From Membranipora membranacea (lineage: Eukaryota > Bryozoa > Gymnolaemata > Cheilostomatida > Membraniporidae), in assembly GCA_914767715.1 (NCBI GenBank), contig OU612070.1, positions 23,176,025 through 23,240,024 on the forward strand: a DNA stretch of 64,000 nt, read 5' to 3'. Positions 1 to 64,000 of the stretch are shown piece after piece. The notes under the pieces were generated by a model. The model saw only the letters and a program-made list of their open reading frames with translations. It made no database searches and was not told the origin of the DNA. Both the position numbers and the translations under genes were made by a program. How positions within the stretch are numbered: position 1 is the stretch's first letter; each line of letters starts with the position of its first letter.

Positions 1-85
1 AGTTTAAGGGCTTTAACTTTTACTGAACATACACTGAATAACTGTTGTCATTTCTGTGTTGCTTAATTGACTACCTTTTTTACAG

Positions 86-1643
86 ACTGGAGTGAAGGAA
101 GGAGCCCGACTTATTTATGGTGGTAAGAAGGTAGAAGGACCCGGGCTATTCTTTGAGCCGACAATCATGACACATGTAGATGATCACATGTGGGTTGCTA
201 AAGAAGAATCATTCGGACCAATCATGATCATCTCATCATTTGATGACGGGTAAGATACAGAGCTATGACACATATATCAACATGCCTATATCCAAACTAA
301 GCATTACCTCATAGTACGCATTATCAGAGTTACTAGGACATCGCAAATATTGTTATTCATGATAGAACTTTTTGCTTAGTCATTGTCATTATGCCTTATA
401 AACATTTAAGCCTCACTTGTTTTAAGATTAACACATTAAAATATTTTAAACACGATACCATGGTCATTTTAGAATGTGGTATTGAGTTGTCCTCTCATTG
501 ATGTTGAGGGCACAACTCCAAATCCATGATAACAGTTCAGTTATTCATATTACGAACTCCCTGATAATACTCACACATTGTTTCTTCAAGGCACTAAGCA
601 GTAAGCTATGTTGGGTTGACAAGAAATCATCAGTCTTTATGGGATGAGAAAACTTGAGTATAAATCTTATTTTGGTTTCCTGAATTGTTATTGAATTGTA
701 ATATCTGAGTAAGCCACAAGATAGGATGATATTTTATATCATGTCTATTTTCAGAGATATTGATGGTGTCATTAAGAGTGCAAACGCTACAGAGTTTGGA
801 TTAGCTTCAGGAGTTATGACCAATGATTTGAGTAAAGCTCTCGAAGTCTGTAAGTACATGCTTGGGTGGATGGTGACTGTAGTCATGATTTTCTATAACT
901 ATTTTACTATGGTCAAAGAGACTGATGCTCAAACCAGGTCTATCTAGATAAATGAACATGTTGAATTCCTAATATTCAAGGATGATTGATTGTGCATTCG
1001 GAGGGACGATTTATGTCTCCTTGTAAAAGTTCCTAACTCATTAATCCAAAATATCAATATCTAATTCTCAACCAGGATTGACTTTGGTTTACTCAAAGTT
1101 ACTCAGCTAAATCAGACAAAAATATTTTGCTTTGTCTCTATACAGTTATTGTTACAATTGATAATCTTGTGCGTCTGTTTTCACCCAATAGCGAGTAGAC
1201 TGGAAGCTGGTACTTGTTTTGTAAACACATACAACAAGACTGATGTCGCTGCTCCTTTTGGTGGATTCAAACAGTCCGGATTCGGTAAAGATTTGGGTGA
1301 GTTTTTTCTCATGTGTTTTTACTACAGCTTCTAGCCTTTAACATATAATGCTTCTCCTTAAATTGGCACAACATATAATCATTTTGATAAAACTAAAAAC
1401 TACATGAGGTTGACTGATTTTGTGCGCTTCTATGATGGAAACAAGGATGAACCTTGAACCTTTTCTTGCATGGTTTTATCAGATCAGAAGTATGTTGCAT
1501 TATACTTCTGTCTAAGACTCTGAATCAGCGAAAATCATATAATTATTTCTACATGATAGAGTGATATGCTGTTTTATGATTTTCTAGGCCAGGAAGCACT
1601 TAACGAGTACCTGAAGACCAAAGTCATTACTGTTGAGTATTAA
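86..1643 (+). CDS. ALDH1L: 10-formyltetrahydrofolate dehydrogenase (ALDH1L), 3' part, four last exons
   Basis: C-terminal end of an aldehyde dehydrogenase of the ALDH1L type, the folate enzyme that oxidises 10-formyl-THF to THF and CO2 with NADP+. Exons read at 86-249, 755-849, 1192-1296 and 1588-1643, all with GT-AG borders and matching phases. The joined product contains [52 protein letters not shown] and [17 protein letters not shown], and ends VEY-stop. The [25 protein letters not shown] signature and the VEY/LEY-type terminus match ALDH1L1/ALDH1L2 better than plain ALDH1/2. The N-terminal hydrolase domain, carrier domain and catalytic Cys/Glu lie upstream, outside the window, so cytosolic and mitochondrial forms cannot be told apart. 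The gene converges tail-to-tail with R1, with about 415 bp between stop codons. Confidence 0.93.
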
Positions 1644-1915
1644 ATAGGACAGACTGTAAGTGAGCTGATTGTGTCTTCCTTGGTCACATTTTCTACCTGA
1701 GGCGCTGTTCTTTCCCAAATCTGGAATGTTTTTATAAGGGCCCTGTAATGCAAATTTGGCACCTAAGATATATTTCCTTGGACTTTTTCATGATCATTTC
1801 AGGGCAGGCATGATTTTTCATGTTACCTACAGATTCCCCAAGTATTGTCAGATGTGGCCAAATTCTATACCAAAGTTTTGTTTTGTTGTATAATATACCA
1901 TTGTTTTGATTGTAA

Positions 1916-1921
1916 AATAAA
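1916..1921 (+). terminator. Poly(A) signal of the ALDH1L gene
   Basis: AATAAA 273 nt after the ALDH1L stop, in AT-rich sequence, and the first canonical hexamer downstream. The 1644-2058 gap otherwise holds only the two facing 3' UTRs. Confidence 0.6.
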
Positions 1922-2058
1922 CTATTATTGATTTTTTTGGAAATTCCGTAACATAAAATACAAATATAACTCTTACATTAGAAAACAAAACAGAGATTTG
2001 TTATAATACTTCAAACTTCAAACAGAACCAATGTTTTTCCTAATCACATTTTAACATG

Positions 2059-2326
2059 TCAATGAAACGATTTGCTGTAAAGTTGGTTTTCTACCATGTT
2101 GATATCACCGTTTTCGATCGCACCAGCCAAGGAGTAAATATTAGTACTATTCCGAGACATTCTCCCTTGCTTAGGTTGATCGTAACCACTATCATCTGGA
2201 TCATCGATATCATAGAGAGGTGAGGCGTAGTTATTTGTGTTCAGTCCCTGATGTGGCGTGTAAAGTGGATTCCTTCTCGCCATAATCATGTTCACTTTCT
2301 TCCTCTGTGCGGACTGATTCCGCTTT
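2059..2326 (-). other. R1 last exon: cytoplasmic tyrosine tail
   Basis: Encodes about 89 residues after the membrane helix, beginning with a basic cluster (RKRNQSAQRKKVN). It holds NPLY about 24 residues after the membrane, PLYDI, a GYDQP SH2-type site, and at the very end IYSLA and QLYSKSFH, whose tyrosines are 19 residues apart. The end has the same pattern as the R3 and R4 tails. The splice acceptor is at 2327-2328 and the phase is 2. Confidence 0.85.
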
Positions 2327-5300
2327 CTGAAACAATTCAACATTGTCAAAATACAGTTATGTGTACATGATGTCTTATGCCAGGCCGATTTTGGTAGCAA
2401 CCTGCCATCAATAACAGCAAACACAACCAAAGTTATCCCCTTGTTAGTGTATAGGATGCAACCCTACAGAAGTTGGATATTCAAAAGAGGGAAAGTCCCC
2501 TGCCGATGGCTAGCTGACGTTTACTCAACAAAAAAGCTTCTATCTTAGCTTGTGAAATTGATATTGGTTGACATTCAGCTGCCCAAAAGATAATTCATCT
2601 CTACTACTTCCAGTAGGTAGTTTCTGATGGTATTGTATTACTCCTCAATTTCTAATTGGATGATTACAATAACCGCGACAGACTTGAGAAAATACAAAGA
2701 GCAGCTCTGAAGATAATTTTTCCAGATTTAGAACACGATCATAGATTATCAGTCTTAGGCATCCCAAAACTCTGTGATTTTCTTTTTGATATCTCTTATT
2801 CACATTTTCTGCGTATAGTGAATAATGAATCACATCCTCTTTTTAGTGAACTACTTTTCAACAAGAATTCCAGAACATCCTCTCGAGCTATACAAATTTT
2901 TCGGCCAAAACTCTGCAGGACTGAAAGGCGGAGAAAAGGCTTTTTTAATTTTTTCATGACCTATCATGACAACGGTCTAGTATATAAATAATTTTTAGTA
3001 TGTTGTTTTTACTATGCCATACCATCGCTCGCATTCTGTACCATCTGTCATGATGATTGAATGAATACAAATCAAATCCAATCAAAATAATGAGTAGGCA
3101 GCTCACCTTATTACTACTACAATGATTGCTATGACGACCGCTAAGCTAATCACCCCCAGCACTCCTCCGATGGCACCAACCACAGTAATTGTCTGATTAT
3201 CCTCCTTGCTCTCCTTACTTTTGTCTCCTTTCTGATCAGATCCACCGGAAGCAGACTGAGGAGTTGTAGAATTTGCCGCCATTGTGCTATCTGGGAAAAA
3301 AATCAGAGCAAAATTAATATAATGTTTACCAAGGTGGTTCCTTTTGTTGGTTCAAGTATAATATTTGTAAGAATTAGGTAGACATACAAGGTTAGTCTGG
3401 AAATTTAAGGTCCTTAACTTGTTTTGGTAACACTAACTCATAGCCTGGACAAGCTGTCAGGATAGGTGGGGGGGGGGGGAAGGGACAACTTGTGCGATTT
3501 CTTTTCAAGTTGTCCTCTCTTGTCAAATGGATTTACCCAGGCTGTCCCTCCTCTCCCACCCACCCTTGACAGCCTGCCCATGCTAACTAACTCACCTGTA
3601 ATGTTATTGACTGATGTTATGTAATGTGTTGTAGCATTGCTGAGAGAACTTGTTGATGTTGAAGAAATCAAAGCGTTATTTGTTGTGGAAGCAGGTGTAA
3701 CTGTTGTGGGTTCGGCATTTATCAAGGTGGTGGATTTCACGGACGTTGATGGGCTTCTATCTGTTGATGGGACTGATGATGAAGTATAAGTTGGTGGGCT
3801 TGAAGAATTCATTACTATTGTTGAGCGGGTGTCTAGAGAAACAGCTGCTGTGGTTATTTCCTGGCCTGGTGTTGTAGAGGATAAACTTTTTCCTGCCGTT
3901 GTCATCTGATCTGTGCTCTTTGAGTTTGTTTCAGATGTGACACCGTTGGTGCTGGATAACTTCACTGATGTGGTTGGTTGTACAGAAGCTGATGTAATTC
4001 CAGTAGTAGTGGTAGTAGACGCAGTATGATTTGACCAAATATTTTTGGTCCTTGTAGGTACTGGATTAGTTTGAGTCATTTCTATGGTGGTGGTCTCGAA
4101 TACAGATGTCCATCTTGTGGAGGTAGCCCCTGGTGTTATAGGTTTGGTGACAGGGGATGATGTTGTACTCTGTGAGTTTCTCTGAATTGTCTGTGTTAAA
4201 GTAGATGGATTGGAAACGGAAGGTGACATTGTGGCTGTAACATTCTGCATGATTGTAGATGTGGTGCCAGTATCCCATGCAGTGCCCGTGGAGAGTGCTG
4301 TTGTCCCGACGCTACTTTGAGGCCGTTTGTTATCTGTTGTCTTATCTACAAAGAATGTGTTATCTACAAAGAATGGATGACATGTAGATAATATTGGCAA
4401 AATAGCACTGATAACACTCATGTCCATTTATAGTCTCGACTCTCAATACCCTGTGATATCGTGTGAGAAACCTTGATGTTGCTTGGTTTTTCGTTTTTTC
4501 TGATATCGGGTCTACGGACTGAATCCTGATGGGGCACAGGAGCATCTGAGGTCGGATGCTCTTCCTGACACCACCGTGACCCGCCGGGAAACCAACACGG
4601 GACCATTCGATTGAAAACCCATGCCTTATCCATTAGCACTGATATTGGTGATAAATATTAATAATAATAATAATAATACCTACCATATTTCTGACAGACT
4701 ATATAGGAAATATTCAGTCCAAAGTCGCAGGTGACAGCTTTTAGTGTGACTTTGTCCTGTGCGTTTATATGATACCGCAGGCAGTCATCTTTAGTAGAAT
4801 TCCAGACAGCATCTCTTACATTTGTAACATTAACCTCTCCGTACTGTTCTAAAACCGAAGTAGAACCAAAAATACACTGCAGGGATTTCCTTGTAGTAAG
4901 CAAACACAGGGCAGTGTTGGAGGAATAAATGTTTTGCTACAGTTTAATTTGACTACCACCAAATTTTAGCTAGCTGCGGTTGTAGTCTTTAAAAATTAAG
5001 GAGGGTGAGAAAATGTTATGCAAATACTTTACACCTATCCTTTCCCATCGGGAAAGTGGTTGATAATGAGATGCCACTACCAGCTATCCCGGCACTTTTC
5101 GAGCAATTAAACTAGACAAAGAAACTGCTTACCTCTTTGGCATGTTGTCTCATTCCAACCACATATGCCATCTTGCCACATATCAGTAACGATAAAGTCT
5201 TTGTTCCGAGACACAAACTGAAGCAATGTTGACTCATTGAAAGTCGGTAATGTTAGATTGTTGTTATTACAAACGTACTTTGCCTCAGTCCAGTTTACCA

Positions 5301-6635
5301 ACCCATGACTCGCCTTTATGAAAGTGTAGTCAGATTCTACTCCTAAAGGAGAAAAACCCCGTGGTAAATTTATGTTGTAGGTCTCATAAAACAAGAACAA
5401 GACGCTCAGAATACTGCATCATAAACTTATATCACTTTGGTCGTAAGCTGTTGACGCAGGGCTTCATCTCCGATTTCCTACCTCTCACCATCACTGCCAT
5501 AAACTCTAAAAAGTTCACATATGTCTGTTTTGGTGACCTATTAACGTGTTCATTATCAATTATCAATTTATCATCTCCTCACCTGTTCGGTAGACGGAAA
5601 GCTTCCAGGGACCTCCACATATTTGACTGCTATTACCAGAGCAGGTCTCATTGCATTTGTTATCGTCATCCTCACCATATCTGTCGTAGCCGTAATCTCC
5701 GCAGAAACATTCATGTCTCCATTCTAATCCAGCATACAGATAACCTGAACACAACAAAAACTGTGGTATAACAGTCCGTATATCATGTCATTATTATGCC
5801 TTCTACAAGTTTTACACACTACATGTGCAGAAGCATCGAAGGTGAGGCCAGCCAGAGACCATATACCTCTACGTCTGGTCAAGACTTCAGGTAAAGGCTA
5901 CCACAGCTCTCATTACGAAAAAGTAAATAAATCTCGGATTGATCTGACAGCCCATCTGTGATCTGGTTTCACAAATAGAAAGCTGACAGCATACTTGCAA
6001 GACTAGGGTTTGCAGATGATTGACAATCAACACGCACTGCAAACTCATTACCAACGAACTCACCTTTGTCTTGGCAGCAATCTATACATATGTCAATGGA
6101 CATTCCCTGCTGCTCACTACGGACAGAGACTCCATTTAGAGCTCTGTCTACAAGTGCCACACTAGTACCATCATCTCTGATATTCTCCCCGGTGTCAATA
6201 AAGCAACCGACATAAGTGTAGTTAGAGCAAAACACTGAAAATACAACATGGTAGATTATAGTTTAAGTGCACAAACGGTGCAAGATGCTGGTAGAGGCAT
6301 TTCATTATCAACCACTTTCTCCAGGGGAGAAAGTGGTTGATAATGAAATGCCTCTACCAGCATCTTGCACCGTTTGAGCACTTAAGCTAGGTAGATTATA
6401 GTGTGGTCATCAAATTTCTGCACTATATATAGTCCTGAGTGATGGAAAAATAATGAGATGTGTTTCTATTGGACTGTTGGGAACCTACCATATCTCCAAG
6501 AGGCAGCTTGCAGCCATTCGCTTCAATTTAAGAAACCCTGCCAGTGCAGGTGTGTTATTTTACATATATGTAAGACTTACCTCCATGGAATAGTTGTGAG
6601 GTGGAGATAATCACGAAAAGAATCACTGGAAACAT
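2059..6635 (-). CDS. R1: WSC + C-type lectin-like receptor with long mucin-like stalk, TM and tyrosine tail
   Basis: Eight exons, 5' to 3': 6581-6635, 6064-6234, 5583-5744, 5133-5342, 4684-4848, 3596-4363, 3107-3290, 2059-2326; about 660 residues. Residues 1-18 are a signal peptide (MFPVILFVIISTSQLFHG). Residues 19-129 are a WSC domain (YVGCF, CIDCCQDKGYLYAGLEW, CFCG, CNETC, ICGG). Residues 130-254 are one C-type lectin-like domain split by an intron (WTEAKYVC, LTLP, WQDGICGWN, then DDCLRY and YIVCQ); no EPN, QPD or WND calcium motif is seen. Residues 255-510 are a Ser/Thr-rich stalk. A helix lies near 546-570, followed by a basic stop-transfer. The tail (572-660) has NPLY, YASPLY, YDQP, IYSLA and a final QLY. 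All extracellular introns are phase 1; the one before the tail is phase 2. It is probably a plasma-membrane glycan or ligand receptor; the ligand is unknown. Confidence 0.85.
2656..2991 (+). pseudogene. LINE reverse-transcriptase 3' fragment in an R1 intron
   Basis: An open stretch of about 110 codons reads RLEKIQRAALKIIFPDLEHD, then a leucine-rich block (SVLGIPKLCDFLFD) and a basic end. This is the layout of the C-terminal end of many non-LTR retrotransposon proteins (LE-x-IQ-RAL-x-II). No palm-domain catalytic motifs are present. It lies in the intron between the R1 helix exon and the tail exon, antisense to R1, and is probably a 5'-truncated insertion. Confidence 0.65.
3441..3585. repeat. 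Foldback repeat, CCTGGgCAGGCTGTC type, copy 1
   Basis: Inverted arms begin with TAGCCTGGACAAGCTGTC near 3441 and end with TGACAGCCTGCCCATGCTA near 3585, with an inner G-run facing a C-rich run and a second inverted pair (GACAACTTG / CAAGTTGTC). The left-end start and G-rich inner sequence recur at 10119-10182. It sits in the R1 intron, about 10 nt from the stalk exon donor. Confidence 0.55.
4345..4380 (-). promoter_or_regulatory. Tandem duplicate splice acceptor of the R1 stalk exon
   Basis: An 18-nt unit with the acceptor core CATTCTTTGTAG is present twice. It gives two AG acceptors exactly 18 nt apart, with exon starts at 4363 and 4345. Both keep frame and differ by six residues (DNTFFV). 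Either could be used. Confidence 0.6.
4440..4648 (-). repeat. Decayed tRNA-derived SINE
   Basis: On the minus strand the head reads like a tRNA gene: an A-box-like GTGCTAATGGATAAGGCATG, an anticodon-loop-like TTTTCAATCG, and a T-arm-like stretch ending CCCGGCGGGTCACGG. The body follows with GTGTCAGGAAGAGCATCCGA, a stretch seen in many invertebrate SINEs. The B box is degenerate, so this is not a working tRNA. It lies in the R1 intron before the stalk exon. A (TAA)n microsatellite at about 4657-4678 borders its 5' side. Confidence 0.6.
5035..5115. repeat. Foldback element family M1, partial copy
   Basis: One arm (GGGAAAGTGGTTGATAATGA, then CCACTACCAGCTATCCC, ending ATTAAACTAG) matches the right arm of the complete M1 elements at 6261-6390 and 55429-55554. 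The left arm is missing. It lies in an R1 intron just downstream of the first lectin exon. Confidence 0.55.
6261..6390. mobile_element. Foldback (MITE-like) element family M1, complete copy
   Basis: A nearly perfect inverted repeat: arms of about 63 nt (TTTAAGTGCACAAACGGTGC inward to TATCAACCACTTTCTCC) around a loop of a few bases. It is flanked on both sides by GTAGATTATA (6251-6260 and 6391-6400), which looks like a 10-bp target-site duplication. It has no coding capacity and lies in the first R1 intron. Related copies are at 5035, 8046 and 55429. Confidence 0.7.
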
Positions 6636-7771
6636 CTCAGCATTTATTCACAACCGACCTCTCCCTATCAACAACTTCACAAATGGGTTGAGCTTCTCTG
6701 ATGTTAAGGAAACAATGTGGATATCTGAGGTCACACTATCATAGATCACCTGATAATTAATACAATGGTGATATCTGCTGATAAACACCAAGTGCTTCTG
6801 GGTCCTACAACTAATCTTTCAAGGCTTAGATCAAGATATAAACTGAAACTGATGACACCCTTGCCATTCCGCACTATCATGGTGAGAGTACATGATTAAT
6901 TTATTGTCTCTCTGACGCCTGACGAATATCAGGCAACTCTTTGCCATGAATAGTATATCAGGATTTTGGAGTTGCCTCCCCGAAGAAACACCTCGGGTCT
7001 GACTTATGCAGAGCTGATTCAAGCAGGGCTGATTTATGCAAGGTTGATCCTGATAACACTGACTCACAATGCTAATATTAAATAAATATTACGCCTCATT
7101 ACAGTGGTTGGAACATACAACACTATTTAGAACCATCAAAAAGTCCCGAATTTAGTGCGGAGAAATTCACCATGAATACAATAAAGGCTGAGATCGCGAT
7201 CAATAATTGGCTGATGTAGAGAGTTTCAGGGTCAGGCTCTTACTCTTTGGTTTCATTTTACTTTTGACCTGAGCGTCTCAAGCAGCCAGAGTTTAGTCAC
7301 AGTAGCAAAAAGTTAATTCTGTCTGAGATTTCCCTCTACAACCAATTGATATACGCGCTGGTAAACAATTCATATCATATATCAAAGGTTACGCGTTGAT
7401 TGTCCTTGTAGCACTAAGAAATTCAATGATGCAATAAAATATATATGCTTATAAGTTCTCTTAGTGCTGTTTGCACCTTCCTGTAATTCATAGAATCTTT
7501 CAAATACGCCTAGACCAGTATCAGAGTTTATCTCATGTATTTTGTAAAATGATAAATTGTATCAACTAACTCACTCAATACACTCTAATATTGTGTCAAG
7601 TATAAAGTTTTTTTGTATGAATTTTACTATTTGTGCGTGTCATTCATTCATGCATTGTTATTCTCGAGAAAAAATAACTGTACTACTGGATACTTAGTGT
7701 TGTCACTCGGCCACGTGATAAGGCTACATGATACACAATTATCTTTGCCGCTGTCATCACAGTAACACATA
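6636..7771. other. Intergenic: R1 promoter side and R2 3' UTR
   Basis: No coding signature on either strand. It must hold the R1 promoter (minus strand, just right of 6635) and the R2 3' UTR. I find no convincing TATA box and no AATAAA close to the R2 stop; the nearest on the minus strand is at 6900-6905. Confidence 0.5.
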
Positions 7772-10700
7772 TCAGGCTGTAGTGTGCAACAACAGTGCCG
7801 TCATCCCAATGAAGAATGCTACTAGACCACTATTGCGACCTACAAAATAAAAATAAACGGCTATGACTTTCAACAGTGATCCATATGATAACCTCCATGA
7901 AATGTCATACAGATAGCAAGGCAACGAGAAAAATTAGGTTTGCCATAGACGTAATAATCAATACTAAGTCTTTGGGTTGTATCAGAGACTATAGATATAT
8001 CTATAGTCTCTGGTTGTATCATAAGGATATAATTTTTTATGGAAATCGTAAATTGAGTGTCAGATTTTCAAACATTCCTGGAGAGAAAGGAATGTTTGAT
8101 AATGGAATGAAACAAACTCTCACTCCAAGCCGTTTGAGCATTTAAACTAGGTTTGACATGATCATGATGTTCAGCCACAAGTTGCTTACCTTTAAAATGA
8201 CATGCGGCGTTTTTCTCGCTTGAAGTTACTGTAGGTATGGTAGTTGCCACATCTACAAAATACAAGAAATTATTTTAATCAGAATATAAAAACAAATAGC
8301 AGATAGGAAGGATAATTGTATAATTCAGAAAATTATTCATCGTAGTACTTGTTGCTTCACTATGTCGTAGTCCAAGGCCGACTCATTTTTACAGATGTTG
8401 GTTTAAAACAAGGTGTCAAGTTCACAGTCTACAATCAGGTTGAAACACACGGATTTTAAAGGTTGGGTGGCCTTGGGTAGGCAGTGAACATCACGCATCG
8501 GTAGGGCTTAAAACATTAAGATCCAATAAACCCGAGACCTTGTTCTTACGCTAAAGTTTTAATCTCGTGACATAGACTCTCACCTGTTTGATTCTGCTGA
8601 CAGACAAGAGTAAGTGCTGCCGGTTTATCAGTACAGTCTATAGCTTTCTTTGTTATCTCATAAGTGATATCTGTTCCGTTTACAAAGTCAGTTATTGAGT
8701 AGGAATAACAGTGTCCATGTTTTACATTACTATCTCTTTCTATAGCTGGCAGTGGATCACCATCAACTGTAAACAAAATGCGGAGCAGTTACAAGATGAC
8801 AAGACAGGCATAAGTGCGGCCATACTGAAAACAACACAGACTAAGAAGCCTCTGTAATTATTACATTCCCAATGATAAAACAAGTTGAAAATAACAGAAA
8901 GTTTATTTGAACCCAATGCATTTTCTTTTCTCTATGGCTCACACATCAACATATCTGATTTCCCTTGGCATATTGTCAGTGATAGTAGCTTGTAACTTTT
9001 ATTATACATGAATATGAACGTATAAGTCTTTTTCTCTGATTTTTACTCCAACAAAAAACTTCGATATTATAGATAGTTTTTCTCCCGATTGCACCAAAAT
9101 GCTCTAATGTAAAAATTTTGGTCAGATCATGTCTGCCAAGGGATACTGGATGAAAACAATATAATTGCTGTTTCTTTTAAAAAAGGTATTTAAATTATTT
9201 TTTCTTATGCACTATAGATATGATATCTCACCTGTTTCACAGCTATATCTCCCAGCTCCAAACCAGTAGTACTTAGATGTAGAGTTTAGATAGATATAGT
9301 CATTAGTAGCCTCTGTAATCGCCGTAAAATCAGTATAGTTAGACCCTCCGCATTCATTTAACTTCATGGCATCACTCCATGTAAATTTAGCTTTCGAATA
9401 GCATGACCTAAACTTTGGTTCCATGTGTTTATAGCGCTGATACTCGTTGAAATGCTGCGGACAGCTGGCATCTCCAATAACCCAGAGGTTTGGGCAGAAA
9501 TACGGTAGGACAGCATCACACTCATAGTCTTTCACTGTACAGTAAGATGTTGGCCTTTTGCAGTGAAGAGCTAAACAATTCTTCTCTCCAGTTCTGTCAT
9601 TTATTTCCAATCTGTAGGATAGTCTCATGCCAGCTATTGATCGCTCTGTAATGAGAGGACGCTAACAATTATGGTTCGTATTCATATTATGGCTCATGTT
9701 CATGTTACCTCTTAGCTATCGCTGAGATCTGATAATGTTATGTTGTCGGACTAGCAGTAATAATGATAAATTTCTATATGTCTATTTGACAGAGGAAGAA
9801 AATTAACCCTTACCTGGGAAAGGAACAGTCATTTTAGTAATATACCTAGGACCATCTTAATCAAGATAAATCCAATTTACCTGCATTAGGAGTTGCCCCA
9901 CCTGTGAGCCGGCAACGGCTCACGATTAAAATGGGGCAACCAAAATGCAGGCAAATTTAATCTATCAATTTAACTTGCTCTAAGACCATCCAGCATGATC
10001 AGAGGTATATCAATGAAGTTTAGTTCATTGGGTGGGTATAGGGCAGCAAAATTTCTACTCTAGTGTAGATCAGTTTTTTTTAAAATTCTTTCTGCAATTT
10101 ATACCCACCCAATACAGTTAGCCTGGGCAGGCTGTCGGGGTTGATATATTATCACCTAACCACCCCTGGCAGCCTGCCTGGTCTACGGTAACATAGCAAT
10201 GATACCTGGTTGGTTTAAGTTCCATCCACATTTTCCATCTACCCAGATAGAGCTATTGATAATTCTACCATCACTCTGCAGCAGCTGTATAACATCAGAC
10301 TCGTTGAGTGAAGGGAGAGTCATGTTGAGGAGTTCACACTCCTTCCGAGCTTCTAACCAGTTGAGATTTGTTGCAGATGCATTAAGCACCTGGTACACGA
10401 TACCAGCTGTAGACAGGCAGAAAATATTTGGCGTTGATATATAAGGTTCTGATCTATCTATGTGGTATTATGCTACATATCAAAACATATGAATTTTGCT
10501 CTTGCTAAGACGATGAAAGGCAGCCGGCTATATGGCCCTGTTTATGACAAAACAGAGGTTGGGCTGCCCCTAAATAGGGACGCAAGTTGCTCGAAATCCT
10601 GGTACTGAGAGTGTGATACATCCTATAAAACTATGCATCGTAGACGTAGAGTGTGCAGCGAGCTGTCAAAAACTGAAAGATTCACTTCATTTGGTCTTAG

Positions 10701-10849
10701 CCAATAGGCCAAGAAGCCGACTATGGCATGCTGCGTAATGCTGTTTTTAAATATTGAGGTTAGTCACTTTCACACTTCATATTTGATGAATACTTACAAG
10801 AATAATGCAGTTGAGTGATAATAACTAAAAGACACACTGAAATCCTCAT
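7772..10849 (-). CDS. R2: two-domain C-type lectin-like protein, probably GPI-anchored
   Basis: Six exons: 10798-10849, 10206-10406, 9232-9645, 8584-8766, 8190-8252, 7772-7839; about 326 residues, all joins phase 1. Residues 1-17 are a signal peptide (MRISVCLLVIITQLHYS). Residues 18-283 form two lectin-like domains homologous to those of R3: WLEARKEC, MTLPSLNESDV, WVDGKCGWN; then LPYFCPN closing domain 1; then CYSKAKFTWSDAM, GGSNYTDF, YWFGAGRY and KAIDCTDKP for domain 2. A short Thr/Ser linker follows, and the last exon encodes GRNSGLVAFFIGMTALLLHTTA-stop: small residues, then an uncharged hydrophobic C-terminus with no basic tail. That is the pattern of a GPI-attachment signal. There is no WSC domain and no tyrosine tail. 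It could act as a co-receptor, decoy or shed lectin; the function is not known. Confidence 0.8.
7983..8012. repeat. 30-bp perfect palindrome
   Basis: CAGAGACTATAGATA and its exact reverse complement lie directly next to each other without a spacer, inside an R2 intron (7840-8189). The origin is unknown; it could be the centre of a foldback element. Confidence 0.8.
8046..8155. repeat. Foldback element family M1, diverged copy
   Basis: Inverted arms (CAAACATTCCT / AGGAATGTTTGATAATG) and an end GCCGTTTGAGCATTTAAACT resemble the complete M1 copy at 6261-6390. It lies in the R2 intron, next to the 30-bp palindrome. Confidence 0.45.
9232..9645 (-). other. R2 414-nt exon: second half of lectin domain 1 plus first half of lectin domain 2
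   Basis: Phase 1 at both ends and exactly 138 codons, the same length as the R3 exon 14262-14675, with high similarity throughout (RLSYRLEINDRTG, SYCTVKDYECDAVLPYFCPN, RSCYSK, CGGSNYTDF, YWFGAGRYSCETG). R1 has no such exon and accordingly has only one lectin domain. Confidence 0.85.
9872..9958. repeat. Foldback element family M2, copy 1
   Basis: Arms AATTTACCTGCATTAGGAGT and the inverted CCAAAATGCAGGCAAATTT, with GGAGTTGCCCCA facing TGGGGCAACC and an inner hairpin GTGAGCCG/CGGCTCAC. It lies in the R2 intron after the first lectin exon. Other copies are at 14722 and 61598. Confidence 0.6.
10119..10182. repeat. Foldback repeat, CCTGGgCAGGCTGTC type, copy 2
   Basis: TAGCCTGGGCAGGCTGTC near the left end faces GGCAGCCTGCCTGG near the right end. 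It resembles the repeat at 3441-3585 and, like it, lies beside a splice donor (that of the R2 exon ending at 10206). Confidence 0.55.
10535..10720 (+). repeat. Dispersed repeat family M3, copy 1
   Basis: Starts with the small hairpin CCCTGTTTATGACAAAACAG, followed by GGGCTGCCCCTAAATAGGGA, CGCAAGTTGC and GTGTGCAGCGAGCTG, and ends CCAATAGGCCAAGAAGC. The same order recurs at 24586-24820 (+) and 29128-29356 (-). It lies in the first R2 intron, where R1 and R3 carry their WSC exons. It is non-coding. Confidence 0.7.
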
Positions 10850-11726
10850 CTCTATTTGCTGTTCTTGCTAGTGGTTATGGTTGTAGGTGTGCAATGTCAA
10901 TTTGCCCAATGTCTGCTGAAACTGTGAAAATAAGATTCTCAGTTGACCACACAAACCCTGTCTTAAAGTTTATATCACAATACCCTTGTAGATAATTTCA
11001 CACAATACTACATTTTCTGATAAGCTCTGATCGGCATTTTGGAAGGGGAAACTTCAAGAGTGGCCTAGGTTAAACCTTGTGGCCTTATCAAGTTCAAGTG
11101 AATCATTGTTTGATACGTATATCCAATCCATTGTCGTATTTGGGTGTGACAGCTGACGGCGATAATATTCAGTATATGCAGCCCCACAGTTTGTTATGGA
11201 ATAAAGTATGAAGGTGTGTATATATGAAGCAGGGGATATCGAGATATGTTCAGTGATGGTTTTTTCATCGCTGAGTAGTAACAAAAAACAAAGTCTAGCA
11301 ATATCAAATGCAGCTTGTAGCCAGGGAGTCTTGTGTCTTCTGTCCCAAACTCCCTGATGATGCGTCCACTCTCAAGATTCTAATGAAACTATTTAAGAAT
11401 CGTTCCCCCAAATATGATGGAGGACAACTCCTGAATGATTTGTGTTGGGTTGATAAACAGACACTATGACATGACTCTTATCCCATAACCTAGCGTTTTA
11501 TTAGTGAAAAATCAATCTGACAACACTCATATAGTTATTGAAGTAAAGCAAAGACCTAATCTGCTATGTATACTATATGAGTCAGAGTAAACTCTAGAAA
11601 ATAATGTAGAATTGCACCAAGAGAAACAACGTAAATAAAAAGACAGAACATAAGTAATCAGGTTCTGCTTATTGAAAAGAAATGAAAACCCATCATCAAA
11701 ACATATGAACAGTAGGGAACTTCTTG
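10850..11726. other. Intergenic: R2 promoter side and R3 3' UTR
   Basis: No supported coding exon. A 76-codon minus-strand open frame at 11054-11284 shows no lectin, WSC or other recognisable signature and lacks an obvious splice partner. The R3 3' UTR occupies the left part of this gap next to 11727. Confidence 0.5.
11497..11502 (-). terminator. Poly(A) signal candidate of R3
   Basis: AATAAA on the minus strand, 225 nt after the R3 stop. Confidence 0.5.
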
Positions 11727-12525
11727 TTATTGAGATGGGATATAAAGCTCGTTCTCCACTAAGATCCTGCCACCGACCACATCCTCAGCCATACTATAAA
11801 CTCCTTCGTCCTCAATGTCAGTAGACTTTCGACCCTTACCTTCTGCCTGAGTTCCTGCTGATGGAAGCTCAGCACCGGGTTGGAGTGTCCCACCTTCACT
11901 CTGAGGCAAAGCATAGGTGTAATCCTCTTCCATAACTACCAGAGAAGTTCTTTCACTGTTGCCGGTGAAAATATCATCGTCAATTTCGCCGTAGATTGCA
12001 CTGGAGCGATACGATGGCAAGCGGGCAGGTATGACAGGTTGAGCAGAGTCATAAAGCAATGAAGCAGATCTCTGGGGATTAGCATGAGCAGCTGATGTTT
12101 TAGTGACTGGTGATGGAGTTGAGTAGTGTGTCTCACAGTTGTCCATCTCAGTGTAGATCACACTGCCTCTGTTCATTGCATACTGGTTATCTGATGATTG
12201 AGGGGTAGCTATTGACGACTGCGAGAGAATCAACTGTTTAGAACTTCGGTCCATAGTCAGATATCCTTCTCGTTTCTTATTTATCTGGTCATCAACACTT
12301 GCCTCACCTTGTGTTTCAGAGATCTGAGATTGTTTCATTACGGCTGCGTAACCATTTTCGTCAATGTCTGTTAGAATTGGGCCTAGAGTTGACAGCTTGT
12401 TTCCGTGGTTGAGGGCTTTCAGAGTTTCAGGGTCCTCTGGATGGGAGAGTGTTCTTGATGTATGATATGCTGGGTTTGTGAAGTTTGTGTTTTGTACTCT
12501 TGCTTTCATCTCCAACCTCTTTTTC
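11727..12525 (-). other. R3 last exon: 266-residue tyrosine-rich cytoplasmic tail
   Basis: One exon encodes the whole tail. In order it shows a basic start (RKKRLEMKAR), NPAYHTS, GYAAV, GYLTM, QYAMN, IYTEM, HYSTP, LYDSA, SYRSS, IYGEI, YTYAL, VYSMA and ELYIPSQ. YxxM sites are the classic p85 SH2 ligands and NPxY binds PTB domains; use of these sites in this organism is inferred. The last two tyrosines are 18 residues apart, as in R4. Confidence 0.85.
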
Positions 12526-15500
12526 CTTAAAAGAGAGATTTAATAGCGAAATATAAATCGTTTGTCCTGACGCCTATTCTCACATCAGACCAAGCAATGC
12601 GTATCCAATAAGAATAGAACTATGGTTACACTGTGCATGGTCAGAGCTATCGAATGACCAAAGACGTTAATGCTCTATGAAGCCGTTAATAGAGCTCAGA
12701 GTTATCCCCTCATATAAATTAATGGGGCACCTCTGTGCACATGTTGTTGGAAACAAGAGAGTTCAAGTAAGTTTTGCCTTGACAGTTTTGTCCACTGAAG
12801 AACCATGTAAGTACCATTGAAGGACCAAATAAGTTTGGTTCATTGAAGGGTAGATTGAGTCGGATAACTGCCAGATACTTACCTTCTCATGGCAAGGATA
12901 GATATGACAATCATGAGTAGTACAAGAAGAAAAGTGGCGACGATACTGCTCACCATTGTCATGTCAGAGTTAAATGTTGAGTTCAACACTATTGGTGGTT
13001 TTTTGGTTGAGGTTGGTGGCACTGTAACAAAACAAGTAACAAGCCCAACTTGAGAAGATAGAAGGGAATATGAAAAACTTTCATCACGTCAAAATTTATC
13101 TGTCTAGCAAATTCGTAGACTGGTATTGCAATATAAATCTTGACAGATTTTAAAGTGCGTGAGCAAGAACTTTTTGGTTTGTGTCCCTCTTTGTACAGGC
13201 ACCAGTCTCCTATTTGACTTATAGTGACTCGAGTTTAAATTTCTCTCACCTGTATATGTGGATTGTGCTGTGTCATTGTTATCCCTTGTCGTTATATGAG
13301 TTGTAGTAGTCTTGATTGTCGAAGATGTTGGTATCTCAGCACTCGTAGTTGTTACAGCTAAACATACAATATCGTAAGATTATAACAAAAACTTGACTGG
13401 TCTGATGGCAAAACTTGCTGCAAAACAGCGAAAATTTTGTGTGTAATTTTTGTAGTGAAATGGAACAAACAAAGTGCTGGTTGATGTTATGCCATGCATG
13501 AAACATCACATTTAATATGAAATAGTCTGAGCCCCTCAGTCTCTTGCCCCCGCCCAACAGCCCTCCCAACAGCCCACCCTCCCCCCCGCCTTACCGGCCA
13601 AGGAAAAGAATCAAACAGTAAGTAATGATGACGTTTTTTCTATTTCTAGTGACACTTCTGCGCAATATAACTATAGGCAAATTTTTTATTGTTGATTGCG
13701 TCGTCTCACCTGTCTGAGTCTGCTGACAGACTAGAGTCAGTGCTGGTTTATCAGTACAGTCGATGGCTTTCTTTGTCACTTTATATCTGATATGAGTAGA
13801 GTTTACAATATCAGTAACAAAATAAGAGAAGCAGTCTCCATCTCCAACATCATTGTCTCTTTTAATGGGCTCCACTATTTTACCTTGTACTATATAAATA
13901 TTCAAAAGCATATTAATCACATATTGTAAGTTATGTAGATTTCACATATAATATAATTATGCCTCATGACAACAAAACCTTGTCTCAAAATTGGAGTTGT
14001 GTGCCCTTGTAATATCATGATTGATTAATTAATATTCGGGTAAAGCTGATTCGTCAATCACTTGGATGAATATCACACAGTTTTCTCATGTTTGGCCATT
14101 AAAGACAATCTCTTGAAATCAGTGATAGCATTTTGTGGATAAGGCTACCAACATGACAGTCAATATGTGTTGTAACACAATAATTTGGAGCTACTAAGCA
14201 AGCACCGCATTATAATACTGCTTGCCAAAAAATGAAAACCATACCCAAAAATCCTGCTTACCTGTTTCACAGTCATATCTCCCGGCACCAAACCAGTAAA
14301 ACTTGGAGGATGAATTGAGGTAGACAAAGCCTTGGACAGATTCAGTGATAGCAGCAAAATCTGTGTAATTTGATCCTCCACACTTGTTTAAGTTCATGGC
14401 GCCAGTCCAGTTGTATCGATCCTTTGAATAGCATGACCTATAGCGAGGGACGTGGTGGTTGTAGCGCTGGTACTGGTGGAGTCCTTCAGGGCAATTATCG
14501 TCACCGATATCCCAAAGATTAGGACAGAAGTAGGGAAGGGCAACTTCACAATCATAGTCTTTGACTGTACAGTACGAGGTTGGACGTGGACAGTGCATGG
14601 CCAAGCAGTTCTCAGCACCTGTTTTATCACTAATATCCAGCCTGTATGACAATCTCATGCTGGGTATCGATCGCTCTACAAATAAGAACAAGTCGCATGG
14701 GAGTAGTAGTAGATCAAGTTAGATCAAGTTTGCCTGCATCCAAGTTGCTCCCCCTTCACTGATAAGCCAGTGGAGCAACTCAGAATGCAGGCAAACTGAA
14801 TCAACCTTGGTCATTCAGGTCCCTGTTTGGTCTAGAGCAGAAGCAGGATCATTCAGTACTTATGAAGTTGAACTTGTAGAAACTAATGATGCTAATACCA
14901 TTAAACTGTATTAGGTGTTTATTGCACTGCAGGTATATAAATGAATATAACTTATATTTATTCTGACGCCAGAGTTTAGGGTCATGTACTTTCAACCGAA
15001 ATTCACAATACAATGCACCGATTCTCAGCTTGCAGAATGATCTCTTCAAAGGTCATATGGTGAAATTTTTACAGTTACTCAATGACTGGGACACCATGTC
15101 CCCATTTGTGAACTTTTACCTGGTTGGTCGAGGTTCCATCCACATCTTCCATCCATCCACATGTATGTGTTTGTTACTCGGTTGAGAGTACCATTGTCAG
15201 CCTGTACTATCCCTAACACATCTGACTCAGTCAGGGTCGGTAAGGTCATGTTGTGACTCTCACATACCGACAGCGCTTCTGACCAGCTCAGGAAATTAGA
15301 TGTCCCTATAATCTGAAGGCCGCTGTCTCCTACAACATTATCACTCACACATTATACTGGTAAAATGTTGATCTGTAACATGCTGTGGATGTATGGTTAA
15401 CTTTAAAACTTGTTTAGAATCTGCTGAAACAGAGAATGAATGCATATGGAACATTAGCTCTTATAGCTGATCAAATAATGTTTTGTGTGATTTGAAGCTA

Positions 15501-17234
15501 ACAATTCTTATACGCGACAGAAATCCACTGCAATGTTGCCACACTCTTCTACAAAATCCAAAACAGCACCACAGATTGTAGGATATAACTATCTTTACGC
15601 TGTGAGCAGAGATTTGCCATGTCTAGGGCTTAATATTTTAGTACTCTTTGTATACCACGTTCCCTCCCCCTCCCCCGTCGTGCTGCAAGCTAAAAATGTT
15701 CATCAAAATTTCCCCACGGCCAACAATCATGATAGATTAGATAGTAAATTCCTTTAGGTTGACCAACAATGAATAGGAGATTTTAGATTACCCACATTAA
15801 TCCATTGGGTCTATATATTTGACTCTAGTAGTTTTTTTAGACCTAGAGACGTTCTCCTGATATATTCTTACCCTTTGTGTCATATACTGAGCTGACTTGC
15901 GCGCCACCGCATACTTTGTCAGCATCACCCTGACATTTTACAGAGCACTGAGATTCCATATCGCGGCCATATCTGTCATAAACATCATCTCCACAGTAAC
16001 AGACATGTCCTAGCTGAAGACCAGCATACCGATAACCTGTACAAAGTATGACAAAATGAAAAATGGAAGACAATGAAATATGAATGAAAATGAAAAATGA
16101 ATAGAAATCGAAAATGAATGAAAATGAACACCACGGCCTTTAGTATGAAATTAGAATTGGAAGGCCACTGACACCGTGTTCTATCTGTTGACCGACAAAA
16201 GTGACTTTGCCAAATACAATCACATTTCCAGGGCCAACCACGCAGAGTAGAACAGGAGGAGAGATCGCGTGATCCTGTGAGAATTATATCCAAAAAGTAA
16301 TTATCTGGGCATTTCTGTTAGAGCCTGGCAGGAATCGTAAATTCACCATGATTGCACAATCATGATGATCATTGTTATAATAAGAAGGCTATTATGACAG
16401 TGCCTCTCTTGTGCAAGATGACAGCTTCGATGTTACAGTCACCAGGAAGTGCTTGTTTCTTGTATTGCACTTCCTGGAGACTGTGACATCATAATGCAGA
16501 GAATGAGATCATATCACAAATAACTGCCTGACTATAACATGCATTGGTCTTTGGGTACATTTACCATTTGATGTGCAGTTGCTAATACAGATTTCAGCCG
16601 TAGCAGAATCATTGAGATCGATATAGTAACTATCCAGTGCTCTGTCTGTTAGGTTATCGGCCTCTTGCTGAACATCTCTGAAGCATCCCAGATATCGATA
16701 AGCATCTAAAGTAAATTAAAACATAGCTACAATATGATTACTGTGCCAAACTGTAAGGAGCCGACGGACACTACTGCTGGTATAATTATTTATTTGCATT
16801 ATTTAGGTGACAGAATTACATTACAAGTACATTATTTATAGTCTTCAAGACTAAAGACAGGCTAACAGCCAGGTAACTTCAATTGGGATTTAGTATGTAT
16901 GAGTGATGCTGGTGGCTATTATTACATTTTGGTTTTAATTTCATCAAAATTATTTAGCAAAATTTAGAAGCACCAAAAGGGCATCATTCTGACAATCAAA
17001 ATAAAAAAGGTAATCGCTAGAGGAAACATACAAGGTACAAAAACCCCAGTCATAGAATAACCAAACTATCTTTGATCGATTGCCTCAAAACTATGAATTC
17101 CAGTCTTTGTGAGCACCATGACCCTAAAATATCATAAAATTGCAGATCATCTGCACAAAATCTCTCAACTCACCGTTGAATTCGCTGCAAAATGCAAACA
17201 CCAAAATAACAACGAGAAACAAATGCCCTTCCAT
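11727..17234 (-). CDS. R3: WSC + two C-type lectin-like domains, TM, long tyrosine-rich tail
   Basis: Nine exons: 17174-17234, 16565-16705, 15872-16036, 15120-15329, 14262-14675, 13710-13889, 13250-13357, 12883-13021, 11727-12525; about 738 residues. Residues 1-20 are a signal peptide (MEGHLFLVVILVFAFCSEFN). Residues 21-122 are a WSC domain (YRYLGCFRD, YRYAGLQLGHVCYCG, VCGG). Residues 123-390 are two lectin-like domains (WSEALSVC, NMTLP, WMDGRCGWN; LPYFCPN; CYSKDRYNWTGAM, YWFGAGRY, KAIDCTDKPALTLVCQQ). A short Thr-rich stalk follows. The helix lies near 449-470 (VATFLLVLLMIVISILAM). The 266-residue tail has NPAY, YLTM and YTEM (PI3K p85 type), YGEI, YTYAL, VYSMA and a final ELYIPSQ. Phases are 1 throughout except 2 before the tail. 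It is probably a signalling receptor with a richer docking tail than R1. Confidence 0.86.
14262..14675 (-). other. R3 414-nt exon: second half of lectin domain 1 plus first half of lectin domain 2
   Basis: The same 138 codons and phase-1 borders as the R2 exon at 9232-9645. It contains LAMHCPRPTSYCTVKDYDC, ALPYFCPN (typical lectin-domain end), then a new domain start RSCYSKDRYNWTGAM, GGSNYTDFAAITE and KFYWFGAGRYDCETG. Confidence 0.86.
14722..14803. repeat. Foldback element family M2, copy 2
   Basis: GATCAAGTTTGCCTGCAT at the left, inverted as ATGCAGGCAAACTGAATC at the right, with GTTGCTCC/GGAGCAAC inside. Resembles 9872-9958 and 61598-61705. It lies in an R3 intron. Confidence 0.65.
16425..16555. 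repeat. Family M4 element, partial copy
   Basis: Contains the hairpin CCAGGAAGTGC / GCACTTCCTGG around a CTTGTTTCTTGTATT loop, then CTGTGACATCATAATGCAGA, and ends AACATGCATTGGTCTTTGGG. The same blocks, same order, occur at 42948-43164, and the terminal part at 53184-53368. It lies in the R3 intron between the two WSC exons. Confidence 0.65.
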
Positions 17235-18689
17235 GAGCAGCTCTAGGTTTTTTATCTGGCTTCTTCTATTACAAGAATTAGAATTAGATCTTCACGATGC
17301 TTGTCACCAAATATCTGTCTATGTAGGATTCTATCCACCGCATACATTACACACAATGCATACCATATACTCCATTTATCTCACTCCCAGAATTGAGTTT
17401 AATTATTGCACAATCACTTATTAGAACTGATAAGATACCTCGTCTTATTGTGTTCCTTTCTATCAGTCTTTGAGTCATCACTGTTGGTCTCCTGTCAGCT
17501 AATTGTAATTATATAACTTATTATGAAACAGCTCATTGTTGTATGAACCATTAAAACTACTAACGGTAAACAGCCTCCAGTACCTTAGGGCTTTGCTCAA
17601 CTTCTCCATCAGTTTCAACTGCACATTTTGAAAATGGGGTAACAATTTAACGTGTTGGAGTTGTCCTCTGTCTTCCCATCTTACTGGAACAACTGCATAA
17701 AACAGGTAGCTTTTTATCATTGATGACAATAAATTTCCTGCCCTTGACTGAAACATGAGACGTTGAGCAATTATCATTCTGTCGAGTTGAGATCTGAGAG
17801 GAAAATTACATGTTATTGTCAAGTTTAAGACTTTATATGATATGAGGGCCAATAGAAAATGTAATTAATACACAATGATCCACATGAGGATTCCAGCAGG
17901 AGGACAATTCCAGCTGTCCTAAGATTTTGAAGCACTGAATTAGATTCTTCTCTTAGAATGGAAATAGTATCATAGCGTTATACGGCTAGGACACTAAACA
18001 CAGGGACCCATCTGACTGTTATCTGATTGGCTGTCCCTAGTAGCATGAATAATTAGCCTGAGAAATTGTCTTGTTTACAAAATTGCAAACAGTAATTATA
18101 CCCCATACAGTGTCGATGATTAGGGCATTTCTAGATTGCTACTAGGGACTGGCTATTTTTGCAAGCCCTTTGTTTTGCAAAAGAAAGCTAATGATGCTAT
18201 TCCAGATATGGAATTCAATGTTTTGAAGCAATGAGGGGGTTCGATTGAATTTGTTAAAATATGTCTTGTGCTTCTTATTTAAAATGGGAGAACAAGATGC
18301 CTGCAGGCCTGCCTGACTAGTCAAGCAAGCCATATTTAACAATTATATTGCAATATTATATGTACTGCTACCATCATAATTAATTAGAGCTGACACTTTT
18401 GTCATTTTGCCAAGTCAAAATAATAGTGATTCATAACAAAAGTATTAAGCAGTTATGAAAATGGTTCAAAGAAAATCAAAGCAATGCAATGAAATTGCAA
18501 GGCATCACTCTGGACGGGACTCTTACCCAACTCTTACAGTTAGTGATAGAATACAAATCAATCAATCAATCAATCAAAATCTTACGTGTTGTGAACCTTC
18601 CCTAAATTAAGTTCTCGACACTTTCTTTATTTACTTTGGCTATAGCAGAGAATTCACAATACTTCCATCCAAGCGGGCTAATGGCTGCT

Positions 18690-18835
18690 TACTCTCAAAC
18701 AGGACATGAGAGTTATTTACACTTGTGGGTGTTGGGGCCGGGACAATCAACCTTGAAAGCTCCCCCAGTGGGACTCAAACCCAGAACTTCAGCAGCACCA
18801 ATCGTCTGCCAAAAATTAGTGGGTTGATGGCGCTA
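18690..18835 (-). repeat. Possible tRNA-derived SINE
   Basis: On the minus strand, TTCTGGGTTTGAGTCCCACT matches a tRNA B box with its T-arm, and the 40 nt before it could carry a weak A box (GGCAGACGATTGG). No closed acceptor stem is seen, so a functional tRNA is unlikely. Confidence 0.35.
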
Positions 18836-19739
18836 ATTGACAAGCCTGCTATTCACATGCAGACTATCACTGACTCGAGATGTACCAGTCGCAGACTTAC
18901 AACCATCCTTGTTTTTAAACCGCTGGCCAGCAGAAAGTTGTACCTTGTGCATCACCCGAGACGAGGGAAGTGTCAGGGTAACTGAAGCCGTATATTTACA
19001 TCATTATAGAAAAGTAAGCCTATTATGATGAACAAAAATACTTTATATAAAAGCGTGCGTAGAGTTGTCTTTACATGTCTCATGAGACCATAACTCTAAC
19101 AGTTTGATATCAAAACAACAAATAGCTTCTCAAATATTGTATTAAAAGTTTGTTTATGTTGCCATAATCACATTGCATACGGATGTTCACGTTGTGGGTA
19201 TTCCTATTGGTTTAATTATTTGGTTATTTCTTAGTTTAATGTTATCCAGCTCACATTTTCTGCATGTTCAGTGCTATATACCGGCCATCAGCCCGCAGTC
19301 TAATGTAATATCTCACCAGCATCTCTTTATGATCGAAAAATCAAATTCGTTGCCCGAGATCTAAGGCCTGGTCCACTAACCATAAACCAATTCTGACATC
19401 AAAAAACCATAAGCCGATTCTGACGCGAGTCATAGCGGAAGAGTCATAGTTGTCTATGCAACAAGTGGTGGGGCTGCTGACTAGCAAGAAAAGCATATTT
19501 ACTAAGTTCTACATTAAGAGGTATAATAGCTTTAATAATTGACACTGGTTGCTTATAATTTGATGCATGACGTTTCCAAAGTGTCAATACTCTTGGCGTT
19601 TTCCATTTCAATTGTTCAATAAACAACTTTTCTTATTAGTTTAGTGAATCATTTCAAACAGGAGCTAAATTGTATAAATTGCCGAGAGCTCATTTTTGGA
19701 AGTTTTATTTATAAATATTTAAAGGTTTATATATTTTCA

Positions 19740-19745
19740 TTTATT
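19740..19745 (-). terminator. Poly(A) signal candidate of R4
   Basis: AATAAA on the minus strand about 230 nt after the R4 stop; a second hexamer is at 19703-19708. Confidence 0.45.
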
Positions 19746-19971
19746 ACAAGTTTTTTTCATTGCAAAATATATTTTATCAAATCACACTCATTGCTATTCT
19801 GGGCTCTGTATAATATAAACCAATGATAAGAATGTTGATTGTCTATGTCTAAGGTATACACTGGCACATATAATTTGACCATAGTTACGTTCATTCTTTG
19901 TTAAGTGACATTACAAAATGTAAAAAGATTATTCTAAAGCAAAGTTCGGGAAAGCAACATGGAAATGCAAA

Positions 19972-20368
19972 TCAGGTTCCATAAAGATCATTATCTACAA
20001 CAACTAAATCATCTTTTATCTCCTCAGCCAAGCAATAGATGTCGGTCCCCTCATAATCCGAGCCCATATATGCACCTGGATGTCGGGGTGGATAACTGGC
20101 TTCTGCCGTTGAGTTCTCATACACCGTCTCTGCCTCATAATACAAACTTTCCTGCTGCTTGTCAATATCACTAACTACTCTTTCTACACTTGTGGTGTTG
20201 GGTACTTGGGAATAGTAGACATCTGTTTCATCTACTGGCAAACCAATAACAGTTGCCTGTACAGAACCTATTTCGCTGTTAAAGGTTTCTTGAGTGCTAT
20301 ATGATGGATTGTTGTACCTTTTAGGAGTAGTTGAACTCTTGGCAGGTTTCTTTCGGAAGATGTTGTGC
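19972..20368 (-). other. R4 last exon: cytoplasmic tyrosine tail
   Basis: Encodes about 132 residues. Sites in order: RYNNPSYST (NPxY), VYYSQVP, LYYEAE, VYENS (a Y-x-N Grb2-type site), GAYMGSDYEG, IYCLAEE and NDLYGT. The last two tyrosines are 18 residues apart, with the same hydrophobic and acidic pattern between them as in R1 and R3. Confidence 0.83.
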
Positions 20369-23300
20369 CTGCAATGATATGTAAATCATGGCTAAACAAG
20401 ATAACATAGCTTGAAGATTGATTACTTCATTAGTTGGCCTTAATAGGCTGTTATAACCATTTAAAAGGTGGTTTTATTGTCCGATCATCTCCGCATTTCA
20501 GTTGTAATATAGAGTAAGCAACATCCTCTGTTCTCCATCCCAAATATTGAACTAAATTTCTGTTCGACGTAAGGAGGGTCTGTATGGAAATATCTCTTGG
20601 CGACAATGCACAAAGATATGATATGATTGTATTACCAACAGTGCTAAAACAATAACTTGATGTTATCAATCAATCTTTTCATAAAATTGTCTTTATCTTT
20701 TATCTTATCTTTTGACCTTGGGAACTTACAAAAATAACACAGAATCATGCTCTGAAGTAAGAGGGAAGGTCACACAGTATCTCATATTGATATTATATGT
20801 GCTTATTATATGTGCTTATAACATGAGTTACAATCATTTAAAAAAATCTACTACTGCCACTTATTTGCGAAATTTTTATGAAGCAGTATTCCAAGAAGAC
20901 ATATACCTGCGGTGTCCTATGACCAGTCCCACTATAAGAGCAAGTATGAGAACTAGACCTCCGCTAACACCAGCAGCTACTGGAACTACTAGTTTATCTG
21001 TCTCTTCATCATTTTGTGACACCTTAGCAACTCCACTGTTGGACATATCTAGGCAAAGCAAATATTAATTTTTTAACCAATGCTCAATATATAACAATAT
21101 ACGATCACACTTTATGATAAGTTCTGCAATTTGCTCAGAACTAGCACAGAAGCATTAGAATGGAAAATTCCACAAGGAACAAAAATCCCAAACAGACCAT
21201 TAAAGTGACAGGACCAGAATTTAAGAACTAAAGCATTGCTGAACATCAAAATTGCTGCTATAAATAGAACAAGTTTGCTCTCTCTGTTCTGGTGATGGGG
21301 ATTATTGCCGAGGTCATATATCATATAATTGCAGACACAATACCTTAATTTTGCATCTGATCCAGATAAGAGGGACAATGAGTGATCTACAGACTGTGCA
21401 ATTCGGAAATCACAATCACAATTACAAACAATGCATCAGTTTTGAGCATGGTAAAATGGTAAACTGGTTAGAGTGTCAAATATAACCAATGTCTCAATAC
21501 ATAGTTGAATTCTCATTTCGTGTGTTTATCCAGTGGGGTAATATTAGCTAGAGTTAAGATTAGCTAGCACCAATTTAAGCTAGCAAATGTGGAAGTTCAT
21601 AAAATGAGAATGTTGAGTAAATGTTAAATCGCTAGTTCAAGCATGTGCAAAAACCTAATTGCTTACTACTATACCAAGTGTTTATCTAAAAAAGTATTGA
21701 TTTGATACAAATGTTAAAAGGTTCTATGGAACACTTAGAAAGAGTGGAACGGTAGTTTATCAGTAAAGCACTAACCTAGCTCAGCGTCTACTCCATGAAC
21801 ACTCATATTCTCCCTTATTTTCTCACTCTGCTGTGTTCTGTTGTCGTCTGTCAGCTCATAGTTTGTGCTCTGAGCAGAGACAGATGTGTTCGAAGGTTGA
21901 GTTGTCGAAATGATGAAATCAGTGGTTGGTACGGCGGGTATGGCTGTCTTTGCAGACAAGTTTAGACTGATTGGTTCAACTTTGATAGTAGATCTCAACA
22001 GGTCAGCTTTAGATGTTCTTACAGTAGTTTTAAGGGGTATTGCACCCTTGGTGGTCAAAGTTTGTAGACGCTTCATTGACGTGATCTTGTTTTTATAGGG
22101 TGTTGTTGTCGTTGGTATGGTGGTAGTCACTTTCTTCATTCTGAATTTTGTATTTTTTTTTCCAGGTGTTGTCCTAAAAGTTGGCCTTGTAACTACATTA
22201 GGCTTCTTTATAATGGTTGGTTTTTCTGTAAAATGACAGCATTGATAAGAAACTGAAATTACTATCTGTGGCAAGACTGAATTAAAAAAAATGCAAGAAA
22301 ACACCCACTGCAAGCAGCTGGTGTTAGGTCTTGCACATGCAATAATATGGCAGGTTATGGTCAACCAAGGTTGCACTGTGCACTGTTTGTCTAGTTCTCA
22401 GGGTCATAATCATTTGGAAGCGATAGTAAATTTTACAACAATGCGCATTACTCAAACAAGGTACAATAACCAAAACCATTTTTAGTATTTAGGGGGATGC
22501 AAGGGGATGGTGCCCCCTTCCTACTTTGTCTAGGGGGATACATCCCCTATATATCACAACCCAGGTTACTGCCAGCTGGTGAGTACATCAATATGAGTAT
22601 TCCAAAATTTGGCAACAAGTGATGCATTTTCATTTGTAATCACCACAGGGCTCCGCCCCAGACCCTGCGAATGACCTAGCCGGCCCCCTGGACTCCCGGC
22701 CTGGTTGGCATCCCCAAATCTTATATTTTCCACTTCTAACACTGACCAAATACGATATGAAACAATCAAGGTAACACAAACTGCCAATACCATCATGATA
22801 TGTCAGAGTAAGTGTAATGTATGTCTAGTCCAGTTGAATTTGGCCGATCATGCTCACAATGCAAAACAAACTTTCACTCAAACGCCGTTTTTGTCTTTCA
22901 TCCCCATGTACAGGAAATCAGGAACGAACACTCTGAATAAGAGTGAACACCACTCAGTACTCGCAATCAATTATACATATCAGTATTGAACCTCGCCACT
23001 TAGAAAGTCTGATCAGTTCAATACCACATGGAGAGAATATCTCGGGTGTAAACACTTGCATTCTGACCGGGTGTGCTAGCACAGTTTGACCAGACCCCTT
23101 TCAAGTCAAGACAAGTCGATATGTTACAATTATTTAGTGGTTAGTTAGAATTACGAATATTTTCTCATTCAAATATTCCACCCTCACTTACCTATTTCGT
23201 ATATAGCTAATAAAACTCTTTTCCAGCGCTGAGGTTTTGAATTTCTCCAGCAGTTATCTGTTTTTGCAACACTTTGCTGCTCGTCCAGATTTTCAAAGCA

Positions 23301-24201
23301 AAAACATTGATTCTTACTGCGGCTAATTCCAAAGTGAGGAGAATCTAAAAGTAGGTGATGATACTCAGCTACATCTGAAGATGCATGAACAGAAATGGAA
23401 AGGACAGCTGATTTCTAACAAAGCAAAAATATTCTCATCAAATAGAAAATGTAACCCTGCCCGAGCAAATGCAACTAGATAAAACTGCCAGGGATAGTAA
23501 AGTTGCTACACAGGGCTATTCTCAGCCAAAAATGATGCTGGGAGTTCTAATAAAGGTTTGGCTTATTTTATAAATAATCTGTGATTTACCCAGCTAACAT
23601 TGTGTTTCGATACATCTAACAAATCACAAAAACTTGTGCTGGTACCCTGTTCAAAAACCAAGACCGGCAGGTCCACATACTTTGTGATCATGAACCATAT
23701 GAGCAATTGAGATCTGATGCTCCAGAATCACACAGCTCAATTAATCTAGATCTATCATTCAAAGAGGAACAACAAATAAAACCTAGCACCAGTTTAACAT
23801 TTTAGCATGACTTACTTGTGCAGAAGGCTGAACATTTGTTTACATCTGTAAGTTTAGTCATTTTGCTGTTAGTTTTCATATACTTGTTGTTCCATGTACA
23901 GCAGCCTTTGAGTTTTGCTGCAGACATCACCATCCCTAGATACAAAGAAGTAACTTACCACAAGTACAAATGCTTCTGCTGGCAAATACTATTACTATTA
24001 TACGATTTTCTATGATCTAGTTCTACGCATAAAAGATGGTGATCGATTTACCTAAAACCTGATCCAACAAATCATTTAGCATAGTATGCTGCCTCGTTGT
24101 AAGTTTGAGTACCTAATAAATGTAGACTGATTGGGTGGAGTGGTCAACCTACCTGCTAGTGCTAATAAACTGATCCAATGAAGTATATGTGTTTGTCTCA
24201 T
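19972..24201 (-). CDS. R4: divergent WSC receptor without lectin domain, TM, tyrosine tail
   Basis: Six exons: 24153-24201, 23816-23935, 23192-23344, 21776-22225, 20907-21048, 19972-20368; about 436 residues. Residues 1-16 are a signal peptide (MRQTHILHWISLLALA). Residues 17-107 are a worn WSC domain read from the cysteine order: LKGCCTW, MTKLTDVNKCSAFC, then FGISRSKNQCFC; the ICGG end is missing. Residues 108-257 are a Thr/Lys-rich stalk. The helix is VAAGVSGGLVLILALIVGLV. The tail (306-436) has NPSY, VYYSQ, LYYEAE, VYENS, IYCLA and a final DLYGT. The intron pattern (phase 1, then 2 before the tail) equals that of R1 and R3, and the WSC is cut at the same place. No lectin exon is found between 22226 and 23191. 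One donor, at 21775, is the less usual GTTAGT. Confidence 0.77.
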
Positions 24202-24585
24202 CTTTCTTTGAATGACTTCTTTACTCTGATACGGTAGATAGATGTTAGCACTCAACAATGACTGTATCTGTATCCCACACCCTGAAGCTCAAATACCAAA
24301 TGAATTCTGCACTTGCAATCTCTAGAAGGATGTAAGGTATTGTATACATAGTTGGTCTCTTATCACTTCGTACAATGGTTCATCACTTTCAGGCTTATCA
24401 CCAAAACGTTGGAATTTGAAATTGTTTTGATGACGAAAAGGCCAATAACAAACGCGGAGAGCTATCCCTGTTGTTCCATGAGGCTAACTAATTTGGTTAA
24501 CCTAGGATTATTAGTTTTCCACAAAAAGGGCAGTGTGTGGCCATAATAAGATAGGTCAGGAAATGATATTCCTTTCATATCGATT

Positions 24586-24820
24586 ACCCCCTGTTTATGA
24601 CAAAACAGAGGGTGTGGGCTGCCCCTAAAGAGGGACGCAAGTTGCCCTAAATCCTCATACTGAGAATGTGATACATCCTAGAAAACTAGAATGTATCCTA
24701 GAGGTGAGGCCATAGACGACTTCTTAATCGTGAGTGTGCAGCAAGTTGGCAAAAACTGAAAGAGGCACAAATCGCCCATTGGCGGTGACACTTTGATCTC
24801 AGACAATAGGCCGAGAAGCA
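24586..24820 (+). repeat. Dispersed repeat family M3, copy 2
   Basis: The most complete plus-strand copy: CCCTGTTTATGACAAAACAG, GGGCTGCCCCTAAAGAGGGA, CGCAAGTTGCCC, the block around GATACATCCTAG, then GTGTGCAGCAAG, ending ACAATAGGCCGAGAAGC. About 235 bp, non-coding. Confidence 0.72.
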
Positions 24821-25070
24821 ACAATTACTCTAGATTATTAAGGAGAAGCTCAACATTAGCCCTAATTAATTTTTAGAAATGAGTGATGAAGATCAGCATG
24901 AGGGCAAGGTAAAAATTTAATAGCCTAGCTGGAAATTTCGGCTAGCTTATTGGTAGTCAAAATGGTGAAAGAATTTTGCAGTACCAAACTATACACGCAT
25001 TGCAGGTTCAACCTATGAGTATTCCGAATGCTACATTTTGGTTGAAAAGGAGCCAACCCAAAAACTTAGA

Positions 25071-25140
25071 TTTTGTTATTTGATGATCATGATTAACTTA
25101 TGTTGAATTTTCATGTTAAAATAAAAATCAAATAACAAAA
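25071..25140. repeat. Small inverted repeat
   Basis: TTTTGTTATTTGAT at 25071-25084 and its exact inverse at 25127-25140 enclose a 42-bp AT-rich spacer. Confidence 0.6.
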
Positions 25141-26128
25141 CTATGAAACATTACGGTTTTTAATACATTGCTGCCATATTATCTTTGTTTGTGGTTGAAG
25201 CGACTTGATTGAAATAAGAAAAAATGATAAGCATTTTCCAAATCTTTTCAATAGAAGGACAATATTGTCACATTATTGCAATATTGTAGTGAACGGGCAT
25301 GGATTGTTGGTTGATAACATTGGCACACATTAAATCACCGAAGAGTAAGCAGTCTTGACACTCTGAGATAACGTTCAAAAACAGGGATGAGTAGACAACT
25401 ACAAATTGTAACATTGAAGAAACTGATTCAGTCAATATAACTGTGAGAGTATAAGCTATATATAATATAAACTTCTTATGTATTCTCTTCGGACGAACTT
25501 CCTTTTGTCAAATTGGACGCTCCCAGCATAATTTTCCTGAAGAATGGCCCAAACTTAGCCTACGTTGGAACTTAGAAAATTTGAGGAACACCTAATAATT
25601 TGAAGATCTGAAAGCAATGTATTTGGCTATTGTAGAAACAAGATATAGTATCTAGAGAAAATTTCACCTTGAAAATCTTAGATTGTAAGAATACCATTTT
25701 TAGGCATGAATATCGATGATAAGAGTTATATGTTTTAAGTTTACCCCAATGTGTTTGCCAATAGGGGCCAGTTAAAAAAAGGAGTCCGGCAAGTCCTGGT
25801 GTTTGGTGAAAGAGAGAAAGAAATAATCTCTGAGGTATCAACCTTCAAATACGCAATGATGCTTTTTTCCATCTGTCATTAGAATTTCTAACCAAGACAA
25901 TCATTTGTGCGAAATAATTGGAATACATGTAATTATATTTTGTTAATGTAATAATCTTTTGCTGGTGTGATCATTTGTGCTGCTATTTTGCTAGACGTGA
26001 TAACGCTGGGCCAATATGTCAAATGACACAGACGCTTATTATACTGCGAGTGTAAGTTTTCTACTCGTGATATAACGCTGGCATGGATGCACAAAACTTT
26101 TGCCTGTACCTTCCTCTTCAATAACCAC

Positions 26129-26323
26129 AGGGCCGTAGTTTAGAAAAAAATGGTAGGGGAGGCCTGAGGTCTGAGGGGAGTCAAGAGCATCACCAGTACG
26201 CTCATTCCCAAGCAATTTGAGGCAAACGGAAAGCAAATGGAAATCCCAGAGGAGCTGATTCAAACATGGATTATTCAATTATGGTGATTTGGAAGCACTA
26301 CCTCCCCTAGAACTACGGGCCTG
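26129..26323. repeat. Inverted-repeat element (MITE-like)
   Basis: AGGGCCGTAGTTTAG at the left and the inverse of AGGCCCGTAGTTCTA at the right, with GGTAGGGGAGG facing CCTCCCC inside. About 195 bp, no coding capacity. Confidence 0.45.
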
Positions 26324-26419
26324 AATCGTACCAGGAGATTGTATCTGGCACATCATTAACCAAATCTTGGAGTGTAGAAAATTTCCAAGGCAATGTAAAT
26401 GAGCAGAGGTCCTACCTAT

Positions 26420-27323
26420 AAACAAAGTACCTGATCCATCTATATATAAAGACTACCGCCCAATAAGTATTTTACATCATTTGAGCAAGGACGCTGATAG
26501 AATACTCTCCTGGCCCATTACAGAGAAACTTCTCACTCTCGAATACCAATGCACTTACTTACTCAAGAAATATATGTGCCACAGATGCTTCGGTGCACTT
26601 TTCATCTAGTGTGGCTAGCTTGCTTGATTGCAATGACAATGTTGGTGTTCAGACAATAATGCTAGACTCTTCTAAAGCGTTCGACAAAATGCGTCCAAAT
26701 CTCACTGTCAAGAAACTTTTAAAACTGAAAACAGATGGTTATCTTGTAGCTATTGTTCAGGACTTTCTCTCTAATAGAGAGCAATGTGTCAAGATGTTCT
26801 CCCTGGTGTGCAAAGAAACCAAAACAAAAAACCAATTGGAATCGGAAAAAAAACAATGATAAATTTGATTCAATGTTAACTTACTAAACTTCACTTTACA
26901 AAAAAACACTCACCATAGACACCGATAACATCAATCACTCTGAAATACTACACCCCAAACGTGAAGCTCCTTGGTGTGATATTCGATGAGCACCTGAAGT
27001 TTCACTCCCATGTAGACCATATCATGGACAAAACAAAACATTCTCTTCATGGTCTTATAAAGCTAAGAAAAGCTGGTGTGAGATCTCATTCACTGATTTT
27101 ATTTTACAAGGCTAGAATATTATCGGTTTTGTCATATGCAGCACCTTGCTGGTTCCCACACACCTCCCAAAGTGACAAGGAAAAACTGGAGAGATTTCAA
27201 AAGCTCTGTTCTAGAATTATGATTCCATATGAGGAAGAATATGAAGAGAGACTTTCCTTGCTAAAGCTCGAGGAGCTGAATATACATCTTGATATTCTAT
27301 GTTTTAGATATTGCAAAGGTTAA
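26420..27323 (+). pseudogene. Broken LINE reverse transcriptase, catalytic part deleted
   Basis: Blocks in order: YKDYRPISILHHLSKDADRI (RT fingers, near 26440-26505), then in another frame VQTIMLDSSKAFDKM (RT motif A) and a VQDFLSNREQCVKM block (26593-26859), and in a third frame MKLLGVIFDEHLKFHSHVDH through APCWFPHTSQ and LERFQKLCSRIMIP (26961-27323). The YADD-box region that should lie between 26859 and 26961 is missing, and frames are shifted. It is a non-LTR retrotransposon relic. Confidence 0.8.
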
Positions 27324-27488
27324 GGAATATGACAATTATCCATGTAAGAATTTTTTGGAAGCCCGAGAGTACCCTTCCATAAATAGGACAATGATATTTT
27401 CCATAAATAAACCTGACTGCTTTGTCTTTATTCATTCATTTATACATGGTGTTTATTTTGCATTGACTTTGATTGACAATAATAAAGT

Positions 27489-27542
27489 ATATATATATAT
27501 GTCCTCGTGTTATATATATATATATAAACATGAGGACATGAA
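27489..27542. repeat. AT microsatellite inside a hairpin
   Basis: ATGTCCTCGTGTT and AACATGAGGACAT (one mismatch) flank a (TA)n run, giving a cruciform-prone structure just downstream of the LINE relic. Confidence 0.65.
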
Positions 27543-28854
27543 TTGCAACCGAAACAGGGTGAAGATAACTATGAATGAAGCTGCTCTCTTTCTTAATTTG
27601 TAAGTGAAGACATCGCAGATTTCGTTGCTGAGTCTCATTGTCTAAGGAGTCTCATGAGCTAATTCAGGAGTGTTCCTCATCATGAAAGGTGGCAATGGAC
27701 AGATGCGGCTTCAAGTTTTCGATTTTTTTCATGCATCACACATTTAGAGTATATTCAGACCTTTTGCCTTCTATCCAGGTCTGCATTTTGCGGATATAAT
27801 TTAAATGTGATAAATTGATTTATCATAATTTTATATGACTCAAGAAGAGGAGGACAGGACATTTGTATATATAACGTATGAGTTGGAAGCATCAAACCAA
27901 CACATAGGAAATCTTCTTGTCATAGCCAATGATGGCTAAGTTTGTGATCAGAGGCCTTTCACCATCACCCACTTTGAAAGTCACGGAAATGGACTGAAGC
28001 AATACAGCATAAATGTTGAATGAAGGTTGAGCCGTCGCATTATTCGGGCTACATTGAATATAGAGAGAAGTGCCATGTTTTCTGCAGGGCTGTGTTGATT
28101 GGTTTTTGAGGGTACCAAGCATTGGTAGAGTGGGTGGTATAGGAAGGCTTTTGAAAATTTGAAATCGCACCATCCGAATCAAAATTCCAATCTTAATTTA
28201 GAAACCTGTCGTCACTCGATGCACCAGTTGAGAGAGTTTGTGTTACATGCAAGAGTAATAGAACCAAAATAATCCTTACCAAATACATATATTTCCAGGA
28301 TTTGATATGATGAGTCATGGCTGTTTAGCCACGCTTTCAAATAGCCGTAAATACAGTAACAGAATAGCGGTACGGTATCAGCATTGTGAGTGGTCATTAC
28401 CGTAGTACATACATGCTTCGCTGCATGGTGTTCCACTCACAACTTCTGGGCTAATTGGGCAATCACCTTGTTACTTTCACATTATATTCGTCTCCAACTA
28501 CATAATTATTGTAAAGTTTCAACGATGGATGCGCATAACTTCCTGAGATATAGCCGGATAAACAATGCTCCTGCCAATTTTGTTTATTGGCTTGTTTTGA
28601 TGGCTCCTTTTAGGTCACACGACTGGTCACAACATAACCTTATTTCAGTCTAATGAAAGTATCTGCTGTTCTGTTGTGATAAAACCTTTCATGGTAGCGA
28701 TAAAAGATAGCTTTAGGAAATTAATCTTAAGCTATACTGCAATCCTCATAAATTTTCATGTGCACTATTCATCTGTGAATCACTTACAAATACACTTTTT
28801 TTTAAAATTTTTATGAGAAGAAAACTCCTAATGATATTTATCACGGTTTTTTCA

Positions 28855-28881
28855 GGGAGTTTGGGACCAAACTCCCTGGTC
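28855..28881. repeat. Short palindrome
   Basis: CAGGGAGTTTGG and CCAAACTCCCTG are separated by two bases. Related words (CAGGGAGT, CCAAACTCCCTG) occur near 11320-11360. Confidence 0.6.
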
Positions 28882-29127
28882 TGATACATGAATATGATAT
28901 AACATAATATTATCAGTTTATAGAATACAGTTGTTCTGATGAATAGTATCATAATACAAAAAAGCTGTTTTATTCTCCTTGTATTTACAATCAAATATTT
29001 GAGTAAATAAAAGAATCAAAGAAAAATTAATAGTACTAGTTTTCATTAGAGGGATTTTGTTAATCCTAACTCCTGTATATCTTTTATGTTTATTTGAATA
29101 TTTCAACGCATCCAATGCTATACATCA

Positions 29128-29356
29128 CTTCTCGGCTTATTGGCTATGATCAAAGTGTCACTGCAAATACGAAATTTGTGTGTGTTTCAGTTTCTGGCAG
29201 CTCGCTGCACACTCACGATTAGAAGGTCCTCTATGGCCTCACCCCTAGGATGTATTCTAGTTTTCTAGGATGTATCACATCCTCATTATGAGGACTTTGG
29301 GCAACTTGCGTCCCTCTTTAGGGGCAGCCCACCCTCTGTTTTGTCATAAACAGGGC
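29128..29356 (-). repeat. Dispersed repeat family M3, copy 3
   Basis: Reverse-oriented copy: CTTCTCGGCTTATTGGC at the left, CTCGCTGCACACTCACGATT, GGATGTATCACATCCTCA, GGCAACTTGCGTCCCTCTTT, and CTGTTTTGTCATAAACAGGG at the right. It is similar in length to 24586-24820. Confidence 0.72.
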
Positions 29357-29589
29357 CAATGCTGAAATTTAAACATCAAAGTTAAATTATTTTGAGCCAG
29401 ATTAATGCTATAATATTATTTGTCCAGCTTATACTTTTAACCTTTTAGGCTTATTCCTAGCTGGTAATGGATGATGTTTTTGTGCGTCACCAGTCGAAAT
29501 TGGTTATTGGTTTCAAATACTGACACATTTTAATAAGTAGGATATAGAGTAAAGCCAAATACCTGTCAAATTGCATTTTATGATATATA

Positions 29590-29632
29590 AGTGTAAATAT
29601 ATGTATATATATATATATGTATATATATATGT
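29590..29632. repeat. (AT)n microsatellite
   Basis: An AT/GT-rich dinucleotide run of about 40 bp. Confidence 0.7.
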
Positions 29633-29954
29633 AAATCAAGCTCTGCACCAAGCAACTATTACTTGATTGTTTGATTACAGAAGAATGAACATCCCTCGAA
29701 AAGTCTGAAAGGATGAATGTCAGAACTAACCTGGCCCCAAAAAGTTTGCGAATTTGGAATCAGCACATTTAATCTGCCCATTTTACCAAGGTTCTTCCAT
29801 ACAACTGAACCCTGGTACTAGGACGTCTTGATCTCCAACAGATAGAAAATTGTCTCGTTCCTCAAAAACGAATATTTTAGTTGCGTCCAAAAATATGACA
29901 TGAATGTAGAAGTTTTACTACTGTTGTATGACATAATTTCTTCACTTATGTATC

Positions 29955-29975
29955 TAAGAGAGAGAGAGAGAGAGA
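29955..29975. repeat. (AG)n microsatellite
   Basis: About nine AG units followed by ACTG. Confidence 0.7.
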
Positions 29976-30384
29976 CTGAATGTCTGATTGTATGGCACAC
30001 AGCCTGTCAATGTCTGGATAGTCTAATTCCAATAGATGGCGGCTGACCCACACAATTTTTGATCTTGTCTAGTCTGCTTTTGTTTTAGGATCGTTTCCTG
30101 TGTGGTACCAAGGTAACCAGGCATCATCAATAGAATGGTATAGGACATAGAGACCAAATCTTGAACATATGGATCCTGAATTAATTAAATATTTGGTAAA
30201 ACTAGAAAAAAGTTCTAAAAGTCTGCTTCTCTATGGTGAGAGTGAAGTTCTAACTAGCTTCCTTTTTGTTGCTGAGGGCAAATAGTTGTATATATAAACC
30301 GCCACGTCAATATCTATGTATTTAAATATATTATGATTATATTAATAATAAAAAGACAATAATAATAATGAATGATGTTAAAAT

Positions 30385-30720
30385 AATGTGGGATTTCAAC
30401 TTACACTCTGACAAGATAGTAGAAGCGCAAGGGGCCTGATATTGTTGTTGCCCATAAGGAGAACTCAGAGACCATGATCATAGACATCGATGAAAGATGA
30501 AGAAGCAGAGAATATTGACCAGTAGGACTTGGCCATGGAAATTGGAATGATGTGGAAGACGAAGACCAAAGTGGTCCCTGAGATAGTTGGCGCTCTTGGT
30601 GCACAGTACAGATTAAGACACTGGCTGGCACTACTCGGAGTAGAGCAGAGGTGCTACATCATTCAGCATTCTGTCCTGATGAAGTCTGCGCCTATATTGA
30701 GAAGGTGCTGGACATCTAAG
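30385..30720 (+). pseudogene. C-terminal relic of a second LINE type
   Basis: Broken frames read WDFNLHSDKIVEA, then PDIVVAHKENSETMIIDID, then after a stop DLAMEIGMMWKTKTKVVPE, IVGALGA, and an ending like ILRRCWTS. The order matches the tail of invertebrate non-LTR elements (WDF-x-L-x-T-D, RPDIV, MWK-x-x-x-VVP-x-x-IGALG, ARILRK). It differs from the relic at 26420-27323. Confidence 0.7.
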
Positions 30721-31970
30721 TCTAGTGGCTCTAAACTGATGGTAATAAATCACTGACAATAATGTCTGGACAGTTGTGGTATGCCATATATGGAGAAGTA
30801 TAGTGGTAACAGATGGTAATTGATCACCGACAATAATGTGGTGACGTGACACAACCAGTAAAAATAAAAATAGTCCATATATTATTATGATTCAAACATT
30901 TCTCTTGCTCATTGTTGTTTGCGAGTGAGAGTGCAAGCATCAAGAAAGGATGCAGTACTAAAGCTCCGGCCATTGTGTCAAATTACACATATACATAGAG
31001 TGAGGGTATACGTCTTAGGAGAGACTAGAAATGGGGAAAATGAACGCTGACAGCGTATATAGGTCTTATTATGATGCCGTGGTTTCTCTTTGCTTTTGCT
31101 TAATGGACTAATACTCTGCCAATCAAAGATGCTTTTATGCAAAGCCAAACAATCAATACCATTAGCGACTACGGCATTTTTGTTGCTGCTTTCAGTGAAA
31201 GCTCAGACCAGCGCATTGTATCGATTTTGATAACCATGTTGAAATAGCTGCGTAGAAATCAATAACATAGCCTATTGGAAAGTACAAGAAAAAAAATTCT
31301 TCACAAGAAGGGGATAATAAAAAACAGCTGATGGAGCCACAGCTTTGCTTTGTCTGTCTAAAATTAGTCAGACAAGTCTTTTATTCTTACTTCTGGAAAT
31401 TTCAATCAAATTTACCATTCCACAATGATATCTCTGGAATAATGCATTGTGTACTAACAACAGGCATTTCGTTTTGAGAAATAAAGATTTCAAAGAATAC
31501 AATTTCACCAGTCTGGTGTTGAATACACTTTTAATTTCTAATGTTCCTTCTCTCACGCTACCGCACACTTCATGTTCCAAGTCCAATGTTATGGTAAACG
31601 CTGAATGAAGAGCAGTTTTCTCTCCTATTCAGTGAGCGACTTATCGAGCAGTGAATTATGAGAGCAGTTCCAATACGCCTGCTTTAATTATATCACTATC
31701 AATCACATATCATAATCCAATCATATCGCTACTGTCTGTCTGCAGACCTATCGTTAAAAAATTTGAGGTCTACATTCTTCAAAATTTGCGATCAGTATTT
31801 ATCAACTCTCTTATATTTTAGATGAATGAACTAATTTGCCACTTTTTTAATCAGTCGAAACATTAGGCAATAATAACAAATCATTATCAGTGCACTTTGA
31901 AACAAATTTTAATTATCGAAGTAATGAGGAGTTGTCCTCTTTGTTATTTGATTGTTCATTTTGTATTGTC

Positions 31971-32356
31971 ATATCGAAAAGAGGCTAATGTGGTGGCTCT
32001 GATTGGTGGGTGGGGAAGGGTAGAGCTAATGCCATATGGTACTATCAGGAAAGTACCTTCAACCTTATCATTGCCTTACTAACTTGTAGTAAATGTAGGA
32101 TAAGATGAGAATTTGATGACCAGATGTAGTTACAAACCCTCAACTCTAAGATCTCTGATTAGGCAATACCAATTGATCCATCAGAGCGTCTGATTGCAAA
32201 GGTATTTATCATTAATCAAAAGCCGACACAAAAAGTGTTTCAATTTATCGTAAGTTAGGCAATGCCAAGGTCGAAGGTACTTCCCTGAAAGTACCATATG
32301 CCATTGGCTCTACCCACCCACCAATCAGAACCACCACATTGGCTTATCGAAAAGAC
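31971..32356. mobile_element. Long inverted-repeat element (MITE-like), 386 bp
   Basis: Arms of about 105 bp: ATCGAAAAGAGGCTAATGTG inward from the left, and the inverse of CACATTGGCTTATCGAAAAG at the right. Shared inner words are CTGATTGGTGGGTGGG, GCCATATGGTACT, AAGTACCTTC and AAGGCAATG. The spacer is about 170 bp and non-coding. No clear target-site duplication was found. Confidence 0.65.
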
Positions 32357-35300
32357 ACTAGTTAGTGATATGGAACGCATGTCATAAGAGTGATTGAAAC
32401 CCTGGTAGTATCAATGGGTTTTAAAATGGAAAGGCCAATTGTGGGTTTGGACGCGAAAGGTGTATGGGAGGGCTTCCAGAGGGGTGCTGAAGCGGAATAC
32501 ACACCAATCGAGACACAGCATGGCAGTGAAAAGCCAATCTGTTTTCTGCTGATAACCCAATAACATCCAGATAAGGCCTTCAAACATTGAGATAATTCAC
32601 GTTCAATGCTGAGAGCAAACAAGCATATATAATGTTATTTTTAATCAATTAATCAATATTCCTATCTATCTAAATTCAAATCTCAAAGCAAACCTCCTCT
32701 GGACCATCAACAAGTTGAACAGGCAGGACGTATGCACACCATTTTAGTATGTCTCCAAGTAACCTAAGGTCATCATCTTTTGATGACTACGACCTATAAT
32801 CACAGGAAGTTGACAAGTTACCAAGCTGAACACATGGGAAGATATCACATTGTCAAGCAATGTGTGCGAAGCAGGAATACGACAAAGGTGACAATTGTCC
32901 ATTTGATCACAGATGAAGAAATTCTTCGTAGCGATTATATTATGACTATTACAGAAGAGGATCCTTGTACTTATGTACTTATGGACTTAATCCTGCAGGC
33001 TTAGGTGTTATAACATTGAACGCTGGCAGTTGATTTGATCTATTAACAACCAGCCGTCACAACTTGAAATTCTTCATAATCAAGTATAATGAGATAAGGG
33101 CTTTATTTGGCAGCTTGCCAATGACTATAGTTCCTTGCCTATTCAGTTTTTTAACGCTTAGTTTTGTGTTTAGTAATCTTGTGTGAATGTTTACTTTGCG
33201 GTTTCAAAGCCACTTGATAAGTAGTTCAATACAGCTGTATAACCCATATAAAAACAACTTGGTACCATTCTCTGCTATTGTACTAGTTAGAGCAAAAATC
33301 GCTTACTCACGCATCACACAAGGTTATGGTATACGACTCGATCTAGCCATTGTATTTCACTTGTCCATATTCTGGTGTGGGCTGGAACGTACCAACAGTG
33401 AAATTCCGGAGCAACAAGCAATGAGGGTTTCTAGTTCATTGGGCTGTGCGAATGAACGTTTGCCCTAGTTCTATTGCCCCCTGATGTTCAAGTCCTCCTA
33501 CATGGCAACATTTATTTGCTGCATTCCGTGATAAACAATAGACTAGTGACTTGAAATTTTGTTTTGCCTTGATAGCATGATATTATTTAGCCACTTCTAG
33601 GGTCACCTTTGAATGAGAGCTGGCTCACAAGGTTGCACACATTCAAGAGATTGAGCCTATACAAATGTTGGCTACAATGCTGGCAGCAGATAAGAGTATA
33701 TAATTATAGCTCAAGCTACCAATCTCCAAGATGAATATCCATAAATCATTGATTACAGAAACATAATTTGCTCAGATTTTCTCTTGAACACAAATGATGT
33801 GGATGCTGGTATAAGATTAATGTACCATGACGAGTGCCGTTAGATATCAGGAAAACTCATAAATCATCAATGATTAAGAGATAATCATCCTAAAAGGTTA
33901 TCACCTATCACGATTCATGCATAGCTGATATAGTTATATTGATGGGCCGTTTTATGCTGACGGTCTGCACACATCTGCATGGTGGGCTGGGTATCAAGGA
34001 AATGTTTATAAGGTTTTGGATGTGTGGTATAAGCGTATTACTCAGAAGCCATCGATCAATACTGACTACTGCTTTGCTGGCGGTGTCACTCATTCTCGGG
34101 ATTTGCAAAACGCTGAGTTGTTGTTGTCCAATCAGTTATTTCTAAAGTTAAAATGCACTTGTGTGTAATCAATAACCACCTATCATTAACTGTACTGATA
34201 TCACCGACCATAGACTTGATAATATAGTTTATTATATTCTCTGTTATAGCCTACTTAGTAGGCAACAACGATGCGCCACACAGGTCGCATTCACTTTCAC
34301 ATTCTTAACCCTTCCGATATCCAATTTCACATTGCTCTATGCATGGCTCTCCGTCTGAATTATGATATATCTATTTAATTTTTATAGTCAACTCCAGTAT
34401 TCATGGTCTTACAAAAGGAGTGGATAAGACAGCGTGGTATTTTAAGAAGGCTATCGCAATTGCTATCCCTGTAACTGTAATAACTAAATATTTGGAATTA
34501 AAGAAGATACTACAGCGCTGAGAGTAGAGTAGAGTAGTGTTGAGGGACGATTAGACTGTTACATGGTAATGATAATACAATAGTGTTATCAAGGGAGTCT
34601 TTCAATTAAAAACAGCAGAAGATTTTCTGATTGCACACTCAGTGTTTGAACAAGACCTGCTAAGATATTGCTCACAAATCGCTTACCATTGATGGAACTA
34701 TATGCATTCTGAGGGAGCGTTTTGGAAACGAATTTGTCTAATAAAAAGACCAAGCGAGAGATGATTTTGAGCGATGTGATATTGATAATTTAATTTAGTA
34801 AAGCATCGCTCATTCTAATTGAGATTCCCCCTCCCCCCTTCAGATGGATTGTTGGTGAAATATTAATATGAGTTTGAGCTGATATTGCTTCCCCATATCC
34901 ACTTGCTTCTTCCCTCAAATTATTTCCGGATCAAAACCAGGATCATTTTGATCGTCTCAACAATAATTTATTGCGATAGTTATTACCAGGCTTCCGCAAC
35001 ATCTAGAGCCTCTGAAGAAGGTATATATTTTTTAAAATGTCTTGCAACTACACTTCATGTGGACATTATTATGCCCACACATAAATCCTTGTATTGTATC
35101 ATTTTTGTTATTTTCATGCTTTACCTGACATTACGGTAAGATCATCGCTGAGATGAGAATTAATGCCAATATAAGTACCACAAAAAAAAGGAAAAAATAA
35201 TTCTGCATCTGGTATGATAAGCTTGGTTGACACATTTTAATCTCCATAGTAACCGACGATAAATCTTCTAATCTTCTTCTTCTACGTGATGGTGAGGGAA

Positions 35301-37753
35301 GGTGATTGGTTGATTTTGGATGATAGTTTGTGATGCCGTGATCACAGTCATGCGAAATAAAAGGACCAGGAATTTTAAGCCTCTTCTGAAACAAAAGCAC
35401 TTTAGTGGTGCCACGATGCAAATTATGTTGCTGTAAATAAAATGGGATTATCTAAGTCGATCTATTTTTTTCTTTCAAAACGTCAATGACCTCTCTATGG
35501 ATTGTTCTTAGGGGTCGCCATGGCTCAATGTCGAAAATTTGGTAGGAACGGAGTGACCAGACCAATACAATAGGCCTACAATTAATGAAACAGTTTAATA
35601 AAAACGATATGTCTTGTTTTTTTATTGTAATTGTCTATTGTACAGCAGATTAACACAATGAACTAAGACCGACATATATCAATATAAATAGCTTTATATT
35701 TGCTAAGATCTTCTGTAATATTATTATTTTTTTAAATGATAAATAAAATATTTTTTCCGTCAGGTTCCTTGGAGCACCATATGGAATGAAATAGACTGCC
35801 AATAAAAGTGTAAAAAAAAAAAATATCCGAGCCAAAGTCTTCTTGTCATTCCACTATGACTTTCGTCTTGCTGGACGTTACGTTACTGGGCGATAATTCA
35901 ATGAGAGATTCTAATTTTAAATACTATTTTCTTCTGAGACAAAGGGAACTTATGTCAGTCCCGAAAAAAATTGTTCTTGCAAGTGTCTGTGGCTTAGCCA
36001 AAGTAGCTAAAGCTAAGGTGCAGCAAGGTAGAAAGGCCAGATATTTATTTATCAGAGGTTATCTGATTTTGGAGTTGTGTTCTCTCCTGCCCCTGAACAA
36101 ATACCAAGGATGCGGGTAAAGTCTTTATTACTGCCATGGTGTGGTGTTTTGGCTGATCATTCATGATCAGTGGTTGAACTGGTCTAATAATGTGCCTGCG
36201 CACTTCCTGCTTCTAATCTGCATACAAATGGACAGACAGCAATCTCCATAAAGCAACAATCTGAAAAGTAATGTGTCAGCTTATACCAGTGAATGCAACA
36301 GCAAACTTATCTGAGGAGGAACAATACTACCTGTCAACAATCAATCTGATAACTGTCACAATCATTGCTGTGCTACTACTACAAAACGAAAGTGACATTT
36401 CAGATATGAGTAAAAAACAGTTTGATCAAATGGTAACAACATTAACCTTTTCTCTATTAAACTGGTTTGGGTTGGCGCTTGTCCAAAAATCTAGGTTATG
36501 CAAACAGCCATCCTCCGGGTGTTCAAATAATTTTACATAACAAGTTTTTGGATTACTGCCTTGAATCGATTGGTTTATTTATGGATCATTATCATTCTCT
36601 TATCACAGTACCGGGTATATGCATCACATTATGTTAGTGGAGGATTCGTGCCAGAACAATTTAAGCCAAATATTTACTATTGTGCAATATCGTCTAATAC
36701 GGCTTTGCCAACCATTCCTTCCAAACTGAAATTCTCAAATAAGTGCCAATAAAATACAATAAAACCGACCCTGAGAGATGAACTCTGAATATGAATAATG
36801 CAATGCTATTTTTTATAATTTCATCAGTCTGCTCTACTACACGAAAATACGCAATAACATAATTACATTAGGAAACTGCACTGTGCCATCAACATACCCG
36901 TATTCTGACTATACTATGCAAACATCCATCTGTCAACTTCCTTTTTACTTTGCATCATTGTATAATTGAATGCAGTACATTAGAACATTCTGTGAGCTAT
37001 GAACAATGAAAAGTGCAAACTCTTCCAGACTTATGGATACTCTTCCTCATCGGCCGTCCATTCAAAAACAGAACCATGGAATAACAAATTTAACCTGAAG
37101 TCGTGAATGATGAGTCCAGTTTTGAGCGATTATATTTAAGACTCACCATATTTTGTTTTAATTGTTTTTGGACTACACCGCCTCTACCATTTAGTTTTTT
37201 TATCTCGATGAATGTATGTACATTTTATGGACATATATTGTGTCTATACCAAGATTCTGAAACCAATTAAGGTCTGAATAGCAAGACCCAAATTATTTAT
37301 ATATTGGTATTACTTCATCGTCCTTATATTGGTAAGAGTTTAGGCTCTTTCTAAGGTGACCAATACCAATTGCCATCAGACGGAAATTATGAGGTCTCAA
37401 TTATCTGCATGGAAGATTCTTGCTAACAGTGAGAACAAGCCCAAAATATTATCACTTTCACTGATGACCAACATCATATACACAACTGTAGGTTCTGTAG
37501 TCTTAAATATTTCACACATGAGGACAAGTATTTCAGGGCATACATCCATCATCCAGCCAGCTCCCACCTATCAGCATGCAGCACATCATGTATTTATTGC
37601 TGAAAGCCTGTTATGGGTTTTGGATTGTGCCTATCTAATCAGCCAATCACAAGCAGCTTATATTATAAAACCATTTCTATTGGTTTGGATAGAATAACAA
37701 AAGATCTCCACACATAGATTATTGCTTATGGTCAATCAGCAAACCCCGGTAAG

Positions 37754-37830
37754 TGACGTCAAGATCAGCATTGCGCAAGCGCACCTGTTTAGCCAAGAAC
37801 AACCAATGAGCTTAGCTGAATCCAAGATGG
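37754..37830 (+). promoter_or_regulatory. Probable core promoter of the EHMT gene
   Basis: A cluster within 80 bp of TGACGTCA (perfect CRE, 37754-37761), TGCGCAAGCGCA (NRF1-like, 37772-37783), CCAAT (37803-37807) and CAAGATGG (YY1-like, 37823-37830). Such clusters mark housekeeping-type animal promoters with no TATA box. A good splice donor follows at 38012. Assignment to the EHMT gene rests on position and strand; no other gene starts nearby. Confidence 0.5.
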
Positions 37831-38011
37831 AGCTACAGAACTTTACTTGAGGCAAATGCTGTCAGTAGAAATTTAGTCCCCTCTCTGTAACAAATGTTTG
37901 AATGTTCATGGTATGCACATCAAACGACAGCAGAATCAAATGCAAACACGATGAGTTAGTCAAAAACAGGCAAAGAACAAAGAGCTGTAACACAACTTGT
38001 CATCAAATCAG
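37831..38011 (+). other. Possible untranslated first exon of the EHMT gene
   Basis: Runs from the promoter cluster to a consensus donor (CAG|GTGAGTAAG at 38012). In the frame that would join the exon at 40131 a stop lies eight codons before the donor with no ATG after it, so the exon would be non-coding. The intron would be 38012-40130. The transcription start is not determined. Confidence 0.35.
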
Positions 38012-38795
38012 GTGAGTAAGACATTCCAGACCTGAGACTACCAGATGGCAGATATGTGGGCAACTAAATACGATTAGGTTCAATTGTAATTGTGTATGGG
38101 ATGGCTTTCCTTCACTTTCACTGATGTATGGATCAGAGTAAGTGACACAGTTGCCACCATGTGTTGTGCAGAGGGCAATCACTCACACAACTTTTCTTCT
38201 TTGGTCCTGTGGAGTTTCTAGGCTGCCATATGAGCATGGGGGGGAGGGGCATTGGCCCCTGAGACTTACATGTCTTTTCTTTGCCAATGTGGTTGATACT
38301 GGACATAGGCAAAGTAAAGACATGTAGCCAAAGTCCCAGGGCCAATGGGGGGGGGGCAGGAGGGAGAAGAGTGTTGTTGGTACTTCCCACTCACTAGCCG
38401 AGAAGTAGAACACAGGGCATGTAGTGAGCCAATATTGTAAATATATGTGATGTATGTTGATTGAGAAATTCATCCTGATTTAAGCTTGCAGTGGTAGCTA
38501 GTGAAAACAGTGCTACAAAAGTTTACTGCCCTATATCTTCTGACTTCCATGACTCACTCTGAATGCCTGCACCTAATGCATGCAAAGCTCTGCTGGAGAT
38601 GTGACAAACATAACCAACGCAGGCGTCCATGCAATTGCTTCTCATCTTGGTTGTTGGTGATCGTCACGACCAACGCCTACCGTTAAATTTTGTGTATGAT
38701 AAACGCTCCTATCTACCAACCAACCTATGAATTTACTAGCCCTATCTGTTTAGCCAGTCCAAAAATTGACATTGTTATATTGTTTGGCTAAGATT

Positions 38796-38978
38796 ATCAG
38801 TACTTTGTAGCTAGCTAGTTCTCAATCAACCCCTCTGCCGCCACCAGCGCAAAGATAAACCTTCTAGACCAACTAAAACTTTCATCGGTATCGGTACTTT
38901 GTAGTTAGCTAGTTCTCAATCAACCCCTCTGCCGCCACCAGCGCAAAGATAAACCTTCTAGACCAACTAAACTTTCAC
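38796..38978. repeat. Tandem duplication, 94-bp period
   Basis: GTACTTTGTAG through CAGCGCAAAGATAAACC and CTAGACCAACTAAA occurs at 38800 and again at 38894 with few changes. It lies in the presumed first EHMT intron and is recent, judging by the similarity. Confidence 0.8.
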
Positions 38979-40017
38979 CAAAATATCGCTCCAGGATAGA
39001 TTTGCTGTGCAACAGTTACCCCCCCCCCCCCCCCATAAATTTTAACTAGGCTAGCTGGTTGGTTGCTAAATTTTGAGATAAGGTGAAGTCAAATATTGAT
39101 CGCAATTTTTCTTCTCTTTCTTAGTGGGTTGTTTCCATAATATCATATACCATAATGTAAACGCATTTTACCTATGCATGGTGTGGACATGAGACTCCTG
39201 TAGCAAATTATCATCCATTCTAATAAAAATATCAATCCGAATGTTCTGTCTGTGCTGTGTGTGCAGTGTCTTTTAAATCAGTGCGTCATATCGGTATGAC
39301 AGGTACTTACCATCATTGCTGCAGCTCTCGATCAAAATATATTCTCTTTTATTTGCAGTTGTGTATATGATCTGTGTCGAGAAAGAAAGAAGAATAACCA
39401 AAAGCTGTCCAAAAATCCAAAATGGTAATTTCTATGTTTTGTGTCTAGATTTATTATTGATGTGTAATATTTGTGTGAATATATACATAAATATTTCACA
39501 TTCATAATATCAATATTAATAAAGCCGAAGTAAAAGCCATTGGCTCTAGTTGTGGAATTTCAAGAACTGTACCTGTATTCTGAATGTGATGGTTAGGATA
39601 CTTTAACGGTTCCAAACATGATATAAAATTAGCGGCAATGTAGCATGCTAACATATATAGGTTTTAACATGCTTTTCATTAATCTCAGTATCTGTTATTT
39701 ACGCTAGGATAACGATAGGCTATGGACTTTTGATTAAGCCCGTCTGTGCTAGTTTCCCTCGGTTGTGCAGCTCATGTCTGCTCAACAGAAACTCTATATG
39801 CTAACAAATTCAAGGATTGTCAGTTTTGGAGTTGTGCCCACCTGAAATAAAGATGGGACAACTCTCGTATTTTATATAGTGTTGAAAATTTTACTTAGAT
39901 CTGCCCCATTCCGTAAGCTTTATCTTTGTATTTTGTGAGTAATTTCCCTCAATTTGATAAGGTCTGATAATATCGGTCCTCAAATTGTCGGAAACCACTC
40001 ACAGATGCTTACATATT

Positions 40018-40060
40018 TGAAATTTATTATATTGAATATTATTCAAAATAATAAATTTCA
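40018..40060. repeat. Small inverted repeat before the first EHMT coding exon
   Basis: TGAAATTTATTAT and its exact inverse are separated by 17 bp, about 70 bp upstream of the acceptor at 40130. Confidence 0.55.
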
Positions 40061-40130
40061 CATCATTGAAATTTATTAATCTGACATGCGTTGTTTGACT
40101 GTCCAGTGCTATGATTTGGTTTCATTACAG

Positions 40131-43100
40131 GATTCTCCCACTGAAGTGAGGAGGACTTCCAGGATGCTGAGGAAGAGGTTGGATAAGAAGAAGGAGATCC
40201 GCCGCGGAGAAGGCAGTGCTAGTCCTCAGAGAATGGACTACAGTTCTGATACAGGCAGCCAAAACTCACTGAACCTTAAAGTATCCAGCGGTAAGTGTTC
40301 GTGGTTAAGTATGGAGAGTTATCCTAGAAGAGTAAAGTGTTCACAGGAGAAAAAAATGTTTTCGGCAAACTTTGGAATAGTGTATTTTTATATGAGCAGC
40401 GGCGACCTAAGCGATCGCAAATTTGTACTAGCTAAGATAAAGTCACCTGCTAACTAGCCAAATTAAACTATGGCTTTTAGTTACTCCTCTAGGATATATT
40501 GTCTATGGGTGAGGGAATTTTGGCATAATTGAGGGAGAGTGTGTCCATGGAAAGAACTGATTGCCCTTTATAATAAGGACGGTTCTAAGTCCTTCCATAG
40601 AGGGTTTGAATAGAATATTTTTCGTTCGTCAAGCTAACATTGACGGATTAGCCATCAGTTAAATATAATGCCAGATTTAGGGTTTCAGAAGTTGTCACCA
40701 CAAGAGTAGACAGCTGGTTTTCTGTACTTGGATTAATTTTTGGAGTGACCTTGGATTAATTTTTGGAGTGACAATAAGTGAAAATACCCTGAGGGTAACC
40801 AGTTAAAGAATTTTACAAACTGACATTTTGGTCTTTGCTTCACATATCGCCAGAAATATCTGGAAGTTCATAAATCATAAACATACAAACATTTTTATGG
40901 ATGAAATACAATGCACTAGCGTGCAGAATGTTTAACAGTAAATTTGTTTGAAACCAAGAGGGTATTTATCAGCACTTTCATAACCTGAGGATTCCCAAAT
41001 ACTAAATGAAATAGACCCGATTAAAAGATAATTTCCAGAAGTAGAGGGTTTTACGATGATTATAAATAGTAGCATCAAACTGATCTGACGTCACCTTTTC
41101 TGTTACTTCTCCTTTTGTGTGACTTGATGAGAACTACTGTGGGGAAGGCTGCTTATCCCCATACTGTTCATACGCCCACAATATTTCTGTCTGTCTGTTT
41201 CCTCTTGAACAAATATAAATATGAATAATCGATTAAGTTGAGATGGACTAGGGTTATGACTTTATGCCTCTCTGACTGATTTTTCCTCCATCCACAGCAT
41301 TCACTCCAGTAACCCAACTTTTTTTCTCATTTGAACTTAATTGGCATAACTTTCATTCAATCAGAATGGTTTTTTTCAAAATCTGCCATACAGAAAAAAA
41401 GGGAAAAACCAATACTCGATCAAAATGGAAAATGACTCGTGAATGAATAATGATTGATGCTTGAATGAAAATTTAGTGGTAAACTGTCAAAGTAGATGTT
41501 GCAATATTATTGATCTGTTGTATGCACCACCGACAATCCTCAAAGAAAAAGAGGAAGGGAAGGGCATTGAACTTTAGGATGTCACTGTGAATTTGGTGCC
41601 ATCTGAAACACTTTTCAGTGTTCGTAGCAATAAGAAACTTCTATTCACTTACACCGGTAATGATCGGACCAGACCCAGTGTAGGATCTTACAAAACGCTA
41701 TTTAAAAACTTATTTTCGTATATACAACTAATAAATCCAACAGCCACAAAATCGTACAAGATGATAAATCTCATAGAGAAATAAAAGTTTTAAAATTGCT
41801 TTCATTCTTTTTTCGAGAACCAGTACACAAATTTTAATCTTTTGAGTTCTGTAGTTGGGTCTTCCATAAGTTGAAACTGGGATTTTAAATTGCGTAAAAT
41901 CAAGAATCACAGTAGAATATCTTCTCACTGCAACATCAATTTCCCCTTTTTCATGTCTTTGTTTTGCTCAAATTTTAAGCATTAATTTTTATCGTCATGG
42001 TGCTTTTGCATGCTTGGATAAAACTAAACTAGTGAGAGATTCTCAAAATTATGAATTTACTGTTTACTGTCATCCCATATTTTAGTGCCTGTGAATATGA
42101 ACTCCATACTGGATTTAAAAGCAGAGAAGAAACCACACGGAGTGAGATACTGTCCTTCAGCCTCTATCACCACGGTCGTCTCATGTTCATCACTACGGGA
42201 GAATCGGACTTATCAATCCAAACGTAAGATGCCACCTCACATCAAAGGTATGGTGTTGTATCATATATGTTGTTGTTCATGTGTGAAATATAACTTATTA
42301 AAAGTAATTATGAAACTAATTATAATTACCTTGATATATATTTGCTAGTGAACTGCATCCCAAATGTGATCAATACCAAATCAACTCCATGTTTTGTAAT
42401 TGGTGGCTTTTGTACAGAAATAGAGTATTTTATATCAACGGACTATTGTATTATGCTGGGTTACCAAATCAGGGTTTGCTTAGCATGTCATTGTTTGTAG
42501 GCTACATAAACATAAACTCCGAATTCTACTTCTGTAACTGTTACCCATTAGCATGGAGGCACTTCAATGCGGGCAGCAATGGTGTCATCATTGATTTGCA
42601 GTCAACCAAGTTTTTTTTGTTGTAATTTTGCAATAGATTTAGCAGCTTGAAGTTAAAGGTTGGGATTAATTTTCCCCTGAGATTCATTAGATGGAAAAAA
42701 ACAACATTAATCACCAAAATCTGCATAGTGTAAAGCAATATTCAACATCAAAAACTTGTTGAGTTATTGACAGAAAATCCTGAGGTGCTAATCAATGGTT
42801 GCTACTATATCAATGTTGTTGGCGTCACCCACAATTGAGTACCTCACCTGAAGACTACCCAAAGGCATATGCATGTTACTTGTCTACTTGGCATGAATTT
42901 TTGATAGTTGAAAAAGTGCGTCCCATAATGGAAGGTTACTCACATTTTCTGCATTATGATGTCACAGTGCTTGTTTCTTGTATTGCACTTCTGGGAGACT
43001 GTGACATCATAATGCAGAGAAACGGAGTTGCCTTCCCTTATGGGAGGCGCTTTTTTCACTATCAATAATTCATGCCAAGCAGAGCATAACATATTTTTAC

Positions 43101-46100
43101 CATGCAAATATGACAAAGCTTTATCATAAGTAACTGCCTGACTATAACATCCATTGGTCTTTGGGAAGTCTTTCAGCTGTAAATTGTGTTCTGTCTGGGT
43201 TTATTTTTAAGTGTATGGCTGGTACTGTGAATTCAAAAGAATGTAATGGGTAATCGGTAGTAGCTTCTTAGATTCAAGCGCCTCGGCATCTGCATATCAT
43301 TTCTCAACTTTCTATTTCAAGCTCTTCAGATGCCAGTTACACTGAGAAGAAAATCTACAGTCGAGAAGGTACCTGAGAAGCAGATCTTATCCACAACAAT
43401 TTCTCCTGCAGTCACAACGTCAACCAAGAGTAGAAGACCCGCAACTGCTGCCAGGCATCTAGGTGAAGAATACTTTGATCCTTCTGTGGACCCTCCAAAG
43501 CAACAAAGAAACCCAAGCTCAAAAACTGACTCGCCTAGTCAGATAGGAAGTGGTGAGAGTATTAAGCCAAAGGCTGATAACAGCCCAACATCTCCTATCA
43601 AACCTACCTCGTTGAAACCCATTGTCCGCACTTATAGTTCTAGGCGATTACGCAAAAATTTAGATTGTGAAATGGTGAAACCTCCACCATCTGAGCTGAA
43701 ACCTCCACAATCTGAGCCAAAAACTCCACAATCTGAGTCAAAAACTCCACAATCTGAGCCGAAAACTCCACAATCTGAGCTGAAACCTCCACAATCTGAG
43801 CTGAAACCTCCACAATCTGAGCTGAAACCTCTACAATCTGAGCCGAAACCTCTACAATCTGAGCCGAAACCTCTACAATCTGAGCCGAAACCTCCACAAT
43901 CTGAGCCGAAACCTCAACAATCCGAGCCGAAACTAGATCAGTCCCTTGGCAGTCAAGTAATAGTCACAGAAAAAGCAAAACGTGGTGTTGATAAACCTCA
44001 AGAACTGCAGCCTAACAAAAGGATACTGCCAGACTCAGGTGATGATCTTAATACTTCCACATCGAAAAGGTCGAGACTGAATAACACTGTAAGTGATAGA
44101 TTGATTGTTTCTATAGTAAAACTTCAGGAAAGCGAGAAACCCCCCGTATCTGAAAGCGACCAAAGTCAAAGTGAGACCAGCTCTGTCTCTGATGTGACTG
44201 AAAAGAGTTCTGGTACTGATCAAGCCAAGCCATCCCTTTCAGTGAAGAAACCACTGAAAACCTATGTCAGGGGACCTGATGGGAAAATAAGGGAGAAGAA
44301 TAAAATACAAGCTATGACCGACTCTCCCAAATCACCTCAGAAGAAACCTGGAGCCAATAAAAGCACAAGTGACACTGGTAGATCTGATGACACACCATCA
44401 GTTAGCCCAGCCAATCACAATAAAGATTCTCAAGAGAAAGAGTTACCTGTTGGCACCAGGGAGTCATTGCGAAGGAAGAATGCTGAACAATCGCTAAAAA
44501 GTAAAGCTGCTGTCAAAAAGAAACGGTCCACAAGTCAGAAGCCTGTACTCAGGGCTAGGAAAAATAAAACAGGACTTACCGGTGAAAGCAGTGCTGTGAC
44601 AACTGATGATCCAACCGCTGATAATGTGAAAAGTAATGCTGAAGTGGGCACTGCTCCGGGTAAAGCCAGGAAAGTAAAGAGAGACAAAACAAATAAGTCA
44701 CTGAATCCCCTCAAGAAACAATATGATAATAAACCAAGGGTTGACGATGATCTACAAAAAACGGACACCAAAGCAATATCGAAACCAAGACTCCAGTCCA
44801 TTCAACCTAAACCCAAACCTTCCCCAGCTGTAAAGAACACTGACCAATATGAAGATCCAGATGATATTTGTCCATTTTTCAATCCAGAGAATAATTTGAA
44901 AAAAAAGGAATCCTCAGTGACATTGAATGAGACATCACTCATGAATTGTATGACAGGATTTGCTGATGATGTGAGAGAGAAATCACCAAATCCTCAGCTA
45001 ATTGAAGAGGTACCTTCGCCTGAGTTCTTAAAGAATCATTTGCAATCCGAAACTTCAGGTAAAAGCTGTCCATTCATTGACCCTGAAGGCGAGACCTCTA
45101 CTACTCAATCAAAAAGGCACCAGATTACCTCAATATTTGACCAAGACCTAGATGATGCACATGTGACAAAACCTGCCAAACTAGATTCAGATGAGATGGA
45201 TAACCTTGATGATATTATTGATCTCACCGCTGATAGCGATGAGGGGGATCACAGCAGGCTTCATGAAAGCTCAGACTCCGATGTCTTCTTGCCTAAACCA
45301 GAGCCGTCAGATAGTAAAAACAAAAACAAAATATTGAGCAAGAAGTCACCTGTTGATAAGGGAAAAGATGGTGAAGAATCTTCTTGTGATGTGGCTACTA
45401 GTTCAGAAAATGCACATGCAGCAATAGTTAGAACCTCCAAAGAAAGTCATGTGACAGTATCCAGTAAGAAAACTGAAGACATGGTTGATTCAGGACACCA
45501 TAAAGATGATTTTACACAGATTCAAAGCTCTGTTGTCAATGCCCAACAAACAAGTGTTGTTACCCCCGTTCCTGCGACACCATCAACTGATGTAGGTGCT
45601 GAAACATCTGGCGTTGCTGCCCCTAGATCTGAGACACCTGCGACTGAAGATAGTGCTGAACCTGCTAGTGTTGCTACCCCTGTATCTGGGACAACAGCAA
45701 CTGATGAGAGTGCCGAAGCTGTAAAAGATGCTACTCCTGTTCCTGCAACACCAACAACTGATAAGAGTGCTGAACCTGCAAGTGTTGTTGTTACCCCTGA
45801 ATCCGAGACACCAGCAACTAAGGAACATGCTAAACCTTCCAATGTTGCTACCAGTACTCCTGTGACACAAGCAACTAAGAAAATCCCAAACCCTGCTAGT
45901 GTTACTGTCCCTGTGTCTGAGACACAATCAACTGATGAGACTGCTGAGCCTGCAAGTGTTACTACCCATGAATCCGAGACACCAGCAACTGAGGAAAGTG
46001 CTAAACCTGCAAGTGCTGCTACCCTTGTATCTGAGACAACATCTACTGAAGAGAGTGCTGAACCTGCAAGTCTTGCTACCCCTGTATCTGAGACACAAGC

Positions 46101-49100
46101 AGCTGAAGAGAGTGCTGAACCTGCCAGTGTTACGATAGGTATTCTTGTGACACCAGCAACTGAGGAGAAAGCTGACCCTGCTAGTGATGCTGTCCCTGTG
46201 TCTGAGACACAAGCAACTGATGAGACTGCTGAGCCTGCAAGTGTTGCTACCCCTGAGTCCGAGACACAATCATCCGAGGAAAGTGCAACACAAGCAACTA
46301 ACATAAGCGCTAACCCTGCTAGCGTTGCTGTTCCTGTGTCTGAAAATCCAGCAACTGATGAGAGTGCGGAACCTGCAAGTGTTGCTACCCCAGAGTCCGA
46401 GGCACAAGCATCAGAGGAAAGTGCAACACAAGCAACTAACGTAAGCGCTAACCCTGCTAGCGTTGCTGTTCCTGTGTCTGAGAATCCAGCAACTGATGAG
46501 AGTGCGGAACCTGCAAGTGTTGCTACCCCAGAGTCCGAGGCACAAGCATCAGAGGAAAGTGCAACACAAGCAACTAACGTAAGCGCTAACCCTGCTAGCG
46601 TTGCTGTTCCTGTGTCTGAGAATCCAGCAACTGATGAGAGTGGGGAACCTGCAAGTGTTGCTACCCCTGTATTGAAGACACCGACAAACAAGGGAAGGGA
46701 TGAATCTGCAAGTGTGGCTATCCATGTTTCTGAGATACCAGCAACTGAGGAAACTGCTGAACCTGCTAGCGTTGCTACCCCTGAATCCGAGACACCTGCA
46801 ACTGAGGAAAGTGCTGAACCTGCAAGTGTTGCTACCCCTCTATCTGAGACACCAGCAACTGAGGAAAGTTCTGAACATATAAGTGGTGCTACCCCTGTAT
46901 CGGAGATGCCAATAAATGAGGGAAGTGCTGAATCTGCAAGGATGGATATTCATGTAGCTGAGACAACAACTGAGGAAAGCACTGAACCTGCAAGTGTTGC
47001 CACCCCTATATCTGAGACCTCAGCAACTGAGAGGAGTGCTGAAACTGCAAGTTTTGCTACCCCTATTCCCGCAACACCAACAACTGAGAATAATGCTGAA
47101 CCTGCAAGTGTTGCTACCCCTGTATCTGATACACCAGCAGTTGAGCAAGAGAAACCAACCATCAAAGAATCTTCTCAGAAAGCTTCTCATGAAAATCTAA
47201 AATGTCCCATGGATTCTGAAAAAGATAAAATTGCCTCAATTGTCCCAGTTAGGATACCCCAAGCCTGTGAACCTGTCACTCAGGTATCTGAGACAAACAA
47301 AAATGATCACCACACAACTGACAAGCCCAAAGATCAAGTTCAGTCAGAGATATCCCAAAAAGTTTTGACACGGAAACTCAAATCAAGATTGGTCTCTCAG
47401 CCTAATTTCAGTTCAGCTGTTACAGAAAAGCTAGACACAACTCGATCACATGTCATTGTTGAACCTAAAGTTAAGAGATCGGAGAAATATGCTAAGGGAC
47501 CTGTCAACACCAAAATAGATGGAAAAAAATTGATTGAGCAAACCAAGCCAAAAGAACACAGCGGCCTCAACAAAGGTTTGAATGAACACCTATCTAAGGA
47601 GGAGGGTCTTAGAGGCAGTCCGGTTTTGGAGCAACCTGTCAAACAGGATAATATTGTGGCTCATTTTATTGGTGACCAGAGCATGCCTGGGTTACCTTTT
47701 CCATCTGTCACTTCGTCTGACTGTGTAACATCTCCAAAGTCTCATCCTGATCTCAACTTTGCTGAAGTAACCTCTGAATATGAAGAAGTGAACCGCTTGC
47801 CAAGCCTAGCTATCATCAACAATGCTGTCTCTAGTGCAGTCACGGATTGTGAGACACTGGGAATGGATCGTGTTGAAAATTCTGCAACTGCTACTCTGTG
47901 TCTGGAAAGTCACGATGTTTCACAAGCTGTAGAGGAGGAAGGAGCTGATGTTTTAGAACCACCCTCGTCAGTGAGGGCTGAATGCAACACTTTTGATCTT
48001 GAGTCGGAGAGTCATGCAAAAACAGACACTAAAGTTGAAAGTTTGAAGCAAGATATTGATGCATCATCAAATGTGGACGAGAGTGAAAACAAAGAAGAAA
48101 CTGGTGACATAACTGTGACACATTCACCAGTGCCAACGCTGGCCACCTTGGCACAAACTGCTGCCCCTCAACATGTCATCTTGTCAAAGAATGAACTTCC
48201 TGCTGATGAACACAAAACCAGGAACCATCAAATTTCTAGCGGCAATACTGATACTACCATTATTGGAAATGACATAACATCTGGTGCTTCTATCTCTGAC
48301 ACGACTGATAAAGAAAATTCTATAGAAAGTAAATCCTCCAATACAAAACAAAATTTCAATGCACCAATAGAAACTGATGATGAGGTAGGATCAAAACTGT
48401 CACTTGAATGTACTGTTTCTGCAGAAGGAGCCGCCCCCATTAACAATTTATATGGCCATCCTGTTTCAACTGTTAGTTCTGATAATATCATCCAGACAGA
48501 GTCCTCCATCGAACAGCGAGTTCCCAATGATACAGTGGCTAGCCACTCAGCATCTCATCCTGATGGGTATTGGAATACACAAAACGGTTCTGTTGAACTT
48601 GCTGTAACCAATGAATCATCTCCTACTGAGAAGGAAGCTAACAATGATACTGAAGCGATCCAATCATTGGATCAGAAAAGGGACTCTTTAGAAGCTAATC
48701 TTGATTCAACTGATCTTACATCAAACAACCCAGAGGATGGAGCTTTCAATGCAGTTATCCAGTTAGGAGAGGAATCTTCTGTGGCCAATCAGCCAAACAA
48801 TATACTGGAAGCAAACAAACCTGACAATCCACAGGAGGAAGAAGCGGATAAGATTCATGCCATGGATAATTCTGCAAAAACTGCAACTTGTCTATCCACA
48901 GATCAAGAAGTGGAAGACCAGCGTGTCAATGAGACTGAGATCAACAAAGCTGATGATCCACTTGAAGATGGACAAGGTCAAACTGATAACTATGTTAAAG
49001 ATCCTGAAACCCCTTTTAGTCAACAAAACGGCGCTGAGACTAATGATCAGTTAGAGAGGGGAACTATGCCTGATTTATCGAAAGATCAAAAATCCTCTTT

Positions 49101-52100
49101 AAGTGATTTGTACATTGATAAGACTGCAGTTAATTCTGACGGTCAACGAAAGGCTAAAGAAGCTAAAACTGATCATTCTATAGAAAAGCTGTTATCCTAC
49201 GGAAGCCAATGCAACATCAATGCTGACATGTCTGGGATGGATGACCAGGTAGAGGGGGAACCTGTGGCTGATTTATCTAAAGATCTAGAAAGTTCTGTAG
49301 GTGATCAGCAAATCAGTGTGACTGAGACCAACCCATCTGATGAACCACTCAAAGATGGAGAAGCAAAAACTGACAATTCTATAGAAATTCTGGAAAACTC
49401 GGGTGGCCCGCAAAATGTTGACACATTGGAAAAATGTAATGAAACTTTACCTGATCCAGTCCATAATTCAGTCAATAAGGAGGAGGTCTCGATTGGACTG
49501 CAGCATAACACGGACGTCATAGCCAACAAAACTTCTGTTCAGCAAGAAGCTGATTTGGATGAATTAACAGGAAAAGATCAAGAGATAAGGGGAGTTCAGC
49601 ATGACACTGAAGCTGATTCTGACGATGTGGAAGGTGAAGAAGCCTTTGTTGATACAACTGCCATTTCCGAAGGCAATTTAGAAGCCAGACACCAAAATGA
49701 CAATGAAGCTGTGTCAATTCCTAACCATGATTGCTTGGAGGAGAAAGTTGAGCCAGTCCATGATAAAGCTGATGCAATAACAGTACACCAAGAGTCAACT
49801 GGGGGAGACTATCATATCTATGACAATGAAGAATGCAAAGTTGAAGAACAGCAGGAACATGTAGATATGACAGTTGATGCTACTGAAAAGTCAGAAAACG
49901 GTTTCAAAGTTTCTGATGAACAGGAAAATAACAATGCTGTCAAGATTGGTGACAATTTGGATAGGAATGAAAGCACTTCACCTGATTTAGATAACTCAGT
50001 TGATGTTGATGAAACTTCTGGGGGACTGCAGGATAAAAAACACACTGAAGCCAGTAAAACTGATAATCAACGGGAGGATAGGGTAGGAATTCCAGTCAAC
50101 CCTACTATCATTTCTACAAAAAGTGCTGAAGGTTGCAGTGAAATGATAGATGCTCATGGCACTGTGTCCAACAATCAAGATCAAGAACCAATTGTAGAAG
50201 TCCAGCCTGATATAGCTGATACTCAAGTTTTCCACGATAGAAGGAGTGAGATTTGTACGGATGAATCGGACCCAGCATCTTCGTTTCCATTGCCTGAAAA
50301 TGCTGATGTCCCTGTAACTCTCACTAACAAGACTCTAATTCCAAACAGAGATACAGCTCAATCTGAAAGCATGGTACCAGTGCCAATAAGTGATGGTGCT
50401 GTCATCAGCAAAACCGCTAGAACTGAAGAACTTGCCAACGCCAAGTTGCTCCTGGATATTGCATCAGCATCACAGCATGCAGGAAACTATGGAAATGAGA
50501 TGGTCATCAGTGATAAAAACACCAGTAATGTGACAGCTAATAAACTCAGCCATCCAAGTGATGAGTCTTTCGAATCCACAAATGAATATGCCATTTCATT
50601 GGGTTATGATGATGATGACGATGATGGTGACATATGGCCATCATTATCCAGCAGCCCATCTCTAAGTGACCACTCTGATAATGATGAAGAGTTTACTGCT
50701 ACATTAAGTTTGCCAAACAGTCAAGTTTGTAATGCTGAGGAGCCAAGGAATATTCCATTGTCAAATGAGGGGATTTCTCCGACCGATGAGGACACCCTTA
50801 GGCAGCAAACATCAGATACAAGTATTGAGAAAATGCCAGTTGCTACTGCTGACATCCATGTATCCAATGACCTGGATCTTGCCTCCAGAAAGTCTGTTAC
50901 TGAAGTGTGTGCTTGTGACACCACAACTGGCTCCACTGATGATGAACACCGATCTACCCTATCAACTGAGCGGGCCAGTCCTGAGTCTGTCGACCAAGAG
51001 CCACCTACTGAACCAGAAGATTTAGTCAAAAATGTTCACCAGGGGTCTGGAAGATTGGGTAGAAGGGAATGGGGCAAGGAACTGACAAAAATCAGAATTA
51101 AGCTTAATGAGAAGAAAAAGCAGAGGACCCAGGACCGTATCCAAAAGGCACTGCAATCAAGGAAGAAGTCATTGAGTGCTAGGCAAGCCAAGCGAGCCAT
51201 GATTCAGGCAGCATCTCAAGAAAGCCCTGCAAAAACTAGAAGTGAAGAAACAAGCTTAGTTGTAAAGCAAACACAATCACATGTTACAATGGAGCACCTT
51301 TCTGAGCTAGGCCCCAAAGCTAAAGAAGTGTCAAATGTCGTAGAAAAACTTATTCATGCGACAATTCCTGCATCTGAAGCATCGACATCATCAGTGCTAA
51401 CTGCCTATGAGATCCACAAATTGAGCAAATCGTTTGACTCAGCAGAAGAGAAAGCCAGAAATGCACTTTTGCCAGCTCTCACCTTCGATAACATAGAAAT
51501 AGTAGACGATGATGACGATGATGACGAACCTTGGCCCTTTGAAGCTAGTCCTGTTGACTCAGAGTCCGACCAATCAAGAGATGCACCTCAGGCTGTAACA
51601 GAAGCAGCCACTAAAATCCCTCCAAAGCCAACCAGCCCTCCAGAGCCAACCAGAGTTCAACCTATGCCCCCCATTGTTACAGCCATAATAGGTAATTACA
51701 CCGGGTCTCCATTGGCACCAGCAGGTGCAAAGCTTATACACCGACCGTTAACTGCTCCTAAACCAACAAGAAATAAGAAGGGCAAAGGTCAACTTAACAG
51801 GAAGATGCTATCCAACAAACCTCTTCAAAAGATCCTCCCTAAAACGCCAGTGATGTTCTCAGATGGTGACAATGATATTATTATAGCTCATGCGAGCCCA
51901 ACTCCAGCAGCTGCTGATACCAAAAGGAAGAAGTCAAAATCTCCAACTGGGACAGCCAAAAAGTCCCATAGATCTTCAAAGAACACTGCAATGAAAAGTC
52001 CCAGTAGCCTGCATAGTCCAGTTCATCTAAAAAGTCCAAGTGGACTACCAAGTCCTGCTAGCATGAAAAGCCCACGAAGCTATCTGAGCACTTCAGCAGA

Positions 52101-55100
52101 CAACCCACTGGACCTGAGAAACCAAACTTCTACAAGCATGAAAAGTCCAAAAAGCTTTCTGGGCCCTTCAGCTGTCTTCCCACTGGACCTGGGAAACAAG
52201 ACCCCTGTCGGCATGAAAAGTCCAACAAATATTCTGAGCCCTTCAGCTGTCAACCCACTAGACCTAGGAAACAAAACACCTGCCAGCAAGGAAAGTCCAC
52301 AAAGCATTCTGAGTCCTTCAGCTTTCAACCCACCGGACATGAGAAACAAAACTCCTACAATGACATCAGCTTCACCTGCCTCGGCTAACTATAGCGTTCT
52401 GGTGCCGCTCAAGTTATCAGCATCACATTCAACGCCTGCAGCCAACTTATCATTTTTGGAGGAGAGGGGTGGCGAGTCTGTGCAAGCTAAGATGAAACGA
52501 TCAAGTGAGAGATGCCAAGAACATGTAGATAGGTGAGAGGTTATATTTGTCTTATTTATTTGCCTTATGATTGCCCAATTACCTCTGACAGTAATATTGC
52601 AAATAATGTGAAACAATTGTTGATAACAAACCTTTTGAATATTTAAGGACACTTTGAAAAGTATGGATGTACTTGTACTCATCTTTGCCAACATCCTCCT
52701 AGTTTTTGACAGCCCCATTTTCTATTGTTTGGCGTATTATCATCAATATCAAAAGGCCAGTCTCCGTTTGTTTATATGGCCTTTGTCCCTTGTTTTTGAC
52801 GAGTGTGCTGTTGAAAGTTGTTTCGAGTTTGTGAGTGCAGACAATGATGAAAATCTTGAGAGAGATTTACAAACAAATCTAAGTGTTTTATATCAAACAC
52901 TGTTTGCTTTGCATCCATTCCTGATGTCTCTGTGATTTCTCTGTTTTACAGCCAATGGAAGGACATGTTCAGCTCCGAGGTTGTCCCACTAGACTTTGAT
53001 GAGCCAGCATTTAAGAAGCAGAAAACCTTTGATCATTCCATGTCCAAAGTGTTGGAAGGTGAGTACGCAAATTAAAAAACTCTAGACATCATTTCACAAC
53101 TTTTATTTCCATTAATAGTCTCTACGAATGAACACCCTATAAAAGAAAATATGTGTTTATCACAATATTGTTAAATACTACCCTAAGACCAATGCATGTT
53201 ACAGTCAGGCAGTTACTTGTGCAGGGAATGAGAGTTACCTTCCCTTATGGGAGGCGCTCTTTACACCATCAATAATTCATGCCGAGTAGAACATTAAATT
53301 TTTGTATCATGCAAATCTAACCCAACTTCATCATATGTAACCGCTCACTATAATATGCATTGGTCTTAGGGGAGTGTTTGAGGTTTTTGATACGGTATGT
53401 AGGCTTTTCTCTTTCATTAATCACCTTATTTTTCTGTTATTAGCTTCTGCTCAGTTTGTCAAGGGAACCGTATCTACTGCAAGGAAAATACCATTAGCCT
53501 ATCAGAATACACCTTGTGGAGATAGCTATCCAATCAGAGAAGAGATAGCTGTTAAGCCAATGACGGTATGTTCTGCATAACGGAAGCTTTGTTTACAGTG
53601 CAGTTTGAAATTATATGACAGTTGATATTTCCTCTCATAGAGGGACCCATTTACAGCTTGAATTCATGAATTACGGCAACAATCCACTCGCTTTTAAAAT
53701 TATATCTTGTGCGATAGTTGAAGACTTCATTTTATATATCTGATTATTTCACAGGCTGATAATTTCATCTTATGTTCCTGTAAGTTAAAAGGTGTCTTCT
53801 CTCCAAACAAGGATAGACTGAAGATCATGTTCTGCCAAGCTGTGGATACTGTAGGCAACTCTGTAAGTTATATATTCATGAGATTTTGTTGGTTGTAGGC
53901 AAAGTAAGGTGTCTGATTTGAAAGATTAATGGGGAGATAATATCAAAATACACAATCTGGTGTCCATTCAGCTAAAATCAGTACTTTCTTGCTATATAAA
54001 AACTGATGAAAAGTTAATGATTTCTGTGTTTTATAGATCATCAATTGTATGAGTAAGGTGATAGAGAAGAATGAAGTGCGGGCGTCAGCTAACCTCCCCC
54101 ACCTAGTTCTGTGTAAATACCATATGAAGAAACTAGCCAACCACACGAGCTGTCCTGTGTGTGGATTGTTCTGCTCAGGGGTAAGTATATTATCAGATAT
54201 AGAAAAATTTGACTAGCATAAGCAGTACCTACAGTCCGCTATCTAACAACATATCCTCTTCAAAGAGCCAATCTTAATTACATCATACTGTAGGCTTGCA
54301 CTGAAACCTGAGTCATTTTGTCATCAAACACACATCAAAAGCTTTTGGTGATGAAATGCCAAACAATTCCCAATCAGCAGCCAATTTAGAAAAAAATACT
54401 TTGTTATTCCTCTCTGGTGGCTTGATTGGATCAACTTGTTTTAGCAGCACAATTTAGTTGTTTGGCGACTTGTTTACTAGGTTGCTTTTAACAGAGACTA
54501 TGGATAATATATATGATGCTTATAATACACTCACAGATCACTTCCTTTGTTAACCTTCGAGACCTTGGTGATTATTGTTTGTTCTACCATTGACAGGGAG
54601 AGTTTATGGATTGTCTGAGTGGTAAGGGCCACCTTCACCACAAATCATGTCAGGTCAAGGCTAAGGATGGCTCCTATCTCTGCCCTCACTGTGGTGAGAA
54701 ATCCATGCAGGTCAAAACATACCAGACGTATAAACACAAGGCTGAGAAGCAGCGATCTACCAACAAATCTACTGGCAAAAAGTGAGATTATGTTATTTTT
54801 AATCATATGGATGTTCATTGCATCACATTATCCACTCCCCTAAACTCCCCTAATAATCTCAATCTACATAATCTAATCTCAAGTACATAATCTTATGATA
54901 AATCCCATCACTAAAATGAGTTTTCTGATTCAAGTGGAGCTTATTGGTAATGTTGTAAAAAAGTGATATTTACTGACAGATCCCACAACCACAGCATGCC
55001 CATTAAGATTCGATAAGAGTGCAAACAATTGAAGTAATGAGTAACAATTGCAGAATGTTAATTTGGATTAGAATTTATCTTTTCTCATCAAAACATTATC

Positions 55101-58100
55101 CCACCAAAAACTAACACAATTAATTAATAATAATGTATAATGTATTATTGTTTTTTTGCTAATCTGAACATGTTATTATTGAATGTTGACACTTGATGTT
55201 ACAGGGATGGCAGCGGAGAAGGTATAGCGCGTATGTGCATTAGATTAGTGAGTAAACCATCTACCTCTCAAACGGAACTACTCAGCTCTAGCTTCGATAA
55301 TAAGCTATTCGAAGTATCCAAGTCTAAACTACTAGATGGAGCTGAGAAAACTAAGCTTATCAATGTCATGTCCAGTCTGGAACACTTGGTGCCTCTAATG
55401 TAAGTTGGTTTTTCTCACTTGATGTATGTTTAAGCATTAAACTGTTTCGGGATAGCTAGTAGTAGCATTTCATTATCAATCACTTTCCCAACAATGTGGT
55501 TGATAATGACATGCTACTACCAGCTATCCCAACACAGTTTAAGAGCTTAAACTAACTTGACCTATAATGAGATTTGAGAGCTGCTTGCCATTTGTTTATT
55601 TTTCACGTATCTGATCTTTAGGGAGTGAATACTCTATGTTAATGGCTTTATCTGCTTACAAATTTATGTTGTGGCTTTTTGTAAGATACCCTTAATAACT
55701 TGTTAGGATCGGCTTAGTTATTTTCAAAGCCACAGCCACTCCTTATTTATACAAAAACTTGATTAATTAATTACAATTTACTTATTGCCATGGCAACAAT
55801 AGCGATATGATTGTATTGATGCGTTAGTATCAATCTAAAACAAGGGCTGTATAAAATTGAGATATTAAAAGGGTTGAAAATTTGATTCCAATACAGGAGA
55901 GGAAGAACAAGTATTTTACAGCTTAGAAAAATTAGGTTTTGAAGATACCACAGGTTGCAGTTTTATAGAATTATTTACTAAGCCACTGTTGCAAATGCAG
56001 TTTGTTGAGTTCTTAGTTGGTAAAAGTGAAAAAAAAACTTTAAACTGTTATCCATAACGAGAAGAGGATGATTGATATGTTGTGAGCACTAATTCATGAT
56101 TGTAATGTTTTCTACATTTACAGGAAGGAGAAGTTAGAAGGAGCTGGCTCCAGTACTAGCTGGCCCTCAACTCTCTATAACCTCTCATCATATATACTCA
56201 AAAATGATCTTAGTCAGCTCGTCATAGCTATCTGTGATGTCATCAGGCGCAGTAAGAATGCTCAGTCTAAAGGGAAATTCCCTCTGGATTTCCAGTTTAC
56301 TGAACAAGGAGGGAAAACTCTGCTGCATCTTGCTATACAGAGCAGCTCATTGGCTACTGTACATTGTTTAGTCATGGTGAGTTAATTGTATATCAATTGG
56401 TGATGATAAGTTCACTGTACACTGTACAGTGCCTACATTGATTTGCCATGGTGACTTCACTGTGCATTATTTGGTAATGGGGAGTTAAATGTATATTGAT
56501 TGGTTATGGTAACCTTACTGTACTTTGTTGCGTATGCTGAGTTGGCATGTATGTAATTTATAGGTTGGAGTTGCTTATTTTGTCAATACATCGAGTCAAT
56601 TAAACTGCAATCACATCAGAACATCAATTATCTGTATTCCACCAATATGACACATATCAAACAGCAATTTGTTTGAACCATATGCTCTTTTTTGTGTTGA
56701 TATTCTAACAATTGACACCCTTTGCTGATTGCCTGTTATTGTCGGTACATTCACCCACTATATTTTATCACTTTAGGCCGGAGCAGCTCTAAACTCCACA
56801 GACAATAAGGGAGTTACCACTCTTATGATGGCGGCTAAAGGCAATCACTTAGATATACTCAAATACCTGATAGGGGCGGGCGCTTCGGTTAGTCACTCCT
56901 TTAATCCTCTATAACTCTGCTGGATAAGTACATTGAGAAATAATCAGTGTGACCAAATAGCAGATGTTTGGGGCAATTAATCTTTAAGATTTATTACCCT
57001 GGATAATAACACTGATGGCCAGAATGACCCAGGATGAGATAATATCTAGAGTCTAGACCATAATATTGGGTGATTAATCACTTCGGGATTAGTATATAGG
57101 TTCAGGTTTGAAATTAAAATTAGTAGCTGTAGATTAAGACATGTTTTTTTAAAATAAGACAAGATGGAGTTGAGTGTACAATATACTGTACGACTATGGA
57201 GGCTGGGCTGCTTACCCTTCATCCCAACTCATATTTATCATTTAACATGCCCCCCTATATGAGTCCAAATGATCACTCTGTATTATGATGATTGTTGTGT
57301 ATTTAATAGGTTGAATTGAGGGACGTCGATGGTATGTCCGCTCTGCACATGGCTTCTGTAGCAGGTAATCGGGCTATCTGTGAGTACCTGCTCAGTGATG
57401 TCCATGTTGACAGTAACTGCATGGTATGTACTCTTATAATAACTGGGTATAATCAATGTGATAATGTGATGATGAGCGATAAAGCAAGACTATATAAGCA
57501 GTTTAGAATTAGCAACTGACTGGATCTACAGGTTTATTTTTAGCCCACAATATTTTAAAGCAACTGAAATTTTAATGTGAACACTGACTGACTGTTGCAC
57601 ATTGATAGCGAGACTACACTATTATCATGTGTATCTCTGTTCGTTAGAGTCAATCTAGTACGAGTAGCAAACATTTACCCACCCCTAATTAGTCAAATTG
57701 AGCTCAAGTTGTCTCACCAAATTCCTCCTTATGGTTCTAACGCAAAGTGAGTTAATTCACGATCCAATGATCAGTGATATACATGCAATATAATATCATG
57801 TGAACAGTGTGTGGATGTTGTGATATATTTGTATGTTTTACAGGATGAGGGGGGATGGACGCCCCTAGTCTGGGCTATAGAGAATGGGCATAGTAATGTA
57901 GTGAAGTTACTTATCAGCGCAGGAGCGGATGTACATATGAGAGATGCTGAGGGGAATGTGTCTATACACTGGGGAGCGTACAGTGGTAATACCGAGATAA
58001 TCAAACTACTAATAGGGAGGGGAGCTGATATAGAATCCGTCAATGAGCTAGGTAAATATTGGAAAATATAAGCAGTACTACCTGTTTTGCGATCCATATG

Positions 58101-61100
58101 TATATATGGATATTTTGCAAACTGGTTGTCAATTTAAGGCCAACCATCAAATGTGGTGGAATTAATCATTTATTGTATAACATATATATGCCACTGTTAT
58201 CTGCAAACTTTTCAAATCAGATGGGAAGACAACTCACAATTAATGTTTTGTTTAGCAAACCATATTTAATTGCTTGATTGTCGTGGACGTTAACATTATT
58301 AATACTGGTAAATAACAGCCTTAGGGAGTATCTGGGAGAGCAACAAAAAATCCACAGTCCAACCATCTGACAGGTCAAGTTATGCATGATGATTGTTAGC
58401 ACCATTTGGACGTTTTAATGAATTACTTCATTAAAGACTGTTTGTGCTGATGATAATTGATGATATTTACAGGTGACAGACCTCTACACATAGCAGTGAG
58501 ACAGGCTAGAACTGATGCCGCTATATTATTATTATCATTCGGTGCTGACACCTCAGCTATTAATAATCTACACGAGACAGCTGCCGAGGTATGTAATTAG
58601 TATGATAAGTTACTCCATGTTGTATTTCTATCTGCAGTTTTAAGTACTGTAGGCTACCCTAGATCGGTAAATAGTAGCTAGAGTTTAGCTCATTTAGTTT
58701 CGATGTGACTTAGCATTAGCTTGCACCATATCAAGCCTGTGTGAAAATGAATATCTCCTCCTGCTAATATTTTACAACTCTAGGGGAGCCTGGGTGGCCA
58801 CTTCTGTGTTAAAAAGTGGATGCGTAGCAAAGCTACCTCTACGGTACCGCAAACATTGGTCTATACTTTTGTGATTTACAGCCTTCATAAATTTTTCATT
58901 GTACTTTCTTTCCACTATTTCTCTGCTGTTCAAAACAATGGTCTATATAACTCGATCAGTGAAAGTTTGCTGGAAAAAAATTTATTATAAGATCATAACT
59001 GACTTTTCGCGACAGGAAAGAGCTCAGAGTCTAGATTAGTCAGACTGAGCTGCTAATCTGATCATAATGTAATGTATATATTTGTAGTGCTGTCATGGAG
59101 CTTGTAGTGAGAACATGAAATCCTTCCTAACAGTGAATAATATGCTGAGATCGTGTAAGATAGCTGGAGTACAAACAAGGTCATCTAAGCTTCTACATCA
59201 GTATGTATATATAGATAGCGGTGCTATTGTAGTATTATTATAATAAATATAATTATGTGGATCAGCCATTTGGAAATGAGAATTGTGGTAGCAACTGGTA
59301 TGATATTTGTTATCACCATTGGACAGTTTGTTTACCTTTCATCTGATGGCAGGTCACTGATCTTACACATAAAATCTAGATGCTCACTCTATCAATTATT
59401 AAATAATGTTTGTCAACATTATTTTATCTCGCCAAGCCATAATAATGAAGGTATTATTAGGCGATTCTGTTATGTCGGAGTTGTGTGCACTTTTCCATGC
59501 TATTTGACTTCAAGACAAAGAAGCTACCAATGGTAATGTAGTTTGATCATGTGGAATACTGCTGTTGGATCAACTTTTCAGGAGGTACGTTGGATGCTCC
59601 ATCTCAAAAAGGCCAAAGAGCCAACCCAACCACGGTCACAATATAACCTACTACCTACCTACATATGTCTAAGGCCACTTATCGATGACCATAATCTAGC
59701 TGGGTCACTTTTAGCCTCATTCCAATACTTTGATGAACGAATGCCATTAAGGGCAACAAAGGCCAACCCCTTACATCTACCATAACCTTAATTTATTATA
59801 TAATTACAGAGATATAGCGCGAGGTAAAGAGAGGCTACCTATCCCGGTCACTAATGATGTAGATAATACTAACTACCCGACAGACTTTGTATATGTAACA
59901 GAGTCGGTGTGGACGTCTCCTGTACCAATCAACACTACTATCAGTAGCCTGCAGGTGTGTGAATTATCTTCTCTTCTCAATCTCTGGTGTCATGTATGGG
60001 CTCTGCCTTCCAAAATGGTCAGGGCAGCCAACTTTGGAAACAGAATCTAACCTTCATGGGAAGGCTAGTTCTTAATGTGAATGTGAAATCAATATATTGG
60101 AAAAATTTCACCTCACTTCTCAACTCTGAGAGAAATTCAGTTGGAACAGGGCCACAGGCTATTTATGAACCTTGAAAAGTATTCTAAATTAGCCTTAAAC
60201 TGTAGAATGATACCCGAAACAGATTCTTTCACAATTACTTTTATCATTAGTGCACTAGTGTAGAATCATGCTGGTGGGTGTGTTAATGACGGATGCATTC
60301 ATAATGTTATCATAATTATGCCATAATACTAACAAAATTGAGGCATGCAGGCAGGTCTACCAGTATGTATAGTCATATTACTACTTGGATAATTGATTCC
60401 TTTGATCATCTGATCGCCTGTTTATAATATTATGGCAGTATTATGTCTGTGTGAGGAGCAGGTCATTGCTAACCAAACACGTTCATAGCAAGTCATGAAT
60501 TTCGTGGTATGCAATACTGGGCCTAGAGGTTGAGGCATTATCTTATAAATTATATCATATATCGCATTTAGTGTTTTATATTATATTCTATTTTATATAA
60601 TATATATTTATGTAGAGTTGTAACTGTCAGGGAGACTGTACACGAGCTGCCTGTCCGTGTGTTAGATCTAGTATACAATGCTGGTACGGACACGCCGGTG
60701 TACTCTGTCCAGAGTTTGACTTCATTAACCCTCCTCAGCTGTTTGAGTGTAATAGAGCTTGTGGCTGCTGGAATACATGCAGTAATAGAGTCGTACAGCA
60801 GGGAATCACGTAAGTTATCTTACTAGTCCCCTTAGCTCCCCCTTATCCCCTTCCTCATCCAGTTACCCCCCTTCCCTTTTCATACACCCCTCCCTTCCCC
60901 TAACTTGACCTTGCACCCCTCTAGGTCATTTTTGTGACTTAACCTTCATTATGGTTTCTGTTACCAATGTTCTCCCTCAATCTAATTTGACATTCAGGTC
61001 TCCTCTCTTGATATTTCCTAGCTGTGCCTGTTTTGTTATATTTAATCAGAGAGGCATTTTATTATGTCTGAGCCTCTTGAATATAGATTAGTTTTATGCA

Positions 61101-62318
61101 TAGGAGACTTAATAATACAATATTAGGTCTATTTCGGAGTTATGTACCCTTGTAGAGCACAGTTGGAGTTGTTTAAGACTAAGCACAGAGGTTGGGGAGT
61201 GAAGGCCAGACATGATATAGTAATGGGACAGTTTGTATGTGAGTATGTAGGAGAGCTAATAACTGATGAGGAGGCAGACGAGAGGGAGGACGACTCTTAT
61301 CTATTTGATCTGGATTATAAGGTTGGTGGATCTCTCATGATGAGTTATTATATATAATATGCAATTGCTCGATGTGTCTAACTTCTAGTTAATATTTATA
61401 TACAGTGGAACATTGTTGCAGCTAAATGACTTTCAGAGATTTTGAATCTTGATTATAAATAACCTAGTTTGATAATGCTAGCTTACATTGATGTGAAATC
61501 GGCACCCGTTTCATATCTCAATGAATGAAGCTAACTGTATCCCCCTGTAGGGATGGTATGGAGTTGGCTGGTGTGATATGGTGTCCCTAAGACCGAGTTG
61601 ATCAAGTTTGCCTGAATTGGGAATTGCTTCCTCCTAGTGAGCAGCCGCAAATAGGATTTTCAGTGGATGGGCAGCAACCACGAGTGCAGACAAATTGGAT
61701 TAAACATAATATAGGTTTCCCTCCACTTGACAGAATCGATGATGTTGAGAATATAAACCTTAACCTTTCTAGGATGGCGACACGTACTGTATGGACGCTA
61801 AGCATTACGGTAATATAAGCAGGTTTATCAATCATCGCTGTGAGCCAAACTTAACACCGGTCAGTGTGTTCATGGATCACCAGGATATCAGATTCCCCAG
61901 AATCTGTTTGTTTGCTAATACAGACATTCCACAAGGCACAGAACTCGGGTATGTTAAAACCAGTCAGCTAATACTAGACCAAGCTTCCCAGCTCCAGTTT
62001 CCACCAAGTGATATTTGAAAGTCAAATAAATAAACATCAAATATTGAGATAGTATCAGAGGCTTGTTTGCTTATGAAAAAGAAAGAAAAAGCAGTGTCTG
62101 TAATATAACTGTGATAATGTGTGTTCTATAATCTTTTTTTTTGAAGGTTTGATTATGGTGAAAAGTTTTGGCTAGTCAAGTATAAGGACTTCTTATGTGA
62201 TTGTGGCTGCGCAAGTTGTAAATACAACAAGGACACCATCAACGCCACTCTGGCGGCCAATCAGACCTCTCCATTACGGATAACAACCACCAAGGATAGC
62301 CTGCCAGCCAGTAGTTGA
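40131..62318 (+). CDS. EHMT: Histone H3K9 methyltransferase EHMT (G9a/GLP) with giant N-terminal exon
   Basis: Writes mono- and dimethyl H3K9 and reads the same marks. Twenty coding exons: 40131-40290, 42086-42247, 43322-52532, 52952-53058, 53444-53565, 53755-53862, 54037-54180, 54597-54781, 55205-55399, 56124-56376, 56777-56887, 57310-57423, 57844-58051, 58473-58588, 59088-59200, 59810-59954, 60616-60809, 61156-61321, 61773-61948, 62147-62318. Every join keeps phase. From the first in-frame ATG in the first exon (40164) the product is about 4,042 residues; vertebrate proteins are about 1,200-1,300. Eleven open codons precede that ATG, so an unseen upstream coding exon is possible. Order: disordered repeat-rich region (about 97-3167), Cys-rich RING-like domain (about 3244-3389), ankyrin repeats (about 3500-3725), pre-SET (3808-3872), SET and post-SET. 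Nuclear location is expected from the family. Confidence 0.9.
42948..43164. repeat. Family M4 element just upstream of the giant EHMT exon
   Basis: An inverted pair CTGCATTATGATGTCACAGT / CTGTGACATCATAATGCAG around CTTGTTTCTTGTATTGCACT, then CCTTCCCTTATGGGAGGCGC, ending ACATCCATTGGTCTTTGGG. The second half matches 53184-53368 and the first half matches 16425-16555. It ends 158 bp before the acceptor of the giant exon. Confidence 0.7.
43681..43932 (+). repeat. 12 tandem 21-nt units coding heptads (PPQSELK type)
   Basis: Twelve in-frame heptads of the form P-[PLQ]-Q-S-E-[LPS]-K, first unit PPPSELK and last PQQSEPK. The strict frame and conserved Q-S-E core suggest expansion by slippage or unequal exchange. 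Copy number is likely to vary between individuals. Confidence 0.9.
45199..45246 (+). other. SUMO-interaction-type motif in EHMT
   Basis: [17 protein letters not shown]: a hydrophobic IIDLT core (45214-45228) between acidic residues and a serine. This is the arrangement of well-known SUMO-interaction motifs such as that of PIAS proteins. Function is inferred from the motif only. Confidence 0.55.
45553..47145 (+). repeat. About 28 copies of a 57-nt (19-residue) coding repeat
   Basis: Consensus [19 protein letters not shown] with substitutions, in one frame. Thr/Ser-Pro pairs give many possible phosphorylation sites. It includes a younger triplicated 138-nt block (46276-46668). The antisense strand is also open for 389 codons only because the repeat avoids stops in that frame. 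Confidence 0.9.
46276..46668 (+). repeat. Three near-identical 138-nt tandem copies
   Basis: Copies begin at 46276, 46414 and 46552, exactly 138 nt (46 codons) apart, each with [20 protein letters not shown] (the first with I for V) followed by ENPATDES. Differences are only a few bases, so the expansion is recent. Confidence 0.92.
52063..52362 (+). repeat. Four 25-residue repeats, three with PLDL motifs
   Basis: Units start at 52063, 52138, 52213 and 52288 (75 nt apart) with pattern MKSPxSxLxPSAxNPLDL-[RG]-N-K/Q-T. Cores are NPLDLRN, FPLDLGN, NPLDLGN and a weaker NPPDMRN. P-L-D-L is the core of CtBP-binding motifs (PxDLS/R). Confidence 0.8.
53184..53368. mobile_element. Family M4 element, complete copy, 185 bp
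   Basis: Terminal inverted repeats TAAGACCAATGCATGTTACA and the inverse of AATATGCATTGGTCTTA, about 30 bp in all. The inside contains CCTTCCCTTATGGGAGGCGC and ATCAATAATTCATGCCGAGT, shared with 42948-43164. It lies in the EHMT intron between 53059 and 53443 and has no coding capacity. Confidence 0.75.
53755..54720 (+). other. EHMT: EHMT Cys-rich (RING-like) domain exons
   Basis: Exons 53755-53862, 54037-54180 and the start of 54597-54781. Cysteine pattern: [61 protein letters not shown]. In vertebrate EHMT1/2 the equivalent zinc-binding region precedes the ankyrin repeats and has been linked to partner binding. The cysteine order is fully kept here. Confidence 0.8.
55429..55554. mobile_element. 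Foldback element family M1, second complete copy
   Basis: Left arm GTTTAAGCATTAAACTG to TATCAATCACTTTCCC; right arm GGTTGATAATGACATGCTAC to AAGAGCTTAAACTA. Same inner words as 6261-6390 (CATTATCAA, CTACCAGC). It begins 29 bp after the donor of the EHMT exon ending at 55399. Confidence 0.65.
56124..58588 (+). other. EHMT: EHMT ankyrin-repeat exons with H3K9me1/2 cage
   Basis: Exons 56124-56376 to 58473-58588 encode about six repeats ([72 protein letters not shown]). The four cage residues of human GLP (W839, W844, E847, W877) have counterparts at exactly the same spacing: W (57856), W (57871), E (57880), W (57970), 0/5/8/38 residues apart. Reading of mono- and dimethyl-lysine is therefore probably kept. 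Confidence 0.85.
60616..62318 (+). other. EHMT: EHMT pre-SET, SET and post-SET exons
   Basis: Pre-SET zinc cluster: [15 protein letters not shown], then QCW, VLC and [28 protein letters not shown] (cofactor binding), [45 protein letters not shown] (the NH-x-C catalytic and cofactor motif), [10 protein letters not shown]. Post-[11 protein letters not shown], with the CxCxxxxC zinc ligands. All invariant positions that I can check are present, so an active enzyme is expected. The C-terminus is a short Ser/Thr-rich tail ending LPASS. Confidence 0.92.
61598..61705. repeat. Foldback element family M2, diverged copy
   Basis: GATCAAGTTTGCCTGAATT at the left and TGCAGACAAATTGGAT inverted at the right, with inner GGAATTGCTTCC / GCAGCAACC. 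Like the copies at 9872 and 14722 but older. It lies in the EHMT intron 61322-61772. Confidence 0.5.
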
Positions 62319-63131
62319 GAAGATTGCTATCCATAAGAGAAAACAGCACTATCTAAAGAGAGAAACTCCTGTGCTTGTAAGTAATGGTTCCTCAGCCACA
62401 TTTTGTGGACTGCTATTAATAGAATCATCTGAAATCCATCCTCTGTAAGTTAAACATTTTTTTCTTCCTAGCTTTATGAAATATGGACCAAATGCATTCA
62501 ACTGGAAAAATTAGATATTGCCTTAGTTTAATAACATACACACAATGTAATTGGAATCCCAAATATATTACTGTCAGGTATTGTACTACTAGTTTCTATC
62601 TTAACTTTGTGCCTAGAATGGCGGAAGCTGATATGAATATATAGTAGTATTATTGTGATTACTTGTAACTAGAGATAGATGCTATCATTGTACAGTTTTG
62701 TAAACCATTATAACAATCTTCATTCTATCAACTGTAAATAGTTTCATTTTTGTCATGCTTATGAATTTATATGCCAGTTTTACATCAATATTTTTGTTTT
62801 TTATAAAGGCCACCTGATTCTAATATGAACTACTGAATGTTAGTAGGGAGAATTCTCTCTGATGTTAGTAAAGAGATAGTGCTTCTCCGGCCAACTTTTT
62901 ACTAGTCTATAAAACTTTGCAATGGCAGTCCGCCTTCAAACTGCCTTTATGTTGTATCAATATTCTCACAATATGAATGGTGCTAATGCAAGCATTCAAT
63001 CATTATTCCTAAGTTGTATGTAATACTTATATCCCTTCATTCCATTTGTTTAACGTGAATTGATGCTGTCTCGAGTTTTACTATTGTCAAGTTTTGAGCA
63101 GTGCTTCTATACTTTCAGATATTGGTAAATC
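62319..63131 (+). other. EHMT: EHMT 3' UTR
   Basis: AT-rich sequence without coding signature from the stop to the first clear poly(A) hexamer. A consensus-like donor (GTAAGT at 62379) lies about 60 nt after the stop; no use of it can be shown. Confidence 0.55.
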
Positions 63132-63137
63132 AATAAA
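63132..63137 (+). terminator. EHMT: Poly(A) signal candidate of the EHMT gene
   Basis: AATAAA about 815 nt after the stop; another is at 63826-63831. Choice between them needs transcript ends. Confidence 0.45.
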
Positions 63138-64000
63138 ACAACAGATATCATAGTGTATCATCATCAAACTTTAGTATATTATTATCCTAGACATAGATTA
63201 CTGTAAAATATAAAGTAATACATTTGTCTGTGTATGTCTATAGAAGCCAATTTGTGTTTCCGGTTGTTGGCTGGCTGACCTGAGCTTCAGTAGTTTTGAC
63301 TGGGCCAACAAGTAAGCATCTTCTCTCATTAACATTTAACTAAACAAGGCTGCACATAGCACATTATTCTTATTCAAGTTGATCAATCATCTCTTTGAAA
63401 ATACAGTGATTTCATAGCGATAATCTCTAGATTACAGCTCATCTAACAAAATCGGACCATACTGTTTTCACCAAGGAGTAACAGGGGTTACACCTTGGTT
63501 TCACTAGGTAATGGGTATTATAAGGTATTATCATTATCATTATCATTATTAAGTCTATGGGTATTATCCATCTCTATGTGAGATCAAAATTGCAAAAACA
63601 ACAGTTATTAGAAACCATCTTTATGAGATGTTACATTTTGATACTATACAATTTACCAAAATTGTCTTTGAGAACTGAAACTAGAAAGGAAAACATTGAA
63701 AGCAAGCGACAAAGAAAGGCGAAGGTTAGGAAGCAGAGGAGGTCATGTCTTATGTTCTAGTTTGGATGTGTGATGCATAAGTGTGCACAGTAATTATTTC
63801 TTTATCGTCAGATATGAGCACAAATAATAAAATATATATAATTAATAAGCATCGCTGTAACCCTGTGTATCTACTAGAGATTACTAGAGATTAGGATTTA
63901 ATAGTATTTTTATGAAGTTATAGTCAGTGGTGCACAGAGAAAAGCTGAGTAATTAGATCTAGGATGACTAATCCAAAGTACACAAATATAATATAAGGTA
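63138..64000. other. Downstream flank
   Basis: No gene supported. An open frame at 63557-63760 ends in a Lys/Arg-rich stretch but lacks splice sites or family resemblance. A (TCATTA)n-like run lies near 63531-63550. Confidence 0.45.

Follow-up and report, generated by a model that had tools for sequence, protein, structure and literature searches.

The window, a 64,000-nucleotide stretch of chromosome 6 of the bryozoan Membranipora membranacea, holds four adjacent genes, which we call A to D and which lie in a row on the minus strand from the start codon of A at 24201 to the end of the stop codon of D at 2059. We regard the cluster as a supported case of related surface proteins in tandem, with WSC and lectin-like predicted ectodomains and tyrosine-bearing tails. 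The row of four minus-strand genes agrees with a preliminary description of this DNA, as do the phase-1 extracellular introns (all 22 ectodomain junctions in the exon chains), the signal peptide said to be common to the four (a hydrophobic N-terminal segment opens each protein) and the anchors, namely three transmembrane (TM) segments with tyrosine tails in A, B and D and a GPI-type end in C. The sponge setting implied by the comparisons proposed there does not apply, the host being, by its mitochondrial COX1, a bryozoan. A, B and D each contain a single strong TM segment, with mean hydropathies of 2.9, 3.2 and 3.4, respectively; beyond it lie 135, 269 and 89 residues, and the junction leading from TM to tail is phase 2 in all three.

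Domain layouts differ among the genes. Gene A (19972..24201) encodes 446 aa in six exons (24201-24153, 23935-23816, 23374-23192, 22225-21776, 21048-20907 and 20368-19972), which provide a signal peptide, a degenerate WSC-like exon pair, a stalk, a TM segment and the tail. Gene B (11727..17234) has nine exons (17234-17174, 16705-16565, 16036-15872, 15329-15120, 14675-14262, 13883 or 13889-13710, 13357-13250, 13021-12883 and 12525-11727) for a signal peptide, a WSC domain, two C-type lectin-like domains (CTLD1 and CTLD2), a short stalk, a TM segment and the long tail; its protein comprises 736 aa as modelled and 738 with a better acceptor lying 6 nt upstream of exon 6. Gene C (7772..10849; 326 aa) consists of six exons (10849-10798, 10406-10206, 9645-9232, 8766-8584, 8252-8190 and 7839-7772) and runs from a signal peptide through CTLD1, CTLD2 and a short linker to a hydrophobic C-terminus of GPI type, LVAFFIGMTALLLHTTA, which is encoded by the last exon (7772..7839) with the stop directly after it. 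The product of gene C, which has no tail, is probably a lipid-anchored relative. Gene D (2059..6635; 654 aa) has eight exons (6635-6581, 6234-6064, 5744-5583, 5342-5133, 4848-4684, 4345-3596, 3290-3107 and 2326-2059) that encode a signal peptide, a WSC domain, one CTLD, a 247-residue stalk of which 46% is Ser/Thr, a TM segment and a tail. WSC followed by CTLD, a module order that had been attributed to all four genes, is found in B and D alone.

These models could be wrong in joining exons from separate transcripts, in which case WSC, CTLD and TM would not form one protein. Splice sites were picked with phase 1 sought, and were scored afterwards by a simple consensus of our own that ignored phase. 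On this score the chosen acceptor is surpassed by another within reach at five of the 25 junctions (exon 4 of A, exons 6 and 9 of B, exons 6 and 8 of D), better ones lying 51 nt upstream at exon 4 of A and 18 nt upstream at exon 6 of D, with the phase unchanged in both; moreover, the first exons were set by start codon and hydrophobicity only. Against misjoining, frames, phases and splice sites run unbroken through all four models, and at none of the 25 junctions does a donor better than the chosen one lie within 90 nt and the open frame. Exon order is shared by B, C and D for the CTLDs and by B and D for WSC, and two matches in other sequence sets, P0006 (a further copy of the central exon of C, with 135 of 138 residues identical) and P0007 (an exon 72% identical), align across the entire predicted exon 5. 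We consider such misjoining very improbable.

The WSC domains of B (15872..16705) and D (5583..6234), each spread over two exons, pass the Pfam PF01822 cut-off of 27.8 bits with 61.1 bits (E 1.2e-16) and 58.1 bits (E 1.1e-15), and the best PDB match to that of B is Kremen-1 (8.1e-10). The module of A (23192..23935), likewise on two exons, has lost the later WSC cysteines and stays under the Pfam cut-off (10.5 bits, E 0.76). It goes undetected by a profile built from B and D alone, whose score for it is reached by 313 of 989 shuffles, by pairwise comparison with B (467 of 1000) or D (157 of 1000) and by profile-profile comparison. Once a WSC gene from chromosome 8 was added to the profile, with the exon border of that relative set by eye, 0 of 997 shuffles reached the score of the module. 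Gene C gives no Pfam WSC match at E up to 1. The label of four WSC/C-type-lectin receptors hence fits in part: WSC is above cut-off in B and D and CTLD similarity extends over B, C and D, but A has a degenerate WSC and no CTLD, and C has no WSC. Other Pfam matches were set aside, namely RIFIN in B (E 1.8e-5, 25.3 bits against a cut-off of 32), which falls on the stalk and TM at residues 358-480, and SIT, CD34 and EphA2_TM in B, TM_ErbB1 in A and D, and Orf78 in D, all under their cut-offs and on stalk, TM or juxtamembrane stretches.

In the same Pfam search of the joined proteins, for which WSC passes in B and D, none of the four reaches the Lectin_C (PF00059) cut-off of 22.6 bits: B and C score 16.5 and 16.6 bits (E 0.014 each), and neither A nor D, its CTLD included, gives a match. 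When the PDB was searched with a profile built from the five CTLD copies, 29 sequences matched at E up to 10, five of them below 0.01, and 27 of the 29 are, judging by name, C-type-lectin-like proteins; the top two, both Ly75 (~1e-6), sum several weak stretches of which the best single one has E 0.62, and the best short-chain match is L-selectin (5e-4). Because the PDB matches are joined to Lectin_C scores under cut-off, we regard a C-type lectin-like fold as supported for these predicted domains, in divergent form. The two CTLDs of B (13710..15329) meet in its middle exon, 14675-14262, which combines the latter half of CTLD1 with the first half of CTLD2 and is 68% identical to C there. In D the single CTLD (4684..5342) is split by a phase-1 intron, as is CTLD1 of B and C, and it resembles CTLD1 of each (0 of 1000 shuffles as high in either comparison) more than CTLD2 (101 of 1000). 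CTLD1 and CTLD2 of B are only weakly alike (33 of 1000 shuffles as high), and we do not treat them as copies of each other.

Calcium-dependent sugar-binding C-type lectins carry EPN or QPD, and WND motifs. None of the four proteins contains EPN, QPD, EPD, QPN or WND, and the only match to the looser W[NS]D is at residue 174 of C; binding would therefore probably not use the classical calcium-dependent sugar site. Between B and C the CTLDs differ at pS 0.75 and pN 0.21 over 259 codons, with synonymous sites near saturation, and by this measure they are under purifying selection and of ancient divergence, which makes the B/C duplication old and the CTLD module conserved. Used as a query, the CTLD module of C gave seven matches at E up to 1, every one within the cluster, and no additional tail motif turned up in the flanks of the window (30 kb on the left, 10 kb on the right). 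Since the divergence of B and C is old, with purifying selection acting on them, and the module of C matched only this cluster, the preliminary reading of an expanding recognition family loses its footing, and rapid expansion is not indicated.

These results bear on two further readings. The proteins could be innate immune pattern-recognition receptors, in which WSC and CTLD would recognise glycans on microbial surfaces, with the tails setting off phagocytosis or signalling. The genome is rich in both domains, with at least 145 WSC and at least 147 Lectin_C exon matches, and WSC/CTL combinations have been proposed to act in bivalve immunity (PMC10140915). However, the cluster CTLDs lack the calcium/sugar motif, and their module is conserved, with no expansion found as far as we searched, so that we hold an immune role to be possible but rather unlikely. 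The other reading is that the proteins govern fusion or rejection between neighbouring colonies, a role to which receptor genes in tandem, one of them lacking the tail, would be suited. Bryozoans are colonial, some fusing with kin, and fusion may depend on relatedness (PMC11686985). Allorecognition genes are expected to be highly polymorphic. Purifying selection on B and C and the near-identity of P0006, the one further copy seen of the central exon of C, speak against this role, which we judge very improbable.

A, B and D resemble one another in their tails. Their C-terminal ends, IYCLAEEIKDDLVVVDNDLYGT in A (tail 19972..20368), VYSMAEDVVGGRILVENELYIPSQ in B (11727..12525) and IYSLAGAIENGDINMVENQLYSKSFH in D (2059..2326), have in common the signature Y[SC][LM]A-(x9-11)-V[ED]N-x-LY, and an NPxY lies near the membrane in all three, as NPSY ~22, NPAY ~18 and NPLY ~19 residues in, respectively; B has in addition two YxxM. 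NPxY arises in 3-4% of shuffles of each tail, a fraction that is optimistic because it was inspection of the tails that suggested the motifs; the pairwise tests are less so: 0 of 2000 shuffles reach the similarity of A to B, 5 that of A to D, and 12 that of B to D, one of these far higher. The same signature recurs in a WSC receptor gene not linked to the cluster, on chromosome 8, where residues 395-446 of A are 52% identical to a frame at G000:C8:10280033-10280185 (E 0.0024); the similarity of its tail to those of A, B and D is reached by 0, 2 and 1 of 2000 shuffles, respectively, and its last frame holds neither NPxY nor YxxM. Across the 66 loci read in six frames (287 kb with overlaps), the pattern occurs in these four genes only. 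A search with the whole of B, in which scoring covered 61 of 232 candidates, gave 61 matches, 12 of them within the window and the other 49 of WSC type at other sites, and among these no tail but its own, and the D tail likewise found only itself; a match at C9:24489242 (E 0.43) looks like chance. Near the chromosome 8 gene, at about 10.26 Mb, lies a neighbour with WSC and TM whose frame stops ~15 residues past the TM segment, and the pattern is absent from the unspliced frames of the 8 kb read there. ITAM (YxxL/I-x6-8-YxxL/I) occurs in none of the three tails and ITIM ([SIVL]xYxx[IVL]) in that of A alone, which 44% of A-tail shuffles equal; a standard immunoreceptor signal is hence without support.

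NPxY and YxxM are known to bind adaptors. We give about an even chance to the reading that A, B and D are predicted receptors which bind ligands in adhesion or endocytosis and whose tail docks adaptors, C being a tail-less relative. The stalks would hold the WSC and CTLD modules off the membrane, and the ectodomain would bind glycans or glycoproteins of an adjacent surface or matrix. Binding or clustering might then lead to phosphorylation of the tail or to its recognition by PTB- and SH2-type adaptors, with adhesion signalling and/or clathrin uptake as the outcome, and C may compete for, or present, the same ligand. A WSC receptor gene on another chromosome has this tail as well, so that exchange of ectodomains over a conserved signalling module is a likely mode of diversification. 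A much bolder proposal, to which we assign little probability, would define a bryozoan receptor superfamily by the tail Y[SC][LM]A...V[ED]NxLY, often with NPxY, on which WSC-only and WSC-CTLD ectodomains were swapped and to which GPI decoys were added, serving colony-level recognition of self, neighbour or settler. If true, it would for the first time make such recognition accessible at the molecular level in the phylum; the literature covered, in the parts consulted, names no receptor for bryozoan colony fusion. The cluster and its tail signature provide concrete genes to express and perturb, and the signature is a sequence tag for counting further members in other bryozoan genomes.

The preliminary description considered WSC followed by lectin-like domains with a signalling tail a non-standard receptor type. 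Among the matches listed in open-access full text we found no description of this architecture, but the pairing of WSC with CTLD is itself known. Polycystin-1 has both domains, and its family resembles B and D in combining them in one protein; it is, however, very large, with eleven TM segments and LRR, PKD, REJ and GAIN parts, none of which the window proteins match at E up to 1, and A, B and D have one TM segment each. Within the same genome, three other loci have WSC and CTLD matches within ~6 kb, on phase-1 exons as in the cluster, and the tail pattern has no match in the stretches read there. At C1:2.63 Mb a CTLD exon follows a WSC exon, as in B and D, but there are many CTLDs, whose exons, unlike those of the cluster, carry EPN and WND by eye; at C8:5.04 Mb and C9:13.73 Mb the WSC exons sit between those for the first and second CTLD halves, which is not the arrangement of the cluster. 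A bivalve survey lists WSC among the domains of unique CTL proteins, the same combination in lophotrochozoans, with order, TM and tail not given in the part of that source consulted (PMC10140915). A separate protein search with B returned five fungal proteins, over 13-15% of B, which is the size of its WSC part. Fungal Wsc sensors consist of WSC, a Ser/Thr-rich stalk, one TM segment and a tail, a layout that resembles A and the chromosome 8 gene, and they have no CTLD, unlike B and D. Kremen-1 and -2, ordered Kringle-WSC-CUB-TM, place WSC in a single-pass receptor, as do B and D, with Kringle and CUB, neither found in B or D at E up to 1, where these have CTLD. WSC ectodomains are known mainly from fungi and Kremen, and the cluster places them on receptors with a signalling-type predicted tail in a lophotrochozoan.

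We suggest that the four genes A, B, C and D, which lie in a row on the minus strand from position 24201 to 2059 of the window, encode related surface receptors. All four can be read as exon chains without frame breaks: A has 6 exons (446 aa), B has 9 (736 aa as modelled, or 738 when exon 6 takes an upstream acceptor that scores better), C has 6 (326 aa) and D has 8 (654 aa). Phase 1 is found at 22 of 22 ectodomain junctions, as the preliminary description had it, and phase 2 at all three junctions between the membrane-spanning segment (TM) and the tail. Because phase 1 had been favoured when the models were built, splice sites were re-scored regardless of phase; no donor in reach outscored the chosen one at any of the 25 junctions, and the chosen acceptor was the best at 20. 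Intron 1 of D holds a MITE-like hairpin (6259-6389; 64-nt arms, 97% complementary), of which intron 4 carries a 42-nt partial copy (5043-5084). Two plus-strand frames at 2656-2991 and 26485-27320, one of them in the last intron of D, resemble pieces of a non-LTR reverse transcriptase by eye, and neither matches a Pfam family at 0.01.

The host is a bryozoan, and the sponge setting assumed earlier was wrong. A search of the window's own assembly (339,339,785 bases, 18 contigs) placed it on chromosome 6, at G000:C6:23176025-23240024. COX1, on contig C18, is 92% identical to that of Membranipora grandicella under the invertebrate mitochondrial code, and the next named matches among the 120 listed are from bryozoan genera. 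The genome note on Membranipora membranacea describes 339.4 Mb in 11 chromosomes and 21 scaffolds (PMC10290214). To the left, C6:23146025-23176024 has the appearance, by eye, of B-box/TRIM-type genes and a formyltetrahydrofolate-dehydrogenase-like gene. Within the window, 43264-60047 (plus strand) holds an open frame of 3090 codons that contains long Ser/Glu/Pro/Ala repeats; after it come an ankyrin exon (57778-58068; Ank_4, E 4.9e-19) and an exon resembling Pre-SET (59751-60047; E 1.1e-4, short of the cut-off). The whole has the look of a histone methyltransferase of the EHMT/G9a type whose first part is giant.

The proposal that these proteins join WSC to lectin-like domains held in part. 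For Pfam WSC, B and D exceeded the cut-off, A fell short of it and C had no match; for Lectin_C, B and C fell short and D had no match. The WSC domain of B matches Kremen-1 at 8.1e-10. In Kremen, WSC stands between Kringle and CUB, and polycystin-1 has WSC together with a C-type lectin domain. A profile built from the cluster's five copies of the C-type-lectin-like domain (CTLD) retrieved 29 sequences from PDB at E up to 10, of which 27 are by name CTLD proteins; an N-acetylglucosamine-specific lectin and an RTX protein make up the rest. Ly75 came first (9.3e-7, a sum of weak stretches, the best single one at E 0.62) and L-selectin next (5e-4). When the CTLD of D was aligned with CTLD1 of B and of C, none of 1000 shuffles scored as high in either alignment. 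None of EPN, QPD and WND occurs in the four proteins.

Taken alone, A shows no resemblance to WSC. Against the B and D WSC profile, it was equalled by 313 of 989 shuffles, and pairwise its WSC-like part was equalled by 467 of 1000 against B and 157 of 1000 against D; profile-profile comparison of A with WSC gave no match. A genome search with A recovered a tail that is unlinked to the cluster, at C8:10280033-10280185 (E 0.0024), belonging to a gene with WSC (Pfam 8.1e-16, two exons joined by eye), stalk, TM and tail. With this relative added to the profile, A obtained 9.3 bits, reached by none of 997 shuffles, and 10 of 2000 were as high in the pairwise comparison. We read A, with moderate support, as carrying a degenerate WSC module. 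The region C8:10260500-10280999 comprises two WSC-stalk-TM genes beside a long PACL-type simple repeat, one with a C-terminal tyrosine tail as in A and the other with none in the stretch read.

The tails of A, B and D each have an NPxY near the membrane; the last frame of the chromosome 8 gene has none. Common to all four is a C-terminal signature, Y[SC][LM]A-(x9-11)-V[ED]N-x-LY. Shuffles as high numbered 0 (A-B), 5 (A-D) and 12 (B-D) of 2000, and 0, 2 and 1 of 2000 for the chromosome 8 tail against A, B and D. A six-frame scan of 66 overlapping loci (287 kb, a non-random sample) found the signature in these four genes only. Reading membrane layout and domain content from sequence, we infer ligand, adaptor and role, and favour, at about even odds, receptors for adhesion or endocytosis that bind a ligand and carry a docking tail, with C as a tail-less partner or decoy. 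Immune recognition is a possible but less likely role for these receptors, and allorecognition a distinctly unlikely one on present evidence. The tails of A, B and D contain no ITAM and a single ITIM-like match, at chance level, and B has two YxxM copies.

The genome contains at least 145 WSC exon matches (150 of 262 candidates scored) and at least 147 for Lectin_C (150 of 533). Comparing both lists by eye, the two fall within about 6 kb at three other loci among the matches listed (C1:2.63, C8:5.04 and C9:13.73 Mb), each presumably one gene. At C8:5036800-5038400 and C9:13727700-13734700, WSC exons lie between those for the first and second CTLD halves, an arrangement that would fit insertion of a WSC domain into a lectin domain; at C1:2.63 Mb a WSC exon sits among many CTLD exons. 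By eye, C1:2620000-2649999 carries many CTLD exons with the EPN and WND motifs in a long row, together with the WSC exon and one that resembles fibronectin II; it may be a giant gene, or a cluster, of the mannose-receptor type. The CTLD module of C gave seven genomic matches from eight candidates, all inside the A-D cluster. B and C differ at pS 0.75 and pN 0.21 over 259 codons, with dN/dS 0.21 from the one block of three with unsaturated dS. Searching proteins with C brought up two short reading frames that span its middle exon: P0006, identical to C at 135 of 138 residues and probably from this species or one very close to it, and P0007, identical to C at 100 and to B at 97 of 138 residues and probably from another species.

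Among the matches listed, the open-access full texts, as far as their matched passages go, describe neither this architecture nor bryozoan receptors of such kind. The closest published statements among those matches name WSC among the domains of unique CTL proteins in bivalves (PMC10140915), include it in the domain list of a sponge receptor figure legend (PMC8242945) and pair it with SRCR in the sea urchin (PMC10855680).
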